From Jeotgalibacillus malaysiensis (GTDB lineage: Bacteria > Bacillota > Bacilli > Bacillales > Jeotgalibacillaceae): 64,000 nt of DNA. The notes beneath the pieces are model-generated. The model ran no database searches and was not told where the DNA came from. It saw nothing but the letters and a program-made list of their open reading frames with translations. The stretch covers positions 2,712,501-2,776,500 of the forward strand of contig CP009416.1 of NCBI GenBank assembly GCA_000818095.1, read 5' to 3'. The first letter of the stretch is position 1. Each line of letters starts with the position of its first letter. Made by a program: the position numbers and the translations under genes. Below are positions 1 to 64,000 of this stretch, piece after piece.

Positions 1-152
1 TTTGAATACATAATATCTATACCACTAGAATGTTTTACTAAACGACTAAGCGGAAATATGTATGATTTCCAAGTGGTCATTTGTTTTATTGAATCGACTT
101 AGTTTATATCGATATAGCATAAAAGGTTTTGAATTCAATTTTTCAGATCAGG

Positions 153-1022
153 TTACTTTTCAATTAATTCTTTTAGATATTGTTCAAGCTCTTCTCTGAG
201 TTCCGGGTTTTGCATACCAAATTCTATGATTGTTTTTATGAATCCGATTTTTTCTCCGATATCGTATCTGATTCCATCAAATTCATAAGCGTATATCTGT
301 TGATGGTCGCTCAGGCCCTGAATGGCATCTGTTAATTGAATCTCTCCACCTGCTCCAATTTGTTTTCGGTCAAGAAAAGAGAATATTTGCGGGGTTAGAA
401 TATAACGCCCCATAATTGCCAGGTTTGAAGGTTCAGTACCACGTTCAGGTTTTTCAACTAGCTGATTAACTTCATACAAATTTCCATACTTTTTGTAAAA
501 ATCCACGATCCCATAGCGATGCGTTTCATTTTCAGGTACCGGCTTTACACCAATGACTGTAGATTGAGTTTCTTCATATTGTTCTATTAACTGCTTTAAG
601 CAAGGCTTCTCAGCTTGAACGATGTCGTCACCCAACAACACTGCAAACGGCTCGTTCCCGATAAATTTTCTTGCACACCAGACAGCGTGACCTAATCCCA
701 GTGGTTCTTTTTGACGAATGTAGTGAATCTCCACTTTTGATGACTTTTTTACTTTTTCGAGTAAATCATACTTTTTCTTTTCAAGTAAATTTGCTTCAAG
801 TTCAAAGGCATGGTCAAAGTGGTCTTCAATTGCCCTCTTTCCCTTACCGGTTACAATGATAATATCCTCGATTCCAGATTCTACAGCTTCCTCTACGATA
901 TATTGTATAGCCGGTTTATCTACAATGGGCAGCATTTCTTTCGGCATAGCTTTTGTAGCAGGTAAAAATCTAGTACCTAATCCTGCAGCCGGTATAATTG
1001 CTTTCTTCACTGTTTGATTCAT
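153..1022 (-). CDS. galU: UTP-glucose-1-phosphate uridylyltransferase
   Basis: Makes UDP-glucose from UTP and glucose-1-phosphate in the cytoplasm, feeding glycan, glycolipid and wall polymer synthesis. The 289-residue protein has the N-terminal nucleotide-binding motif [18 protein letters not shown] at about residues 12-29, VEKPERG near 190 and the GGEIQLTDA stretch near 225, and full family length. The start ATG has an AAGGAGCGG ribosome binding site just upstream. It stands alone and diverges from the protease gene, but the large polysaccharide region in this window gives it an obvious job. Confident call. Confidence 0.96.
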
Positions 1023-1331
1023 AATTTGTATCCGCTCCTTTCTGAGTATAGACGTTTATTTGTCGTTCTCCTTAGTTATGCTCAACCTATAGATTTATTC
1101 TATATGACTATCTTATTGAAGGGAAATTCTATATTAATCAAACTTATTGTCATATGTTAGCACGCTAGCTCATATAGTGAATCTGAGTGCCTAATTGATT
1201 TAACTCTGTTTAATTCGACTTATCACATCCTACACATTTTGTCACCTGAAATAAATTTTTCCAGCTATCTATTTTATTTAAAAACTTTGTGATTTAATTA
1301 AATTGTAAATATATTGAATGGAGTTGGGTAG
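1023..1331. other. Divergent intergenic region galU / protease
   Basis: About 310 bases between two divergent start codons. It must contain both promoters. It is AT-rich, and I see no clear RNA structure, repeat or additional gene in it. Confidence 0.5.
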
Positions 1332-4300
1332 ATGAATCAATTGTTGAAAGTGCTAATCAGTTTCGCACTTGTATTATCAGTTTTTGCTACTGTCCCAGTC
1401 AGTCAGATTTCATACGGAGCTCAGGAAATTGAAGCAGTTCCATTAGAGGAAAAAATAGAAGTAAACAGGACAATTGATGCTGATATGTATGAAGAATGGT
1501 TCAGAATCGATCTGGAGCCTGAACAGATACAACAGTTTTCTCATTTTGAGATCTCAGTGCAATCTGATCATGAAGTAAGTTTTTCGACATATTCGAGTGC
1601 TGAGCTGGCTATAAATGATCAGACCTTTGACTTTTATAGAAGCTATGCATTTCCAGATCAGAGTGGAAGTGTCCAGTTCCCGATTGCGTGGGAAGGTCCC
1701 TACTACATAAAAGTGGAGTCCTATTCAGAAGAATTTATTGAGGATTTTGAAGAGCAGGCTGAACATCAATATACAATCAGCTTTAAAGGAATTGATTTAA
1801 ACTCTTCAAGAGTTGTATATGAAGAACAGTGTCCTGCAGAAATCGTTCTTGAAGATGATAGTGACCTTCTTGAAAATTTAAAAACGATTCGCGGTGATAT
1901 GCTTTCACAAACCGAAAAAGGCAGAGAGTTAACAAAACTGTATTATAAAACTGCCCCATTTATCAGTTATAAAGTACTAACCGACGCAGAAGCTAAAAAA
2001 ACGCTCACCCAAAGTCTTACACAGCTTAAAGGGCTGATCGGTAATATTGCCGGTAATGGCTTCTATAGTACACAAGTGATTTCAACTGATGACCAGAATG
2101 CCATCAATTCGATCTATGATCTGGCTCTTGATGCCGCTCCTGGCAAAGTTGAAGCAGAGATCAAGAAGACTGGAGAGGCAATCGGTATTCGTTCAATTAA
2201 AAACAGATCAGTCTTTGATGTCATGTTAAAGGGTGGTTACATTAAAAATGACACCAGCTCAAACCGTGTCATTGTTAAACTTAAGAGCGGACAATCGCTT
2301 GATAAAGTTAAAAGCGCAACAACAACAATTGATTCAGTAACTACTTTTGATGCAACATCACCAGAATTCAAACAATTTGTCATTGTGGACCTCACACCAG
2401 GTCTATCATCTGCAAAGTTTAATCAAACTGTAAAAACGCTTGAGGGATTACCAGAGATTGAATTTATTGAACCCGTTCAGGAATACACGCTCCATTCACA
2501 GGACATTTATTATGATGAACAGTGGTCTCTTAATAATACTGGCGAAGGACGCGGCGTAAAAGATGCGGATATTAAGTATGAACAAATGATTGAACTCCTT
2601 GATAAGAAAGAAATGACTGAAACGGTGACAGCTGTTCTTGATACAGGAGTAGATTACACACTTGCTGACTTGAAAAATCAGGTCATCAGTACAGGATATG
2701 ATTTTATTAATAATGATTCAGATGCTATGGATGATGAAGGCCATGGTACGCATGTATCAGGCATCATTGCAGCAGAATCAGATAACGGCTATTCGATGAC
2801 TGGGATTAATCAGCACACAGGAATCCTCCCCGTAAAAGTCCTTGATGCAAGCGGAAGCGGTGATACTGAAAAAATCGCTTACGGTATTATTTATGCTGCT
2901 GATCAGGGTGCTGATATGATTAATATGAGTCTCGGCGGACCCTATAGTCGCGTTCTTGAATATGCGATGAAATATGCGTCGGAAAAAGGCGTGACGATCG
3001 TCGCAGCTTCAGGAAATGAAGGCTATGGAGAAGTTTCATACCCGGCTTCTTCAAAATATACGATCGCTGTAGGCGCAACTAATCGTCTGGATATCGTGTC
3101 CGATTACTCGAGCTATGGTAAAGGTCTTGACCTAGTCGCACCGGGGTCAGATATTCCTAGCCTTGTGCCAAATGGAAATACGATATTAATGTCAGGAACT
3201 TCAATGGCTACACCGCACGTCACAGCAGTTGCAGGACTCGTCAAATCAATCAAACCTGACATTACAGCAGAACAAATTAGAAAAGTTCTAACCATTTCAG
3301 CAAGTGATATTGCATTTACAGAAGAAGATCCTCCTGTGTACTATGATGAAGATCCTTTCTACGACGATTTTCCATATTATCCTGAAGAATTGGCTCCAGG
3401 ATATGACCTGGTTTCAGGATGGGGGCGCCTGAATGCACCTGCAGCATTAACTGCACTCGATAACAAATGGAACCTGTCAGAAAGAATCAGCGGTAATGAC
3501 CGTTATAATACGGCTGTAAAAGTTTCACAAGAAGGTTGGGAAACGTCAAATACTGTTGTTCTTGCAACCGGACAAAACTATCCCGATGCATTAAGCGCAA
3601 CACCACTTGCTTCTTATTATAATGCCCCGTTGCTTTTAGTAAGAGAAGTGGCTCTCCCTGAAAGTGTAAGAGAAGAAATTAAAAGACTGAAAGCGAAGGA
3701 AGTCATTATTATCGGCGGAGAGTCAGTCCTCAGTTCTTATATTGAATTAGAATTGCAGATGCTGGGTATTTCAGAAGCCAACGTTAGAAGAATCAGTGGA
3801 GAAAACAGATACTCTACTTCTGCAAAAATCGCAAATGAAATTAAGGGTGCTAATAAAGCTGTGCTTGCTACAGGACAGACTTTTGCAGATGCCTTATCCA
3901 TTGCACCTATAGCAGGGAGCGAAAAAATGCCAATTCTTTTAACGAAAGCCAATTCACTTCCAGCTGAAACAAAATCTCATCTAAGTCAAGCAAAATATAC
4001 TGAAACGTTTATTATCGGCGGAAATACTGCTATTTCGGACTCAGTATATAATGAAGTTAAAAATCCAGTCAGAATTTCCGGCCAATCGAGATATGAAACA
4101 AATACAGCCATTATCACGCATTTTGCTGACTCTATTTCACCGGCAAAAATGTATCTGGCAACCGGTCTTAACTATCCTGATGCGCTTTCAGGTTCCGTAC
4201 TTGCAGCCAAATACCAGGCACCCTTAATCCTGACCGCACCTGAAGCACCAAGAGCAACAACAAAACAAACGGTCAGCATATTAACTCCTGATTCAAAAGA

Positions 4301-4364
4301 AATATTTATCCTTGGCGGAGAAAATGCACTTCCATCTGAGAGTGTGCAAACATTATTCGAATAA
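1332..4364 (+). CDS. Secreted subtilisin-like (S8) protease with three CWB2 wall-binding repeats
   Basis: A 1010-residue exported protease predicted to sit on the cell wall. A Sec signal peptide (MNQLLKVLISFALVLSV) is followed by a pre-peptidase-like region (about 40-160) and a propeptide/inhibitor-like segment (about 300-385). The S8 catalytic domain follows, with Asp437 in VLDTGVD, His471 in GHGTHVSG and Ser624 in GTSMATPH. The C-terminal third holds three cell-wall-binding repeat 2 units starting near residues 717 (ISGNDRYNTA), 820 (ISGENRYSTS) and 913 (ISGQSRYETN). A GGAG site lies 8 bases before the ATG. The natural substrate is unknown. CWB2 repeats in clostridial Cwp proteins bind an anionic wall polymer, which fits the polysaccharide genes in this window. 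Confidence 0.93.
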   Translation: MNQLLKVLISFALVLSVFATVPVSQISYGAQEIEAVPLEEKIEVNRTIDADMYEEWFRIDLEPEQIQQFSHFEISVQSDHEVSFSTYSSAELAINDQTFDFYRSYAFPDQSGSVQFPIAWEGPYYIKVESYSEEFIEDFEEQAEHQYTISFKGIDLNSSRVVYEEQCPAEIVLEDDSDLLENLKTIRGDMLSQTEKGRELTKLYYKTAPFISYKVLTDAEAKKTLTQSLTQLKGLIGNIAGNGFYSTQVISTDDQNAINSIYDLALDAAPGKVEAEIKKTGEAIGIRSIKNRSVFDVMLKGGYIKNDTSSNRVIVKLKSGQSLDKVKSATTTIDSVTTFDATSPEFKQFVIVDLTPGLSSAKFNQTVKTLEGLPEIEFIEPVQEYTLHSQDIYYDEQWSLNNTGEGRGVKDADIKYEQMIELLDKKEMTETVTAVLDTGVDYTLADLKNQVISTGYDFINNDSDAMDDEGHGTHVSGIIAAESDNGYSMTGINQHTGILPVKVLDASGSGDTEKIAYGIIYAADQGADMINMSLGGPYSRVLEYAMKYASEKGVTIVAASGNEGYGEVSYPASSKYTIAVGATNRLDIVSDYSSYGKGLDLVAPGSDIPSLVPNGNTILMSGTSMATPHVTAVAGLVKSIKPDITAEQIRKVLTISASDIAFTEEDPPVYYDEDPFYDDFPYYPEELAPGYDLVSGWGRLNAPAALTALDNKWNLSERISGNDRYNTAVKVSQEGWETSNTVVLATGQNYPDALSATPLASYYNAPLLLVREVALPESVREEIKRLKAKEVIIIGGESVLSSYIELELQMLGISEANVRRISGENRYSTSAKIANEIKGANKAVLATGQTFADALSIAPIAGSEKMPILLTKANSLPAETKSHLSQAKYTETFIIGGNTAISDSVYNEVKNPVRISGQSRYETNTAIITHFADSISPAKMYLATGLNYPDALSGSVLAAKYQAPLILTAPEAPRATTKQTVSILTPDSKEIFILGGENALPSESVQTLFE

Positions 4365-4376
4365 TTTAAACATACA

Positions 4377-4412
4377 AAACTCCGGAACCATAAATGGTTT
4401 CGGAGTTTTTGA
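4377..4412 (+). terminator. Rho-independent terminator after protease gene
   Basis: Stem with arms ACTCCG-AACCAT and ATGGTT-CGGAGT around a two-base loop, followed by TTTTT. It lies 12 bases after the stop codon. Confidence 0.85.
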
Positions 4413-4538
4413 CGTTAAAAAGCTTAAATTAAGTGTCTATGTATAACTTACAAGAAATCATAAAATCTATTAAGAACTTATATCATTTTTAGTGCAAATA
4501 AATTTTATTACCCTAAAAGAACTATCCATAAACTATTT

Positions 4539-4575
4539 TGTAATACTTTGTAACACTTTTTAATATTTCTGTAAT
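4539..4575 (+). promoter_or_regulatory. Three phased TGTAAY direct repeats upstream of LysM hydrolase (WalR-like)
   Basis: TGTAAT at 4539, TGTAAC at 4549 and TGTAAT at 4570, that is, spacings of 10 and 21 bases on one DNA face. The WalR consensus of Firmicutes is two TGTWAH hexamers separated by 5 bases. The first pair here has a 4-base gap, so the match is near but not exact. The position upstream of a LytE-like wall hydrolase, a classical WalR target, supports the idea. Inference only. Confidence 0.4.
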
Positions 4576-4669
4576 ACCCCTACACCCTAAAGTAAAGTAA
4601 TATAAATGTTAGAAATATAAATAAAACATCAAGAAATGGTGTTAATTGCATATAGGGAGTGTACAGATT

Positions 4670-5683
4670 TTGAAAAAGTGGGCACGTACAGCTGTAGCAA
4701 CTACAGCGATTGCAGCGACAATTAGTGGACTTGGATCTCAGGCATTGGCGAGCACGTATAAAGTATCAAGTGGCGATTCACTTTGGAAGATTGCGATCGA
4801 ACACCAAACTTCCGTTAATCATATTAAACAGCTTAATAGCTTAACATCAGATATGATTTTCCCAAATCAGGTACTAAAAGTTTCGGGAAGCTCATCATCT
4901 TCTTCTAATACAGGCAGCACAACTTCTGTTAGCGCATCATCGTATGTAGTTAAATCTGGTGATACATTATCCGGAATTGCAGCTAAAACAGGTACTTCAC
5001 TATCAAGTATCAGATCTTTAAACAATATTACATCTCATCTGATTTATCCTGGACAAACACTTAAGCTTGAAGGCACAGTACATACTGGCAGTTCAAATGT
5101 TAGCAGTTCATCAAGTTCAAGCGCGTCTGTATCTACATCAACTTACACTGTTAAGTCTGGTGATTCATTATCAAGAATTGCAGCTAATCACGGAATCAGC
5201 CTTTCTCAGTTAATGAACTTAAACGGATTAAGCGGGCATCTGATTTTCCCTGGGCAAACACTTAAAGTGACAGGTACAGCTTCAAACGTATCTTCAGGTC
5301 CAGTTCAAACATCAACTCAAGCAACTAGTACTAGTACTTCTAGTTCATCTGGTGTTATTCAAAGAGCTAAAGCACAAATCGGAAAACCTTATGTATGGGG
5401 CGGAGCATCACCATCAGGCTTCGACTGCAGCGGCTTCATCAGCTATGTTTTTAATACTTCAAGAACAAGCGCAGCAGGCTACTACTCACGCTCTTCGCAT
5501 GTGAGCAGCCCGCAGGTTGGGGATCTAGTATTCTTCAAAAACACATACAAAGCAGGAATCTCACACGTAGGAATCTACGTTGGCGGTAACCAGTTCATCC
5601 ATGCTGGAAACAACGGAGTAGAAGTTACAAGCTTAAGTAATCCTTACTGGAGTTCTAAATTTGATAGTTATAGAAGTTTCTAA
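4670..5683 (+). CDS. LysM (x3) - NlpC/P60 peptidoglycan endopeptidase, LytE-like
   Basis: Secreted wall hydrolase that cleaves peptide stems (D,L-endopeptidase family). I place the start at TTG 4670 because AGGGAG lies about 11 bases upstream and the product then begins with a clean signal peptide ending near ALA-S at about residue 28. An in-frame TTG at 4646 would put 8 polar residues before it. Three LysM modules (YKVSSGDSLWKIA, YVVKSGDTLSGIA, YTVKSGDSLSRIA) are joined by Ser-rich linkers. The C-terminal NlpC/P60 domain has Cys253 (FDCSGF), His299 (SHVGIYVG) and His311 (FIHAGN). This domain order equals B. subtilis LytE/LytF-type enzymes. Confidence 0.93.
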   Translation: MKKWARTAVATTAIAATISGLGSQALASTYKVSSGDSLWKIAIEHQTSVNHIKQLNSLTSDMIFPNQVLKVSGSSSSSSNTGSTTSVSASSYVVKSGDTLSGIAAKTGTSLSSIRSLNNITSHLIYPGQTLKLEGTVHTGSSNVSSSSSSSASVSTSTYTVKSGDSLSRIAANHGISLSQLMNLNGLSGHLIFPGQTLKVTGTASNVSSGPVQTSTQATSTSTSSSSGVIQRAKAQIGKPYVWGGASPSGFDCSGFISYVFNTSRTSAAGYYSRSSHVSSPQVGDLVFFKNTYKAGISHVGIYVGGNQFIHAGNNGVEVTSLSNPYWSSKFDSYRSF

Positions 5684-5686
5684 TTC

Positions 5687-5716
5687 AAAAAAAGCTGCTT
5701 TTGGCAGCTTTTTTTG
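5687..5716 (+). terminator. Rho-independent terminator after LysM hydrolase
   Basis: Arms AAAAGCTGC and GCAGCTTTT with a four- to five-base loop and a run of seven T. It starts right after the stop codon. The A-run on the other side lets it also end the opposing amidase transcript. Confidence 0.88.
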
Positions 5717-5740
5717 ATATACATGAACACTCGTTTTTTC

Positions 5741-6649
5741 TTAAGATTCCCCAAATACCTTGACCCCATATGCTTCCAGCACATACCTCGGCACATGGAA
5801 CTTCGCTGTCTTCAGCGGATCAACAATCTGACCGACCTGCACCTGACCTGTAGCACTCATCAGCATGGTCAGTTCAGATAACGTCAGACCGGCCTGTTCA
5901 TGAATAAAGTCGATCATCAACTCCACTGCTGTATCAGCCGCTTCATCCAACGTTTCTTTTGATACAAGCGCTGTCAGACCTGCTTCATTTTCTAAAAATG
6001 GATAAGAAATGCTCTGCCCTTTCACTACTTCAACCGTAATTTTCACAGTGGCAGGAATCTCAATACCAGAAACACTGACTTCACCGTCACCCATTGCAGC
6101 ATGAAGATCGCCAAGAGACAACAATGCACCTTCATGAAAGACAGGGAAGTATAACGTTGCCCCGGTCGTGACTTCTTTTGTATCCATATTGCCACCATGA
6201 GCACCTGGTGTTCCACATGAAATGCCCTCATTCTCCGGTGCAACGCCAATGACACCAATCATAGGGTTGAGCGGAATACTCAGCTTTTTATCAAAAACTG
6301 CTTTCCCGTCTTGCACTGGGATCATTTTAACGTTAAAGTTCTCCATTCTGTGCCCCATTACCCCAAGACCAGGACCTGTCACCATCACCCCACGCTCACC
6401 AATCTCAATGTCATCAATGCGAACTTTTAGAATGTCCCCTTTTTCAGCATCCTCAACAAATATCGGTCCTGTCGCGGGATTCACCCTATTCCAGTCGATT
6501 GAATCAAAATTAGTCTTCTCAGACGTAATCTGATTTTCAAAGCAATCATATGTATCTACTACTATCTGATCGCCTGATTTCACTCTGATTGCCGGATTGT
6601 TTGACTGATCCATTGTGTAGACAAAGTTTTCACGTGCTAAGTGTTTCAT
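5741..6649 (-). CDS. Acetamidase/formamidase family amidohydrolase
   Basis: Cytoplasmic enzyme of the FmdA/AmdA family, which hydrolyses formamide or short amides to ammonia and the acid. The 302 residues show family motifs: SGDQIVVDTYDCFENQI near 25-41, ATGPIFVEDAEKGD, GPGLGVMG, a glycine-rich CGTPGAHGGNMDTKE near 146 and GDLHAAMGDGEVS near 181. A GGAGTG ribosome binding site precedes the ATG. It is monocistronic and head-to-tail with the convergent LysM gene. Substrate not predictable from sequence. Confidence 0.88.
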   Translation of the reverse strand: MKHLARENFVYTMDQSNNPAIRVKSGDQIVVDTYDCFENQITSEKTNFDSIDWNRVNPATGPIFVEDAEKGDILKVRIDDIEIGERGVMVTGPGLGVMGHRMENFNVKMIPVQDGKAVFDKKLSIPLNPMIGVIGVAPENEGISCGTPGAHGGNMDTKEVTTGATLYFPVFHEGALLSLGDLHAAMGDGEVSVSGIEIPATVKITVEVVKGQSISYPFLENEAGLTALVSKETLDEAADTAVELMIDFIHEQAGLTLSELTMLMSATGQVQVGQIVDPLKTAKFHVPRYVLEAYGVKVFGES

Positions 6650-6727
6650 GGGTTATCACTCCTTTTTATTAGTTTACAATAAACTTAATGACACGACATT
6701 TTACAACGGGTACATAAAAATAATACA

Positions 6728-6761
6728 AGCCTGCCATCTTCTTAGTTGAAGATGACAGGCT
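6728..6761 (-). terminator. Terminator of acyltransferase gene
   Basis: Arms AGCCTGCCATCTTC and GAAGATGACAGGCT around a short loop. On the minus strand it is followed by a T-rich tail. It lies just downstream of the acyltransferase stop codon and upstream of the amidase gene. Confidence 0.75.
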
Positions 6762-6787
6762 CATTTTTATCTAACGACAGCAAGTAC

Positions 6788-7996
6788 TTATCCTGCTGTC
6801 TTCTTAACCACTTCACCCCGTCGTAAAAACGCAGGTGCATGCGCCTTTTTGAAGACATAGTTCCTGACCTGACCTGTTTTTGCTTCTGTAAACAATGAGA
6901 ATGCGTAGGCAATCACACAGATGACGGCCACTAACAGCATTTCAATCATAAATGAAATACCGCCAGGCTGTATTCCTTCATAACCTAGTGATGCAGCCCA
7001 GTAATAAGCAAGATTGATAATTGGGTAATGAATGAGATAAAGAGTAAATGAAAAACTCGCAATCAGTTTTGAGAACGTGGCAAATGATTTTAATTGAATA
7101 TTTCTGATGAAGCCCCAGGAGTTATGTAGCAGCTGATAGATAAAGAACCCAAATGTCACACTGATAAATAGATCCGGTAAAAAGAGAAATTCTGTCCATT
7201 CTGTTGTAAATAGTCTTCCTGTCATCATCAGGGGACGAACCACTACTGCAATACCTAGCAATACAATTGATACGAGCAGCATGACTTTCTTATTCAGTAC
7301 TTTAACAGCAGGACTCATTAGCACTAAAACACCTACACTCCATATCATAAAATACAGGCTCATTTTCGTACCGATCATCACCAGAATAGACAGGAATAAC
7401 AGCAGACTCATCGCTCTGATTATTTTACTCCCTTTTATTGCAGCGATTAAAAGGAGTGGAAACATCATGTAGTACCAGAACTCATAGCTCAGACTCCATA
7501 AAGGACTATTAGATCCATATGTCCCAACAAAGACATTCTGCATAAAAAACAGGTTCCCGAAAAATGATGCAATGTGTTCTCCAAGTTGATCATAACGATC
7601 ATAACCAAAATAAACTGTTGCAAACCGGTCAAGAATGAATGTCAGCAGCAAGGCAGGAATAAGTACAATCATCAGCCTCGTCAATCTGCTGATTAAATAG
7701 GATTTCCAGGACCATTTGTTTTTGTAAAAGGATTTAAAAATTGACCGTGAGATCAGTAACCCGCTCAATACAAAAAATACAATGACTGAGGGTCCTCCCA
7801 TCATATTCAATAAATATTGTACCTGCTGCAGTATACCAATTGAATCTGCATTACCGTAACCTACCAGCAGTCTTGATCCAAGATGCTCCATCACTACTAA
7901 GATAGCCGCGACCCCTCTTATAAAATCCAGATAAATTGATACGTTACCATCTAATAACTTATCTACACGTTCAAAGTTTTTATAAAGCCTTTGCAA
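6788..7996 (-). CDS. Membrane acyltransferase, acyltransferase-3 / OafA family
   Basis: Integral membrane protein of 402 residues with about ten hydrophobic segments. It starts with the family-typical YLDFIRGVAAILVVMEHLGSR (catalytic-type His near residue 39), then R-S-FFVLSGLLI and a Trp/Tyr-rich LWSLSYEFWYYMMFP. Such proteins O-acylate surface sugars or lipids. The start is TTG at 7996, chosen because AGGGAGGG lies seven bases upstream. It is a single gene with its own promoter. The acceptor is unknown; a wall or exopolysaccharide is a reasonable guess. Confidence 0.9.
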   Translation of the reverse strand: MQRLYKNFERVDKLLDGNVSIYLDFIRGVAAILVVMEHLGSRLLVGYGNADSIGILQQVQYLLNMMGGPSVIVFFVLSGLLISRSIFKSFYKNKWSWKSYLISRLTRLMIVLIPALLLTFILDRFATVYFGYDRYDQLGEHIASFFGNLFFMQNVFVGTYGSNSPLWSLSYEFWYYMMFPLLLIAAIKGSKIIRAMSLLLFLSILVMIGTKMSLYFMIWSVGVLVLMSPAVKVLNKKVMLLVSIVLLGIAVVVRPLMMTGRLFTTEWTEFLFLPDLFISVTFGFFIYQLLHNSWGFIRNIQLKSFATFSKLIASFSFTLYLIHYPIINLAYYWAASLGYEGIQPGGISFMIEMLLVAVICVIAYAFSLFTEAKTGQVRNYVFKKAHAPAFLRRGEVVKKTAG

Positions 7997-8011
7997 AACA
8001 ATCCCTCCCTT

Positions 8012-8053
8012 TTGTTCTTTATATGATTATATAATATTCTTAATAAAGAACAA
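8012..8053 (-). promoter_or_regulatory. SigA-type promoter bracketed by an inverted repeat, acyltransferase gene
   Basis: On the minus strand TTGTTC (8048-8053) and TATAAT (8026-8031) are separated by 16 bases, a good housekeeping promoter. The same stretch is enclosed by inverted arms TTGTTCTTTAT (8012-8022) and ATAAAGAACAA (8043-8053). One arm overlaps the -35 box and the other lies just after the -10 box, as expected of a repressor operator pair or of a hairpin at the 5' end of the transcript. Confidence 0.6.
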
Positions 8054-8141
8054 TTAGAGCTTATGATACAGCATGATGAAGGTTAATATATTGTTTATGT
8101 AAAATATCCTATAACGATACATTAACCTCCGTCCCCCTGTA

Positions 8142-8639
8142 TCACTCCCACCGATAAACCTCATACCCCTCCTCATCCAATCTCCCTGTCCACCTGAACC
8201 CTGAAACCTCAGGCAGCAAGTCGCGATGGTGGCCCCAGTTAAGAACATGAACATATTGAAGTTGTTGATTGACTAAAGATGCGATGCTTTTTGAATTGTG
8301 TGCTGGTTTGTGTACGTAGAGTAATAACCTCTCTGCAAGGTCAATCTCTGATGACCAGGCGCTTCCGGAAGATGGTTGGTTTCCGTGGAGTCTTCCGATA
8401 TAGATTTTCAGGTTGTTTGCATCATTTTGGTAGAGCCAGCCTTCCTGTGAGATCCTGATACCAAATGTTTGTCGATCTGCTTTTCCTATATATAAGAGAA
8501 CGTTGCTACCATATACAGGGTGTTTACCGTAGATTTGATAGACGCCATAATCAGTTTCTGTATTTGTCAGTTGATTTAGTTCGGGTAATTTATAGGGACC
8601 GTTCCAATCGATCTGGATCATGTGCTGTGTTTGAATCAA
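8142..8639 (-). CDS. GIY-YIG nuclease-like protein
   Basis: About 165 residues. The segment YGVYQIYG followed by VLLYIGKADRQTFGIRISQEGWLY matches the start of the GIY-YIG nuclease fold (Gly-Val-Tyr, then Tyr-Ile-Gly, then Arg). A Glu in SSEIDLAERLLLY fits the usual catalytic glutamate helix. I place the start at TTG 8639, five bases after AAGGGTGG; a GTG at 8648 is the alternative. It follows the HNH gene by a few bases and is surely cotranscribed. The role is unknown: a restriction/defence or DNA-processing nuclease pair is possible. Confidence 0.62.
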   Translation of the reverse strand: MIQTQHMIQIDWNGPYKLPELNQLTNTETDYGVYQIYGKHPVYGSNVLLYIGKADRQTFGIRISQEGWLYQNDANNLKIYIGRLHGNQPSSGSAWSSEIDLAERLLLYVHKPAHNSKSIASLVNQQLQYVHVLNWGHHRDLLPEVSGFRWTGRLDEEGYEVYRWE

Positions 8640-8654
8640 AATTTCCACCCTTTT

Positions 8655-9479
8655 TTATTCATTCTTTTTCCATTTATCCAATACGTGTTCTCTGTGATAT
8701 GACATATATGATTTATGTCTATTATGAAGCTCAATTTTAATCTCATTATTTAGTTGAAGTTTACTAAACTCCTCCTCATCTAAATGTGAAGAAATAATGA
8801 TTCCACCGTCATCATGAAAAGAAATATATCCACTATCAAATAATTTGTCATAATGCGCACTTAGCAGTAAGCCATTGTAGAGATCCAGCCTTTCTTTATG
8901 ATTGGATACATTCCACGGTTTGATATGTGAAGCAACTAAAAGGTTAGTGTGGCTTATTCCTGAGATTGGGCAATGACAGTTCCATAGATCCATCAGGTTT
9001 TCTCTGAACTTCCCCTGCCCAAGTCTTGCATTTATCAATGTAAGCCTATCTGTCCCCCGCTCCTCTGTAGCAGTCACTTCTAAGATATCTTCTACAATCT
9101 CCGCATTGCTATCTGAGATCACCCAGTATTTACGGACCTTTATATGAGGACTAATACCATGACGATTACAGTATTCCTGAAATAGTTTTTCTGCTTCTTC
9201 ATTCACAAGACATGGCTGGTTTAATATTTTGGTGATTTTTTTATTTGTAACTCGTCCATCAATTTCATAAGCTGACTCATGCTTTTCAATTGAATTATCT
9301 AAATAACCAATAAAACGACTTGGTCCTATATACATTTCTCCATTCTTTTTATAAATGAGGAAACAAGAGCCTCTAGCGATGTAACCTCTGTACGTATTTT
9401 GATAAACTTCCTCATCGCGATATTTATTTAATGTATGAATGTTTTGCAGAACGTCTGAAAAATGATTAACCAGTTGCAT
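8655..9479 (-). CDS. HNH endonuclease
   Basis: 274 residues. The C-terminal half carries a clear HNH nuclease module: CPISG, then ASHIKPW (the catalytic His), then RLDLYNGLLLSAHYDKLFD and GYISF, typical of HNH_2-type restriction-like nucleases. The N-terminal 150 residues have no domain I recognise. GAGAGG precedes the ATG. It lies directly upstream of the GIY-YIG-like gene in a two-gene operon, next to the comK cassette. DNA target unknown. Confidence 0.82.
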   Translation of the reverse strand: MQLVNHFSDVLQNIHTLNKYRDEEVYQNTYRGYIARGSCFLIYKKNGEMYIGPSRFIGYLDNSIEKHESAYEIDGRVTNKKITKILNQPCLVNEEAEKLFQEYCNRHGISPHIKVRKYWVISDSNAEIVEDILEVTATEERGTDRLTLINARLGQGKFRENLMDLWNCHCPISGISHTNLLVASHIKPWNVSNHKERLDLYNGLLLSAHYDKLFDSGYISFHDDGGIIISSHLDEEEFSKLQLNNEIKIELHNRHKSYMSYHREHVLDKWKKNE

Positions 9480-9560
9480 ATCAGCCTCTCCCTTTTGTCT
9501 AACTTTTCCTCATAACCTGGAGTACGATCAACATAAAAGTATCTATTCCCTTCCTGATAT

Positions 9561-10052
9561 TTACAGCACCCGCATCACCATGTGCTTTCTCGGAAAATGC
9601 AGTTCCTGCAGCATTAACGCAGACACTCTTTGATGCTGTTTTAGGATTGTTTTCAGAGAGCACATGACTGTAATCCGCTCTCCGTTGATAAATTCAACTG
9701 TCGACTTCGCCCTATCCTCATGGTCGTATGCCTTGTGAAAATGCTCAAGCGAGATCCATGTGTTGTTTATATGTGTCGGCGAGTGTGTTGGAAACATAAT
9801 AGTTTCTTCATTTTGATTGACCAGAATTGGAATTTTGCTGTGAATGCCGAATTTGAATCTGACTGATTCCTGTCGGCCTTTGTAGGTGCTGCCACCCATT
9901 TTGCAGGCGTATTCCAGCAATTTTAGTGGAGGCTGCATTGAATAACAGCTTTTATTGGTTTCGATGATGTGGGTTTGGAACTCGAGGTGTCTTGCGCATC
10001 TGATCGCCATTGTTGAAGTATTAATCTTGTAATCTATACAGTTTTCTTTCAT
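9561..10052 (-). CDS. comK: ComK-like competence transcription factor, copy 1
   Basis: 163 residues, clearly related to ComK of B. subtilis. Shared landmarks are CKMGGSTYKGRQESV (ComK: C-FFGSSYAGRK), KIPILVNQNEETIMFPTHSP (KPPIMVDP-QIFLFPT) and the NTWISLEHF core (GWISHVHV). ComK binds AT-rich A4N5T4 boxes and activates DNA-uptake genes. It lacks part of the C-terminal tail of B. subtilis ComK (192 residues). GGGGAG lies six bases before the ATG. It diverges from the sigma-factor gene at 10398, and the same arrangement recurs at 25477-27335. By hand alignment it differs from copy 2 at 35 of 163 positions (about 79% identity). Confidence 0.85.
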   Translation of the reverse strand: MKENCIDYKINTSTMAIRCARHLEFQTHIIETNKSCYSMQPPLKLLEYACKMGGSTYKGRQESVRFKFGIHSKIPILVNQNEETIMFPTHSPTHINNTWISLEHFHKAYDHEDRAKSTVEFINGERITVMCSLKTILKQHQRVSALMLQELHFPRKHMVMRVL

Positions 10053-10397
10053 CCATTTCTCCCCTGTTCGGCCTCTGCCAAAACGTTTATTAACGCGTCG
10101 TTGAAGTGTACCTAAGAAGTGTCGTCTCCTGTTAATTCGACATGTTTTGAGAATCTCCTTTATTTATTTTTATTTTTTAAATATTTAGTAAAATATAAGA
10201 AATTAATTATGCTAAATGTATGTGTTTTGTTTATTTAAAATACAAAATTAAATTATTGTATGAAATAACGATACCGAATTAACCTTTTCAGCTTCGAAAG
10301 TAAAAAACGCTCAATCGCAAGCCGGTGCCTTTTTTTATAAGCTTCAATTAACCCAGGGAATAACCGGTAGACGCGTCTCCATTACGGAGAAAATAAA
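10053..10397. promoter_or_regulatory. Conserved divergent intergenic region, comK/sigma cassette copy 1
   Basis: About 345 bases shared in outline with 25969-26315. Near comK both copies keep an almost unchanged 60-base leader (containing AAACGTTTTGGCAGAGGCCG on the comK strand), a TTAGTAAAATATAAGAAATT block and TATGCTAAATG. Near the sigma gene both keep the CGCTCAATCG, AGCCGGTG, TCAATTAACCCAGGGAATAA and GACGCGTCTCCATTACGGAG segments. In this copy the comK leader holds a four-codon mini-ORF (ATG TCG AAT TAA). Conservation beyond that of the flanking lipoprotein genes suggests regulatory function. Confidence 0.6.
10369..10390 (+). promoter_or_regulatory. RBS-sequestering hairpin and overlapping palindrome before sigma gene, copy 1
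   Basis: TCTCC-ATTAC-GGAGA (10376-10390) folds the ribosome binding site GGAG into a five-base-pair stem. The palindrome AGACGCGTCT (10369-10378) overlaps its 5' arm, so the two folds exclude each other. Both are identical in copy 2. This looks like translational control of the sigma factor. Seen in sequence; function inferred. Confidence 0.5.
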
Positions 10398-10871
10398 ATG
10401 ACTTTTGAAGAACGATATGAACAGTTTGAGCCGATGATTTTTCATATGATGAAGAAGCTTCACGTAACCCGTGATCATGACCTGTACCTTCAGGAGGGCC
10501 GGATTGCGTTATGGAAAGCTTCAGAGAAATTCCAGGAGGAAAATGGTGAGTTTGCTCCTTTTGCCTATCAATATATTCGTGGCGGCATACTTGATCTTAT
10601 GAGAAAGCAGAATAAGTTACTTGAGCGGGAAACTGTAAAATCTGACGAGTACTGTCAGATGAATATGAATATCACAGAAGACAAGCTGCTGGAAATTGAT
10701 ATGCTCACGCCTTACACAGAAGGCCTGACTGCACATCAGAAAAAGTGGTTCTGGCATACGTTTGTGGATGATATGAAGGTGACTGAGATTGCACAAAGGC
10801 ATCAAGTGAGCGTGAGTGCGGTGAAGAAATGGAAGAAGGGTGCAGTTGAGCGGTTGCGGGAAGGGAGGTAG
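10398..10871 (+). CDS. Small sigma-70 family factor, SigH/ComX-like, copy 1
   Basis: 157 residues. Region 2-like N-terminus (FEPMIFHMMKKLH, then LYLQEGRIALWKASEKF, then FAPFAYQYIRGGILDLMRKQ, the core-binding and -10-recognition helices) and a C-terminal helix-turn-helix of region 4 (VTEIAQRHQVSVSAVKKWKKGAVERL). Size and region 2 resemble the competence sigma factor SigH of Staphylococcus. It diverges from comK; in S. aureus ComK and SigH act together on DNA-uptake genes, so a joint role here is a strong inference. The RBS is held in a conserved hairpin. About 92% identical to copy 2. Confidence 0.82.
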   Translation: MTFEERYEQFEPMIFHMMKKLHVTRDHDLYLQEGRIALWKASEKFQEENGEFAPFAYQYIRGGILDLMRKQNKLLERETVKSDEYCQMNMNITEDKLLEIDMLTPYTEGLTAHQKKWFWHTFVDDMKVTEIAQRHQVSVSAVKKWKKGAVERLREGR

Positions 10872-10891
10872 TAGAGGCAGGGTCCCTTCCC
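10858..10891. terminator. Possible bidirectional terminator between sigma and lipoprotein genes, copy 1
   Basis: Inverted arms GGGAAGGGA and TCCCTTCCC with a 16-base loop span the sigma stop codon. There is no T-run, so this is weak. The equivalent spot in copy 2 has a stronger hairpin. Confidence 0.35.
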
Positions 10892-10895
10892 ACAC

Positions 10896-11393
10896 TCACT
10901 CAGCCTCAAAAATTTGATATGTTTTATCAGTAGGTGTCCCTACATCTGAATCTACGAATACATCAATAAAAATTGCATTTAATGCTTCTTCCACTTTTTG
11001 ATTGTTTAATCCTTTGCTGTTAAATATGATCTCCCGGTGATAGAGTACAACATTTTCATTGGGATCATTTTGCTCATCTCCGGTTTCGATTAGATGTCTT
11101 TCCTGGTTATCGATTGAATCGAGTGTATTTTGCCAGCTGTCAGGGTCTGGAAATCGGATTTCACGCTTGATAACGTCATCTCCGTGTTCAAGCTTGAAAT
11201 CGTATATAACTTTACGGAAATCGTTCTTTTGAGGATTGCCTGATACAAATTTTAAGACTTCCTGATATTCCTCATCGCTGATATAGTCAATGACTGCTAA
11301 TGAAGACGTATTAATAGGGTCACCCACTTTTAGACAAGCAGATAGACTCAAAGCTGTAAGAAAAGTGGTAATCATTAAGATTATTTTTTTCAA
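10896..11393 (-). CDS. Cassette lipoprotein, copy 1 (unknown function)
   Basis: 165 residues. Lipoprotein signal peptide with lipobox LSAC (Cys20), then a soluble domain with no family I recognise (DFRKVIYDFKLEHGDD, VVLYHREIIFNSKG, VEEALNAIFIDVFVD). The start is TTG at 11393 with AGGAGGT seven bases upstream; copy 2 also uses TTG. It is convergent with the sigma gene and preserved in both cassettes, so it probably belongs to the same function. About 70% identical to the copy at 26838. Confidence 0.8.
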   Translation of the reverse strand: MKKIILMITTFLTALSLSACLKVGDPINTSSLAVIDYISDEEYQEVLKFVSGNPQKNDFRKVIYDFKLEHGDDVIKREIRFPDPDSWQNTLDSIDNQERHLIETGDEQNDPNENVVLYHREIIFNSKGLNNQKVEEALNAIFIDVFVDSDVGTPTDKTYQIFEAE

Positions 11394-11575
11394 ATCCTGA
11401 ACCTCCTTGCTAAAAAAGCGATTGATTTTTTAGTATGTAATTTCCTATAAAAATGTTCTGATATATATGTTATCAAATCTTAACGCTTGTAACTTTAATT
11501 CTTCTCATGTTTTCTCATAAAGAGGGTAATATTTCGTTAAGGACGATCAAATAGGATATTCAGGGAGGTTTTATT

Positions 11576-11878
11576 ATGAACACAGCAACGAAATCGATTT
11601 TAGTTGGTTCAATTGCATCGATTGGTACATTTACTGCCATTAAAGGGTACCAGAAAAGAATGAATGGTAAGAACCCAGATGTAAATTTTGAAACGCTTGA
11701 AGATACTGATATGAGAAATAGTGTAAAGGTGGATCAAGAGGAAAGTGTTAACGCTGATTTTGATCAGGAAGAGAAAGATCTTACTCAGTTGGATGCTGCT
11801 TACAGAGCAGATTGGCAGGCGAATGGATTTCCTCAGACACATGAGGAGATGGAGCGGTTAAAGAAGGAAGAAGAGTAA
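11576..11878 (+). CDS. Small hypothetical protein with N-terminal hydrophobic segment
   Basis: 100 residues. A short hydrophobic N-terminus (SILVGSIASIGTFTAI) is followed by a charged, acidic, probably helical tail ending LDAAYRADWQANGFPQTHEEM. GGGAGG lies eight bases before the ATG. I do not recognise the family. Its first dozen codons recur as a remnant behind the second comK cassette, so it marks the edge of the duplicated segment. Confidence 0.75.
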   Translation: MNTATKSILVGSIASIGTFTAIKGYQKRMNGKNPDVNFETLEDTDMRNSVKVDQEESVNADFDQEEKDLTQLDAAYRADWQANGFPQTHEEMERLKKEEE

Positions 11879-12022
11879 AAATAATTGCAAGACTTATTTA
11901 AAATTGGAGACCGGGGTAAGTTCGGTCTTCTTTTTTGTATGGAAGATAATGAAATGATGATTGAGGAATCTCTTTGCCCGGAAACTTTTACAACTCCTGG
12001 AACAATGAGATGAGACCCTTAA

Positions 12023-12307
12023 TTAGATAAAGAAAATGTCAGCATAGAATGATCTGCTGACATTTTTATGATCTATTTCTTTTGCAAAATCAGGCCTGCC
12101 ACTTCCTTTATTGTTCCCTGACTTTAAAAAAGATAATCTCCAAATAGTTAAAGGAATAATAAAAGCTAGTACAAATACGTAGATGCCATACGAGGCATTT
12201 TCAGTTGTCGTTATATAGGGAGCAGTTACTAATGCAATAAAAGTGAGTGGCAACATCAAATAAAGCAGTTTTTTAAATGAGCCTTCTGTTACTTTTTTAC
12301 GAGCCAA
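12023..12307 (-). CDS. Small two-helix membrane protein
   Basis: 94 residues with two hydrophobic helices (LLYLMLPLTFIALVTAPYI and IYVFVLAFIIPLTIWRLSF) and a charged tail. The start is TTG with GGGGTG eight bases upstream. No family recognised. First of a run of three small membrane-protein genes on the minus strand. Confidence 0.6.
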   Translation of the reverse strand: MARKKVTEGSFKKLLYLMLPLTFIALVTAPYITTTENASYGIYVFVLAFIIPLTIWRLSFLKSGNNKGSGRPDFAKEIDHKNVSRSFYADIFFI

Positions 12308-12408
12308 TTATGAATCACCCCCCATATAGTTCTCCACTAGCTATACATGTAAGTGGTCGTTCTATTACCTAAAGTATTCAATAGTGCCAGATTAACGTAT
12401 TTATACTT

Positions 12409-12609
12409 TTAATTATTTTCTTCTTTAACACTATTTCCTTTAATTTTCGTAATAATCTTATCCATAAATATCGCGATAAATAATCCGAAGACCCCAAAAA
12501 ATGAAATACCAAGATTACCAAAAGAGGTATGTCCTGTGACTAATACATAAATCGCAGTTAATACCATGGCCATGACTATACCAAACAAAATCCTGGGTAT
12601 CTTTTTCAT
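12409..12609 (-). CDS. Small two-helix membrane protein
   Basis: 66 residues from the ATG at 12609, which has GGAG eight bases upstream; an ATG at 12624 lacks a good site. Two hydrophobic helices flank TGHTSFGNLG. It shares the pattern IY-LV-G-TS-G with the product of the gene at 12653, so the two look like tandem paralogues. Function unknown. Confidence 0.62.
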   Translation of the reverse strand: MKKIPRILFGIVMAMVLTAIYVLVTGHTSFGNLGISFFGVFGLFIAIFMDKIITKIKGNSVKEENN

Positions 12610-12652
12610 TTTTTCACGCTCCATCTTTTTATTTTTGAAAATTGACCTTGTC

Positions 12653-12826
12653 CTATGAATTTCTGTTAAGAACCTTATGACTTACTAAAGAAATTAGAAC
12701 TATAATAATGAAGATGAGAAGCAAACTACTAAAACTTCCTCGTGATGTCTGACCAATTACAAGATAATAAATTACAGAAAGGATGATTAAAACTACAGAA
12801 TACAGTGCTAATTTAGTTTTCTTCAT
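12653..12826 (-). CDS. Tiny two-helix membrane protein, paralogue of neighbour
   Basis: 57 residues: MKKTKLALYSVVLIILSVIY, then YLVIGQTSRGSFSS, then a second hydrophobic helix and a basic end. AGAGGG sits four to five bases before the ATG. The same IY-LV-G-TS-G spacing occurs in the product of 12409-12609, which supports both as real genes. Confidence 0.5.
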   Translation of the reverse strand: MKKTKLALYSVVLIILSVIYYLVIGQTSRGSFSSLLLIFIIIVLISLVSHKVLNRNS

Positions 12827-13021
12827 AATCCCTCTACTTTCAATATAAGACGAATCGATATTAAATTATGATCTTTAACCTTAATTTATTGTCATTGCTT
12901 TTCTGTGTACCCTCATATTACTTATTTAACCTTAATATTACATTTAATGTATGGTGCACTTTATTTAAATGGTATTTCCTGCATAAATGATACAATAACC
13001 TCCGTCCCTCTGTATCACCAC

Positions 13022-13056
13022 AAAAAAGCCAGCCCCCATTCCCCGGGAGCCGGCTC
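13022..13056 (-). terminator. Terminator of CWB2/Ig-like surface protein gene
   Basis: On the minus strand the arms AGCCGGCTCCC and GGGGGCTGGCT pair with two wobble/mismatch positions, followed by a run of six T. It lies 15 bases after the stop codon. Confidence 0.85.
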
Positions 13057-13070
13057 TTTACTTCGTTCTA

Positions 13071-15347
13071 TTAAGTCAACATATACTTACATGGAATGCT
13101 ATGTCCATTGTAATCGATGTAGACAATATAATATGAATTATTTCTTGAAATGCCAAAGCCAAAGTCGAATCCTATGGACCATCTGTTGTTGGAGTAGATG
13201 GTTGTTGGAACTCCATTTGATTCCAGATTTTCTTTTGTACGGGTACTATATAGCTGGCCATTACTATATATTTCTACTTTTTCTACTTTTAAGTCTTGTG
13301 GTGTGTAATTTGATAGTGTGATCGTATAACTTTTAATAAGTGAGTTAATGATGACAGAACTTTTTCCTGTTAATAAAAGATCGTCCTGTAAATGCTTCAC
13401 TTCCAGATGTAGCTTAGCGCTTTCATCATAATTTTCAATGCTTCCTTCAAATGTGATACTTCCAATAGTTGAAGTATCAACTTCTGTAGTATTCCATGTA
13501 ACAGCTTTTTCTTCTAAAGTCCCGTTATTCATTTGTACTGTAACTTGTGTTGGCAAAGTAAAATCATCCCATTGATAAACTTCCTGGTAAATGTCATCGA
13601 CGAATTCAATCATGACGGGAACAACTGTTAAATCAAATGTTGCTGTGTAACCGCCGTCTGTTGCTGTTGCAATAATTTTGGCATTACCGGCTGAAAGGGC
13701 TGTGATGTTACCATTAGCATCTACTTCAGCAATTGCTGGTTCAGATGATGACCAAGTCACTTCTTTATTTGTTGCATTATCAGGAGATACAGTTGCCTGT
13801 AATGTTGTAGATTCACCTTCAATAAGCGTACCTGATGTTTGATCCAGTTTAATAGAAGTAACATTGATTGGCTTAACTGTCAGGGTGTAAACATCTGTGA
13901 ATTCTCCATCTTCTGATTTTACTGTGATAATTGCCGTGCCTACTGATTTAGCTTCAACAATACCTTCTCCAGTGACTGTTGCAATTGCATTGTCTGAACT
14001 TGTCCAGGACACAGTTTTATTTGTTGCATTTGAAGGTGAGATTGTTGCCGTTAGTGTATCTGTTTCACCAATCTTTAATGTGTTTGTTGATTTATCAAGT
14101 TTTACTGATGTGACATTAATCGGCTTTACTTGTACTTCAGTAGTAGCTTTAAAACCACCATTTTCTGATGTAGCTGTAATTACAGCTGTCCCGATTGAAT
14201 GACCTGTTACCTTACCATCTTGATCAACTGTTGCAGTCTCAGCATTTGATGATGACCATTGAACAGTTGGATTAGTTGCATCGGCTGGTGTAATAACTGC
14301 ACTTAATAAAGTGCTTTCGCCAATTTTGATTCCAACAGCTGATGGATTAAGTGTAACTTTTGAGACAGAAATAAAAAGCTCTTTGTTCAACTCACTTTCA
14401 AGCTGTTCACTTACTGCGCCTGCTCCTCCAAGAATGACTGCATTTTTAACCCTTTTATCTTTCATAAACTTAATTGTAGAAGCGTCCATCGATTCTTTTT
14501 TCGTTAAAAAGATAGCAGTATCATTTTTTGAAGCAATAGCTGACCCGCTCAGTGCATCAGGAAAACTGCTTCCTGTGGCAACATAAGTTTTTTCAAAAGA
14601 TAAATCCTTTTGAAAATGCTTCATAATAGAAAGGTTTGTTTCGTATCTCGTATCCCCACTTAGTCTCTTACTGTTTGGGACACTCTTATCTAATGAACTG
14701 TCCAGCACCCCGGTTCCACCAATAATATATGAAACAGGAATATTCTTATTTTTGATAAATGATTTTATGTTTTCATCCAATCCTGTTTTTCTGGAAAGTA
14801 AAATCGGCATCTGCTTTGAAGAAGCAATTGGAGCAATTGATAAAGCATCTGGGAAATTGCTTCCCATCGCCACTGTGATTCCATTTTCCACACCAATTTC
14901 CTGGGCAATCTTTAAAGATGTTTCATATCTGTCCTTACCGGCAATTCTAGTTGTTTCAATGCTCATCTTTTTTAATTCTTCTTCTATTGAAGTACTAATC
15001 ACATTAGTTCCTCCAATGATATAAACTGTTTTTGTGCTTAAAGCTTTTAATTCTGAAATGGCCGCAGCACTTAGTTTACCAGCCTTTGTAAGAATAATAG
15101 GCGCATCTTTAGATTTCGAGAGTGCAGATGCTGATAAAGCGTCAGGGAAATTGCTCCCAGTCACAAGTATCACATTAGGTGCAGCATTCCATCCCTCTCT
15201 TGCAATTTCTAAAGAAGTTTCATATCGATCTTCACCAGATAATCTGGATACAAGTTCTGTGTCAGTTTGAGCTGAAGCCTGACCTGGTTGGAATGTAGAG
15301 ATGAGTAGTCCTAAACTCAATAGTGTTACAAATAGTATTTTTTTCAT
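13071..15347 (-). CDS. Surface protein with three CWB2 repeats and Ig-like (Big_2) domains
   Basis: 758 residues from the ATG at 15347, chosen because GAGG lies nine bases upstream and a signal peptide (MKKILFVTLLSLGLLIST...ASA) follows at once. Three CWB2 wall-binding repeats begin near residues 37 (LSGEDRYETS), 134 and 225 (LSGDTRYETN). Then come three bacterial Ig-like group 2 domains (each with the W-SS--A-V pattern and a GTA-IT or GNAKI strand, about 327-565), a fourth Ig-like module with VTWNTTEVDTS, and a C-terminal domain of about 100 residues that I do not recognise. Probably an adhesin-like or structural wall protein. Confidence 0.9.
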   Translation of the reverse strand: MKKILFVTLLSLGLLISTFQPGQASAQTDTELVSRLSGEDRYETSLEIAREGWNAAPNVILVTGSNFPDALSASALSKSKDAPIILTKAGKLSAAAISELKALSTKTVYIIGGTNVISTSIEEELKKMSIETTRIAGKDRYETSLKIAQEIGVENGITVAMGSNFPDALSIAPIASSKQMPILLSRKTGLDENIKSFIKNKNIPVSYIIGGTGVLDSSLDKSVPNSKRLSGDTRYETNLSIMKHFQKDLSFEKTYVATGSSFPDALSGSAIASKNDTAIFLTKKESMDASTIKFMKDKRVKNAVILGGAGAVSEQLESELNKELFISVSKVTLNPSAVGIKIGESTLLSAVITPADATNPTVQWSSSNAETATVDQDGKVTGHSIGTAVITATSENGGFKATTEVQVKPINVTSVKLDKSTNTLKIGETDTLTATISPSNATNKTVSWTSSDNAIATVTGEGIVEAKSVGTAIITVKSEDGEFTDVYTLTVKPINVTSIKLDQTSGTLIEGESTTLQATVSPDNATNKEVTWSSSEPAIAEVDANGNITALSAGNAKIIATATDGGYTATFDLTVVPVMIEFVDDIYQEVYQWDDFTLPTQVTVQMNNGTLEEKAVTWNTTEVDTSTIGSITFEGSIENYDESAKLHLEVKHLQDDLLLTGKSSVIINSLIKSYTITLSNYTPQDLKVEKVEIYSNGQLYSTRTKENLESNGVPTTIYSNNRWSIGFDFGFGISRNNSYYIVYIDYNGHSIPCKYMLT

Positions 15348-15371
15348 TAATGTGTTCCTCTTTTCAGTCAT

Positions 15372-16127
15372 AATTATTTTAGCTATATCAATTTAAAATT
15401 ACTCTTAGACTAATTTTGATGGTCACCATCCCTTATTTGCACTTATAACTCTGAAAATATGTATTACATGCATATGAAACCATTTCATAACAGTAATATC
15501 TTATCATCTTTAGGTGAATTTAGAACTATTATTTTTAATTATTTTGTAATTTATTTTTCGACAAATTTGATCTACCTGCATTTAATTACAATCTCTGTTT
15601 CCTAATGATGTACGTAACTACTTAGATTCATAAAGATTAAAGGCATCATGGGGTACAAGAACATAAATCTGAGGTCGAAGTCACTAATTCACTATTAAAC
15701 TGTTAGTCAAAGGCTGTAAATGAAATCAGCAAAGTAAATATTAAAGGAAGAGGAGTTTAATAAAATGACAATAAAATTGCGAAGTGTGATAGGGGTTTAT
15801 ATATGAGATATGAATTGAAATCGCCGGACCTAGATATATTTGATTAAATTAGGGAGACGGAATTATAGATTCTGCTTTGCTATTTCCAGTTACTCTAGTG
15901 CATCAAGGGAGAGAACGTTCAAATAAGGATATTATTGAACCAATTACGAGAGGCGGCGACTCAATTAATTCTATCCATGATGCATAAAACTCTATCTCTA
16001 TAAGCCCTGATTCAATTAATCCAAGTGATGAGCCAATTATATTGAGTGCTGAACCGTATACTTTGTGAGGTGGTACAATTAGTAGAATCGCCCCACACAA
16101 ACTCACTTTTCCCACAACATAAATATT
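15372..16127. other. Gene-poor region
   Basis: About 750 bases with no gene I can defend. A 13-codon ORF with a good GAGGAG site begins at ATG 15764 (MTIKLRSVIGVYI) but is too short to call. A 70-codon minus-strand ORF (15903-16115) starts on GTG without a ribosome binding site. Upstream promoter elements of the surface protein gene must lie near 15380-15480. Confidence 0.4.
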
Positions 16128-16160
16128 GAGCTGAGAGAGGCTCTATTCCTCTCTCAGCTC
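16128..16160 (-). terminator. Hairpin after truncated surface-type gene
   Basis: Perfect 13-base arms GAGCTGAGAGAGG and CCTCTCTCAGCTC with a seven-base loop, ending 15 bases from the stop codon of the gene at 16176. The T-run is weak. Confidence 0.65.
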
Positions 16161-16175
16161 ATATCAATCTGATGA

Positions 16176-16619
16176 TTAAGCTCCAGCTTTAACCGTCTGC
16201 TTCCACACGCCATTTTCATCCTGCCATTTGATGATCATTGTGCCACTAGTTTCAGTAAGATAGAATGTCTGGGAAGGATTCGCAACAAGCTCTCCGCTTT
16301 CAGTGCCTTTTACGTATTCTACGTAAACTGCAAAGTTATTTGAGTTTGTTACTCTCCAGACTCTGTCTCCATCCTGAATACCAAGATCCGGGTGGGCAGC
16401 TTTAAATGCATCTGATTGACCATCCTGAATATATGTTAAATTAAGGTTTTGCACAACTAGCTCTGCATCATATACATCCGGTGAAGTCTCTGTCACAATT
16501 TCATCTAACTCCGCTTGTGTCATTGGTTGTTTATCTTCAGTTTCAGCCTCAACTGTTTCAGAAACTGCAGCGAGTTCTGCTACTTTGGCATTGGCTTCCT
16601 GAATCTCAGCGTGAGCACG
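16176..16619 (-). pseudogene. 3' part of a gene cut off by an IS remnant
   Basis: The open frame runs to the IS junction near 16620 and encodes an Ala/Glu-rich heptad stretch (HAEIQEANAKVAELAAVSET) followed by a folded-looking C-terminal domain (AFKAAHPDLGIQDGDRVWRV, then TMIIKWQDENGVWKQTV). No start or signal peptide remains because the sequence turns into transposase DNA. An internal ATG (16523) could start a 115-residue fragment but has no obvious ribosome binding site. Family not recognised; the original was probably an exported protein. Confidence 0.65.
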
Positions 16620-17445
16620 CTACATTCGCAGGCATTAAACGAAACACGTATTACTTTTTGTCAAGAAGATCAATCTACCAGGGATGCCGAGCTAAAAGCT
16701 GAAATTCAAGCGATTTACAACGAACATAAAGACCGTAATGGGTATCGTCGTATTCGTTATGAACTGACGAATCGTGGACAAAAAGTGAATCACATGAAGG
16801 TTCAACGCATTATGAGGGAACTTGGTTTAAAGTGCTTAATATGAATGAAAAAATATAAATCCTATAAAGGGACGGTTGGCAAAATTGCGCCAAATATTTT
16901 AGACCTTCACTTTACCGCGGAAGCACCGAATGAAAAGTGGGTAACGGATATTACAGAGTTTAAATTGTTTGGCGAAAAGCTGTATTTCTCACCTGTTTTA
17001 GATTTATTCATATGCGAAATTATTACGTATACAATTTGCTCAAGACCGACATATTCATTGGTTTCAGAGATGTGAGAAAATGCTTTAAAGCATTTGTAAG
17101 AGGAACACCAGCTACTCATTCATTCCGCGGTCAAGGTTGGCATGATTCAAATGAAACAATATCGCCACGTTCTTGATTCGAGAGGGATTGTACAAAGTAT
17201 GTCGCTCAAGGGAAACTGTTATGACAACTCCGTTATGGAGAATTTTTTCGGCATCATGAAATCTGAATTCCTCTAATTAAAGGAATTTGAAAGTGTCGAA
17301 CATTTTAAAAAAGAACTTAAAAACTATATGAACTATGACAACACGAAACGTATCAAGGCAAAATTAAAAATGAGTCCAGCGCAGTACCGAACTCATTTTA
17401 CTCAAACTGCCTAAATGAAATAATTGTGTCTAACTTTTAGGGGTC
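16620..17445 (+). mobile_element. IS3-family (IS150-type) insertion sequence remnant
   Basis: Carries orfB transposase pieces in changing frames: AGIKRNTYYF, then AELKAEIQAIYNEHKDRNGY, a TGA in place of a codon after LKCLI, then the DDE part WVTDITEF and later a shifted ENFFGIMKSEF piece. The first Asp motif is visible but several frameshifts and stops kill the gene. The right end TGTCTAACTTTTAGGGGTC (17427-17445) looks like the terminal repeat. The left end and orfA are missing, with the break inside orfB at about 16620. Confidence 0.85.
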
Positions 17446-17504
17446 TCTTCAATTTATTCCAACCTTCGTTTTTACTGTCAAATAGTTATTACACTTATAA
17501 ATTA

Positions 17505-18170
17505 CTAAACCCCGGTCTGAGCCACACTTTGTCCCCGGGCTTCACTAACAACCCGGACAAACCGTTCCGCGTTAGCAGTAATCTGCTCACTGATCTCCTG
17601 CGTAATGACTTCAGCAGCAGGGACCAGTGTACTACCCGCTCCAATTCCAATTGCGCCTGCTTTAATATAGGCACCGGCGTTCTCTATGCTGATACCGCCT
17701 GTTGACATGACGGGAATATGCGGGAGCGGTCCCTTAATGCCTTTAATGTACCCCGGTCCGAGTACATTGGCCGGGAAAACTTTGATGACGTCTGCTCCGT
17801 GTTCGTATGCACTCAAAATTTCTGTGGGTGTCATAGCTCCAGGAATGCTTAAGGCGCCATATCGCTTTGTCATTTTAATGGTTTCAATATTAAATGTTGG
17901 AGAGAATACAAATTTTGCGCCTGAGAGTATAGCCGCTCTTGCTGTTTCAGGGTCAAGCACTGTTCCTGCTCCAACGATGATACCTTCACCTTCGAGTGCT
18001 TCTGCCGCTTTTTCGATGATTGACATTGCTTTAGGTGTCTCTACTGTGATTTCAAGTGAGTACACGCCACCTTTTTTCAGTGCTTTGCCAATTTCAATAA
18101 TATTTTCGGGCTTAGAGCCTCTGATGACAGCTACGACTCCGCTATCAGTCATTTTTTCTAGCAGCTTCAT
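17505..18170 (-). CDS. eda: KDPG/KHG aldolase (2-keto-3-deoxy-6-phosphogluconate aldolase)
   Basis: 221-residue class I aldolase. It splits 2-keto-3-deoxy-6-phosphogluconate into pyruvate and glyceraldehyde-3-phosphate, and 4-hydroxy-2-oxoglutarate into pyruvate and glyoxylate. Motifs: VAVIRGSKPENI at the start, LEITVETP (Glu in the active site), VGAGTVLDPETA, FVFSPTFN, IPGAMTPTEI and ADVIKVFPAN with the Schiff-base Lys, then STGGIS. Last gene of the operon, overlapping rpiA by 26 bases. Together with the KDG-type kinase at 23287 it makes a complete lower arm for 2-keto-3-deoxygluconate. Confidence 0.93.
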   Translation of the reverse strand: MKLLEKMTDSGVVAVIRGSKPENIIEIGKALKKGGVYSLEITVETPKAMSIIEKAAEALEGEGIIVGAGTVLDPETARAAILSGAKFVFSPTFNIETIKMTKRYGALSIPGAMTPTEILSAYEHGADVIKVFPANVLGPGYIKGIKGPLPHIPVMSTGGISIENAGAYIKAGAIGIGAGSTLVPAAEVITQEISEQITANAERFVRVVSEARGQSVAQTGV

Positions 18171-18861
18171 TTTTTGTCACCTTTCTCTTTTTTAGGATTT
18201 CAACACCAGTCGACCTGCCTGCAACTACAATGTCTGCCATATGAATAAACAGACCTGTTTCTACAACACCTATCAGGGATTTAAGCTGATCATGAAGCTT
18301 CTGGGGATCTTTGATTTCTAAAAAACTGCAGTCTAAAATGACATTTTGATTATCCGTGATAAAAGGCTGATCACCTTTCATTCGCAATACAGGCTCGCAT
18401 CCTAAGCCTGCAATCTGCTCCTTAACCACTTCATAGCCAAACGGTACGACTTCAACAGGCAGCGGAAATTGTCCGAGTACGGATACGAGCTTGCTGTCAT
18501 CAGCTACTACAATGAACTGATCGGCTGCAGCGTCAACGATCTTTTCTCTAAGCAAGGAGCCGCCTCCGCCTTTTATACATCCGAATGCAGGGTCGATTTC
18601 ATCTGCTCCATCGATAGCGAGATCAATACGCTGTACTTCAGAGAAATCTGTTAATGGTACACCGAATTCTTTTGCCCAGTCAGCTGTCCGGACGGAAGAG
18701 GGAATTCCTTTGATGGATATACCCTCTTTTACTAAGTCGCCTAGCTTTTTAATCGCCCAGTACATAGTGGAACCGGAGCCGAGCCCGACCACCATACCGT
18801 CTTTTACAAATTCAGCAGCTTTTTCTCCTGCCGCTTTCTTCTTCATGTCCTGATTGTCCAT
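18145..18861 (-). CDS. rpiA: Ribose-5-phosphate isomerase A
   Basis: Interconverts ribose-5-phosphate and ribulose-5-phosphate. 238 residues from ATG 18861, which follows AGGAGAGG by eight bases. Motifs: GLGSGSTMYWAIKKLG, IDGADEIDPAFGCIKGGGGSLLREK (acid and Lys active-site region) and VVADDSKLV. RpiA is usually a housekeeping gene elsewhere; its presence in a sugar operon beside hexulose-phosphate synthase and isomerase genes suggests that ribulose-5-phosphate is a pathway product here. The C-terminal end overlaps eda. Confidence 0.94.
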   Translation of the reverse strand: MDNQDMKKKAAGEKAAEFVKDGMVVGLGSGSTMYWAIKKLGDLVKEGISIKGIPSSVRTADWAKEFGVPLTDFSEVQRIDLAIDGADEIDPAFGCIKGGGGSLLREKIVDAAADQFIVVADDSKLVSVLGQFPLPVEVVPFGYEVVKEQIAGLGCEPVLRMKGDQPFITDNQNVILDCSFLEIKDPQKLHDQLKSLIGVVETGLFIHMADIVVAGRSTGVEILKKRKVTKNEAARKND

Positions 18862-18875
18862 AGAGGTCCTCTCCT

Positions 18876-19163
18876 TTAGCGGAGTTTTTCTAATAGATCC
18901 GCTCGTAACGGGGTGAATACATCTAAAATCGTACACTGGTCAAGCACCTTTACTCTGTGCGGTTCATTTGAAGGGATGAATTGTACCTCTCCTTCTTCGA
19001 GTAAGGTCTTTTGACCATTCACTTCAAATTCTACTTTCCCTTTTAAAATGTAGCTGAGCTGTTCTTCTACGTGCTGATCTACATCAGAATGGAAATCTTT
19101 TTCAAGCTCTACTTCTACAAGCATTAAAGATCCATCTACGTTTAACAGTGTTCGGTTTGACAT
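18876..19163 (-). CDS. Cupin-domain protein
   Basis: 95 residues forming a single cupin barrel: HSDVDQHVEEQLSYILKGKVEFEVNG (metal-binding His and Glu positions), GEVQFIPSNEPHRVKVLD. Related small cupins occur beside sugar-acid genes (KdgF-like, helping ring opening of unsaturated or keto sugars) or act as sugar-binding accessory proteins. Sits between the TRAP transporter and rpiA. KdgF-like activity is only a hypothesis. Confidence 0.82.
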   Translation of the reverse strand: MSNRTLLNVDGSLMLVEVELEKDFHSDVDQHVEEQLSYILKGKVEFEVNGQKTLLEEGEVQFIPSNEPHRVKVLDQCTILDVFTPLRADLLEKLR

Positions 19164-19190
19164 TTTCCATCTCTCCTGACTTAAGCTAAG

Positions 19191-20477
19191 TTAAAACATG
19201 TCCGGACTGAATAATTGTGGAAGGTAGAAAGCCACATCCGGGAAAAATGCAACGAATAACAGAACAAGTAAGATAACCCCGATAAACGGAATCACCGATT
19301 TAAAAGATTTCTCGATCGATAAGTCACCGATTTTTGCTGCAAGGAGCAGACATAGTCCATATGGTGGCGTAACAAGGCCAACTGCAAGTGTCATGATGGT
19401 AATGATACCGAGCAGTACAGGGCTGATTTCAAAGGCAAGTGCAACTGGAAGCAGAACCGGAATAAATAGAATCATAGCCGGGATTGCATCCATAAATGTA
19501 CCAATAAATAAGAAGAACAGGATAACAATTAAGATAAACACTGCTTTACTTGATATATTGTCTGTAAAGAATTCCTGTGCCCATACAGACAGCTGGTAGT
19601 AGCTCAACAGTTCTCCAAGCGCACTTGCTGCTGCAAGGGCAAAGAGTGAAAGTGAGCTTAGTGTTAATGTATCTACAAGGATTTTAGGTAAATCCTTTAT
19701 CTTCAGCGTTTTGTAATAGAACATACACACCGCAATTGTATAGAGAGATGCAAAAGCAGCTGCTTCTGTTGCTGTAAAGATACCAGTGACAATTCCGCCG
19801 ATTAAAATAACCGGTGTAAGCAGTGCTGGAAATGACTCTAAAAACAGCTTTGTAAACTTTTTAACTGAGGTCCGTTCAAAGCGCGGATATCCTCGCTTAA
19901 TTGAATAAATATAAATGAGTAACATCATGCCGAGTCCGACTAATACGCCCGGAACAATACCTGCTAAAAATAATGCGCCGACTGATGCATTGGTAAGGCC
20001 TGCAAAGATAATCATTGGAATACTTGGCGGAATAATAACGCCGATCGTTGAAGATGCAGCAGTTACACTTACTGCGGTTTCCGTATCATATCCCTGTTTT
20101 TTCATACTTGGAATTAGAATTTTACCGACTCCTGCAGTATCCGCCTGTGAAGCACCTGACACTCCGGCAAATATCATCGAAACGAGTATATTTGCGTGCG
20201 CCAGTCCTCCGCGGATATGACCGACAATAGAGAGTGAAAAGTCTATCAGCTTTTGAGAAATTTGCCCGTGATTCATCAGGTTGGCTGCAAGAATAAATAA
20301 TGGTACAGACAGCAGGACAAATGAATCAAGTCCGTTCAGCATTCTCACCGGAACCGTTACTTCAGGAACATAAGGAATGTTAAAGATCCCAAGCATGGCA
20401 ACAATGACGATTACAAAGGCAATTGGAACCCCTATAAACATTAAAAGAATAAAGAGGCCTACTAATAATAATCCCAT
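19191..20477 (-). CDS. dctM: TRAP transporter large permease, DctM family
   Basis: 428-residue membrane protein with about twelve transmembrane segments. Family signatures are LFILAANLMNHG, GLAHANILVSMIFAGVSGAS, IPPSIPMIIFAG and TPPYGLCLLLAAKIG. Forms the sodium-coupled transport channel of a TRAP system with the DctQ and DctP subunits encoded just upstream. The ATG overlaps the dctQ stop codon (TAATG). Substrates of TRAP systems are mostly carboxylates and sugar acids. Confidence 0.95.
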   Translation of the reverse strand: MGLLLVGLFILLMFIGVPIAFVIVIVAMLGIFNIPYVPEVTVPVRMLNGLDSFVLLSVPLFILAANLMNHGQISQKLIDFSLSIVGHIRGGLAHANILVSMIFAGVSGASQADTAGVGKILIPSMKKQGYDTETAVSVTAASSTIGVIIPPSIPMIIFAGLTNASVGALFLAGIVPGVLVGLGMMLLIYIYSIKRGYPRFERTSVKKFTKLFLESFPALLTPVILIGGIVTGIFTATEAAAFASLYTIAVCMFYYKTLKIKDLPKILVDTLTLSSLSLFALAAASALGELLSYYQLSVWAQEFFTDNISSKAVFILIVILFFLFIGTFMDAIPAMILFIPVLLPVALAFEISPVLLGIITIMTLAVGLVTPPYGLCLLLAAKIGDLSIEKSFKSVIPFIGVILLVLLFVAFFPDVAFYLPQLFSPDMF

Positions 20478-20953
20478 TATTCAGCTCCCTCCCCTACTCT
20501 CATATTTTTCACGCTTCCTCCAACATGTGAAAGAAGGTAAATAATCATTGTTGCTGACATCACTGGAAGTGAAAGCCAGACATAACCCATTTTCATCGCA
20601 GGTAGTGCATTCCATGTATAATTCCAGAATGTAGTCATCGCTGTATAACTGTAAATGAGCAGCGCAATACAAAATAACAGCAAGATTGTATCTGTTACAA
20701 TCGCAAGAATATGCTTCGGCTTTCCTTTTAACTTTTTTGATAAAAGGTCAAAGTTAAAGTGATCCTTCCTGTTTACCATCACTGCAGCGCCCATGAAGAT
20801 TGCCCATATAAAGGAGTAATTGGCGACTTCTTCTGTCCAGATAACAGAGATGCCCATGTATCTGCTTAATACCTGAATGACGATAGCAATGAAAAAGATA
20901 CTTAAGAAAATAACGCCTACCGTTAATTGAATATGTTCGAGTTTTTTGATCAT
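20477..20953 (-). CDS. dctQ: TRAP transporter small permease, DctQ family
   Basis: About 158 residues with four transmembrane helices. WTEEVANYSFIWAIFMGAAV and the RKDHFNFDLL segment are typical of DctQ. I prefer ATG 20953, six bases after AAGGTG, over the GTG at 20962. Partner of DctM. Confidence 0.9.
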   Translation of the reverse strand: MIKKLEHIQLTVGVIFLSIFFIAIVIQVLSRYMGISVIWTEEVANYSFIWAIFMGAAVMVNRKDHFNFDLLSKKLKGKPKHILAIVTDTILLLFCIALLIYSYTAMTTFWNYTWNALPAMKMGYVWLSLPVMSATMIIYLLSHVGGSVKNMRVGEGAE

Positions 20954-20980
20954 AGTCTTCACCTTCTTATCTAGAAAGTA

Positions 20981-21003
20981 AGGGAGAGAAATGGTCTCTC
21001 CCT
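20981..21003 (-). terminator. Intercistronic hairpin between dctP and dctQ
   Basis: Perfect arms AGGGAGAGA and TCTCTCCCT with a five-base loop in the 80-base gap after dctP. There is no long T-run. Probably a partial terminator or a 3'-end stabiliser that gives more binding protein than permease. Confidence 0.55.
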
Positions 21004-21034
21004 CTGTTTTGCACTTAAGCGTTCTCGTTACTGA

Positions 21035-22048
21035 TTATTTCAAATCATTGATTTTCTGCAGCAGTTCTTCAACGCCCATGTCTTTTGCAGCTGCTTCATT
21101 CATTGGATCTGCGATATCAATAAAAGGCTGTCTGTCAATTTCATTGATTTCCGCACCATCATCAAGTGCAATCTGCTTATATTCTTCTTCCTGAGCGAAT
21201 ACTGCTTCGCGTTCTGTTTCTACAGACGCTTCAGCTGCCTGCATCAGAATTTCTTTTTGCTCATCTGTCATTGCATCATATTTATTTCCGTTTACTAACA
21301 ACAGTCTTGTTGTGTAATCATGTGCTGTTTCCGTTGTATATTTTCCATTTGGCGTCTGGTGATGGTTCTGCTGTACAAAGTATGGATATGAGTTCTCGGA
21401 AGAATCCACTACATTTTGCTGAAGGGCCTGGTAAAGCTCGCCCCATGCAACTGAACTCGGTACCGCGCCAAGTGATTTCCAGTAGTCTGCCACTACTCCT
21501 GACGTCTGCGTACGGATCGACATACCGCTTAAATCATCAATAGACTCGATTGGCTTTTTACCGTAATAGTGTCTGACGCCTGCTGACCAGTAGCCGATAA
21601 TTTTAAAATCATTATTTGATTTTTCGTTAATAATCGATGCGAGTTCTTCCCCTACCTCGCCATCAACAACACTTTCCCAATGCTCATAGCTGTCAAACAG
21701 GTATGGTAGGGCTAACAGATCCACTTCATCAATGCCTGTTGCAGTCATAAAACCTGGTGATACAAGCACGACATCCGCTCCGCCAAGCTTCAACTTTTCA
21801 ACCAGTTCAGATTCCTCTGTTCCAATCGTTCCCGCATGTACTTCCACTTCAATTGCACCGTCAGATTCTTCTTCAGCTACTTCTTTGAACTTCAGCAATC
21901 CATCCTGATACGGATTTTCCGGCGATGTCTGGTTATGTGCCGCAACAATTTTAATACCATCTCCACTGCTCGCTTCATCACCACAACCTGCAAGTACCAT
22001 TGACGCTGTAACCATAACTCCCATAAATGCTGCCAGACTCTTTTTCAT
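21035..22048 (-). CDS. dctP: TRAP transporter substrate-binding lipoprotein, DctP family
   Basis: 337 residues. Lipobox VLAGC (Cys22) anchors it outside the membrane. DctP-type features are the IKIVAAHNQTSPENPYQDGLLKF start, GGADVVLVSPGFM, LPYLFDSYEHW, the signature Arg in SGMSIRTQTSG (carboxylate-binding in this family) and NSYPYF. The conserved Arg suggests a substrate with a carboxylate group, such as a sugar acid. Confidence 0.94.
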   Translation of the reverse strand: MKKSLAAFMGVMVTASMVLAGCGDEASSGDGIKIVAAHNQTSPENPYQDGLLKFKEVAEEESDGAIEVEVHAGTIGTEESELVEKLKLGGADVVLVSPGFMTATGIDEVDLLALPYLFDSYEHWESVVDGEVGEELASIINEKSNNDFKIIGYWSAGVRHYYGKKPIESIDDLSGMSIRTQTSGVVADYWKSLGAVPSSVAWGELYQALQQNVVDSSENSYPYFVQQNHHQTPNGKYTTETAHDYTTRLLLVNGNKYDAMTDEQKEILMQAAEASVETEREAVFAQEEEYKQIALDDGAEINEIDRQPFIDIADPMNEAAAKDMGVEELLQKINDLK

Positions 22049-22098
22049 CCCAATTCCTCCTTATGTTCGTAAAAGTTAATTTAGTAGAGTGATTGTTC

Positions 22099-22650
22099 CT
22101 ATTCCATATTCGCGTGGCGCTTTGTCATCGTTTGGTATTCCTCTTCGTCCCCTTGAATGGTGCCGATAATGATTGCATCAAGTACGAGGTGTACAGCCTG
22201 ATCGAATTGATTGCCAAGTGGCTGAATCGTATTAGGCTCTTCTTTACGGCGGTATTTCGTAGCCGCCGGAATCACGAGCGTTACATCACTGAGTTTTCCT
22301 ATTTTTGAATCCTTGCTGGTTGTAACGAGCAGTACTTTTGCTCCAGTTTCTTTTGCTTTAGAAGCAAACTGAAGGATTGCTCCTGTTGATCCTGATCCTG
22401 AGATAGCGACTAGCAGATCCCCTTTTTCAATGCTTGGGGTAATCGTTTCACCAATGACATATACTGAAAAGCCGCCGTGCATTAATCTCATGGCAAAAGC
22501 TTTTCCCATTAACCCTGATCTGCCTTCTCCTGCGATAAAAATCCGACTGGCCTTTTTCAGTTCTTTGCTTACTGCGAGTGCCTCTTCTTCATTAACCGAA
22601 GACAAAACGTTGGTCATCTCAATTCCGACTGTTTCAATGATGGTTTTCAT
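22099..22650 (-). CDS. hxlB: 6-phospho-3-hexuloisomerase
   Basis: About 183 residues, SIS sugar-isomerase fold: IFIAGEGRSGLMGKAFAMRLMHGG and VAISGSGSTGAIL bind the phosphosugar, with KVLLVTTSKDSKIG after. Interconverts 3-hexulose-6-phosphate and fructose-6-phosphate. Follows and overlaps hxlA, the same pair as in the ribulose monophosphate pathway. I take ATG 22650; a TTG at 22659 sits closer to AAAGGAG. Confidence 0.9.
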   Translation of the reverse strand: MKTIIETVGIEMTNVLSSVNEEEALAVSKELKKASRIFIAGEGRSGLMGKAFAMRLMHGGFSVYVIGETITPSIEKGDLLVAISGSGSTGAILQFASKAKETGAKVLLVTTSKDSKIGKLSDVTLVIPAATKYRRKEEPNTIQPLGNQFDQAVHLVLDAIIIGTIQGDEEEYQTMTKRHANME

Positions 22651-23272
22651 CAGATTCAATCACTCCTTTCAGCTCTTCAGCAGCCCTTTTACTATCAGGC
22701 GCCTTTGTGATAGCGCTTCCAACAATCACAATTGAAGGCGACTTATGTAACAGTGCGGGCAGGCTGTCAGCATTGATCCCGCCTGCTACAGCAACTTCAA
22801 GCGCTGAGTTCACACTTAACAGATCAAAAAGATTAACGTTCATCGCACCTTGGTGCTGCATATCCTTCCCATAGTGCAGGCTGACTAAATCAGCACCAAG
22901 CTGCTCGATTCTCCTCACCCGGTCAGGATCTTCCACGCCCAGCAGATCGATCATCATTCTTTTTCCATACTTACCCGCGATTGAAAGCGTATCTGAGATG
23001 GTGTTATCTGCTGAAAAAGCCATCACAGTAGAAATGTCTGCCCCTGCTTCAAACGCCTGAGCAGCTTCAGCAGCGCCTGCATCACAGGTCTTCATATCAG
23101 CTACGAGTGTTGTATCCGGATAACGCTGCTTTACTTCTCTGATGATTGACATCCCGTATTCCTTAATGACACCGGTGCCAATTTCAATCCAGTCAATGTA
23201 TTCTTCAGTTTCTTCTATTAATCTGAAACACTCTTCTTTTGATAAACGGTCAAGTGCAAGCTGTATCTTCAT
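22634..23272 (-). CDS. hxlA: 3-hexulose-6-phosphate synthase (OMPDC superfamily)
   Basis: 212 residues, (beta/alpha)8 barrel. LALDRLS at the start, WIEIGTGVIKEYG, the catalytic VADMKTCDAG (pattern D-K--D) and SLHYGKDMQHQG follow HPS closely; the end has VAVAGGI and SIVIVGSAIT. HPS condenses formaldehyde with ribulose-5-phosphate or runs in reverse. The superfamily also includes 3-keto-L-gulonate-6-phosphate decarboxylase, so in this sugar-acid operon a decarboxylase role cannot be excluded. Pairing with hxlB argues for HPS. Confidence 0.85.
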   Translation of the reverse strand: MKIQLALDRLSKEECFRLIEETEEYIDWIEIGTGVIKEYGMSIIREVKQRYPDTTLVADMKTCDAGAAEAAQAFEAGADISTVMAFSADNTISDTLSIAGKYGKRMMIDLLGVEDPDRVRRIEQLGADLVSLHYGKDMQHQGAMNVNLFDLLSVNSALEVAVAGGINADSLPALLHKSPSIVIVGSAITKAPDSKRAAEELKGVIESDENHH

Positions 23273-23286
23273 ATCAACACCACCTT

Positions 23287-24237
23287 TTAACGTTCAATAG
23301 ATTCTTTTTCTCCCATCCTCACTAACAGATCATCTAAATAAGGAAGCCCTTCATTATCCCCTGACACACTGACAACCATAGAACCTACAGTATTAGCGAA
23401 ATGCAGCGTCTTTTCTAAAGACCATCCATGTAACACACCATAGATAAAGCCTGAATCAAATCCATCTCCTGCACCAACTGTATCCACAACTTTCCCGGGT
23501 ACTACAGCCGGCGAGACAACCTTCTCTCCGTTATAGAAACCGATTGACCCTTCAGCCCCCTGCTTAATCGCAATATAGGAGATGCCTTCATCTAAGCTTT
23601 TGGCAATAATCATGTCCGGATCATCTGTTCCATACAAAATCTCAGCCTCTTCTATCCCGATCAGCAAAATATCAACGTAAGGTAAAAACTCTTTCAATGC
23701 AGCTTTTGCCTCTTCTTTACTCCAGAGTCTCAATCGGATATTCGGATCAAGAGAGATGAGCATATTCTGCTTTTTTGCGAGTTTCATCGCTTCTTTAATC
23801 AGCTCTACGTTTTTATTCGGGTCCACTGCCGGAAAAACGCCTGTCACGTGAAGCAGCTTCGCACCAGATAAAACGGTTTCATTTATATCGTCTTTAGTAA
23901 GATCGGTTGTTGGTGAATTGGAACGGTAGTAAAAGGTTCTCCCTGTTCCGTCCTCTAGAATCTCCTTGAAATGTACGGAAGTCGGATAACCGTCAACCAA
24001 CTTCACTTCTGAAGTGTCAATACCTTCTCCTCTTGTAAAGTTCAGTATGACCTTGCCGAATTCATCATTACCAAGTCTGCTAACCCACTTTGTTTTCAGT
24101 CCGAGCCTCGAGCAGCCAATCGCTACATTCAACTCAGCTCCTCCAACTTTTCGTTCAAACGTATTTACATATCTCATCGGCCCCCGTGTTACCGGGTTAA
24201 GTGAGATCATCGCATCACCGATCGTGATTACATCCAT
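23287..24237 (-). CDS. kdgK: PfkB-family sugar kinase, 2-keto-3-deoxygluconate kinase-like
   Basis: 316-residue ribokinase-fold kinase. Substrate-side motif GGAELNVAIGCSRLGLKTKWVSRLGNDEFG near 32-61 and the ATP/anion-hole motif VDTVGAGDGFDSGFIYG near 250 with the catalytic Asp. The start MDVITIGDAMISLNP is typical of KdgK. With the KDPG aldolase at the end of the operon, phosphorylation of 2-keto-3-deoxygluconate is the most likely reaction. Other ketose or ketoacid substrates remain possible. Confidence 0.85.
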   Translation of the reverse strand: MDVITIGDAMISLNPVTRGPMRYVNTFERKVGGAELNVAIGCSRLGLKTKWVSRLGNDEFGKVILNFTRGEGIDTSEVKLVDGYPTSVHFKEILEDGTGRTFYYRSNSPTTDLTKDDINETVLSGAKLLHVTGVFPAVDPNKNVELIKEAMKLAKKQNMLISLDPNIRLRLWSKEEAKAALKEFLPYVDILLIGIEEAEILYGTDDPDMIIAKSLDEGISYIAIKQGAEGSIGFYNGEKVVSPAVVPGKVVDTVGAGDGFDSGFIYGVLHGWSLEKTLHFANTVGSMVVSVSGDNEGLPYLDDLLVRMGEKESIER

Positions 24238-24264
24238 TGCTATCTCCCCCCTCTTTCCTGCTGC

Positions 24265-25269
24265 TTAACAGGAGTCTCTGCTTATTAAAGTTGGTTCGTA
24301 ACGATAAACTGGATCAATTTTTGATTCCTTATTTTGAAGCTTCTCAATCAGCAGCTCAGCAGCCTGCGTACCCATTACAAATGTGGGCTGTGCAATTGTT
24401 GTGAGTGCCGGATTATATACAGAAGCAAACGATACATCATCAATGCCGATAATAGCTAACTCCTCAGGCACTTTAATAGAATGTGCTTTTACATATTTCA
24501 GAACTTCCATCAAAATCAGATCATTTGATGCAAGAATTGCTTCCGGCGGTTCATCCATTGAAAGCATCTTTTTAAGTCCATCCTGCACTTCTTCAACCTT
24601 GAGACCTTTTACGTACTCATCTCTGATCACCAGAGAATGCTCCTTTATCGCTTCTTTAAACCCATTGATCCGTTCTATCCTTGGTGCTACACCTAGCTCC
24701 AGTGAAGTTGTCATAATTGCAATCCGCTGATAGCCCTTTTCTACAAAATGTTGTACGGCAAGCTTAGAAGCTTTTACATTATCAAGCTGGATGACCGGTA
24801 CATCTACGTTCTCAACATTTCGATCGAGAAAAACGAGCGGATAATCGGAATCTACTAACTTCTGATAAAGTTCAACATTCCCGGTTGTCGGGAAGATAAT
24901 TAAGCCATCTACCTGCTTCGCAAGCAGCATCTCTATATACTTTCTCTCTTTTACAGGGTCATCATCTGCATTACAGACAATGATGTGAAAATCATATTCA
25001 TTACAATAATCCTCAATTGCTCTGATCACCTGGGTTGAAAAGGCGTGGAGAATATTGGCAACAATGACACCAATTGTCGAAGTAGACTTCTGCTTCAGGC
25101 TTCTCGCCACTGCATTCGGCTGATAGCCAAGCTCCTTAATCGCCTCTTCAATACGATTCTTCGTACTCTCTCCCATATAATCAAATCGCTTATTTAAATA
25201 TTGGGAAACGGTGCTTTTCGATACATTTGCATGATTAGCAACATCCGAAATTGTGATTCGTGTCTTCAT
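24265..25269 (-). CDS. LacI-family transcriptional regulator of the sugar operon
   Basis: 334 residues from ATG 25269, which lies eight bases after GGGAG. N-terminal helix-turn-helix TISDVANHANVSKSTVSQYLNKR, hinge helix NAVARSLKQKSTSTIG, then a periplasmic-binding-protein-like effector domain (GLIIFPTTGN, VFLDRNV, AIIGIDDVSFASV). First gene of the operon; the promoter just upstream holds a double palindromic operator of LacI type, so autoregulation with release by a pathway sugar is likely. KdgR-like in context. Confidence 0.92.
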   Translation of the reverse strand: MKTRITISDVANHANVSKSTVSQYLNKRFDYMGESTKNRIEEAIKELGYQPNAVARSLKQKSTSTIGVIVANILHAFSTQVIRAIEDYCNEYDFHIIVCNADDDPVKERKYIEMLLAKQVDGLIIFPTTGNVELYQKLVDSDYPLVFLDRNVENVDVPVIQLDNVKASKLAVQHFVEKGYQRIAIMTTSLELGVAPRIERINGFKEAIKEHSLVIRDEYVKGLKVEEVQDGLKKMLSMDEPPEAILASNDLILMEVLKYVKAHSIKVPEELAIIGIDDVSFASVYNPALTTIAQPTFVMGTQAAELLIEKLQNKESKIDPVYRYEPTLISRDSC

Positions 25270-25311
25270 CTGCATAACTCCCAATTCAGTTTATTTTTCT
25301 AAAATCAAGTT

Positions 25312-25340
25312 ACTAAACCGATTTAGTAAATCGGTTTAGT
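25312..25340. promoter_or_regulatory. Double LacI-type operator
   Basis: A perfect 29-base palindrome: arms ACTAAACCGATTTA and TAAATCGGTTTAGT around a central G. Each half is itself a near-palindrome centred on CG (TAAAYCGRTTTA), the usual form of LacI-family operators. So two sites lie side by side over the expected transcription start of the regulator's own operon. Confidence 0.8.
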
Positions 25341-25343
25341 GAA

Positions 25344-25372
25344 AGTATAAAGTAAATGAAAGCGTTTTACAA
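25344..25372 (-). promoter_or_regulatory. Operon promoter with overlapping cre-like site
   Basis: Minus-strand TTGTAA (25367-25372) and TATACT (25344-25349) separated by 17 bases. TGAAAGCGTTTTAC at 25357-25370 matches the CcpA cre consensus except at the last two bases and covers the -35 region, as expected for glucose repression. The LacI-type operators follow immediately downstream. Confidence 0.65.
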
Positions 25373-25448
25373 CACTAAATCTGAATTTTTTTTGATGCTA
25401 AATTATGATTCTATTGAACGAGTAACTTGGGATAATCGTTCAGGGAGC

Positions 25449-25473
25449 GAAGTCTGGGTCTGGCCCAGACTTC
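25449..25473. terminator. Hairpin downstream of comK copy 2
   Basis: Perfect ten-base arms GAAGTCTGGG and CCCAGACTTC with a five-base loop, directly after the comK stop. No clear T-run; it may be a terminator or a small repetitive palindrome. Confidence 0.5.
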
Positions 25474-25476
25474 ACT

Positions 25477-25968
25477 TCACTCCACCCTCATCACCATCCG
25501 CTTCCTCGGATAATGCAATTCCTGCAACATCAATGCCGAAGCGCGCTGATGCTGCTTGTTGATCGTTTTCACAGAGCAACTAACCGTTATCCGCTCACCA
25601 TTAATAAACTCAACAATCGCTTTCCCCCTCTCCGTATGCTCATAAGCTTTATGAAAATGCTCAAGTGAGATCCAGGTGTTATCAATGTGTGTTGGTGAAT
25701 GGGTTGGAAACATGATGATTTCTTCGTTCTGATTGACCAGTATTGGAATTTTACTATAGAAGCTGAATTTGTATCTGACTGAATCCTGGCGCCCTTTGTA
25801 GGTGCTGCCGCCCATGATGCAGGCGTAATCCATCAGTTGAAGTGGAGTCATTGGTGAGTAGCAGCTTTGGCCGCTTTCAATAATGTGAGTTTGATACTCG
25901 AGGTGTCTTGCGCATCTGATTGCCATCGTTTTCTGATTGATCTTGTAATCCGCGTGATTTTCTTTCAT
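25477..25968 (-). CDS. comK: ComK-like competence transcription factor, copy 2
   Basis: 163 residues, same length as copy 1, with the same ComK landmarks (CIMGGSTYKGRQDSVRYKF, KIPILVNQNEEIIMFPTHSP, NTWISLEHFHKAYEH). I start it at ATG 25968 because GAGGAG lies six bases upstream and copy 1 starts at the same codon. In this copy the frame stays open through the leader up to an ATG at 26079, which would add 37 basic residues. Differences from copy 1 lie mostly in surface-type positions; the core is intact, so both may be functional. Confidence 0.85.
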   Translation of the reverse strand: MKENHADYKINQKTMAIRCARHLEYQTHIIESGQSCYSPMTPLQLMDYACIMGGSTYKGRQDSVRYKFSFYSKIPILVNQNEEIIMFPTHSPTHIDNTWISLEHFHKAYEHTERGKAIVEFINGERITVSCSVKTINKQHQRASALMLQELHYPRKRMVMRVE

Positions 25969-26315
25969 CCATTTCTCCTCTGTTCGGCCTCTGCCAAAAC
26001 GTTTATTAACGCGTCCATGAAGTGTCACTAAGAAGTATCGTCTCCTGTGTATTCGACACATACTGAGGATCTCCTTCATTTATTTTAAATATTTTTACTT
26101 ATTAGTAAAATATAAGAAATTATTTATGCTAAATGGTTTGTTTTTACACGTTTCAAGGCGAATGAACACTCTTTTAAGTGGAAAATGGGTGAATTATTGT
26201 GTTTCCGGCCTCCAAACGAACAAAACGCTCAATCGTCAGCCGGTGTCTTTTCTTATAATCTTCAATTAACCCAGGGAATAAACGGCAGACGCGTCTCCAT
26301 TACGGAGAAAATGAA
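25969..26315. promoter_or_regulatory. Conserved divergent intergenic region, comK/sigma cassette copy 2
   Basis: Counterpart of 10053-10397 with the same blocks in the same order. It additionally holds a perfect inverted repeat TTTTACT-TATT-AGTAAAA at about 26093-26110, which is only partly kept in copy 1. The AGCCG/CGGC segments before the sigma gene vary between copies (ACCGG versus CGGC on the 3' side) in a way that still allows pairing. Confidence 0.55.
26287..26308 (+). promoter_or_regulatory. RBS-sequestering hairpin and overlapping palindrome before sigma gene, copy 2
   Basis: AGACGCGTCT (26287-26296) and TCTCC-ATTAC-GGAGA (26294-26308), identical to copy 1 in sequence and spacing although the surrounding DNA has diverged. 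Confidence 0.5.
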
Positions 26316-26789
26316 GTGACATTTGAAGAACGCTATGAACAGTTTGAGCCAATGATTTTTCACATGATGAAAAAGCTTCACGTAACGCGGGACCATGACC
26401 TCTATCTGCAGGAAGGCCGGATTGCGCTATGGAAAGCTTCGGAGAAATTCGAGGAGGCAAATGGCGAGTTTGCCCCTTTTGCCTATCAATACATACGCGG
26501 CGGGATGCTGGATCTGATGCGGAAGCAGAACAAGCTACTGGAACGTGAAACCGTAAAATCTGATGAGTACTGGCAAATGAATATGGATATTACGGAAGAT
26601 CAGTTACTTGAAATCGACATGCTCGCTCCTTACGCAGAAGGGCTGACTGCGCATCAGAAAAAGTGGTTTTGGCATACGTTTGTGGATGATATGAAAATTA
26701 GTGAAATTGCAGAGCGACATCAGGTGAGTGTGAGCGCGGTGAAAAAATGGAAGAAAGGCGGTGTGGAGCGGTTGCGGGAAGGGCGGTAG
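26316..26789 (+). CDS. Small sigma-70 family factor, SigH/ComX-like, copy 2
   Basis: 157 residues; twelve differences from copy 1 by hand alignment. Same region 2 helices and region 4 helix-turn-helix (ISEIAERHQVSVSAVKKWKKG). The start is GTG where copy 1 has ATG, which would lower translation. Diverges from comK copy 2 and converges on lipoprotein copy 2. Confidence 0.82.
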   Translation: MTFEERYEQFEPMIFHMMKKLHVTRDHDLYLQEGRIALWKASEKFEEANGEFAPFAYQYIRGGMLDLMRKQNKLLERETVKSDEYWQMNMDITEDQLLEIDMLAPYAEGLTAHQKKWFWHTFVDDMKISEIAERHQVSVSAVKKWKKGGVERLREGR

Positions 26790-26793
26790 AGCA

Positions 26794-26827
26794 AAGGAAG
26801 GGGCCAGACCGACAAGGCCCCTTCCTT
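26794..26827. terminator. Bidirectional terminator-like hairpin, cassette copy 2
   Basis: Arms AAGGAAGGGGCC and GGCCCCTTCCTT with a ten-base loop, between the convergent sigma and lipoprotein genes. Confidence 0.6.
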
Positions 26828-26837
26828 CTCCACTCTT

Positions 26838-27335
26838 TCATTCTGTTCCAAAAACCTCATATACTTTATCAGTAGGAGTGCCTACTCCTGAATCCACATA
26901 TACATCAATATAAATAGCGTTTAATGCTTCTTCAACTTCTCGGTTGTCCAATCCTTTGCTGTAAAAAATAATCTCGCGATGATAGGTCACAACATTTTTA
27001 TAGTTCTCGTTTTGCTCATCACCATATTCAAGCAAATATCTTTTTTGGTCATCAATTGAATCAAGTGTATCTTTCCAGCTCTCAGGGTGAGGAAATTGAA
27101 TTTCCCGCTTGACGATATCATCTGAATGTTCCAGTTCAAAATCGTATGTAATTTTACGGAAATCATTGATTGCAGGAGTCCCTGTTACGATATTTAGCAC
27201 TTCATCATATTCTTTCTCACTAATGTAGTTTAATGTAGTCCATGAAGACGTAATGATAGGATCACCTACTTTTAAACAAGCAGATAGACTCAGAGCCGAA
27301 AGTAAAGTTGTAGTCATTAATATTAGTTTTTTCAA
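26838..27335 (-). CDS. Cassette lipoprotein, copy 2 (unknown function)
   Basis: 165 residues from TTG 27335, with GGGAGG eight bases upstream, matching the start and length of copy 1. Lipobox LSAC at Cys20, then DFRKITYDFELEHSDDIVKREI, VVTYHREIIFYSKG and EEALNAIYIDVYVDS. No known family recognised. Retention in both cassettes suggests a role tied to the ComK/sigma pair, for example in competence or in sensing. Confidence 0.8.
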   Translation of the reverse strand: MKKLILMTTTLLSALSLSACLKVGDPIITSSWTTLNYISEKEYDEVLNIVTGTPAINDFRKITYDFELEHSDDIVKREIQFPHPESWKDTLDSIDDQKRYLLEYGDEQNENYKNVVTYHREIIFYSKGLDNREVEEALNAIYIDVYVDSGVGTPTDKVYEVFGTE

Positions 27336-27512
27336 TAAGTGAACCTCCCAATAAAAAGAAAACCGATTTTTTATACATGCAGTTCCTATAATTTTTCTAT
27401 TATATATTATCAAACATCAACACTTGTAACTTTAATTATTCGAATATTCTCCATAAAAGAGTGTAATGTCTCATTAAGAGCAATTAATTAGAATGCTGAA
27501 GCAAGTTATATC

Positions 27513-27575
27513 ATGAACCATGCAAGCAAATCGATTTTCGTTGCATCTATCATCAACGAATTCAAATACTCCTAA
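27513..27575 (+). pseudogene. Remnant of the small gene that follows cassette copy 1
   Basis: The first twelve codons (MNHASKSIFVAS) match the gene at 11576 (MNTATKSILVGS); homology then stops and a TAA follows after eight unrelated codons. The ribosome binding site present in copy 1 (GGGAGG) is lost. Marks the end of the duplicated segment. Confidence 0.65.
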
Positions 27576-28022
27576 ATCCAAAGTTGCCACGGCAGTTACT
27601 TTGCCCATACTTTTAGCCCTCTTTTTCATCACTTTGAGTGTCTTTCCTTGATCAACTTCTCCTGCACTGACAGCAGTATACTGAATCGTTTCAAGACTTC
27701 CTGGTCTGAATACGTTTATGAATATTTCTGCTCACACAAAACGATTAAATATAATAATCAGATGCTTTCATTGCTTTCTTGTGACTTTCACTTATGTAAT
27801 GGGTTTGGATTATCAAAAATCATGTTTGAGATAGTGGATTTTTGCCAAACCTGTCGTGGACTCTCTCAAATCGGTTTCCTTCAACAGGTTTTAGGGAAAT
27901 GTCCCTCCACAAGGTATTTTCAGCTTTGATACGTAAGCCTAATCAGTTTTATTGCAGGATTTCAGGATACTGTATCTCAGTCGCTGTTCAATTACTATTA
28001 CAAAAATAAGGGAGGAAAAACA
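27576..28022. other. Non-coding stretch with a decayed repeat copy
   Basis: No gene I can support. It contains a diverged copy of the MITE-like repeat at 27712-27843 (see repeat entries) and the AGGGAGG ribosome binding site of the next gene at its end. Confidence 0.45.
27712..27843. repeat. MITE-like repeat, diverged copy 1
   Basis: Shares TTTATGAATATTT at its left end, ATGCTTTCA, TGACTTTCACTTATG in the middle and TCATGTTTGAGA near the right end with the copies at 30508 and 34855, but has many changes. Confidence 0.55.
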
Positions 28023-29345
28023 ATGACAAAAGGTTCATGGTCAAGATTATTGTTCTTTGCAATGCTGATCTTTGTATTAGCTTTGTCAGCATGTAGCAGT
28101 GATGAGTCTTCAGAGGAAGCATCAACTGATGATTCGGATGCTGGAACAGAGGAAAGTGCCGAGGACGAAAATGAAAGCTCAGATGAAGGTACAAACGAAA
28201 GTGCAGAAACTGAGCCAAAGGTTACTGAGTTTGAGCCGGCATTTCCGGAACAGACAAGAGCACCTGAAGTAGAAACTGAAACAGAGCTTAATGTGGAGGT
28301 TATTGCCGAGGGGCTTGGCGTGTCGTGGGGGATGGAAGAGTTTGAACCAAACCGCTTCCTTGTGACGCAAAGAGATTCAGCAGAACTGCTGATTGTAAAC
28401 CTTGAAGATGGCTCTGTATCAGATCCGATCGAAGGTACACCAGAAGTAAATAACGAATCTCAAGGTGGTTTGCTGGATGTAACGGTTGCACCTGATTTTG
28501 ATGAATCAAGATATGTATTTATGACGTTTTCTCAGGATATTGAAGGTGGTACGGTAACTTCTGTCGGTAAAGGTGTATTATCAGAAGATGAAGCCTCGCT
28601 TGAAGATTTTGAAGTCATTTTCCAGGCAACACCTGCCTATGATGGTGACTTACACTATGGTGGACGTATTATCTTTGATGAGGAAGGCAATCTATTTTTA
28701 ACAACTGGAGAACGTTCAGATGATCCGATTCGTGAGCGTGCACAGGACCTGGATGCTTACTTAGGTAAAGTCATTCACATCACACAAGACGGAGAACCAG
28801 TAGAGTCGAATCCATTTGTTGAAGATGAAGATGCACTGGATGGCATTTACAGCTACGGTCACCGTAATATTCAGGGTATAGACTTCAACCCTCAAACAGG
28901 AGACCTGTGGATTGTTGAATTCGGTCCGCAAGCCGGAGATGAACTCAATATTATCGAACCAGGTTCTAACTATGGATGGCCAATTGTTTCTTATGGGATT
29001 GAATACTCTGGTGAACTAATCAATGAGGGTATTGCAGAACACGAGGCACAGGGCTTTGTTGAACCAGTGTATTACTGGGATCCAACGAGTGCACCAAGCG
29101 GGATGTCATTCTATGACAACGACGCCATTCCTGAGTGGGAAAACAACCTGTTCATCGGTGGCCTACTCCCGAACTATATTGTACGTGTCGTGATTGAAGA
29201 TGACATCATCGTTGGAGAAGAACGTCTGCTAACTGACGAAGGAGAACGTTTCCGTGACATTCTTGTAACTGAGGATGGTGCGTTGATTGCATCTACTGAT
29301 GGCGGTAAAATTTATCAGATTACTGCAGCGGGAGAAGGTAACTAA
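28023..29345 (+). CDS. PQQ-dependent sugar dehydrogenase, lipoprotein
   Basis: 440 residues, glucose/sorbosone dehydrogenase (GSDH) beta-propeller family. Lipobox LSAC (Cys24) and a very acidic Ser/Glu/Asp linker of about 45 residues precede the enzyme domain. Motifs: VIAEGLGVSWGMEEF, QGGLLDVTVAPDF, DLHYGGRIIFDEEGNLFLTTGER, YSYGHRNIQGIDFNP, WIVEFGPQAGDELNII, GSNYGWPIVSYG. Expected to oxidise aldoses or related compounds outside the cell with PQQ. No PQQ biosynthesis genes are in the window. GGGAGG precedes the ATG. Confidence 0.9.
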   Translation: MTKGSWSRLLFFAMLIFVLALSACSSDESSEEASTDDSDAGTEESAEDENESSDEGTNESAETEPKVTEFEPAFPEQTRAPEVETETELNVEVIAEGLGVSWGMEEFEPNRFLVTQRDSAELLIVNLEDGSVSDPIEGTPEVNNESQGGLLDVTVAPDFDESRYVFMTFSQDIEGGTVTSVGKGVLSEDEASLEDFEVIFQATPAYDGDLHYGGRIIFDEEGNLFLTTGERSDDPIRERAQDLDAYLGKVIHITQDGEPVESNPFVEDEDALDGIYSYGHRNIQGIDFNPQTGDLWIVEFGPQAGDELNIIEPGSNYGWPIVSYGIEYSGELINEGIAEHEAQGFVEPVYYWDPTSAPSGMSFYDNDAIPEWENNLFIGGLLPNYIVRVVIEDDIIVGEERLLTDEGERFRDILVTEDGALIASTDGGKIYQITAAGEGN

Positions 29346-29383
29346 GTTGACTCTGCCATTAATTTAAGTTGCTTGATAACATC

Positions 29384-29427
29384 AAAAAAGCAGGTAATCA
29401 TGGATTTTCGTGATTGCCTGCTTTTTT
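29384..29427 (+). terminator. Rho-independent terminator after sugar dehydrogenase
   Basis: Arms GCAGGTAATCA and TGATTGCCTGC (one wobble) with a ten-base loop, preceded by A6 and followed by T6; works in both directions. Confidence 0.88.
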
Positions 29428-29433
29428 ATTGGG

Positions 29434-29493
29434 AAGTGTGGGGTCAGACCCTCGCCTGCGGTGCACCGCAGGCGAGGGTCTGACCCCACACTT
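29434..29493. repeat. Perfect 60-base palindrome
   Basis: Left arm 29434-29463 and right arm 29464-29493 are exact reverse complements with no loop, centred on GTGCAC. Each arm also contains the smaller palindrome GGGTCAGACCC. GC-rich in an AT-richer setting. Confidence 0.85.
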
Positions 29494-29577
29494 CTACAAC
29501 ACTTCATTTCCCTTCTCCACCCCTATTGAATATAATATGAATAAGATGATTACATTATTAAAACAAGGGGTGATTTT

Positions 29578-29808
29578 ATGCGAACCATTTCATTAAGTGA
29601 GATCGATCAAAACATTGAGAAAAACCGTAAACAAGCAAATGCTGTGATCAGATCTACTTCAAATGGTCGCAGAAAAAAATCACGCACAAGAACACCTGGA
29701 GAAGTAAAGGCTCTGAATGAAATTTCAATTGCACGCTGGCAAAAGGCTGTGGAAGAAAAGAAGATTATCAAAACCAGTAAAAGGTCGATGTATTATGACT
29801 ACCGTTAA
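29578..29808 (+). CDS. Small basic protein paired with nucleotidyltransferase
   Basis: 76 residues, rich in Lys and Arg (NGRRKKSRTRTPGEVKALNE). AGGGGTG lies several bases before the ATG. The stop codon overlaps the start of the next gene by 14 bases, so the two are translationally coupled. No family recognised; in toxin-antitoxin pairs a small partner of this kind often precedes the nucleotidyltransferase. Confidence 0.6.
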   Translation: MRTISLSEIDQNIEKNRKQANAVIRSTSNGRRKKSRTRTPGEVKALNEISIARWQKAVEEKKIIKTSKRSMYYDYR

Positions 29809-30361
29809 TGATCTGAAGCAGGCGCTTGTCATTCTCGCTGATAAACCAAAGTTCGAACGGCAGCTTGAATTTGCTGCTCTATTGACTGATTATTTCATGC
29901 AACAGGGTATTAAACCAATTGTTGTGGGCGGACTGGCAGTAGAGATCTATACACGTAACGATTACCACACCCATGATATTGACTTTGTCAGTGAAGGGTG
30001 GCATCTATTTAATGACTTGCTCATGAATCAGCTGGGGTTTGAGCGCAGTGAGAGAGAGTGGTATCACACAGGTGCTGAAATTGCGATCGAGGTTCCTTCT
30101 AACCATCTTGAAGGAGATCCAGACAAAGTATATGAAATCACACTGCCGAACCAGAAAAAGCTATATGTGATCAGTATTGAAGATATCATCATCCATCGCC
30201 TTGAAGGCATTGCGTTTACATTGGTTTATCCGAAAGATGATGAGGACTATGAATGGGCTTATCGGATGTTTCTAATCCATAAAGATGATCTGGATTTGGA
30301 TTATCTCACTTCAAAAGCGAAAGAAGTGAAGGTCTATTCGTTAATTGAAGAATGGGTATAA
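29795..30361 (+). CDS. Nucleotidyltransferase-like protein (DUF6036/AbiEii-type)
   Basis: 188 residues from ATG 29795, preceded by AAAGGT. The active-site signature of minimal nucleotidyltransferases is visible: PIVVGGLAVEIYTRNDYHTHDIDFV (Gly-Gly, then Asp-Ile-Asp), followed by VISIEDIIIHRLEG as in that family. Could modify tRNA or protein as a toxin, or be a defence component. The upstream small gene would then be its partner. Fold call good, role uncertain. Confidence 0.7.
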   Translation: MTTVNDLKQALVILADKPKFERQLEFAALLTDYFMQQGIKPIVVGGLAVEIYTRNDYHTHDIDFVSEGWHLFNDLLMNQLGFERSEREWYHTGAEIAIEVPSNHLEGDPDKVYEITLPNQKKLYVISIEDIIIHRLEGIAFTLVYPKDDEDYEWAYRMFLIHKDDLDLDYLTSKAKEVKVYSLIEEWV

Positions 30362-30400
30362 ATAAGCGAAGCCCTCAAGTATGATTGGGCTTCGCTTCCC

Positions 30401-30507
30401 TTATGCATCCATACAACACTTCTTATACTTCTTCCCGCTTCCGCACGGACAAGGATCGTTTCTACCCAGTGATTTCTCTGCTTTAACCGGTTGACCTTTC
30501 AAACCTC
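30401..30507 (-). pseudogene. SEC-C motif C-terminal fragment
   Basis: Encodes [19 protein letters not shown] followed by GKKYKKCC, the zinc-binding SEC-C tail found at the end of SecA and several other proteins. The upstream part is replaced by the MITE-like repeat at 30508, which reads on in frame for 50 unrelated codons. So this is a 3' remnant. Confidence 0.65.
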
Positions 30508-30636
30508 CCTGAACACATTTATGAATATTTACACTCGTAAATAACCATATAAAATAGACACTCTTAGATGCTTTAATCACTCGCTTCTGACTTTCACTTA
30601 TGCAATTGACTTGAATTGTCAGAATCGTGTTTAGGA
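30508..30636. repeat. MITE-like repeat, copy 2
   Basis: About 129 bases, ends CCTGAACACATTTATGA and TCAGAATCGTGTTTAGGA, which are imperfect inverted repeats of each other. Interior is close to the copy at 34855. Confidence 0.65.
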
Positions 30637-30695
30637 TGGGGAGATTTTTTGAGTACAAAACTTAGAGATAGTATGAGATTACTTAATTAAAGATT

Positions 30696-30738
30696 CCACC
30701 CGACTATCTAATAAAAAAGATAGTCGGGTGGAGTTTTT
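30696..30738. terminator. Strong hairpin, bidirectional terminator
   Basis: Perfect arms CCACCCGACTATCT and AGATAGTCGGGTGG with an eight-base A-rich loop, followed by AGTTTTTG. It lies beyond the 3' end of the LRAT-like gene on the other strand. Confidence 0.65.
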
Positions 30739-30790
30739 GCTAGCAAAATTTAAAGTGTAGTTGTGTATTAGTCAATCAAGGTGTAAAAAC

Positions 30791-31372
30791 TTAAATATTA
30801 TGCGTAGTTCTGCTTCCACTTCTACACCAGTTAACAAAATGTTCGCAGTTGTTAAAAATTAAATTATACTGTGATTCGTTAATTCTAGAGTTAGCTCTAG
30901 TTATAATAATATCTTCCGAATATGTGCAAACACTTTCTTTTACTCTTAATATCCCACCTCTTTTGAAATCCTCTAAACTATCAATCCTTACTTCACCTTT
31001 TTGATAATGGATTACTTGTTCATTACCAAGATAAATAGCATGATGGGAGTAACCCGGAAACCTTTCTACGCTTAGATGATCAGCTACTTTTAATTCTCCT
31101 TCCCACTTCGATTCCTTGATGTTTTTATTAAACGGTCTCATATCAGGAATTGTTGTGGGGTGTTTAGGAGCAGATGTAATTACGTTACCAATTGTTTGAG
31201 CAAATTTGTCAGTACCTTCGACCGCTTTCCCCATAGCAGGATTTTGTTCTATTATTAAATCTTTCATATCCGTTCGGAATTCTTTCCCAACCTCTTTTAC
31301 CCCTGAAGCTAATTCTTTGTTGGCTTCGTGCATTTCTTCAATAAACCATTTTAAATTTTTAAAGAATTCCAT
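30791..31372 (-). CDS. LRAT-like (NlpC/P60 superfamily) acyltransferase-fold protein
   Basis: 193 residues. The C-terminal 110 residues show the lecithin-retinol acyltransferase fold: DHLSVERFPGYSHHAIYLGN with the catalytic-type His, QVIHYQKGEV, and NLIFNNCEHFVNWCRSG with the catalytic Cys in the NCEHFV signature. The N-terminal 80 residues are helical and charged and have no signal peptide. Family members act on lipids or proteins as acyltransferases, phospholipases or proteases. AAAGGAG precedes the ATG. Located among IS debris, so probably accessory. Confidence 0.78.
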   Translation of the reverse strand: MEFFKNLKWFIEEMHEANKELASGVKEVGKEFRTDMKDLIIEQNPAMGKAVEGTDKFAQTIGNVITSAPKHPTTIPDMRPFNKNIKESKWEGELKVADHLSVERFPGYSHHAIYLGNEQVIHYQKGEVRIDSLEDFKRGGILRVKESVCTYSEDIIITRANSRINESQYNLIFNNCEHFVNWCRSGSRTTHNI

Positions 31373-31453
31373 TTAAATTCTCCTTTCAGAATGCCCTTGC
31401 AAAAATTTATAAGTATCAATTCTGAAAAGTTCGCAATAAGAATTACCTTCGGA

Positions 31454-32056
31454 TTACTTTAAACTGATTTCTCCAGTTTCTGTTCCAAAAAAGCCTGTTT
31501 GAACTTGAATTCTGCCATTAGTCAGATCTAATTCAGGAGCCACATCAAATGGAATGTATCCAGACAGGGTCAGTCCAGGGTTTACTGATTCTAAGAGAAA
31601 TTCAGCATCTTCATTAGCCCATATAGCTGCAGATCCATCAGCTTTATATTCCACATCATTAATTAAAAGTTTAAAAAATGATGAATCGACTGTAATCGCT
31701 TCATTTCGATTATTTGTAACAGAGACATTGACCACTATAAACTCTCCCTTTGCATCTTGGCCCCATTCCCCTCCAAAATTTGAAGCAGTTGATAAATCAT
31801 TAACAGTAAACACTACATCATTTACATCCAGCGGTTCACCAATCACCACTTCTTCATTAACCAATACTTCCTCTTCTCCTCTTACTTCTTCTTCAATAAT
31901 TTCTTCCTCATTTACATCACTACTTGCTGATATAATTGATTCTTCCTCAGCAGGAGTATCTCCATCGAACACCACTACAGCCAAGACTATTAAAAAAACA
32001 AATATTAATGATACTCCACCGCACCCCATTAAAGTAAACTTTAGTACATTTTTCAT
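31454..32056 (-). CDS. Membrane-anchored DUF4352-like (telokin-like) protein
   Basis: 200 residues: one N-terminal transmembrane helix (VSLIFVFLIVLAVVVF), an acidic Glu-rich linker, then an Ig-like DUF4352-type domain (VVFTVNDLSTASNFG, GEFIVVNVSVTNNRNEAITVD, FLLESVNPGLTLSGYIPFDV). Extracytoplasmic, function unknown. GGGGATGGGG precedes the ATG. Confidence 0.8.
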   Translation of the reverse strand: MKNVLKFTLMGCGGVSLIFVFLIVLAVVVFDGDTPAEEESIISASSDVNEEEIIEEEVRGEEEVLVNEEVVIGEPLDVNDVVFTVNDLSTASNFGGEWGQDAKGEFIVVNVSVTNNRNEAITVDSSFFKLLINDVEYKADGSAAIWANEDAEFLLESVNPGLTLSGYIPFDVAPELDLTNGRIQVQTGFFGTETGEISLK

Positions 32057-32159
32057 TTCCCCATCCCCTTAATAGTGACTTTATAACTATTATATACTAT
32101 TAAGTTATTATTTTTACAAATTTATTTAAAAAACCAATTAATATGACACTATACATTTA

Positions 32160-32190
32160 TTTGGTTCATCACCACAACCTGCGGGAACCG
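32160..32190 (-). pseudogene. Tiny lipoprotein signal-peptide remnant
   Basis: The minus strand encodes VPAGCGDEP, a lipobox with the acidic start of a mature lipoprotein, with stops on both sides. Similar wording occurs in dctP of this window. A decayed fragment at most. Confidence 0.25.
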
Positions 32191-32214
32191 ACCATATTTA
32201 GCACAAATTAACAG

Positions 32215-32704
32215 CTATAAATAGAAAGAAAACGAAAACTCCTTTATCGTAATTGTTGTCAAGACAAACCACGAGAGGAGCTTTCGTTTTGTGTACTCAT
32301 CTAAACAAATCTCATGATTTTTTATCAATTCATTTTTCTGTTTTTCCTATTGTTCAACCAAATGTGGTGCGGGTAGAGACGTCTCCACAAAGTATTTTAT
32401 GCCTGGAATGTCATGGTCCGACTCATCGTCACGGGCTAATCCCACGACTGGTTCGCCATAGCTATGCCTAACATACAGAGATGTGATCTGGCTTTCGATT
32501 AATGTATTGCGTCTGCGCTGTCCGTATTGTGAGCTTACATTCACCTATGATTTTGAACTGGGATTACAAAGAAAGAGCACTTTTTTCTTCCGAAAAAGTA
32601 TCGTGTTATGTAATTGACTTAAATTGTCAGAACCGTGTTAGGACAGGGAGGTTGTTTTTGAAAACAAGGACCCGAAAACGACGATATTGGGGAGATTTTT
32701 TATA
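32215..32704 (+). mobile_element. Decayed transposon-type gene with zinc-ribbon coding pieces
   Basis: Begins with an inverted repeat (AAAACGAAAACTCC and GGAGCTTTCGTTTT). Pieces in different frames encode SPQSILCLECHGPTHRHGL, then LRLRCPYCELTFTYDFELG, the pattern of two CxxC zinc ribbons as in small accessory or transposase proteins of insertion sequences. Frames are broken, and the last 40 bases match the right end of the MITE-like repeat (32604-32643). Confidence 0.45.
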
Positions 32705-32834
32705 AGCAACAAATTAATATTCTTTATAAAGAATAATTATATATCTAATTCGTTCTCAATAAAGTATAATTGAGTTACATATTTTGTATCGTTTAATTAC
32801 TTAAGACAGAACAGGTAATCAAAGGAGGGATTAT

Positions 32835-33415
32835 ATGTTTAAAAAAACTTTTTTGTTAACTGCAGGGGTTTTACTGGTCTCAGGATGCTCTTCTACAAAT
32901 TCTACTTCTAATGATACTAATGTAAAAGAAGAAACACAGTCATCTGGTAATGGTATTGAAACCTTAAGTGATTATCACACGAAGGTAGAGGATCTGCAGG
33001 CAGCCATGATGGAAGCCGTATAAAAGCTGAGGAGATGACAGATCAGTATTATTCAGTCTGGTATGATGCAATTTATGAAGATATGGTTCACATTGGTGAG
33101 AACGTAGCTTTTGATTTTGAAGATGCTCTTTATTATCAGTATATAGAGTTTAGCGATAATGGAAGTATTGAAGAATTTGAAGAATTAATGGCTTCAGTGG
33201 AAACACAAATTTCAGATCTGAAAACCCCGCCGGATGAGTACCAGCAAACCTACGATACTCAGTTAGAAATGTACCTGTCTTTAAAAGCGTTATCTTCACT
33301 TGCCATCGAACCTTCGGGATCTCTTGATTCGTTTACTGATGACATCAATAAATTAGTTGATGAAATGTTAGATGCTAATAATAAATATAGCGTGCAGCTA
33401 CCAGACTCAGAATGA
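32835..33415 (+). pseudogene. Frameshifted lipoprotein gene
   Basis: First part (32835-33023) encodes a lipoprotein signal with lipobox VSGC and a Ser/Thr linker up to VEDLQAAMMEAV, then a stop. Reading on in another frame gives KAEEMTDQYYSVWYDAIYED and about 125 more residues to 33415. One base lost or gained near 33018-33026 explains both. GGAGGG precedes the start. Helical extracytoplasmic protein; family not recognised. Confidence 0.7.
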
Positions 33416-33499
33416 AAAAGTTACAGGTGGTATGGAGGTTATCACTGTATCATTATGATAGAATTACATAGTTGATACACTAACTGTTTTACTCCTTTA

Positions 33500-34856
33500 G
33501 ACAGGTTCTGTCCTCCTACCTCCATTTTTTAAATCCTTATAGTCTAGCCCCCAAATAATAGAGATAACATAATTATGCTAAATTCTGATTCAGAAACGCT
33601 TGGTAGTACAAAGCTGGAGACAAGTAACCAAGACGTTTCTGACCTCTTTTTTCATTGTAGTACTTAATAAATAGTTGAATGTTTTGCTGAATCTTAGATA
33701 CTGACGTCATATCTGAATGATAAGGGAACTCTGTTTTTAAATGTGAGAAAAAGCTTTCTATAACAGCGTTATCCCAACAGTTGGCTTTACGAGACATACT
33801 AGGCTGGAAACCTAATTTCCTCGACAGGATCCTATACTCAGTCGCCTTAAATACTGAACCTTGATCTGTGTGAATCACAATACCATCTAACGATGGCAGC
33901 TTCCTTTCATTCATCGCTTCCAATACTGCCTCTTTTACTAAAAGTCCATTTGGACTACCGCTTAATCGGAATGAAATGGCTTAGCGATCAAACAGATCTA
34001 CAATCGCACACCCATAAAACTTCACATTGTAGTAGGAAAACTCTGTTATGTCTGCGACCCACTTTGTGTTAGGTAATAGAGCGTCAAAATTTCTTTGTAG
34101 AAGATTCGGATAAACGTGCTTCGGATCATTGAACCTTGAAGTTCGGACATATTTCTTTTTTCTAATGACTGATTTCAAGTTCATTTCATCCATTAACCTC
34201 TTCACCCGTTTATGATTGATTACATGATTAAATTGGCTTTTTAAAGTTCCTGAAATCGCTTTAATACCTATCGTGCCTCCAGAGCGCATATATAGCTTTT
34301 TAATCATCTGACAGTCCTCTTTATCTCGATCACTTGGACCTTTTTGAGGTCTACTTAAATAAGCATAGAACCCAGATTCAGATACACCAAAAGCTCTACA
34401 CAAACTTTTCACAGTATATTCCTCTCTCATTTTTTTGATCGCTTCGAAGCACTTTGTTTTCCTTTCGCCTTGAGAGAGGCCTGGAACTTTTTTAAGATTT
34501 CAATGTCCTCCTGTGCCTCATAATATTTTTTCTCAATGAGCTGGAGTCGGATCAGTTCTTGTTTCTCATTTTCTATGACCTTGGTGTCTCGTTTGGGATG
34601 AAGACCTTCAACACCTTCTTGAGTATAACGACGTAACCAATTATCGATTGTCCCAACTGTCACACCCATTTCAATCGCTACTTCTGTACGAAACCGATTT
34701 TGATAAATAACTTATTTGACAGCATATAGCTTTTCTTCAACCGATAGTTGTCGTTTACGTTTTGATTGATCCCCCAAAGAGCCCACCCCTTAATATTCAT
34801 TTTTTATACAATTAATTTTACACTATAACTCTATTTTAAGGGGGACGAGCACTGTC
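33500..34856 (-). mobile_element. IS3-family insertion sequence with nonsense mutations
   Basis: About 1.36 kb. orfA (start GTG near 34785) encodes KRKRQLSVEEKLYAVK, an in-frame TAA, then the helix-turn-helix VAIEMGVTVGTIDNWLRRYT. orfB (34430 to 33573) encodes the DDE transposase: WVADITEFSYY, then an in-frame TAA at 33981-33983 after DLFDR, then GIVIHTDQGSVF and WDNAVIESFFSHLKTE with the last catalytic Glu. Ends GACAG at 33500 and CTGTC at 34856 with GTCCYCCT further in are partial inverted repeats. No target duplication seen. Confidence 0.85.
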
Positions 34857-34984
34857 CTGAACATATTTATGAATATTTACACTCACAAATAACTATCCAA
34901 CATAACCACACTAAGGTGCTTTCACCACTCACATCTGACTTTCACTTATGCAATTGACTTGAATTGTCAGAATAGTGTTTAGGA
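34855..34984. repeat. MITE-like repeat, copy 3
   Basis: 130 bases with ends TCCTGAACATATTTATGA and TCAGAATAGTGTTTAGGA; 13 of 18 terminal bases match as inverted repeats. Directly abuts the right end of the IS3 element. Confidence 0.65.
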
Positions 34985-35019
34985 CAGGGAGATTTTTTTA
35001 ATCCCACCTTCACCGTGTC

Positions 35020-35308
35020 CAGGCAAAGAAGTTAGGGTTTACTCCCAGTATGTCACGAAAAGCAAACTGTTCAGACAACGCAGTCATAGAAAGTATCTTT
35101 TCGCACTTTAAAACAGAGTTTGACTTTCATTTTCCGTTGAATAATTATACACATGCAAAAATCGATTTACTCACCTTCAGAACATATTTTAACGAGGAGC
35201 GAAGTCAAAAAAGGTTAGGTTATAAGACACCAAAAGCCTTTTTGGAAGCGCATTTGATGTCTTTAAACTAACAATGTAATTTTGTCCGAAAATAAGGGGT
35301 CAAACCAC
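35020..35308 (+). mobile_element. IS3-family orfB 3' fragment
   Basis: Encodes KKLGFTPSMSRKANCSDNAV, ESIFSHFKTEF and YFNEERSQKRLGYKTPKAF, the C-terminal end of an IS3-type transposase including the last catalytic Glu region. The 5' part is missing. The end region TTTGTCCGAAAATAAGGGGT looks like a terminal repeat. Confidence 0.75.
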
Positions 35309-35375
35309 AGGGAGCTATTTTTATTATCTTAAAAGCAGCCTTAGTTAATGATAAATTTCAGTTCTAATTGAAACG

Positions 35376-36470
35376 CTAAAGCTCCAACACATCCGCAATC
35401 CTCTTACTAGCAAAACCATCCCCATACGGATTACTTGCTTTACTCATTTTCTCATACTCATCACTATCTTCTAGGAGCAACTTAAAGTTTTTATAAATAT
35501 TTTCTTCTTCAGTTCCTACAAGTTTCAGTGTTCCTGCTTCTACGCCTTCTGGCCGTTCTGTAGTATCTCTCATGACTAGAACTGGCTTTCCTAAGCTTGG
35601 GGCTTCTTCTTGAATACCACCGCTGTCTGTCAATATTAAATAAGAATTCGCTAAAAAATTGTGAAAATCTAACACTTCTAATGGTTCAATGATCCTAACT
35701 CTATCATTATTACCAAGTATTTCATTAGCAGCTTCCCGGACAACAGGATTCATATGTATAGGATAGATCACTTTGATGTCTTGATATTCATCAACAATTC
35801 TTTTTATTGCTCTAAACATGTTTCTCATTGGTTCTCCAAGGTTTTCTCTTCGATGAGCAGTGATCATAATAAGTCGACTATCTGATGCCCACTGAATCTG
35901 TTCGTGCGAATAATCACCTCTAACAGTTGTATTAAGAGCGTCTATAGCAGTGTTACCAGTCACATGAATTGAAGAGGAATCTTTTCCTTCTTTGAATAGA
36001 TTATCTTTAGACATTTCTGTGGGAGCAAAGTTATATTTAGCAACAATCCCCACAGCCTGGCGATTGAATTCTTCTGGATATGGCGAATAGATGTTATAAG
36101 TTCTAAGCCCAGCTTCAACGTGTCCAACAGGTATTTGTAAGTAAAAACATGCTAGAGACGTTACGAACGTAGTAGATGTATCACCATGGACTAACACAGT
36201 ATCTGGTTTTTCTTTTTCTAATATATTTTTCATTTTCTCTAATATACTTATCGAAACATCAAATAAAGTTTGTTTTTCTTTCATAATAGAAAGATCATAA
36301 TCCGGTGTTACATTAAATGTATTTAATACCTGATCTAACATTTCTCTATGTTGTCCCGTAACGCATACAATGGTATCTACAGATACCCGTGTCTTTAGCT
36401 CTTTAACTAAAGGGCACATTTTTATAGCTTCTGGACGTGTACCAAATACAACCATAATTTTTTTCTTCAT
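35376..36470 (-). CDS. wecB: UDP-N-acetylglucosamine 2-epimerase (non-hydrolysing)
   Basis: Interconverts UDP-GlcNAc and UDP-ManNAc. 364 residues from ATG 36470, which gives the family-typical start KKKIMVVFGTRPEAIKMCPL. Further motifs: VHGDTSTTFV, GHVEAGLRT (catalytic Glu), ITAHRRENLGEPM and LTDSGGIQEEAPSLGKPVLVMRDTTERPEG. It supplies UDP-ManNAc to both UDP-ManNAc dehydrogenases and to TagA in this window. Distal end of the eps-type operon or a separate unit, 190 bases after wecC. Confidence 0.95.
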   Translation of the reverse strand: MKKKIMVVFGTRPEAIKMCPLVKELKTRVSVDTIVCVTGQHREMLDQVLNTFNVTPDYDLSIMKEKQTLFDVSISILEKMKNILEKEKPDTVLVHGDTSTTFVTSLACFYLQIPVGHVEAGLRTYNIYSPYPEEFNRQAVGIVAKYNFAPTEMSKDNLFKEGKDSSSIHVTGNTAIDALNTTVRGDYSHEQIQWASDSRLIMITAHRRENLGEPMRNMFRAIKRIVDEYQDIKVIYPIHMNPVVREAANEILGNNDRVRIIEPLEVLDFHNFLANSYLILTDSGGIQEEAPSLGKPVLVMRDTTERPEGVEAGTLKLVGTEEENIYKNFKLLLEDSDEYEKMSKASNPYGDGFASKRIADVLEL

Positions 36471-36660
36471 GTTCTTAAACAACTCCAAAAATTTATTAGT
36501 AAACACTTATATAACTAACTATAAAATTCAATTTCATAATAACAAAAAATGAATTCCACCCAACTACTGATGTAAACAAGTAGAATGGATGAGAATTCTA
36601 ATAGATTGTATGAGGTTTATATATTTTGCCGTTAATTTTATTTAAGAAATTTTAATTCGT

Positions 36661-37887
36661 CTATAATTTATAACTTCCCTCCAATAATGAGAGGTTTTTA
36701 GTATCAAGAATTAACTTATTTTCTAGTAGAGCAGCATTCTCTTTTATGTGTTCATGGCCTACCATTAAAACAACAATTTCAACTTCATTTAGGAAATCTT
36801 CAAAGTTCATAAATTGATGATCCACTTTTCTTTCTTTTACTAATGGATCAAACACTTTTACTCCAAAAGCAAGATGTTCATCCATCTGTTCGAGCAATTG
36901 TAGCGTCGGACTTTCTCTTGTATCATCAACGTTCTCTTTATATGCTAACCCATAAAGTCCGACTTTAGAAATGTCTCTAATATCATGTTCTCTCATTATA
37001 TCTCTAATCCGACTTAATACATGTTTTGGCATAGAATCGTTAGTTTTACGAGCAGTTAGTATTAAATTTGTTAAATCGGGATAATCCCCTACAAGGAACC
37101 ACGGATCTACAGAAATACAATGTCCTCCAACACCTGGTCCAGGCTGTAAAATGTTTACCCTTGGGTGCATATTTGCAATCTTAATTATTTCATATACATT
37201 CATATTATCTATCCGACATATCTTAGCTAATTCATTTGCAAATGCAATATTAATGTCTCTATATGTGTTCTCTACAACTTTTGACATTTCTGCAGACCTA
37301 ATATCTGTGACTATTATTTCTGATTTACAAAAACTTGCATATAATTCTTTAACTTTATTTCCTATATCAAGACTATCTGCACCTATAGTTCTTGAATTAT
37401 TTTCAAGTTCAAAAATCATATTTCCTGGTATGATTCTCTCAGGCGCATGAATCAAATGGATATCTTCTCCAATAATATATCCTTTTTTATCAATTTCCGG
37501 TCTAATATACTTATCTATGGTGCCTGGAGATATGGTTGATTCAATAATTATGGTTGCACCTTTTTCACAGATTTCAAGGACACTATTTACCGCAGAAATT
37601 ACATATTTAGGATCAAGTTTTTTACTTTCTTCCACATATGGTGTTGGCACTGCTAGTATGTATATATTTGTTTTTTGATATTCATTTGTAAATTCAATAC
37701 CATTTGATAAAGCATCATGAAATAATTGATCTAAGCCATTTTCATTAAAAGGTAACTTACCATTAGACAAAAAATTTACTAATTCCAGGTTGTTATCTGT
37801 ACCTACAACTTTTATACCGCTCTTTGCAAACATTAGTGCTGTGGGCAAGCCAATATAACCAAGGCCTATTACATTCACTATAGACAC
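36661..37887 (-). CDS. wecC: UDP-N-acetyl-D-mannosamine dehydrogenase (copy in variable block)
   Basis: Oxidises UDP-ManNAc to UDP-ManNAcA. 408 residues from GTG 37887, eight bases after AAGGAG. NAD motif VIGLGYIGLPTALMFAKSG, ESTISPGTI, HAPERIIPGNM, VENTYRDINIAFANELAKI and the catalytic Cys in GPGVGGHCISVDPWFLV. AT-rich like the neighbouring block. A second WecC is encoded at 60477. Confidence 0.93.
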   Translation of the reverse strand: MSIVNVIGLGYIGLPTALMFAKSGIKVVGTDNNLELVNFLSNGKLPFNENGLDQLFHDALSNGIEFTNEYQKTNIYILAVPTPYVEESKKLDPKYVISAVNSVLEICEKGATIIIESTISPGTIDKYIRPEIDKKGYIIGEDIHLIHAPERIIPGNMIFELENNSRTIGADSLDIGNKVKELYASFCKSEIIVTDIRSAEMSKVVENTYRDINIAFANELAKICRIDNMNVYEIIKIANMHPRVNILQPGPGVGGHCISVDPWFLVGDYPDLTNLILTARKTNDSMPKHVLSRIRDIMREHDIRDISKVGLYGLAYKENVDDTRESPTLQLLEQMDEHLAFGVKVFDPLVKERKVDHQFMNFEDFLNEVEIVVLMVGHEHIKENAALLENKLILDTKNLSLLEGSYKL

Positions 37888-37995
37888 ACTGACCACTCCT
37901 TTTTTTAATATCATAAAAACATATACTAAATTATTTTGAAAATATAAAAATACCCTTATACTTTTAAATCAATTTTTATTAACATTATTATAAAA

Positions 37996-38499
37996 TTATC
38001 TACTTCTAATTTTTTTTGCAGGAGTACCTGCATATATAGAATAGGGTTCTACATCTTTTGTAACAGTCGCCCCAGCTGCAATAACAGCTCCTTCACCTAT
38101 AGTAACCCCTGGAAGTACAGTTACGTTGGCAGCTATCCAAACCTCCTTTTTTATATGCACGGCATCAAATTTATGCCCTGAAAATCTAATAGACTCTGAA
38201 ATATTATGAGGAATTATATGGTTTTGCGTTAATATATTACAGTTATATCCAATCATTACATTGTCTTCGATTTTTAGACCTCCGCCAGCTGTAATTACTG
38301 TGTAGCAACTAATTACAACATTTGATCCTACCTCCATTTTATTAGGACTACGAATTATTACACCAATATCTAAGAATAAATTTTCCCCTATGCGAGAGCC
38401 TCTTAAAGTCAGCAACTTTTTCTTTACCCTACAATTTAATTTACCGGGGTGTAAATTCCTTATAAAACCATCACTTAAAATTGTAAATATTTTCTTCAT
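37996..38499 (-). CDS. Hexapeptide-repeat acetyltransferase
   Basis: 167 residues. Left-handed beta-helix repeats (VVISCYTVITAGGGLKIED, VHIKKEVWIAANVTVLPGV, TIGEGAVIAAGATVTKDVEP) ending with the usual AGTPAKKIRSR. Probably O- or N-acetylates a sugar of the polymer. AT-rich, part of the variable block. Confidence 0.88.
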   Translation of the reverse strand: MKKIFTILSDGFIRNLHPGKLNCRVKKKLLTLRGSRIGENLFLDIGVIIRSPNKMEVGSNVVISCYTVITAGGGLKIEDNVMIGYNCNILTQNHIIPHNISESIRFSGHKFDAVHIKKEVWIAANVTVLPGVTIGEGAVIAAGATVTKDVEPYSIYAGTPAKKIRSR

Positions 38500-38511
38500 C
38501 TATACTCACTC

Positions 38512-39585
38512 TCATTCATAATAAAATTTTTCGATTTCCCATCTTAATTCCATATAAGACTTATCTTGATACAACTTTAATGGTTCGAAATCATATCTAG
38601 TTATATTGTAGGGATCAATATATGCAATAGCTAAATAGAATATCAAAAACACTGCAATTACTAAGCTTTTAATAAATTTATAAGAGTTTAAATAAAGATT
38701 ATTAATATAGTATACAATAAATGTTATTTCAAATATTTTAAAATAATAAGATATTCTTAAAACTGGTGCATAATTAAAGCTAAGTCCGTAAAATAAAATA
38801 TAAAAAAGCATACCATAAATCATCATTTGATCTGTCTTAGAAGTTATGCTCCCTCTTAATTTATAAACAAATAGAATAGCAATTGATAATATCAAATAAT
38901 ACCTAAAATAATGAAATATACTTAATCCTGTGTCATAAACACTTTCAATATAATTTGAATACATGTCTATTCCAATTATATTAATAAAAAATTTTATATT
39001 AATTAACGGCAATAATACAAAGGTTAACAGAGTATAGAATACAAATTTTTTAGATAACTTAAATTTAATGAATAGTAATGGGATAACAAGTAAAACTGAA
39101 AAATGAAAAGTTATACTTATCAATATATAGATAACACCTTTTATCATATTTTTATGATAAAAATAAAAATAAGCGTTAATAAAAAAACTCACTGCTATAA
39201 ATTGTCTAATTTGAGACATTTGCATAAAATATAATTCAACGAACATATATAAATAAATCAATAAAGTAGTATTAGCAGTTGTCTTACTTATAAACTTGTA
39301 ATTATTAAATAACGTTATGAAATATATCAAAAAGATTAACAATCCAAAATAAAGGTTGCGGTCAGCAAAGAAATCTTGGAGACTAAAATAACCAAACTCT
39401 GGTCCTTTGAATCCGATGATATAATATAACAAATAGCCTGGAAAGTCTTCACCTGTCATCCATCTTTGACCAAAAGTGAATAATGAATAAATAAAAGTAG
39501 ATACAATAAAAAACTTTTTATTCTTTATATTTATTGAAATTAACAAAAGTATATGGACTACTATAAAATGAATGACCCAAATCAT
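38512..39585 (-). CDS. EpsG-like exopolysaccharide polymerase
   Basis: 357 residues with about ten transmembrane segments. TFGQRWMTGEDFPGYLLYY near residue 40 and the FMQMSQIRQFIAVSFFINAYFYF stretch near 120 are typical of the EpsG/Wzy-like family that joins repeat units outside the membrane. The start overlaps the stop of the upstream flippase gene. Confidence 0.85.
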   Translation of the reverse strand: MIWVIHFIVVHILLLISINIKNKKFFIVSTFIYSLFTFGQRWMTGEDFPGYLLYYIIGFKGPEFGYFSLQDFFADRNLYFGLLIFLIYFITLFNNYKFISKTTANTTLLIYLYMFVELYFMQMSQIRQFIAVSFFINAYFYFYHKNMIKGVIYILISITFHFSVLLVIPLLFIKFKLSKKFVFYTLLTFVLLPLINIKFFINIIGIDMYSNYIESVYDTGLSIFHYFRYYLILSIAILFVYKLRGSITSKTDQMMIYGMLFYILFYGLSFNYAPVLRISYYFKIFEITFIVYYINNLYLNSYKFIKSLVIAVFLIFYLAIAYIDPYNITRYDFEPLKLYQDKSYMELRWEIEKFYYE

Positions 39586-41009
39586 CGTAATACCTCTTTC
39601 AAGTAATTCTTAATTTTTATTAAGCTAAATATAAAATAAATAAAAATTATAATAAGTGAATCTCTAATAAGTATAAAAGCTACCTCAAATTTATCTTTAT
39701 ACATATCAGGATAACTAACAATAAATAATAGTATGATGGGCACCATTATTATAAATACATTTGGAAGACTGATAATATGATCTTTTATGGATCTATATAT
39801 ACTTAAATAAGTTAAAATCACCAATATAATGAAACAAATAAGAGTGGTGACAGCAGCTGCAATGTATCCATATAAAGGTATAAAAATCAGATTAAGTGCA
39901 ACATTTAGTACTGCGATTATAATTAATAATATTGATGTTATTTTTTGTTTGTTTATTACTAAATAATAGTTTGAAATAATTCTATAAATGCCAAAGTAAT
40001 ATTGTCCAACAAGGACATAAATTGCCAGCTTGGTATTTGTAAGATAAGAATTATCTAAAATCAAAAAATTTATTTTATCATAATTAAACATAAATAATGC
40101 TACAGCAAGTGTACTCAAATAAATATACTTATCTAAAACACTTTTTAAACCAATAATATAATCATCAAGACCATTATTTTCATATTTGGAATACAAATAA
40201 AAAGGAATATAAAGATAAAATATAGCTACTATTAAATCTATTACCTGCGCATATAAAGTATAATTAACTGAATAAATTCCTACATAAAAATCTCCATTGA
40301 TTAATAAATTTTTTATTAAAATCCTATCACCTGTAGATAAGATAACTCCTGCAAAAGCTATAACCATACTTGGGATGACAAATTTAAATATTTTGCTATA
40401 GTTTTTTTTATTTACATTAAAGTTAAATTTAAATAATGAACCTTTAGATTTGATTATTTGAAATATAAGTATAAAAAAGCTGAGTAAAAGATTCCCCAAT
40501 AATAAGTGATATACGTTTAATGAAAAAAAATAAAACATAATAAAGACAAAAGAATATTGAACTAGAGTGGTAGATAATAAAATCAAGGAAAATTTAATTT
40601 TATATCCATTGACATTTAAAAAGCTTTTAAAAAAATTCATTAGAAAGATAAAATAGAAAGTTACAGATATATAAATAAACAAAATATCTTGATAATAAAA
40701 ATAAATAATTGTTGAAATTAATCCATACGTTAAAGTGCTTAAAAAGATTAAGTTTGTTATCACGAGTTTATCTTTAGTATAAGATTCGAATTTAGTATTC
40801 ATAAATCTTAAAATTCCACTATTCAAAGATGGAAAAAGTGTTATTAATAATACAATGTTTATAATAGAAATATAGTAGTTATATAAACCAAAGCTATTTG
40901 GATTAATAGAACTTGTAATGAAAGGTAACGCAGCTAAATTGAGTAACGGAGATATTGCAAAAGCAATTATAGGAAGGAACCTTACAAATAATGACTTATT
41001 CTTATTCAT
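39582..41009 (-). CDS. Wzx-type oligosaccharide flippase
   Basis: 475 residues, about twelve to fourteen membrane helices, MOP/polysaccharide transporter superfamily (early ALPFITSSINPNSFGLYNYY, later DRILIKNLLINGDFYVGIYS). Moves lipid-linked repeat units across the membrane. I choose ATG 41009, six bases after AAAGGT. Extremely AT-rich. Confidence 0.87.
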   Translation of the reverse strand: MNKNKSLFVRFLPIIAFAISPLLNLAALPFITSSINPNSFGLYNYYISIINIVLLITLFPSLNSGILRFMNTKFESYTKDKLVITNLIFLSTLTYGLISTIIYFYYQDILFIYISVTFYFIFLMNFFKSFLNVNGYKIKFSLILLSTTLVQYSFVFIMFYFFSLNVYHLLLGNLLLSFFILIFQIIKSKGSLFKFNFNVNKKNYSKIFKFVIPSMVIAFAGVILSTGDRILIKNLLINGDFYVGIYSVNYTLYAQVIDLIVAIFYLYIPFYLYSKYENNGLDDYIIGLKSVLDKYIYLSTLAVALFMFNYDKINFLILDNSYLTNTKLAIYVLVGQYYFGIYRIISNYYLVINKQKITSILLIIIAVLNVALNLIFIPLYGYIAAAVTTLICFIILVILTYLSIYRSIKDHIISLPNVFIIMVPIILLFIVSYPDMYKDKFEVAFILIRDSLIIIFIYFIFSLIKIKNYLKEVLR

Positions 41010-41484
41010 CAATATACCTTTCTATACCGTAATACTTATATTTCTCGTTGAAGCTTTCTCTATTAATTTTGCTTATATACTTAGCAGGTATTCCCCCCAC
41101 AACTGAGCAAGGTTCAATACTTTTTGTAACTACAGCGTTTGGAGCTATAATTGTATTGTTACCAATTACTACGTTTCCAATTATTTTAGCACCTGCACCA
41201 ATATAAACATTATTCTCAATAACAGGAACGCCATTTTGCTTACCATGGACACCACCGATGGTTACACATTGACCAATCATACATTTTTGTCCGATTTTTG
41301 CATGTTTATGAATTACTACAGATATACCTCCATAAGCAAAACGCGTATCTTCTCCAATTTGAGTAGATCCGTATACTATTGATTTATTAACTATCTTATT
41401 TATTATATCTACCAATTTTGAAAGCTTAAAAAGATTTTTCTTATATAAGAAATTACTCAATTTATACAACCTTAATAAGTTCAT
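41002..41484 (-). CDS. Serine-acetyltransferase-like hexapeptide transferase
   Basis: 160 residues. VIHKHAKIGQKCMIGQCVTI, NVYIGAGAKIIGNVVIGNNT and APNAVVTKSIEPCSVVGGIPA give the left-handed helix with the CysE-type active-site His region. In capsule loci such proteins acetylate sugars. Overlaps the flippase start. Confidence 0.87.
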   Translation of the reverse strand: MNLLRLYKLSNFLYKKNLFKLSKLVDIINKIVNKSIVYGSTQIGEDTRFAYGGISVVIHKHAKIGQKCMIGQCVTIGGVHGKQNGVPVIENNVYIGAGAKIIGNVVIGNNTIIAPNAVVTKSIEPCSVVGGIPAKYISKINRESFNEKYKYYGIERYIDE

Positions 41485-41498
41485 AAAAGACTCCCCTC

Positions 41499-42578
41499 TT
41501 AAACATCTTCGACAAAATTAATTAATCGAATTTGATTACTTTCCCAAAATATTTCTTCTTTTTTTGTATGTTCAAGTATATTAAATCTTATTTGACTTAT
41601 TAATTTATCATCTTTTAATTTATTTATACATTTAGTGATAGAGTTAATGTCATAAGGATCAATTACTAAACCTAAATTATTGTTTTCAACAAACTCTCCT
41701 AATTTGGTGTTTTTTGAAAATAACCCTATTTTATTATAAGCCATTACCTCAAAAAACTTATTAGATATCGCATGTTTAACGTTAAATGATTCATTTGGAT
41801 ATGCAGCCCACACATAATCAACTCGTTCGTAAATACAAGAGATATCAGCAAAATTATATGAACCATTAAATTTTACATTTGTAATATTATTCTTCTCGCA
41901 ATAATATTTTAGTTTTTTTTCTGAGGGCCCTCCTCCATAAAGAGAAATGACAATTTGTGATTCTTGGCTTGCTTTAATTAGATTAATTAAAACCTCATAA
42001 TGTCTTATATTCCCTATGAAGGCTATCTCTTTTAAATTATTACGTATACTATAATTTGAATCTAAATGACTTTGAGGTTTGAGAGGATAGTTTTCATAAA
42101 TTAAATATTTATCTTTTTTATAAAATGGCTTGAAAAATCTTGATGCTAAAATAACTGCATCCGTATTTCTTAAGGCATAAAGTTCAATGTTATTAATTAC
42201 CCATTTTACTATTTCAGACTTACTGTCAGGCATGTCTAAATTTTCATAAATCAATTTATAATTATTTTTGCTTTTTGCTATACTTGCTATTAAAAGCATT
42301 TCCCAGTGTGATGCAATTACTACATCTGGGTTTAATTCTTTTATATTTTTTAATAAAAACCTGTAATATCCCATTAAATATAAGGCCTTCTTAATTCTGT
42401 TACCATATGTTGATTTTTTAATATATACTTTAGACTTATAAGTTTCATCTAATAATTCTTTACCATCTCTTTTCCAAGTGATGTATCCCACATTAAAATT
42501 CTTTTTAAGGGAATCTAATATCCTCACATTTCTACTATTTATTGGATAAGAGGAATCTAGTAAGATCACTTTTTTCAT
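41499..42578 (-). CDS. Glycosyltransferase, GT-B fold
   Basis: 359 residues. Weak N-terminal domain (KKVILLDSSYPINSRNVRIL), then the GT-B C-terminal part IAFIGNIRHYEVLINLIKAS, VISLYGGGPSEKKLKYYC and AISNKFFEVMAYNKIGLFSKN. Adds one sugar of the repeat unit on the cytoplasmic side. Specificity unknown. Confidence 0.82.
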   Translation of the reverse strand: MKKVILLDSSYPINSRNVRILDSLKKNFNVGYITWKRDGKELLDETYKSKVYIKKSTYGNRIKKALYLMGYYRFLLKNIKELNPDVVIASHWEMLLIASIAKSKNNYKLIYENLDMPDSKSEIVKWVINNIELYALRNTDAVILASRFFKPFYKKDKYLIYENYPLKPQSHLDSNYSIRNNLKEIAFIGNIRHYEVLINLIKASQESQIVISLYGGGPSEKKLKYYCEKNNITNVKFNGSYNFADISCIYERVDYVWAAYPNESFNVKHAISNKFFEVMAYNKIGLFSKNTKLGEFVENNNLGLVIDPYDINSITKCINKLKDDKLISQIRFNILEHTKKEEIFWESNQIRLINFVEDV

Positions 42579-42598
42579 AATGTTCTCCTCTCAATCAT

Positions 42599-43813
42599 TT
42601 AGGATTCATAATTAATTAATTTTTTAGCTAATGACTTTCCTGAATAATCCTTCATAACTGATTCTTTTTTTAAATTGTTTAAGAAATTAAAGTCTATATT
42701 ATCAATCGAATTTTTATTGACTACACATCTTTTTGTTGAAAGTATAAATTGTGTTACTGGATTATTATAATTTTCTACTAAGGCATAAATGGGTCTATCC
42801 GTACCAAAGTAATCATACAATTTCCCAGGAATTTGAGTTGTATTGTCTCCGTTATCTATAAATAACAAAACATCTGAATCTTTGTATATTTCTAAAATGT
42901 TTTTATACCCTACAATGCCTTTAAGGGATACAAAATCATAATTATCTAAAAGTTCCTTCACTTCTTTTGAACAAGCACCATAAATATTAAGATGAATTTT
43001 TCTATCATTAGATATATTATGGTCTTCAATTTTCGATATTAAATTTGTTATGTTTCTATTCTTATTAATAGACCCTGTATAAGTAAAGATTAAATCCTTA
43101 TCTATATTAATTTCTCTTCCTTTACATTCATTTAAGAAAGATCTTCCTAAATAAAAAATCTTATTACTATATTGTTTATATTTTTCACTCATTGCTTTAG
43201 TAGTGGGTAACGAAACATAGAAAATTTTTGAAGCTTTTCTTAACATATGTTTTTCATAAAATCTCACACGCAACTTATCAAGTTTATTAAGATTAATGTC
43301 ATCCTTCCAAGGATCCCCCCAAATTTGATACCATTCAACACCCTTTAATTTTTTTAACACTTTCTTTGCAACAAAATGAGAGGTTTTAGTATCAGAAGAA
43401 GATATGATAATATTATAGTCATTTTTCAGGTTATCAATATTATATTTATTGATCCATCCTTTATCAGTATCCGGAAAAAAGTATAAAGATTTGATTATTC
43501 TTTTAAAAAAATTTAAAAAGGAATGTCTTCTTTTATAGCTTGACGAACTAATATTGTTGTTTTTTCTATTAAGATATTTATTTATTATTGATACTTCACT
43601 TCTATAAATATTTACTTCATCAGAAATAATTTGCTGTAGATATTCATCTTCAAAATTCTTTGGATATTTAATAGTTATTAAATCCACCTTATACCCTTCC
43701 TCAATTAAACCATTGATTAAACTAACATTTCTGATTGAGGCAGAACTTGCAGTCCTAAATGTAAGTGACGTAATATATAAAATTTTAATTTGTTTCCGCT
43801 CCTTCATTTTCAT
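42599..43813 (-). CDS. Glycosyltransferase, GT-B fold
   Basis: About 404 residues. LYITSLTFRTASSASIRNVS near the start and LIFTYTGSINKNRNITNLIS, LNIYGACSKEVKELL, VSLKGIVGYKNI and PGKLYDYFGTDRPIYALVEN in the C-terminal domain. Start uncertain: an ATG at 43813 lacks a good ribosome binding site, while AAGGAGCGG at about 43796 lies only before an ATT codon. It overlaps the end of the heparinase-like gene. Confidence 0.8.
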   Translation of the reverse strand: MKMKERKQIKILYITSLTFRTASSASIRNVSLINGLIEEGYKVDLITIKYPKNFEDEYLQQIISDEVNIYRSEVSIINKYLNRKNNNISSSSYKRRHSFLNFFKRIIKSLYFFPDTDKGWINKYNIDNLKNDYNIIISSSDTKTSHFVAKKVLKKLKGVEWYQIWGDPWKDDINLNKLDKLRVRFYEKHMLRKASKIFYVSLPTTKAMSEKYKQYSNKIFYLGRSFLNECKGREINIDKDLIFTYTGSINKNRNITNLISKIEDHNISNDRKIHLNIYGACSKEVKELLDNYDFVSLKGIVGYKNILEIYKDSDVLLFIDNGDNTTQIPGKLYDYFGTDRPIYALVENYNNPVTQFILSTKRCVVNKNSIDNIDFNFLNNLKKESVMKDYSGKSLAKKLINYES

Positions 43814-45737
43814 GTAGAAAAAAAGTAATTTTAGAAATATTATTTGCAGCAATTAATATTTTTCTGGTTTTAATTCTATTCCCATAGCCTCTTGATATAT
43901 ATGTATCTTTGATAATACAATCTGCTTTATTTATATTGGTAAAAACTTCGATTTCATCAACCCTAAAAAATAGTTTATCATTAATATATTCACTCGAAAC
44001 TTTTGGATCTAATATTAAAACTTGATAACATTTTAAGTTTTTATTTAAATAGGATAATTCATCTTCAATTGTAAGTTTTAAATCATCAAGTGTAACTTTT
44101 CTAGAATGAACAGTATTAGCTTTTCTAATAAACCCATAATGTTCCCCTGCAAAGTATCTTTGATTAAAGTCTATTCTTTTTGAGAATGTCTCTTCATTCA
44201 TTGTGAAAATATCATCATTAAAAGTATTTTGCTCTATTCCTTCTATTATCAATGTATTATGGTTACACGTAGATCGATCAATATTACGTAATTTAACTGA
44301 TCCTGTGTATGTATACGACCCTGGATCTATAATAATATCTTTACCTTTAATATTTAGTTCAATACTTAATTGATCATTATGACTGTGTCCTCCTTGCCCT
44401 CTCATGGACAATTCACCACATCGAATAAATACATAAAAACTATTATTTCGTAAAATATAATATCCACCCTCTGAAAAGCCTACAGAATCATGACATGGTT
44501 TGCTTTCAGTAAAAGCCGTATTATTTGTTAACCATAGTAATTCTTCTTCGTACTGACTAATATTATAATACAAATCATTTTTTCCTAAGAAATATCCTGC
44601 TACGTTTAACATTTGATTATAATTTCTCTTATCCCAATCGTAATAATCAGAAAATATTAACAGCCGACCATTATCAATATCTCCAATTAACGGCGTTAAT
44701 CCATTAGGCTTTGTTATATGTTTCAAAAACACATTCATTTTATAAAGTTTTAGCTCAAATTCATTGTCTAATAAAAAATTGTTATTTTTAGATATCATAT
44801 AGGCGTGCAAAAAGAGCTCTGCTACCACACGCTGGTAATTGGTTGATGTTTCATAGCTCGTTCCATCTACATTAATTTGTGTATTAATTTCTTTCATAAG
44901 CTCTTTTTGTGCAAAATAAATCCATTTTTCAGAGAATTTATTACCTCTAAAATATACTCCAATGTATAATAGTCCAACTAGATTTGCAACGTAATGGTTA
45001 TTTCTTAAATGATTGTAATTTTCTAAGTTATTTCTAATAAACTTACCATGCAAATAAACCAGCTCATTTAGAAACATATGGAAACTCGAATCGTTTTTTA
45101 TTTCTTCTTTGAAGTGATGGTATGCAAATATTATATTAATAGCTCTTACTCCTACTTCCATTGTATTAGTCCAGTTTACCGAATGATTATAGGGGTTTTG
45201 TTCATTCCAAGATATTAATTGATTTTTAAATTCATTGTAGTATTTTTTATCATTAGTTATCCAGAAAGCTTTTCCTAAGGTAAATAATTGATTGAATCTT
45301 GATAGCTCCCATGGTACTTTAACATCTGCAGAATTTTTAAAATCTATTATCTTAATATCTTTATAGAATTTATTTTCCCAAAAGTAATTTGTTTTGAAGT
45401 CTTTGTTCCATTGTATTTCTTTCCCTAAATCTCTAAGACCGGATCCTAAAAGATCAAATTTATGCTCTAAAATTAAATTTGCTTCATTTATAACCTTATC
45501 TTTTTTGTGAATATTTTGATCATAATAATCTAATATTTTGTTTTTATTATTATAATCAAAGTAAAAATTCATTTTGGAATTAAAATTTCTCAACTTTTTG
45601 CTATTATATAAATTTGGGTTTTTCGAAATAATATATTTATTAATATAATACTTTCTTTTTATAGATAATCTTTTTAACACTTTAATAAGTATTTGATTAA
45701 TCGAATGAGTCTTCAATATTTTTAGTTGTTTTTTCAC
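43785..45737 (-). CDS. Heparinase II/III-like protein
   Basis: 650 residues from GTG 45737 (AAGGA nine bases upstream). N-terminal alpha/alpha barrel (WNKDFKTNYFWENKFYKDIK, PWELSRFNQLFTLGKAF, RNNHYVANLVGLLYIG) and a C-terminal beta-sandwich with the family core GGHSHNDQLSIELNIKGKDI and DPGSYTYTG. No signal peptide. Heparinase II/III proteins are eliminases acting on uronic-acid polymers; similar genes occur inside capsule loci. Here it may trim or proof-read a uronate-containing glycan. Confidence 0.88.
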   Translation of the reverse strand: MKKQLKILKTHSINQILIKVLKRLSIKRKYYINKYIISKNPNLYNSKKLRNFNSKMNFYFDYNNKNKILDYYDQNIHKKDKVINEANLILEHKFDLLGSGLRDLGKEIQWNKDFKTNYFWENKFYKDIKIIDFKNSADVKVPWELSRFNQLFTLGKAFWITNDKKYYNEFKNQLISWNEQNPYNHSVNWTNTMEVGVRAINIIFAYHHFKEEIKNDSSFHMFLNELVYLHGKFIRNNLENYNHLRNNHYVANLVGLLYIGVYFRGNKFSEKWIYFAQKELMKEINTQINVDGTSYETSTNYQRVVAELFLHAYMISKNNNFLLDNEFELKLYKMNVFLKHITKPNGLTPLIGDIDNGRLLIFSDYYDWDKRNYNQMLNVAGYFLGKNDLYYNISQYEEELLWLTNNTAFTESKPCHDSVGFSEGGYYILRNNSFYVFIRCGELSMRGQGGHSHNDQLSIELNIKGKDIIIDPGSYTYTGSVKLRNIDRSTCNHNTLIIEGIEQNTFNDDIFTMNEETFSKRIDFNQRYFAGEHYGFIRKANTVHSRKVTLDDLKLTIEDELSYLNKNLKCYQVLILDPKVSSEYINDKLFFRVDEIEVFTNINKADCIIKDTYISRGYGNRIKTRKILIAANNISKITFFLHENEGAETN

Positions 45738-45785
45738 TATACTCAATCCTTAGTCATATCGTTTTTTATAATTAATAGTTATATT

Positions 45786-47108
45786 TTAAAGTCTCCAGTA
45801 ACTATAGCCACTATCCTCAAAAGTTGTTTTATTAAAAATACTTTTAACATCTATAATTATTTTGGATTTGTTAAGATGGTCCTTTCTAAATAAACTATCA
45901 ATTTGATCAATGTTCATGACTTTAAATTGAGTATGTGCTGTAGAGAAAATCAAACAATCTGCATTTTTTACATTTTCCATTGACTGTAATGTTAAATTGT
46001 ATTCTTCTTTTACTTGTTTTGGATCAGCATATGGGTCTACTATTACAGGATCAATTCCATACTCTTTTAAATTCTCAATAATATCTAAAACTTTAGAATT
46101 CCGAGTGTCAGGACAATTTTCTTTGAATGTCAACCCCATAATAATCACTTTAGCCTTTTTAACAATTTTATTTGTATGAATTAATTTCTTAATCACGGCA
46201 TCTGCTACAAATTTGCCCATTCCATTATTAATTTTCCTTCCAGATAGTATAATCTGCGAATGATAACCTAGTTTCTCTGCTTCATAAATAAAATAATAAG
46301 GGTCTACACCTATACAATGCCCTCCAACTAATCCTGGATAAAATTTTAGAGCATTCCACTTAGTGTTCATCGCTTCAATTACTTCTTGTGTATCAATTCC
46401 CATACGCTCAAACACCATTGCAAGTTCATTCATAAATGCAATATTTATATCCCTTTGACTATTCTCTACCACTTTAGCTGCTTCAGCTACTTTAATAGAA
46501 TTAGCTCGGTGAACTCCAGCCTCAACAACTAATTCATATATTTTAGCAATTTCATCTAACGACTGTTGATCAATACCTGAAACAATTTTTATTATATTCT
46601 CTAATCTATGAATTTTATCTCCAGGATTAATACGTTCAGGAGAGTAACCAACTTTAAAATCTATCCCACATTTTAAGCCTGACTCTTTTTCTAAAATTGG
46701 AATACAAATATCTTCTGTTACTCCTGGATATACAGTAGATTCATATACCACGACAGATCCATTTGTAAGGTTCTTCCCAATCATACTACTAACTTTTTCA
46801 ATAGGCGTTAAATCAGGTGTTTTATCCGCATTTATTGGAGTGGGCACAGCTACTACATGAAATTTGGCATCTCGAATTTTACTTGGATCTGAAGTAAATT
46901 CCACAGAGGTATTTTTAATAATTTCGTTGCCGATTTCGTTAGTCGGGTCTATACCATCTTTATACTGTTGGATTTTCTCTTTGTTTAAATCAAAACCAAT
47001 TACATTTACTTTCTTTGCGAATGCAACTGCAATAGGCATACCTACATACCCCAAACCTATTACGGCTATTTTTTCTTCTTTATTAACTAGTTTTTCGTAC
47101 AGACTCAC
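45786..47108 (-). CDS. UDP-N-acetylhexosamine 6-dehydrogenase (WbpA/TviB type)
   Basis: 440 residues from GTG 47108 (GAGG nine bases upstream). NAD motif IAVIGLGYVGMPIAVAFAKK, ESTVYPGVTEDICIPIL, GYSPERINPGDKIHRL, VVENSQRDINIAFMNELAMV and catalytic Cys in GLVGGHCIGVDPYYF. The sequence follows the TviB/WbpA branch, which makes UDP-GalNAcA or UDP-GlcNAcA, distinct from the two WecC enzymes. Overlaps the preceding glycosyltransferase by 26 bases. Confidence 0.92.
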   Translation of the reverse strand: MSLYEKLVNKEEKIAVIGLGYVGMPIAVAFAKKVNVIGFDLNKEKIQQYKDGIDPTNEIGNEIIKNTSVEFTSDPSKIRDAKFHVVAVPTPINADKTPDLTPIEKVSSMIGKNLTNGSVVVYESTVYPGVTEDICIPILEKESGLKCGIDFKVGYSPERINPGDKIHRLENIIKIVSGIDQQSLDEIAKIYELVVEAGVHRANSIKVAEAAKVVENSQRDINIAFMNELAMVFERMGIDTQEVIEAMNTKWNALKFYPGLVGGHCIGVDPYYFIYEAEKLGYHSQIILSGRKINNGMGKFVADAVIKKLIHTNKIVKKAKVIIMGLTFKENCPDTRNSKVLDIIENLKEYGIDPVIVDPYADPKQVKEEYNLTLQSMENVKNADCLIFSTAHTQFKVMNIDQIDSLFRKDHLNKSKIIIDVKSIFNKTTFEDSGYSYWRL

Positions 47109-48375
47109 TAGACTTTTCCTCACTTTCATCAATTTCTTCAATAATCTCAATTACTTTATCTGTTAATTTACTGAAATCAAATTTATGAGCAATTTTTCGA
47201 GCGTTTTCACCCATTTTTTTATTTTCAATTTCCTTGTTACTTGCAATTAATATAGCCTTAGCAATCTCTTGTGCATTTTGCTCCGGAGCACTAATTCCAC
47301 AGTTATATTTTTCGCAAACACTGTATCCAGTAGAATATGTTTGTACAATACATTTTCCAGCGGCTAAATACTCAAAAAATTTGTTTTGACTTTGCCCGTA
47401 TTTATCTAGTGAAGTACTTGAGTTGTGAAGAATATTAATATATGATTTTTTAAGTATAGATGGCACATATTTCTTTTCTACTCTTCCTTTAAAGATTACG
47501 TTATTAATACCTTCCTCTGCACAACGTCTTTTAAGAGCTTCACTTTCATCTCCAGAACCATATATTAAAAACCTAATTTCATTATGACCTTGTTTTTGAA
47601 TTAAATTGGCAGCTTCGACTAGCATACCAAGGTTGTTAACTTTTCTTATTGAGCCGGCATAAACAATATTTTTATATTCTTTATTATCTAAATCTGAATC
47701 AATTATTTTAAATTCAGTACTGTTTTTATCAAACGAACTAATAACAACTCCATTACTAATATGATTCACTTTTTTTAAATCTATTTCTTTGTCCCATTTC
47801 TGATCTTGAATATACTCTTTACCTCCCTCCCATGTCATAATAATTGAGTGGGCGTTCTTATAGATCCACTTTTCTCCCTGATATAATATTTTTGTAACTA
47901 AACTCTTTCTTTTTAAAGCCCCATAAGCTACAATACTTTCCGGCCAGAGATCTCTAACTTCACAAATACAAGGTACTCCTAACTCTTTAGCCATTTTTAT
48001 TCCTGCAACAAGAGTTAGAGGGTGAACACTTGAAGCTAGAATAACATCAGGTTTACCATTCTTATTTGCATACTCTCTAGCAACTTTTATAACATTTTTA
48101 TAAAAATAAATCATATTTTTAATACGCTGTTTCCCATTATTGCGATAGCTGGGGGTTTTTACAAAAACAAAAGGAATTTTGTTCATATGATGTTCAACGA
48201 ATATTTTTTTTCCTGTCTCTATATTTTCTTCCGAATTGTGTATTGTGGAAGCACAAAATATAGTAGGATTATATCCTCTTTTAATTAAATTTTCCGCAAA
48301 CCAGTAATGTCTACCAGCCTGATCTTTAAACATATTTGAGGCATAATGATTCCATATCCAAATATTCTTTTTCAT
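47083..48375 (-). CDS. Glycosyltransferase family 4
   Basis: 430 residues, WbuB/WcaI-like. ASNMFKDQAGRHYWFAENL, VEHHMNKIPFVFVKTPSY, CEVRDLWPESIVAYGAL, then IVYAGSIRKVNNLGMLVEAA, FLIYGSGDESEAL and SQNKFFEYLAAGKCIVQTY. The ATG overlaps the stop of the acetyltransferase gene (TAATG). Probably the second transferase in assembly of the repeat unit, after the PglC-like initiator. Confidence 0.88.
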   Translation of the reverse strand: MKKNIWIWNHYASNMFKDQAGRHYWFAENLIKRGYNPTIFCASTIHNSEENIETGKKIFVEHHMNKIPFVFVKTPSYRNNGKQRIKNMIYFYKNVIKVAREYANKNGKPDVILASSVHPLTLVAGIKMAKELGVPCICEVRDLWPESIVAYGALKRKSLVTKILYQGEKWIYKNAHSIIMTWEGGKEYIQDQKWDKEIDLKKVNHISNGVVISSFDKNSTEFKIIDSDLDNKEYKNIVYAGSIRKVNNLGMLVEAANLIQKQGHNEIRFLIYGSGDESEALKRRCAEEGINNVIFKGRVEKKYVPSILKKSYINILHNSSTSLDKYGQSQNKFFEYLAAGKCIVQTYSTGYSVCEKYNCGISAPEQNAQEIAKAILIASNKEIENKKMGENARKIAHKFDFSKLTDKVIEIIEEIDESEEKSSESVRKTS

Positions 48376-48995
48376 TATCTAACTCTCCTAACAGGAACAC
48401 CTACATATATTCCAGAAGTAGCTATATTATCGATAACCACTGCACCGGCGCCAATTTTAACTTCATTACAAATAACCACAGAATTCTTAATTGAACTGCC
48501 AATACCTATCCAAGACCCTTCTCCAATAGTCACTGCCCCAGCCAAATGAACCCCCGGAGATATATGTACAAAATCACCTATACAATTATCATGATCAATC
48601 GTCGCACCAGTATTAACAATACAACCTCTACCAATTCTCGTTGAACAATTCACAATTGTACCAGCCATCAAAACTGTTCCATGTTTAATTGTTACTTCTT
48701 TCCCAACAATCGCACTGGGGTGTCTAAGTACTGGTATACTTGCACCTAAACTCTCTAACTTCTCATAAACTTTTTTTCTAATAGCATTGTCACCAATACC
48801 TACAAAAAAATCATGATCATTTATAAACCTTTCAATATCCTCAGAAGATCCTATTACATTCAGACCTAAAGAAGAAGTGACCGCAGGATTATCATCAAGA
48901 AAAGCAACTGATTCCCATTCGTTCATCTCAAGCGCTATATCTGCAACTACTTTTCCATGTCCACTGGCACCAATAATCAGTAATTTATTTTTCAT
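48375..48995 (-). CDS. epsM: PglD/NeuD-type sugar N-acetyltransferase (EpsM-like)
   Basis: 206 residues. N-terminal Rossmann part KLLIIGASGHGKVVADIALE and left-handed helix ending with ATSGIYVGVPVRRVR; the active-site His lies in NTGATIDHDNCIGDFVHISPG. Acetylates UDP-4-amino-4,6-dideoxy-GlcNAc to UDP-diNAc-bacillosamine in the pathway formed with the genes at 51046 and 49635. Overlaps the sugar-transferase gene. Confidence 0.9.
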   Translation of the reverse strand: MKNKLLIIGASGHGKVVADIALEMNEWESVAFLDDNPAVTSSLGLNVIGSSEDIERFINDHDFFVGIGDNAIRKKVYEKLESLGASIPVLRHPSAIVGKEVTIKHGTVLMAGTIVNCSTRIGRGCIVNTGATIDHDNCIGDFVHISPGVHLAGAVTIGEGSWIGIGSSIKNSVVICNEVKIGAGAVVIDNIATSGIYVGVPVRRVR

Positions 48996-49641
48996 AACTT
49001 ACTGTTTCCTTTTTGGATCCTTTAAATGGCTCCATAGTCGCAGCCGTTTCAGAGTTGATCCCTTCCCTTACAAATACCTTTTTCAAAGTCAAAAAGATCA
49101 GTTTCCAATCTCCTGTCAAACTCACATTTTCAACATAGTTAACATCCAACTCAAATTTCTGTTCCCAGCTAATCGCGTTTCGTCCACTTACCTGAGCAAG
49201 CCCCGACAAGCCAGGCCTTACTTCATGACGTTTTCGTTGATGAATACTATATAAAGGAAGGTACTGAACAAGTAAAGGTCGTGGTCCAATAATAGACATG
49301 TCACCTTTAAGGATGTTAAAGAGCTCCGGTAACTCATCAAGTGAAGTAGATCTTAAAAACTGTCCAAACTTTGTCAGCCTCAGGTGATCAGGAAGCAAAT
49401 CTCCGTTCTCATCCCGCTCATCCGTCATCGTCCGAAACTTATACATCTTAAAAATCTCTTCATTCATCCCGGGCCGCTCCTGCGTAAACAATACTGGACT
49501 CCCTAGCTTCTTTTTTACAAGAACAGCAGTTACAACAAATACAGGACTCAACACGATAATTGCTGCAGATGAACAAGTAACATCAATGACTCTTTTAAAA
49601 TAACGCTCATACAAACCTTTTTTTCTCACTACTCTCACCAC
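48985..49641 (-). CDS. epsL: Initiating sugar-phosphate transferase (PglC/EpsL type)
   Basis: 218 residues: one membrane hairpin near residue 20-40 and the bacterial sugar transferase core KRVIDVTCSSAAIIVLSPVF, QERPGMNEEIFKMYKFRTM, RSTSLDELPELFNILKGDMS and GPRPLLVQYLPLY, RHEVRPGLSGLAQVSGRN. Transfers the first sugar phosphate, probably diNAc-bacillosamine-1-phosphate, to undecaprenyl phosphate. GTG start overlapping the aminotransferase end; exact GTG uncertain. Confidence 0.94.
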   Translation of the reverse strand: MVRVVRKKGLYERYFKRVIDVTCSSAAIIVLSPVFVVTAVLVKKKLGSPVLFTQERPGMNEEIFKMYKFRTMTDERDENGDLLPDHLRLTKFGQFLRSTSLDELPELFNILKGDMSIIGPRPLLVQYLPLYSIHQRKRHEVRPGLSGLAQVSGRNAISWEQKFELDVNYVENVSLTGDWKLIFLTLKKVFVREGINSETAATMEPFKGSKKETVSYEK

Positions 49642-50768
49642 AACTCTTTAATTTTCTCCACTACATAAGCTAACTCTTCATCACTCATCTTCGTATCACT
49701 TGGTAAACATACACCATGCTCAAATAACCTTTCAGAAACATCCGTACCAATAAAATCATACCCTTCAAAATAAGGCTGCAAATGCATCGGTTTCCATACA
49801 GGTCTAGATTCAATGTTCCACTCATCCAAATGCTCAATTAAGCGCTCAGCAGTAATCACTGGATGATCTAATGTAATCGCGCTTAACCAATAATTCGGCT
49901 CATCCCACTCATTCTCAGGCATAAACGAAATGCCCTCGAGTCCGTTAAGCTCTCTCTTATATGTTTCATAGATCTTACGCTTCTTCTCTACACGCTGATC
50001 CAATACCATTAGCTGACCACGGCCAATGCCCGCAGAAATATTACTCATACGGTAGTTATAACCTAGCTCGCTATGCTGGTAGTGTCTTGCCTGATCACGG
50101 GACTGCATTGACCAGAATCTCGCTTTAGCGATTCGGCTGTCCTGGTTGGAAACCAGCATACCTCCACCTGAAGTCGTAATAATCTTATTGCCATTAAACG
50201 AATAAATACCAAAGTCTCCAAAAGTTCCTGTCATTTGTCCTTTATAATAGCTACCTAGCGATTCAGCAGCATCCTCAATCAAAGCTACGTTGTATTTGTC
50301 ACAGAGCGCAGTAATTCGATCCATATCTGCTGAAAGCCCATATAGATGCACTAATACAACTGCCTTTACATCTGGATACTTTTTAAATGCGGCTTCTAAT
50401 GCAGCAGGGCACATATTCCATGTCCTTTCATCACTATCAATAAAAACAGGTTTTGCATTTTGATAAATAATCGGATTAGCTGTTGCTGAGAACGTAAGCG
50501 TCGAACAAAACACAATGTCATTCACACCTACACCAGCAGCTTTCAATGCGAGATGAATAGCGGCTGTTCCAGATGACAATGCAGCTGCGGCTTTGATATT
50601 TACTTTTCTGGCAAGCTCTTTTTCAAACTCATCCACATTTTTCCCTAGAGGTGCAATCCAGTTTGTTTCAAACGCTTCCTGGACAAACTGCTGCTCATAC
50701 CCCTCTTTACTCATATGTGGAGAAGAAAGCAATATCCTTTGAGCCACTTTACTTTTCGTTTTCTCCAT
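49635..50768 (-). CDS. epsN: PLP-dependent sugar aminotransferase (PglE/EpsN type)
   Basis: 377 residues, DegT/DnrJ/EryC1 family. GTAAIHLALKAAGV, LVHLYGLSADMDRI, LIEDAAESLGSYYKG and the PLP-binding Lys in FGIYSFNGNKIITTSGGGM. Aminates the 4-keto sugar made by the 4,6-dehydratase at 51046. I choose ATG 50768, eight to nine bases after AGGAAGG; two in-frame ATGs directly at the site are less likely. Confidence 0.93.
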   Translation of the reverse strand: MEKTKSKVAQRILLSSPHMSKEGYEQQFVQEAFETNWIAPLGKNVDEFEKELARKVNIKAAAALSSGTAAIHLALKAAGVGVNDIVFCSTLTFSATANPIIYQNAKPVFIDSDERTWNMCPAALEAAFKKYPDVKAVVLVHLYGLSADMDRITALCDKYNVALIEDAAESLGSYYKGQMTGTFGDFGIYSFNGNKIITTSGGGMLVSNQDSRIAKARFWSMQSRDQARHYQHSELGYNYRMSNISAGIGRGQLMVLDQRVEKKRKIYETYKRELNGLEGISFMPENEWDEPNYWLSAITLDHPVITAERLIEHLDEWNIESRPVWKPMHLQPYFEGYDFIGTDVSERLFEHGVCLPSDTKMSDEELAYVVEKIKELW

Positions 50769-50848
50769 TGTCATCATCCTTCCTGATGTAAGATCTGTCT
50801 GAATTAGTTGAACCTATATATCTTCAAGATTATTTTCTTCTATAATAT

Positions 50849-50908
50849 AAATAGCTGACCAAAAGGAACGACACGTGAAAGCGCTACCGTTCCCTCTATC
50901 AGCTATTT
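50849..50908 (-). promoter_or_regulatory. Long hairpin between the candidate leader RNA and the aminotransferase gene
   Basis: Outer arms AAATAGCTGA and TCAGCTATTT (perfect, ten bases) and inner arms GGAACG and CGTTCC in a stem-loop of 60 bases. It is followed by TTTATATTAT rather than a clean T-run, so it may be a leaky or conditional terminator. Confidence 0.5.
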
Positions 50909-50915
50909 AAAAACA

Positions 50916-51047
50916 AAATATGCGGGCATTCAACCCACCCTCACACCACCAGCCTGACAACCCACGTGTCTAAGGAACCAAATCCCACCTGGTGACCGAG
51001 TGCCTCCCCTGATACTGGAATAGGAGACATGTCCAAATTTCGCATTT
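50916..51047 (-). ncRNA. Candidate structured leader RNA, EAR-like
   Basis: A 132-base block much richer in G and C than its surroundings lies between the dehydratase stop and the aminotransferase gene. Ends can pair (AAATGCG at the 5' side with CGCATATTT at the 3' side). Inside are CTCC/GGGAG, CACC/GGTG and several GGTGG/CCACC possibilities, on the minus strand for example GGGGAGGCACTCGGTCACC. In Bacillales the eps-associated RNA (EAR), a processive antitermination element of about 120 bases, sits inside eps operons next to the same genes. Assignment is inference; I could not compare with the EAR model. Confidence 0.45.
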
Positions 51048-52887
51048 AACTACTCTTAATCTTCAACCGCTCCACATTCTTCCGATTCGCAACCCCAATC
51101 AAAATCTCCTTCAGCTGCTCCTCATCCGAACGCTGAATCTCTCTCAGTAAAAGCTCCATTTCAACATTTGAAACCGGAACCGCTTTACCAATAAAGATCT
51201 TCTCAAATACCTGCTTATCCTGCACTTCATCTTCATTCAACAATTCTTCGTACAACTTTTCACCAGGACGCATCCCGGCGAACTTGATCGGAATCTCTTC
51301 TTCTGTATAACCGGATAACCGGATCAGGTTCTTCGCCAGATCCACAATCTTCACCGGTTCTCCCATATCAAGCACAAATACTTCTCCACCGCGTGCGAGT
51401 GTACCCGCCTGAATGACAAGTCGTGATGCTTCAGGTATTGTCATAAAATAACGCGTCATTCTTGGATCCGTTACTGTGACAGGACCACCTGCAGCAATTT
51501 GTCTCTTAAATAACGGAATCACACTGCCGCGTGAGCCTAATACATTTCCAAACCGAACCGCTGCAAAGACTGTATCACTCTCTTCAGCCAGGTTCTGAAT
51601 AATCATTTCAGCAAAGCGCTTCGTTGCCCCCATCACGTTAGGAGGGTTCACTGCTTTATCAGTAGAGACAAGTACAAAGTGTCCCACTCCAGCTTCATGA
51701 GCAGCAGTTGCAACATTTTTAGTTCCAAAAATATTGTTTTTAACCGCTTCAAATGGATTTGCTTCCATTAATGGTACGTGCTTATGTGCCGCTGCATGAT
51801 AGACAACGTCCGGCTTATGTTCCTTCATGACTTCAAGGATGCGGTCGCCGTCCTGGACATCTGCAATCGTTGGCACAATATCAATCTGATCAGCGAATTG
51901 ACTGCGCAGTTCCATGTCTATCTTATAGATAGAATTTTCACCATGACCAAGTAAGATCAGCTTAGCTGGAGAGAATCTGCAAACCTGACGTGAGATTTCT
52001 GACCCGATCGAACCGCCTGCACCGGTTACTAAGATCGTTTTACCTGTCAGGTCTTCAGAGATCTTCTGCATATCCAGTTCAACTGGATCACGGCCGAGTA
52101 GGTCCTCTACCTGTACTTCACGGATGGCATTTACTTCGATTCGGCCTGATGCCAGATCACCAAATAGTGGCAAGATTTTTGTTTCTGCATTTGTTTTAGC
52201 ACATTCTGCAAAGATCCGTTTAATACCGGCTCTGTCCAGTGAAGGGATTGCAATGATAATATGTTCAATCTGCTGCCCTTCTACTACCTCTTCAATTCGT
52301 TCAACCCCGCCGTATACAGGAACCCCATGGATTTCAAGATGATGCTTTGTTCTGTCATCATCAATAAACCCAACCGGTTGAAGTTCCGAATTCTGATTTT
52401 GATTCAGTTCTCTTAAAATTAACGAACCGGCAGCACCCGCTCCAACGATCAGCGTGCGCTTACGGTTCTTAACCGGACGGAAGTATGTATCCCGGTACAT
52501 ACGCCAGCTGAATCTGACTCCGCCTAGTAATAGGATATGTAGCATCCATGTGATTAAGAGTGTTCTTGTGTATAGTGAGCTTGAGAAAATCAGTTGATAA
52601 ACTACAACAACTAGTACCGAAAGCGTAACAGCCTTCACAAGTCCCATTAGCTCATTCAAACTTGAGTACTGCCATACTCTTTTATATAAGCCAAATACAT
52701 GAGCGAAGATATGGTGCGTGATTAATAAGAGAATTGAACTGGTCACCAGTACATTCACATTTTGATCGCTGCCGATTCCATATAGGTCACCAAAAGGTAA
52801 GAAGAAATAATAGCTGATAAAAATCGATAGAATTACAATGGATGAATCGATACCCATTAACCCCGCAAGTCTCTTCTGATAACTCAT
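51046..52887 (-). CDS. epsC: UDP-GlcNAc 4,6-dehydratase, membrane-bound (CapD/PglF/EpsC type)
   Basis: 613 residues. Four N-terminal membrane helices, a CoA-binding-like Rossmann domain (TLIVGAGAAGSLILRELNQN) and an SDR domain (ILVTGAGGSIGSEISRQVC; VYHAAAHKHVPLME; STDKAVNPPNVMGATKR). Makes the 4-keto-6-deoxy sugar that enters bacillosamine synthesis. ACGGAGG precedes the ATG. It has its own promoter in the 340-base gap upstream. Confidence 0.95.
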   Translation of the reverse strand: MSYQKRLAGLMGIDSSIVILSIFISYYFFLPFGDLYGIGSDQNVNVLVTSSILLLITHHIFAHVFGLYKRVWQYSSLNELMGLVKAVTLSVLVVVVYQLIFSSSLYTRTLLITWMLHILLLGGVRFSWRMYRDTYFRPVKNRKRTLIVGAGAAGSLILRELNQNQNSELQPVGFIDDDRTKHHLEIHGVPVYGGVERIEEVVEGQQIEHIIIAIPSLDRAGIKRIFAECAKTNAETKILPLFGDLASGRIEVNAIREVQVEDLLGRDPVELDMQKISEDLTGKTILVTGAGGSIGSEISRQVCRFSPAKLILLGHGENSIYKIDMELRSQFADQIDIVPTIADVQDGDRILEVMKEHKPDVVYHAAAHKHVPLMEANPFEAVKNNIFGTKNVATAAHEAGVGHFVLVSTDKAVNPPNVMGATKRFAEMIIQNLAEESDTVFAAVRFGNVLGSRGSVIPLFKRQIAAGGPVTVTDPRMTRYFMTIPEASRLVIQAGTLARGGEVFVLDMGEPVKIVDLAKNLIRLSGYTEEEIPIKFAGMRPGEKLYEELLNEDEVQDKQVFEKIFIGKAVPVSNVEMELLLREIQRSDEEQLKEILIGVANRKNVERLKIKSS

Positions 52888-53230
52888 GCTGCCACCTCCG
52901 TAAAAAAACTGTTACACTCATGCAACAGATAAGGGATTTTCCCAATTAAAATATGAATATTGTTCTATTTAATGTGACCAATCATTGAATAAATACAACT
53001 TTTTACGTCATGATTTGTTGATTTAACGTTCATTTCTTGTAACATTCTATCATAATGTCTAGAAGTTGGATAGACAAACTTAAAAATTTTATGTATATTT
53101 TGGTTTTTATTTTGTAAATGTGGGAAAACAGTGTAATGATTAATTATTGTGAAAGCAAAACAAAAGACTTAGCTATTATCCACAATTGTAGGAATAAAGA
53201 AACTAAGTCTTAAACAGAGTAATGGTCATT
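52888..53230. other. Intergenic region between PHP phosphatase and dehydratase genes
   Basis: Contains the promoter at 53049-53077 and, nearer the phosphatase gene, long-loop inverted arms AAGACTTAG / CTAAGTCTT (about 53163-53212) that may end the upstream transcript. No gene seen. Confidence 0.45.
53049..53077 (-). promoter_or_regulatory. SigA-type promoter of the dehydratase / eps genes
   Basis: Minus strand TTGTCT (53072-53077) and TATGAT (53049-53054) with a 17-base spacer. It would give a 5' untranslated region of about 150 bases. Confidence 0.6.
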
Positions 53231-54004
53231 TCATATAGAGAGCAGCTTTTGTAAAAATCCTTTACTTCTCATTTCGCTCGGCGGTGAAGCGACAATCGTA
53301 TGACCTTTCAATAAAGACACCGCATTCTGAATAAAAGGCTCAGCCGTTCCAAATACCTTTTCCACCTTGTTATATGCTTTCGCCAGCGAAAAACCGCGAT
53401 GATCTGTATTATGTGCATCCGATGCAATAAAATGAGCCATATTTGCCTCTATACAATCCAATGAAAAGCGCTGAACCTTTTTGTTAAACTCTCCAGCTAC
53501 ACTTGCAGCTGTCAGTTGCGTTAATGCCCCCTGATTAACTAGGCGATATAGTTTATCTGGATCCTCTGTAATCGCACTATTTCTCTCTGGATGCGCAATA
53601 ATTGGTCGGTAACCTGCTACCTGAAGATCATAAATCGTACGCTCCGCAAATACCGGAACCTGACTTGAGGGGAACTCAACTAAAACGTAAGGGTTCAGCC
53701 TTGATTGAAGCGCCATATTCAGACCACTATCCAGCTCTTCTGTGATTTCCCCATAGATCCGGATTTCCTGCCCGGGGTGAATCGTCAAATTTCTGCCGTG
53801 ACTCTGCAAGTAATGATTCAATTCCTGTACCGCAACCTCGACTGATGATGCTTCATTAAAAAAACGTCTCGTCTGATGATGTGGGGTTGCAATAATGTCC
53901 GTGATCCCATTGTCAATTGCCTGATCAGCCATTCTTAATGAATCCTCATAGTCCTGTGCCCCGTCATCCAGACCGGGAAGGATGTGACAGTGTATATCAA
54001 TCAT
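53231..54004 (-). CDS. PHP-type protein-tyrosine phosphatase (CpsB/CapC/YwqE)
   Basis: 257 residues. Metal-binding PHP motifs MIDIHCHILPGLDDGAQ at the start, IIATPHHQTRRFFNE, PIIAHPERNSAI and FIASDAHNTDHRGF. Removes phosphate from the tyrosine tail of the CpsD kinase encoded just upstream, tuning chain length and export. Confidence 0.95.
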   Translation of the reverse strand: MIDIHCHILPGLDDGAQDYEDSLRMADQAIDNGITDIIATPHHQTRRFFNEASSVEVAVQELNHYLQSHGRNLTIHPGQEIRIYGEITEELDSGLNMALQSRLNPYVLVEFPSSQVPVFAERTIYDLQVAGYRPIIAHPERNSAITEDPDKLYRLVNQGALTQLTAASVAGEFNKKVQRFSLDCIEANMAHFIASDAHNTDHRGFSLAKAYNKVEKVFGTAEPFIQNAVSLLKGHTIVASPPSEMRSKGFLQKLLSI

Positions 54005-54017
54005 TTCTTTTTACCTC

Positions 54018-54719
54018 TCATTCATTACCGTAGTAATAATAGTAGTCATCACCAGTGTCCATCTTCTTATCGTTTAATACAGCACCGAGAATTCTTGCAT
54101 TTGCAGATTCAAGCAGTTCTTTTGCTTTTAAAGCCTTTTCTTTATCTGCTACCTGTGAACGGACAACCAGAATCGCTCCGTCGCATCGGTTAGCCAGAAT
54201 CTGAGCATCCGTTACCGCAAGTACAGGCGGTGTGTCAAAGATGATAATGTCGTAAGCTTCTTTCGCCTGCTCAAGGAAGTAATCCATCCCTCTTGAACCA
54301 AGCAATTCTGAAGGGTTTGGAGGAATCGGCCCTGACGTCAGCACATGTAGCTTATTTACGTCCACTTCCTGTATAGCTTCAGATAAATCGTTTTGCTTTG
54401 TCAGCACGTTTGTTAATCCTCTTGTATTCATTACATTAAATGTATAATGAGCAGTCGGCTTTCTCATATCTGCATCAATGAGTAATGTGCGTTTGCCGGA
54501 CTGGGCAAAAACGATTGCCATATTTGAAGCTGTCGTTGACTTACCTTCTCCCGGGCCACTAGATGTAACGATCATTGTCTGGATCGCATTATCAACAGCT
54601 GAGAATTGAATGTTGGTTCGAATCGTTCTGTACTGTTCTGAAGCAACCGCTTTTGGATTTACTTTCGCAATCAGATTACGGCTATGGTTGTTTGATCCCT
54701 GTTTCTTCTTAGCTGCCAT
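54018..54719 (-). CDS. Polysaccharide tyrosine kinase (CpsD/CapB/EpsB type)
   Basis: 233 residues from ATG 54719 (AGGAG nine bases upstream). Walker A SSGPGEGKSTTASNMAIVFA, Walker A' LLIDADMRKPTAHYTF, and Walker B IIIFDTPPVL. Ends in a five-Tyr autophosphorylation cluster, DDYYYYYGNE. Works with the Wzz-like protein encoded upstream, which supplies the activating membrane domain. Confidence 0.95.
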   Translation of the reverse strand: MAAKKKQGSNNHSRNLIAKVNPKAVASEQYRTIRTNIQFSAVDNAIQTMIVTSSGPGEGKSTTASNMAIVFAQSGKRTLLIDADMRKPTAHYTFNVMNTRGLTNVLTKQNDLSEAIQEVDVNKLHVLTSGPIPPNPSELLGSRGMDYFLEQAKEAYDIIIFDTPPVLAVTDAQILANRCDGAILVVRSQVADKEKALKAKELLESANARILGAVLNDKKMDTGDDYYYYYGNE

Positions 54720-55455
54720 AACGTTCACTCCTAGCTCTGTTCTGCTGCACATTCACTTTTGATGTAGAGACTGTCTGCTTATTATCCATTGAGCCGATCA
54801 CCCCGAGAATTGGAAGCTCAAGATGCTGTTCAATATCCTGCTCAGTTTTAATCGAGTTATCAAGATACTCAAGTAAGAAGGCAATACCAACACCAACCAT
54901 TAAGCCAACTACAAGTGCAATGGCCATATTTAGGAACGGCTGCGGGCTGACCGGTGACTGGTTATCTGTTACAACTGCAGGAGATAAAATATTTACGTTA
55001 TTTACATTCATTAGATCTACAATTTCATTTTGAAACACTTCAGCTGTCATATTAGCAATTTCAGCTGCTTTATAAGGATTCTCATCTTCAACTGTTAAAT
55101 TAACAATTTGTGAGTTCTGTTCATTTTGTACAGTAATTTTACTGTTAAGTTGTCCTACTGATAGTTCATTGTTCAATTGCTCTGAGACCGGTTCTAAAAT
55201 AGCCGGACTTTTAATGATCCCGCTATATGTATTAATCAGCTGAAGGTTCGCCTGAATATCTGATACCTGAACATTGGCAGGCTCAGTCTGCTCCTGGTTC
55301 ACTAACAGCTGTGTCGTCGACTGATACATAGGTGTAATGACAAAGAATGAAATAATACTTGCTACAACAACTGCTAATAAAGCAATTGATAAAATCATCA
55401 TCAGACGCTTTTTAAGCGTACCGAATAATTCTTTCAAACTAATCGTTTCTTCCAT
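54709..55455 (-). CDS. Wzz-type chain-length regulator / kinase activator (CapA/EpsA type)
   Basis: 248 residues with two membrane helices (about 18-38 and 173-193). FGTLKKRLMMILSIALLAVV, YQSTTQLLVNQ and PVSPQPFLNMAIALVVGLMVG are typical of the family. First gene of the eps-type operon, overlapping the kinase gene. AGGAGG lies 11 bases before the ATG. Confidence 0.93.
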   Translation of the reverse strand: MEETISLKELFGTLKKRLMMILSIALLAVVVASIISFFVITPMYQSTTQLLVNQEQTEPANVQVSDIQANLQLINTYSGIIKSPAILEPVSEQLNNELSVGQLNSKITVQNEQNSQIVNLTVEDENPYKAAEIANMTAEVFQNEIVDLMNVNNVNILSPAVVTDNQSPVSPQPFLNMAIALVVGLMVGVGIAFLLEYLDNSIKTEQDIEQHLELPILGVIGSMDNKQTVSTSKVNVQQNRARSERYGS

Positions 55456-55497
55456 TTTTCTTGGTGCCTCCTATCAATAAGTGAAAATAACTACTCG

Positions 55498-55506
55498 ATT
55501 ATAGCA
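55498..55506 (-). promoter_or_regulatory. Extended -10 promoter of the eps-type operon
   Basis: Minus strand TGCTATAAT, that is, an extended -10 (TGN) joined to a perfect TATAAT, about 45 bases upstream of the Wzz start codon. No clear -35 box. Confidence 0.55.
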
Positions 55507-55637
55507 TATGTTTTGTAGAAATCGGGAAAGTGTTACAAATTTTTTGCAATTATTTCGATCCATGGTGTTTTTCTCCTAATATATTTTATATAATGAGATA
55601 TAAGTTTGATAAAAGTAGCCAAAGGAGTTTAGAATTT

Positions 55638-56435
55638 ATGCAAAAGATTTTATTTATCTCTTCTATTGTATTAACTGCTGTTTTTTTATTTCTCGGGTAT
55701 CAGGCCTGGCAGGATAAATTAGCAGATGCATTAAAAATACAGCCCGGTGTTGTAGCGAGCGAAGATGAGGAAGCTGAACCTGCTTCAGAGGAAGTGACTG
55801 AACAGACTGCGGAAGACACTGCATCTTTCCCATACGCTAACCTGCCTGAAAACGCTCAGTCAATAATTGATGAACATGCAGTATCAGGTGAACCGGTACA
55901 GGTCGTATTCGCAGCAACCGAGTCTGCTGTGATCGGTGAACCTAACTGGACAACGTTATTAGAATCAGCTTTGTCAGAAAATTATGCAGGCGTGACTTTC
56001 AATGTTGAAACTTTTAGCTATAATGAAACGTCAGAGTATTGGGCGGATAATCTTGCAGCTGAAGAACGCTTTAGTGGAGCTGACCTGATTCTTTTTGAAG
56101 CACCTACGATTTATGACAATGGATTATGGTCACAGGAAGATCAATTATTTTTCCTTGAACAGATGTTGTCAACTTTTTCATCAGAGTTCAGTAATGCTGT
56201 AGTGTTTATGCAGCCTTCACATCCAATTGCTAATGCTTCTATTTATACAGAACAGGTTAGTGCAGTTAAAGAAGTAATTGAAGCTTCTTCTGTTACTTAT
56301 CTTGATCACTGGGGACAGTGGCCTGCTGGGGAAGAATTGAATGCACTGATGACAGAGGATAATGATCCTACTGAAGAAGGTCGCGTATTATGGGGCGAAG
56401 AATTAGTTGATATTTTTGTCAGCTCAGATCAATAA
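55638..56435 (+). CDS. Membrane-anchored SGNH/GDSL hydrolase-like protein
   Basis: 265 residues from ATG 55638, ten bases after AAAGGAG. One N-terminal membrane helix (FISSIVLTAVFLFLGY), acidic linker, then a domain with VQVVFAATESAVIGEPNWTT, GADLILFEAPTIYDN and a late TYLDHWGQWP, in the order of SGNH-hydrolase-like proteins found in Gram-positive polysaccharide loci, though the usual GDS serine motif is not clear. Cotranscribed with the LCP gene; may modify the polymer. Confidence 0.65.
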   Translation: MQKILFISSIVLTAVFLFLGYQAWQDKLADALKIQPGVVASEDEEAEPASEEVTEQTAEDTASFPYANLPENAQSIIDEHAVSGEPVQVVFAATESAVIGEPNWTTLLESALSENYAGVTFNVETFSYNETSEYWADNLAAEERFSGADLILFEAPTIYDNGLWSQEDQLFFLEQMLSTFSSEFSNAVVFMQPSHPIANASIYTEQVSAVKEVIEASSVTYLDHWGQWPAGEELNALMTEDNDPTEEGRVLWGEELVDIFVSSDQ

Positions 56436-56457
56436 CAACATGAAATGAGGAAACAGT

Positions 56458-57396
56458 ATGGAAAGAAGAAAAAAGAAAAAGAAGAAAAAGCGCGTACTTA
56501 AATGGTCATTGGGGATTTTAGGCTTTGTTATATTGGCAGCCGGGGCTTATGTGTTTTTTATCTATCAATCTCTTACTAGTGCAACCAATCAGATGCACGA
56601 GCCAATTGAGAGAGAAGTTTCAGAGAAGAGAATGGAAGAAGTCAGATTTGAAGAACAAGATCCTTTTTCAGTTTTACTGCTTGGAGTAGATGAAAGAGAA
56701 GGCGATTCCGGGCGATCAGACACAATGATTGTTATGACAGTGAATCCACAGACGGAAGAAACAAAGCTTCTGAGTATACCACGTGATACTTATACAAATA
56801 TTGAGGGCCGCGGCATGGATAAAATTAATCATGCATACGCATTCGGTGGAGTAGAACTTTCAATGGTTACTGTTGAGAATATGCTGGATATTCCGATTGA
56901 CTATTATGTACGAGTTAATATGGAAGGCTTTAAAGACGTCGTTGATGCGGTTGATGGTGTAACTGTGAATAACGGTTTTGAATTCAATTCAGGTGGTTAC
57001 AGCTATCCATTAGGTGAAATCACATTAAATGGTGATGAAGCACTTGCTTATGCAAGAATGCGTTACGAAGACCCTAATGGAGACTTTGGTAGACAAGAAC
57101 GTCAGCGTCAAGTCATCCAGGGCATTATCCGTGAAGGTGCAAGCGTTAATTCTTTAGTGAACTTCAGAGATATCTTTAATGCGCTCGGTTCTAATGTCAA
57201 AACAAACTTGTCATTCGACCAATTGATGGAAATTCAATCTAAGTATCGTTCAGCTGCTGGGAATGTACAGCAAACTACACTTGATGGCGGAAGTGGTCAG
57301 TACATTAACGATATTTATTATTATGTTGTTCCAGATGAAAGAATAATCGAAGCACAAAATCAGCTAAAAAAAGAATTGGCATTAAATCCTTCTTAG
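56458..57396 (+). CDS. tagU: LytR-CpsA-Psr (LCP) family wall polymer ligase, TagU-like
   Basis: 312 residues. Basic N-terminus and one membrane helix, then the LCP domain: VLLLGVDEREGDSGRSDTMI, LLSIPRDTYTNIEGRGMDKI (Arg and Asp ligands), NHAYAFGGVELSM, ALAYARMRYEDPNGDFGRQERQRQV. LCP enzymes move lipid-linked anionic polymers onto peptidoglycan. Position next to eps and TagO/TagA genes fits. GAGG precedes the ATG. Confidence 0.95.
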   Translation: MERRKKKKKKKRVLKWSLGILGFVILAAGAYVFFIYQSLTSATNQMHEPIEREVSEKRMEEVRFEEQDPFSVLLLGVDEREGDSGRSDTMIVMTVNPQTEETKLLSIPRDTYTNIEGRGMDKINHAYAFGGVELSMVTVENMLDIPIDYYVRVNMEGFKDVVDAVDGVTVNNGFEFNSGGYSYPLGEITLNGDEALAYARMRYEDPNGDFGRQERQRQVIQGIIREGASVNSLVNFRDIFNALGSNVKTNLSFDQLMEIQSKYRSAAGNVQQTTLDGGSGQYINDIYYYVVPDERIIEAQNQLKKELALNPS

Positions 57397-57414
57397 AATA
57401 GTTTAAATAAAAAG

Positions 57415-57451
57415 ATCCCACTTGCTTTAATTTGCAAGTGGGATTTTTTTA
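57415..57451. terminator. Bidirectional terminator between LCP gene and tagO
   Basis: Perfect arms ATCCCACTTGC and GCAAGTGGGAT with an eight-base loop, A4 before and T7 after. Confidence 0.9.
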
Positions 57452-58492
57452 TTTGCTAATACTTCGCACAAACCTCAATATCGGCTTATAATCCTTACCA
57501 AGCAATCCAATACTCTCTACAACAAATTCAATAAAGAGCAGTGTCAGCATAATGACGATAATTGCACCCCACAGCGTTGACTGTGAGAAAACGAATGCAG
57601 ATAAGCTGAACATAATCGCAATACCGTAAATAATCAGTACCGTTTCTTTATGAGAGAAGCCTGAATTCAGCAGGCAGTGATGAAGATGCGACTTATCTGG
57701 CGCTGAGATCGGCTGCTTATTCAGTACGCGGCGTACAATCGCAAAGAATGTATCTGAGATTGGTACACCCAGGATCAGAATTGGAATAACAAGTGAAATC
57801 ACAGTTACGTTTTTGAATCCTAAGAGTGCAAAAACTGAAATCATAAACCCAAGGAAGAGTGATCCAGTATCTCCCATGAATATTTTTGCCGGATGGAAAT
57901 TATAATAAAGAAAACCAATTGCACTTGCTGCAAGAATGGACGCCATCAGCGTAACGTATAAGTCACCCATAATTGCAGCCATTCCGGCGATTGTAAGCAG
58001 TGCGATTGTTGATACACCCGCCGCAAGACCATCGAGTCCGTCAATCAGGTTCACAGCGTTTGTAATCCCGATAATCCAAAGGACTGTTAATGGAATCGCA
58101 AAGATCCCAAATTCAATTGTTCCGCCAAATGGCAGGTTAATGTAGTTTACCTGGATATCACCCGCAATAATAACTGCAAGTGCGGCACCAAACTGACCGA
58201 GTAACTTAAGCTTTGGTGAGATCTGAAACAGATCATCGACCATACCTGTAATAATAATAATGGTCCCGCCAAGGAAAATTGCCCAGTCATATACACCTTC
58301 AGGGCGGATGATCAGGACACTGATCACAAAGCCAAGATATATTGCAAGCCCGCCGAGGCGAGGCATAATTCTAGTATGAACTTTCCTGTGGTCAGGTTTG
58401 TCTGTGGCTCCGATTGCGATTGCAAATTTCTTTACAAATGGTGTCAACACAAACGAGGCAACAAACGCAATGACTAATCCTAACAATGCCAT
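57449..58492 (-). CDS. tagO: Undecaprenyl-phosphate GlcNAc-1-phosphate transferase (TagO/WecA)
   Basis: 347-residue membrane protein with about eleven helices. MPRLGGLAIYLGF, MVDDLFQISPKLKLLGQ (Asp pair), NAVNLIDGLDGLAAGVS, FMGDTGSLFLGFM and the late His motif DKSHLHHCLLNSG. It starts teichoic-acid-type and other lipid-linked wall polymers. GGGAGG precedes the ATG. Confidence 0.95.
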   Translation of the reverse strand: MALLGLVIAFVASFVLTPFVKKFAIAIGATDKPDHRKVHTRIMPRLGGLAIYLGFVISVLIIRPEGVYDWAIFLGGTIIIITGMVDDLFQISPKLKLLGQFGAALAVIIAGDIQVNYINLPFGGTIEFGIFAIPLTVLWIIGITNAVNLIDGLDGLAAGVSTIALLTIAGMAAIMGDLYVTLMASILAASAIGFLYYNFHPAKIFMGDTGSLFLGFMISVFALLGFKNVTVISLVIPILILGVPISDTFFAIVRRVLNKQPISAPDKSHLHHCLLNSGFSHKETVLIIYGIAIMFSLSAFVFSQSTLWGAIIVIMLTLLFIEFVVESIGLLGKDYKPILRFVRSISK

Positions 58493-58616
58493 TAAAACAA
58501 ACCTCCCTTACCTTCTGACAAATTTTGCTCTCCTTAATAAATAACACGTGTAGCATAATATGGCAATCTATTTTTTATTTCGTCAATCATCTGACGGATT
58601 GAGAGAGTCAAAAGTT

Positions 58617-59726
58617 TCATTTTCTTAATATTTTTTCGTAGCGGTTAAAAATGGATTGCTGAAGTGCATGAAGCGAGAAATTCTTCCGTGCATATTCATA
58701 AAGAAACTGGCCCTTTTCTTCAATCGTGCCTGCTTCTTTTTCGAGAAGTGCTTCGTTCAAAGCAACTGTCAGTGCATCCTGATCACCAATAGGAATCAGC
58801 CAGCCGCCTTTGTTTTCCGGAATGAGCTGTGCAACTCCGCCAACATCCGTTGAGATGATCGGCGTTTTCTCACGTGCGGATTCAAGCAACACCAGCGGGA
58901 AGCTTTCACTTTCAGATGTTAAAAGCGATACATCAGCATGGCGGAATAATACCGGCACATCACTGCGTGAGCCCAGGAATTGAACTTTTTCATTTAACTG
59001 CAGCTCTGCGGTTAATTGTTTTAGTTCCTGTTCAAGCTGTCCTTCACCAACCACCACAAGACTGACCGCCTTTTCAGGATGTTCCACTGAAAAAGCTTTA
59101 AATGCATTCAAAAGCATCTTGTGCTGTTTAACAGGATGCAGTCTTGCAACAATCATTGCAGTAAAATCAGCGTGATTTAACCCTGCCTCTTCTCTTGTTA
59201 TGTCCTGAGATACAAAAGAAAAATCAATGCCGTTGTAAATGGTTGAAATTTTATCAGCTGGTATTCCATACCCGCTTATCATCTCTTTGAACCGCTTTGA
59301 GACAGCAAAAAAGTGATCCACTTTCGCATATGACCATTTATTTAATCCCGTAAATACCTTTTTCATCTTCGGATTATGAATATAATCCAGCTCAGGATCA
59401 CTATGGACAGTTGTGACCCATTTTGCTTTCAGTGAGCCCTGAATCATACGGATCATGAAGTTCGCTCGGCCTCCGTGTGAGTGAACAATGTCAAAATCGT
59501 TCGTATTGACAAACTTTTTCAATCTGCTGAGCACTGACACATCATAACGGCTCTTCTGTTCCATCACCTTCACATTGATTCCCTGCTCTACCGCTTCTTC
59601 GTATAAAGCACCTTTAGTGAATACAAGCAGAAACATTTCATGCTTTGTATTGTGCTTAAATAACGAGAGAAGGTGGTTTTTTGATCCGCCTGACTCGCCC
59701 CCGCTGATCACATGAAGGATCTTCAT
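58617..59726 (-). CDS. Glycosyltransferase family 4
   Basis: 369 residues. ILHVISGGESGGSKNHLLSL at the start, VHSHGGRANFMIRM, TTVHSDPELDYIH, STIYNGIDF, and the C-terminal nucleotide-sugar site VSLLTSESESFPLVLLESAR. ATG overlaps the tagA stop codon by four bases, so it acts in the TagO/TagA pathway, adding a sugar after ManNAc. Confidence 0.9.
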   Translation of the reverse strand: MKILHVISGGESGGSKNHLLSLFKHNTKHEMFLLVFTKGALYEEAVEQGINVKVMEQKSRYDVSVLSRLKKFVNTNDFDIVHSHGGRANFMIRMIQGSLKAKWVTTVHSDPELDYIHNPKMKKVFTGLNKWSYAKVDHFFAVSKRFKEMISGYGIPADKISTIYNGIDFSFVSQDITREEAGLNHADFTAMIVARLHPVKQHKMLLNAFKAFSVEHPEKAVSLVVVGEGQLEQELKQLTAELQLNEKVQFLGSRSDVPVLFRHADVSLLTSESESFPLVLLESAREKTPIISTDVGGVAQLIPENKGGWLIPIGDQDALTVALNEALLEKEAGTIEEKGQFLYEYARKNFSLHALQQSIFNRYEKILRK

Positions 59727-60454
59727 TTGCTATCCTTCTTCCGCTGGCTGAATGCAGCTAACAGAAACTTCGGCAGAGCCATCTGGCGCTTAATGCGCGA
59801 AGGGTTAGTGATCAGACGGTAGAACCATTCCATGCCAATCTTCTGAAATGCTTCAGGTGCGCGCTTCACTGTACCGCTGAACACATCAAAGCTTCCGCCA
59901 ACTCCCTGGTAGATCGACGCATTCAGCTTGTCCATATTGCGTTCGATGAACAGTTCCTGCCTCGGGCTGCCGAGTGCTACAAAGACAATATCTGCTCCCG
60001 ATTCATTAATCTGATCAATAATCTTCTGCTCATCCTGCTCGTAGCCGTTGCAATAGCCAGCGATCGGCAGTAGTGGATATTGCTTTTGGATATTCTCCAT
60101 TGCGCCTTTTACCACTTCTTCTTTTGCGCCATAGAAAAATACTTTGTGCTGCTCACGATCTGCAAGCTCAAGGAGTGACTCCATCATCCCAACGCCTGTT
60201 ACTCTCCAGCGGATCTGACCGCCGCCAAGCTTTGAGGCGATCGATACACCGATGCCATCCGGAATTTTATAGGCAGATGAATTCAGTAGCTGCTTCAGAC
60301 TCTCATCCTGCTGCGCCATCATGATTTTCTCAGGGTTGATCGCAACAATTCTGCCTTTTTGCTTTTGCTTAATTTTCGCATTAATATCCGCCAGAAGTTT
60401 ATCTGGCGGAAGGGTTGTGACTTCTACATCTAAGATTGTTTCAATTGAAGACAT
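59723..60454 (-). CDS. tagA: N-acetylmannosaminyltransferase (TagA/WecG/CpsF family)
   Basis: About 243 residues. VTTLPPDKLLADI, RIVAINPEKIMMAQQD, YKIPDGIGVSIASKLGG (catalytic Asp), VFFYGAKEEVVKGA, VALGSPRQELFIERN and VGGSFDVFSGTVKRAPEAFQ. Transfers ManNAc (or ManNAcA) from UDP to GlcNAc-PP-undecaprenol made by TagO. Start ATG 60454 has AGGA eight bases upstream; an in-frame ATG at 60463 is possible. Confidence 0.93.
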   Translation of the reverse strand: MSSIETILDVEVTTLPPDKLLADINAKIKQKQKGRIVAINPEKIMMAQQDESLKQLLNSSAYKIPDGIGVSIASKLGGGQIRWRVTGVGMMESLLELADREQHKVFFYGAKEEVVKGAMENIQKQYPLLPIAGYCNGYEQDEQKIIDQINESGADIVFVALGSPRQELFIERNMDKLNASIYQGVGGSFDVFSGTVKRAPEAFQKIGMEWFYRLITNPSRIKRQMALPKFLLAAFSQRKKDSK

Positions 60455-60476
60455 TGTGTTCATCCTAACGTTTTCA

Positions 60477-61748
60477 TCAGTTTTTTGAATCGCCTAAGCG
60501 GTATACGTTATAGCCTGCTGTTTCCCAGTCTGAACGTTCAATACAGTTCTTTGTATCAAAGATCATCGGAGAGCGCATATTACCTTTAAGGACTGCAGGA
60601 TCCATTTCTTTAAAGCGGTTATGGTCTGTCAGAATCAGAATCAGGTCAGCATCCTTTACTGCTTCTTCAGCAGAATGTACCTGCTCCTGATAAGCAGACT
60701 CTTTAATATGTGGATCGAAAATCGACATTTCAATGCCTTTTGATTTCAGGTGCGCAATCACGTGATGTGACGGGCTCTCACGCAGGTCATCAATATTTGC
60801 TTTGAATGACAGACCGAATACTGCTACTTTGCCGTGCTGGATTGACTGATCAGCCAGAATCTTTTCTACACGGTCTGCTGTGTACTGTGGCATTGAATCA
60901 TTTGTTGTACGTGACAGATGAATAATTTTTGACTGCTCAGGCTCCTGCTCAACAAGGAACCATGGATCAACTGCGATACAGTGACCGCCAACACCTGGAC
61001 CTGGTGTATGGATGTTCACGCGCGGGTGGAAGTTCGCAAAGCGGATCGCTTCCCATACATCTACACCGATACGCTCACTGATTTTCGCAAGCTCGTTCGC
61101 AAAAGCAATATTCACATCACGGTAAGTGTTTTCCATTACTTTTACAAGCTCAGCTGTCGTTGCATCTGTCACGTGAATTTCACCTTTTACAAATGCACGG
61201 TATAGTTCAACAGTCTTATCAGAAGAAATCTGATTGATCCCGCCGACTACTCTGTCGTTATTAACAAGCTCTTCCGTTACTTTACCCGGGATCACGCGCT
61301 CAGGTGAGTGACTGATATACAGCTCTTCACCGAATACTAATCCGCTCTTTTCAAGTACAGGCATCATGACATCTTCAACTGTACGCGGTGGTACGGTTGA
61401 TTCTAAGATTACAAGGTTGCCTTTACGGAGGAACGGTACAATGCTTTCAGTTGCTTTTTCTACATATGTTAAGTCAGCTGTCTTATTCTCACGGATCGGA
61501 GAAGGAACAGCCACGATAAAGATATCAGCTTCTTCAGGAGAAGTAGATACACTGAACGTACCTTTTTCAATTGCACTTTGTAGCAGATCCTGAATACCAG
61601 GCTCCTCTATATGCACTTCACCTTTCGCGAGGCTTTCTACTACGCGCTCACTTACATCCACACCATGTACATGATAGCCATGATTCGCAAACATAACAGA
61701 CGTTGGCAGTCCGATATAGCCAAGGCCTACAACACAAATTTTTTTCAT
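60477..61748 (-). CDS. wecC: UDP-N-acetyl-D-mannosamine dehydrogenase (housekeeping copy)
   Basis: 423 residues from ATG 61748 (AAGGAG nine bases upstream). KICVVGLGYIGLPTSVMFAN, ESTVPPRTVEDVMMPVL, SHSPERVIPGKV, VMENTYRDVNIAFANELAKI, catalytic Cys in GPGVGGHCIAVDPWFLV and FGLSFKANIDDLRESPSH. Makes UDP-ManNAcA. First gene of the wecC-tagA-GT run. Its base composition is like the flanks, unlike the AT-rich copy at 36661. Confidence 0.94.
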   Translation of the reverse strand: MKKICVVGLGYIGLPTSVMFANHGYHVHGVDVSERVVESLAKGEVHIEEPGIQDLLQSAIEKGTFSVSTSPEEADIFIVAVPSPIRENKTADLTYVEKATESIVPFLRKGNLVILESTVPPRTVEDVMMPVLEKSGLVFGEELYISHSPERVIPGKVTEELVNNDRVVGGINQISSDKTVELYRAFVKGEIHVTDATTAELVKVMENTYRDVNIAFANELAKISERIGVDVWEAIRFANFHPRVNIHTPGPGVGGHCIAVDPWFLVEQEPEQSKIIHLSRTTNDSMPQYTADRVEKILADQSIQHGKVAVFGLSFKANIDDLRESPSHHVIAHLKSKGIEMSIFDPHIKESAYQEQVHSAEEAVKDADLILILTDHNRFKEMDPAVLKGNMRSPMIFDTKNCIERSDWETAGYNVYRLGDSKN

Positions 61749-61867
61749 TATATAAAACTCCTTACCTTGTATACTTTTCAATTTATTATTTTTTATAAAA
61801 AAGAACTCTTTGTATTTTACACTCCGGGCAAAGTTTTAAACCCGTAGAATTTATCGTCACCCCTAGT

Positions 61868-61873
61868 ATTATA
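61868..61873 (-). promoter_or_regulatory. -10 box of the wecC-tagA operon
   Basis: Perfect TATAAT on the minus strand about 120 bases upstream of wecC. I see no good -35 box at the proper distance. Confidence 0.4.
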
Positions 61874-61905
61874 AACGAAACGTATAAAAAAGCACGTTAT
61901 ATTTC

Positions 61906-61949
61906 AATGACAAAAATCCGAATGTTGTAACATCCGGATTTTTGTCATT
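61906..61949 (-). terminator. Terminator of the transglycosylase surface protein gene
   Basis: Twenty-base arms (AATGACAAAAATCCG-ATGT and ACAT-CGGATTTTTGTCATT, one mismatch) with a TGTA loop. Lies just after the stop codon of the CWB2 gene. Confidence 0.85.
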
Positions 61950-61960
61950 TATTCAGTTTA

Positions 61961-64000
61961 TTATCTGAGCGCAGATTGTTCAAGCGTATCTCTAGTGCTG
62001 CTGTTAATTACATCAGTCGATCCCAGGAAGTGAAGGACTGGCTTTGTTGCTGACTTGTTATACGTATTCAGCCAGTTTGTAATCGTCTGGGGTGCTGAAT
62101 CGCTTCTTGTCAGTACAAGTGGTGTTCCATATCTTCCGGCAAGTGCTGAACCTGCAAGTGCATCCACAATGACATCTCCACGTGCAACAAATACATCATT
62201 GCGGTTCACGCTTTGCGGATAATACTTTTTCGCAATCGCTACACTTGTTTCGTAACGGTCTGCGCCGCTCACACGATCCACTGTTGATACATACTTTTTC
62301 AGTTCATTTTCAACAGCCGTTGAGATCGCTGTCGGACCACCGATGATCGTTACCTTCGAAACGCGCTTATCTTTCAGGAAGTTGACAACTTCAGGTCTTA
62401 ATTCTGATGTGCTTGTAATCAGAATTGGCATGCGCTTAGAGCCTGCATAGGCAGCGATTGGTAATGCATCCGGGGAACTCTCATCGCCCGTTGTCAGGAA
62501 TACTTCACCTACAGTTGTCCCTGCATACTGGTTCGCTACGTCTACTGCTGTTGAGTAACGTGTGTCTCCCGCTACACGGAACACTTTTACGTCTGTTCCA
62601 TTAAAGCGCATTGCATCAATCTGTGAAGCGACAGCGCTTGAAATCGCTGATTCTCCACCAAGGATATAGACATTCTTCGGCTTCACACGGTTCAGTTCAT
62701 CAATCACTGACTGATGAAGCACATCTGTACGGTTAAGCAACAGTGGCGCATTCTTCGCAGCTGCTAAGACAGATCCAGTCAGGGAGTCAATCGGAAGATC
62801 TCCACGGCCAATCACAACTGTATCTGTCGGCGTGTTCTGCCAGCCGTATGCTGAAATACTTGCTGCTGTTTCATAACGCGTCGTTCCTTCAAGCGAGACT
62901 GAAAGCGGCGTCAGGTATTGTGTAGCTACATACCCTTCCTGACCACTGTCAGTTACAACCGGAAGAAAGTAATAATGCTGTCCCTTACTGTAGCTTAAAT
63001 AACCAAGAGGTTTATTTGTAACAGTCACTTTTTCATTAGGTGCCAGTGTACGGATCACCTGATTAATATCACCAATACTTCTGAAATTCACTGAGTCATT
63101 GATATAAGCACGATCACCAGCATTTAGGTGGCTTTTCGACTCTTTTAACGGTGCAGCAGTCGTAAAATGATATTTGTTAAAACGCATAAATGAACTGCCT
63201 GAGATCAGACTTGTTGAAAGCTGGTTCTTAGGAAAAGGTGAAATTCTTTCCTGGCTGAAGCTTTCAATGTGATTCATGATTCTTTCCTGGTAAGCGAGAT
63301 CCCCGTAAAGATTCGGGTCATTTCTCATTAATACTCCATTATATGCAAGAATCGCAAAATACCAGTTATCAATCATTCGTCTATCCTGATCATTTACTTT
63401 TGGAATCTGTGGCTGTCCATCAAGGTAAAGTGTACGGTACTGATTTCCCCATTTAGTCTCAAGAATTTTTAATCCTTCAGCAATGTTAAAGCGGATATCC
63501 TTTTTCAGACGGTCTACATAAGCCATTCTTTCCTGCTCATTCGAAATCCCGCGCCAGTCTGATACCTGCATAATACCGATACCAATACAGTCATAACCCA
63601 TCTTTACATTCGTGCCATCCCATGCTAGGATGTTCGGGTTTGCGGCCGCTTTTTCAGGCGTACAGTTTCTTGCATAAATATCCTGATATCCTGCTGGAAT
63701 CTGCCCATTTGGCCAGAAGTGATCCATGCTAGCCTCCTGATAGACAATTGCCTTAACAATTTCAGGAGGGATATTCTGCTTGATTGCTTCTTCAGTCAGT
63801 ATTCTGTTCAATTCACTAACACTTGGATTGTCGCCAACAATCTTAACAGGTGTTGTACTTTGGGTACTAAATGAACGCGACTGATCCTGATTCATCGCAG
63901 ATTTTTCTTCATTGCGCTGAACTTCCTGATCTTTAATCTCGTATGTAACTGTATACGTCAGGTCATTCAATGCACCTTCTTCAAGGAGCTGATTCACGAT
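61961..64000 (-). CDS. Lytic-transglycosylase-like surface protein with SH3 and three CWB2 domains (5' end outside window)
   Basis: At least 679 residues; the frame is open to the window edge, so the true start is beyond it. An SLT-type lysozyme domain has the catalytic Glu in KAIVYQEASMDHF, then GIGIMQVSDWRG and WYFAILAYNG. An SH3-like stretch (DSVNFRSIGDINQVIRTLAP ... EGYVATQYL) follows, then three CWB2 repeats beginning EGTTRYETAASIS, VAGDTRYSTAVDVA and VSGADRYETSVAIA. Probably a wall-bound peptidoglycan-cleaving enzyme. Confidence 0.9.
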   Translation of the reverse strand: MVNQLLEEGALNDLTYTVTYEIKDQEVQRNEEKSAMNQDQSRSFSTQSTTPVKIVGDNPSVSELNRILTEEAIKQNIPPEIVKAIVYQEASMDHFWPNGQIPAGYQDIYARNCTPEKAAANPNILAWDGTNVKMGYDCIGIGIMQVSDWRGISNEQERMAYVDRLKKDIRFNIAEGLKILETKWGNQYRTLYLDGQPQIPKVNDQDRRMIDNWYFAILAYNGVLMRNDPNLYGDLAYQERIMNHIESFSQERISPFPKNQLSTSLISGSSFMRFNKYHFTTAAPLKESKSHLNAGDRAYINDSVNFRSIGDINQVIRTLAPNEKVTVTNKPLGYLSYSKGQHYYFLPVVTDSGQEGYVATQYLTPLSVSLEGTTRYETAASISAYGWQNTPTDTVVIGRGDLPIDSLTGSVLAAAKNAPLLLNRTDVLHQSVIDELNRVKPKNVYILGGESAISSAVASQIDAMRFNGTDVKVFRVAGDTRYSTAVDVANQYAGTTVGEVFLTTGDESSPDALPIAAYAGSKRMPILITSTSELRPEVVNFLKDKRVSKVTIIGGPTAISTAVENELKKYVSTVDRVSGADRYETSVAIAKKYYPQSVNRNDVFVARGDVIVDALAGSALAGRYGTPLVLTRSDSAPQTITNWLNTYNKSATKPVLHFLGSTDVINSSTRDTLEQSALR

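Follow-up and report, generated by a model that had tools for sequence, protein, structure and literature searches.

The two comK (−)/sigma factor (+)/lipoprotein (−) gene sets that lie 16 kb apart on contig CP009416.1 of Jeotgalibacillus malaysiensis raise the question of whether they form a duplicated competence-control module, as an earlier note on this DNA proposed. In Staphylococcus, SigH occurs alongside ComK1/ComK2, so that one organism has both kinds of regulator. We analysed the sets within a 64,000-nucleotide stretch of the contig (the window) and in relatives.

Two old copies of one gene set

The features of the two sets are as follows.

9561–10052, minus strand: comK2-type regulator copy 1, 163 aa (PF06338, E 6.8e-33; within the ComK2 clade, 100/100)
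10053–10150, minus strand: stretch upstream of comK copy 1, with strong conservation in copy 2 and in genomes G008 and G011 (alignment)
10398–10871, plus strand: sigma-70 family factor copy 1, 157 aa, ATG start (regions 2 and 4: Sigma70_r2 E 1.8e-9, r4_2 E 1.1e-5; NF005248 E 1.9e-26, below cut-off)
10896–11393, minus strand: lipoprotein copy 1, 165 aa, TTG start, convergent with sigma (lipobox LSAC in the sequence; no Pfam match)
11576–11878, plus strand: small protein, 100 aa, the fourth gene (open reading frame; relatives adjoin both G008 copies)
25477–25968, minus strand: comK2-type regulator copy 2, 163 aa (PF06338, E 6.3e-36; AlphaFold2 mean pLDDT 91.9)
26316–26789, plus strand: sigma-70 family factor copy 2, 157 aa, GTG start (Pfam and NF005248 profiles; 92% identity to copy 1)
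26838–27335, minus strand: lipoprotein copy 2, 165 aa, TTG start (68% identity to copy 1)
27513–27575, plus strand: 20-codon remnant of the small fourth gene (by eye; overlaps direct repeat D4)

The open reading frames lie where the earlier note had placed two same-order three-gene copies, and most of its description held up. Gene lengths are equal in both copies (ComK 163 aa, sigma 157 aa, lipoprotein 165 aa), both lipoprotein genes start with TTG, and protein alignment gives the estimated 79% identity for the ComK pair and 92% for the sigma pair; the lipoproteins, put at about 70%, are identical at 113/165 positions (68%). The sigma start codons differ (ATG in copy 1, GTG in copy 2), and the comK frame of copy 2 can be extended 37 codons upstream, to 26079. 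A fourth gene does follow copy 1, but what had been called a 12-codon stub after copy 2 is a 20-codon frame, of which the first ~12–13 codons are alike (by eye).

Direct repeats with spacings of 15916–15942 nt, far above chance, link both sets. The dS between copies is ~1 to 1.4, comparable with that to the nearest relative, and the duplication is therefore not recent. Values of dN/dS are 0.03 for sigma, 0.10 for ComK and 0.18 for the lipoprotein. The two copies are old, and purifying selection acts on both.

The lipoprotein is a local, lineage-specific addition present in 2 of the 12 genus genomes. A conserved comK–sigma–lipoprotein triplet thus falls away; the unit that recurs elsewhere is the comK–sigma pair. 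That the lipoprotein acts as an anti-sigma factor or signal sensor of the module is highly improbable. It does occur in both copies, convergent with sigma at 24 and 48 nt, but besides its narrow distribution it is encoded on the strand opposite sigma, a Pfam search finds no family match and its fold model is poor (mean pLDDT 52.3).

A ComK2 subgroup and a sigma factor distinct from SigH

The window ComKs belong to a ComK2 subgroup, apart from canonical ComK. Their assignment to ComK stands: both match PF06338 over most of the domain (114 and 123.9 bits against a cut-off of 22.3). The genome holds one further ComK, C1:1250876, which is canonical. Both window proteins lie inside a ComK2 clade of 48 among 93 tree rows, which is separated from canonical ComK, represented by high-scoring rows that are not sigma-adjacent, with support of 100/100 and a branch of 0.74. 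Compared with Bacillus subtilis ComK, they share the Pfam family but fall in this separate clade (100/100) and have a shorter C-terminal tail. Residues after the model end number 19 in the window proteins and 62 in the frame of the genome's canonical ComK, with overlapping ranges for the two groups. A fold search with ComK2 returned a weak resemblance to LytTR (best E 8e-3).

The sigma factors proved not to be of the SigH type that had been claimed. The SigH of this genome is C1:127021 (362.4 bits, spore_sigH, TIGR02859), and the cassette sigmas lie outside that model's seven genome matches; in this the locus differs from Staphylococcus. C1:190936 was rejected as SigH, being an ECF-type sigma. 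The best named model for the cassette sigmas is NF005248/PRK06759, which they match over almost its full length, but with scores of 92.7 and 88.4 bits, short of the 133-bit cut-off; relatives above the cut-off occur in 46 of 397 genomes of the order. The cassette pair are the only two close relatives of this sigma in the genome, the third match being 27% identical. Phage carriage was rejected on comparison with 45 viral loci, the best of them also 27% identical.

Recurrent linkage of comK and sigma in relatives

That comK next to sigma is a recurring arrangement was borne out. Among 60 sigma genes, one for each of 60 other genera, ComK lies within the fetched locus of 21 (within 1 kb in 16), against 0.48 expected if two ComK genes were randomly placed within 4 Mb (p 5e-29). 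ComK is likewise found in 43 of 80 named sigma loci (the best 80 of 202, nine of them Jeotgalibacillus), within 1 kb in 37, and comK and sigma are at most 2 kb apart in 9/12 genus genomes. The linked genes occur in divergent, tandem and convergent orders which, at 21/60 against 0.48, fits repeated selection for nearness. In the remaining 39 genera, ComK is absent from the sigma locus. On the sigma tree, linkage switches 20 times and is no more clustered than in 55 of 500 shuffles. ComK2 is not the sole partner of this sigma, since a clade on the side of canonical ComK is linked to it as well.

A two-palindrome leader before the sigma gene

Each of the two sigma genes has a dedicated leader, new here, in which two palindromes closely follow a promoter-like site. 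It scores with two covariance models (R1 and R2), the second of which was built without any Jeotgalibacillus row.

10337–10399, plus strand: sigma leader copy 1 (R1 33.7 bits; R2 26.3 bits)
10338–10343, 10352–10358, 10369–10378 and 10386–10389, plus strand: in leader copy 1, by eye, −10-like TAAGCT, palindrome 1 CCCAGGG, palindrome 2 AGACGCGTCT and GGAG ribosome site
26255–26317, plus strand: sigma leader copy 2 (R1 33.2 bits, copy 2 being in the training set; R2 24.6 bits)
26256–26261, 26270–26276, 26287–26296 and 26304–26307, plus strand: in leader copy 2, by eye, −10-like TAATCT, palindrome 1 CCCAGGG, palindrome 2 AGACGCGTCT and GGAG

The initial location of palindrome 1 required symmetry and favoured A before and AAT after it, and 150/169 loci passed. 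When leaders were instead chosen by their flanks alone, the first site was palindromic in 96 of 100 non-redundant leaders, where 1/16 is expected; the count of the first palindrome was also redone with its centre left free. Within the leader alignments, palindrome letters change on both sides while the symmetry stays. Alignment A2 and the sets of 126–128 leaders hold only rows with the best second palindrome 18–25 nt on; alignment A5 leaves out Jeotgalibacillus rows, odd-centred rows and several poorly aligned A2 rows. A TA-N3-T element lies at −13 in 110/126 leaders. A generic scan for sigma-70 promoters and for terminators gave 3 promoter-like sites, below the 7.1 in shuffles, and none of them lies upstream of sigma copy 1.

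In the genomes searched, the element is confined almost wholly to one gene. A covariance model search of 81 genomes returned 69 matches, 67 of them directly before this sigma gene; apart from sigma genes, matches preceded only what looked by eye to be a sigma remnant, with a single weak match besides, and a genome-wide regulon motif was therefore rejected. The search missed genome G046 under strict filters. This genome lacks ComK although it carries both the sigma and a leader-like site, making ComK unlikely as an obligatory ligand of the palindromes. Nor does palindrome type appear to track single sigma residues, the top columns looking like phylogeny in a comparison made with no formal control. 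The analysis turned up neither a ligand of the palindromes nor a regulon. No Rfam 15 family overlaps either window leader or the leaders of 16 further loci, so a T-box or other Rfam family was rejected, and no description of a two-palindrome leader control element was found in the literature searched.

ComK boxes before the sigma promoter

A strong AAAA-N5-TTTT pair with a gap of 8, 18 or 31 precedes 27/128 leaders and 13/736 control promoters (OR 14.9, p 7.6e-15), the controls having been chosen in the same loci by open-reading-frame rules rather than mapped starts. These leaders, about a fifth and mainly from Bacillaceae, resemble the K-box promoters of B. subtilis, with their 8, 18 and 31 bp gaps, in the part of the published description used here (PMC3536758). 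Out-of-phase pairs are enriched too, but less (OR 1.8 to 4.5). The window's sigma promoters differ in having no clear K-boxes: boxes are at background in most Jeotgalibacillus leaders, the window's included. The best pair sums there are 10–12 of 16 in 10 of 11 rows tested, with 14 in G008 only. Allowing gaps to vary by 1 raises copy 1 to 13 and copy 2 to 12, sums reached by 89/736 and 211/736 controls, respectively.

A proposed relay of the Bacillus cereus type and its rivals

We hold with moderate confidence that each set is a ComK2-type activator with an adjacent sigma gene under private two-palindrome control, a relay like comK2/BC5251 of B. cereus, and that it was duplicated with both copies selected. 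In the portion of the B. cereus study on which we draw (PMC3128618), comK2 (BC5250) encodes a ComK without the C-terminal end, the sigma gene adjoins it on the opposite strand and a further comK lies elsewhere in the genome. Overexpression of comK2 raised the BC5251 transcript >1000-fold, compared with 1.9-fold for comKBsu and 2.6-fold for comK1. The published BC5251 qPCR primer CAATGTGGTTTAATCGGTCTTTGG translates to QCGLIGLW, a motif of the cassette sigma family, and homology of the cassette sigmas to BC5251 rests on this translation; with up to 3 mismatches, the primer matched in 1 of 397 genomes, where the site lies away from the sigma gene. Jeotgalibacillus differs in having the pair doubled, with a lipoprotein and a small gene added, and that same portion of the study makes no mention of a leader element.

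The relay would most likely run as in B. cereus. Accumulating ComK2 would switch on the neighbouring sigma gene, as overexpression does there, and the sigma would then redirect RNA polymerase to its own regulon. Judged from the −10-like site, transcription probably starts at the A just before palindrome 1, which would place the palindromes at ~+2 and ~+20 as a cis control site dedicated to this gene. In the simplest view they would be two operators for a symmetric, perhaps dimeric, putative DNA-binding protein acting on the sigma gene alone. The pair would have been duplicated in this Jeotgalibacillus along with the lineage-specific lipoprotein and small gene, selection keeping both copies. 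A role in DNA uptake is possible.

Of the earlier reading, a duplicated set and ComK family membership survive; SigH identity and a conserved triplet do not, and the competence role is unsupported, the ComKs lying in the ComK2 clade. Joint activation of DNA-uptake genes by ComK and a SigH-type sigma, as in Staphylococcus, is unlikely here. PF06338 membership agrees with that idea, as do the boxes upstream of sigma in some Bacillaceae leaders, but the sigma is not SigH, whose gene lies elsewhere. The presence of comEC in 12/12 genus genomes is no test because 10/14 control genomes carry it too. Moreover, overexpressed comK2 in B. cereus left DNA-uptake genes unaltered, as the authors report, and comK2 lowered ComKBsu-driven comGA expression (PMC3128618, same portion). 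Less likely still is an ordinary paralogous duplication in which comK and sigma are neighbours by history without interacting. Linkage is often lost or made and the lipoprotein is lineage-specific, which would suit such a history, but it sits poorly with the excess of linkage in three gene orders and with the induction of BC5251 by comK2 in that account.

For the leader, an RNA device (a hairpin, sequestration of the ribosome site or dimerization of the mRNA) in place of DNA operators is a doubtful but more serious contender. The element falls upstream of the ribosome site in the first ~35 nt of the inferred transcript, its symmetry survives changes on both sides, and the spacing of the palindromes ranges over about six nt, too much for a rigid DNA complex. 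G-U outnumber A-C mismatches 43 to 28, but with p = 0.10. No consensus fold emerges from RNAalifold, shuffled sequences fold at least as well as the window leaders, and no Rfam family overlaps. The centre of palindrome 1 spans 0–1 nt, so that a hairpin is impossible there, and ribosome-site pairing shows no excess (70.8% against 70.2%), leaving a sequestering hairpin without support.

Implications

The leader is unusual in keeping self-complementarity at two short sites, and in doing so ahead of a single kind of gene; the duplicated copies offer a natural comparison within one cell. Why Bacillales retain a second ComK, with no clear effect on DNA uptake in the B. cereus work as far as drawn on here, is now a testable question because in many genera this type is linked to one small sigma factor, for which carriers, a start-site element and a site resembling a promoter can now be named. 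More tentatively, many genera of the order may possess a second, ComK-linked relay, whose sigma start site carries two private palindromes, drifting in letters, preserved in self-complementarity and found almost only before this sigma in the genomes searched. If true, control of a single gene would here take a new form, through a co-evolving dedicated dimeric regulator or through RNA–RNA pairing at the 5′ end, and would act on a regulon of its own.

Two comK–sigma gene sets in the window

Two sets of three genes lie in the window as direct repeats spaced ~15.9 kb apart.

9561-11393: comK (-), sigma factor (+), lipoprotein (-); set 1 (copy 1), open reading frames
25477-27335: comK (-), sigma factor (+), lipoprotein (-); set 2 (copy 2), open reading frames

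The identification of the 163-residue proteins as ComK in the earlier note is confirmed by a Pfam match, and the 4.12 Mb Jeotgalibacillus genome holds three ComK genes. The sigma proteins contain sigma-70 regions 2 and 4 (Pfam), with NF005248 the best named model at a score below its cut-off. They had been taken for SigH-type factors, which they are not: the genome's one true SigH sits at another place. A Pfam search of both lipoproteins matched no family.

An AlphaFold2 model of the ComK2 encoded at 25477-25968 (pLDDT 91.9) bears a weak likeness to LytTR DNA-binding domains (best E 8e-3, TM about 0.35-0.5); a sequence search with this protein gave no solved relative. The ~95 nt before comK (10053-10150 and 25969-26066) seem by eye better conserved than much of the gene in the window genome and in two other searched genomes, G008 and G011. 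Transposase fragments of the HTH_21/rve kind are found between the copies (16515-17075), and an epsC RNA at 50923-51035 (-, 80.9 bits).

Age of the duplication

Between copies, dS is 1.38 for sigma, 1.44 for comK and 0.98 for the lipoprotein (dN/dS 0.03, 0.10 and 0.18). Measured against the sigma-linked set in G008, the nearest relative, dS for copies 1 and 2 is 0.77 and 0.95 for sigma, 1.81 and 0.99 for comK, and 1.30 and 1.27 for the lipoprotein. All of these dS values are close to saturation. Judged by them, the age of the duplication is comparable with that of the split from G008. G008 has one comK2 linked to sigma, with an intact lipoprotein gene ~8 kb from sigma, and a second comK2 that adjoins a broken lipoprotein gene and has no sigma found beside it. 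Both G008 copies pair up in the ComK tree and window copy 2 is outermost, with mixed support, so that the comK history of the window and G008 may involve gene conversion or parallel duplication. Bacillus litorisediminis likewise has two sigma genes with comK beside each (L155, L159), and a stop lies inside one of its two sigma-linked comK matches (G019:C53).

Linkage of comK and sigma across the order

Among 120 genomes of the order, 114 have a sigma relative and 118 a ComK. Linkage was sampled in 60 other genera, each represented by a single locus of at most 16 kb, excluding g9, g19 and g41 (shorter loci already with ComK beside sigma) and two genera with weak sigma matches only. ComK is present in 21 of these 60 sigma loci against 0.48 expected, within 1 kb of sigma in 16 and within 3 kb in 19; the latter pairs are divergent (15), convergent (3) or tandem (1). 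It is also found in 43 of the 80 named loci (within 1 kb in 37) and, in Jeotgalibacillus, within 2 kb of 10/13 sigma genes (9/12 genomes), with wider distances in G006 (4.9 kb), G007 (10.9 kb) and G004 (14.9 kb). The sigma tree shows 20 changes of linkage state, so that linkage has often been gained or lost. The proposed module of three genes, sought in relatives, does not extend to the lipoprotein, which occurs in 2/12 Jeotgalibacillus genomes.

In a tree of 93 ComK proteins, 48, both window copies among them, stand apart from the remainder with support 100/100. On the other side, 20 canonical ComK rows group together, and another 25 (support 99/79) make up the rest; 22 of these 25 adjoin sigma, and sigma linkage thus extends beyond the ComK2 clade. 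G008 and G011 encode an additional divergent ComK (L257 6435-6920, L260 13140-13598; 78 bits) with no sigma seen beside it, and a ComK match at G004:C22:141775-142205 (L263 17716-18230) is in two pieces. Three Rossellomorea/enclensis loci, among eight searched, carry c-di-GMP-I riboswitches directly past the sigma 3' end, on the opposite strand and aimed through sigma at comK (L118 8546-8631 and 9765-9848, L121 8541-8626 and 9743-9827, L145 8539-8624; all minus).

A palindromic leader precedes sigma

Across 13 Jeotgalibacillus rows and almost all 80 named loci, the ~60 nt upstream of the sigma start show an evident likeness. When 126 leaders are aligned on their first palindrome, 110 have TA-N3-T at -13 and a rounded 100% have A at -1, where the picking rule favoured A, as expected if transcription starts there. 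This promoter call rests on the cross-species -10 position, since a generic sigma-70 scan is blind before sigma copy 1. The A at -1 is followed by ACC-NN-GGAAT and, ~19 nt on, by a longer palindrome, mostly around GCGCGC. A hairpin formed by the first palindrome is impossible.

The palindromes were recounted on 138 non-redundant leaders with the centre left free. The ACC-NN-GGAA frame occurs in 102, with a self-complementary centre in 99 (1/4 expected) and a two-base centre of TG in each of the three exceptions; AC-NNNN-GAAT occurs in 100 and is palindromic in 96 (1/16 expected). Sixteen leaders have a three-base centre, whose ends pair in 16/16. In alignment A2 (72 leaders), 86.3% of the cells are paired, compared with 72.7% in shuffles, 128 cells are changed on both sides against 41.5 (0/500 shuffles as high), and pairing collapses when the partner is slid. 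The A2 rows were found by symmetry, which biases this count towards symmetry; A5, 54 leaders picked for good alignment with Jeotgalibacillus left out, gives the same pairing result.

R1, a covariance model of the leader, finds 69 sites in 81 genomes, 67 of them directly before a sigma gene (64 genomes), one before an apparent sigma remnant in G019 and a single weak one (24 bits). Of those 64 genomes, 28 are without their own locus in A2, and some of these may be conspecific with a named row. A sigma is listed for 75 genomes; R1 gives no match there in 11 of them, several of which (for example G031, G034, G046 and G048) have a variant site by eye. A second model, R2, built without Jeotgalibacillus, recovers both window leaders and one at each of 11 other Jeotgalibacillus loci. 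A literature search, thin on subscription journals and mostly at listing level, returned no recognisable description of the leader or of an order-wide comK–sigma pair.

The palindromes may act through RNA pairing or as DNA sites. G-U outnumber A-C mismatches by 43 vs 28 (p 0.10), a ratio that would separate RNA from DNA. Across leaders, RNA folding yields no consensus structure; shuffled versions of the window leaders fold at least as well as the leaders themselves, and the ribosome site pairs about as often as expected by chance. We favour the palindromes as putative DNA operators for a symmetric regulator.

ComK2 and expression of sigma

In B. cereus ATCC 14579, comK2 (BC5250) adjoins the sigma gene BC5251, described as lying downstream and in reverse direction (PMC3128618). 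A qPCR primer published for BC5251 (PMC3128618), translated by hand, gives QCGLIGLW, the region-2 motif of the window sigma family. Overexpression of comK2 raises BC5251 >1000-fold, that of comK1 2.6-fold and that of B. subtilis ComK 1.9-fold; DNA-uptake genes are reported as unaltered with comK1 or comK2, and comK2 reduces the comGA expression that B. subtilis ComK drives (PMC3128618).

K-boxes are described as two AAAA-N5-TTTT boxes 8, 18 or 31 bp apart (PMC3536758). Across 128 leaders, box pairs peak at start-to-start distances of 21, 31, 43 and 52, the first three at, or within 1 nt of, these B. subtilis-type gaps (PMC3536758); in control promoters pairs are much rarer, with a weak bump near 21. 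Strong pairs occur in 27/128 leaders vs 13/736 controls (OR 14.9). Out-of-phase strong pairs are enriched too (6 leaders vs 8 controls, OR 4.5), so the excess is partly not phase-specific. Because strong-box leaders are mainly from Bacillaceae and G008 alone stands out among 11 Jeotgalibacillus rows tested, it is by inference that ComK2 would activate the sigma gene in the window.
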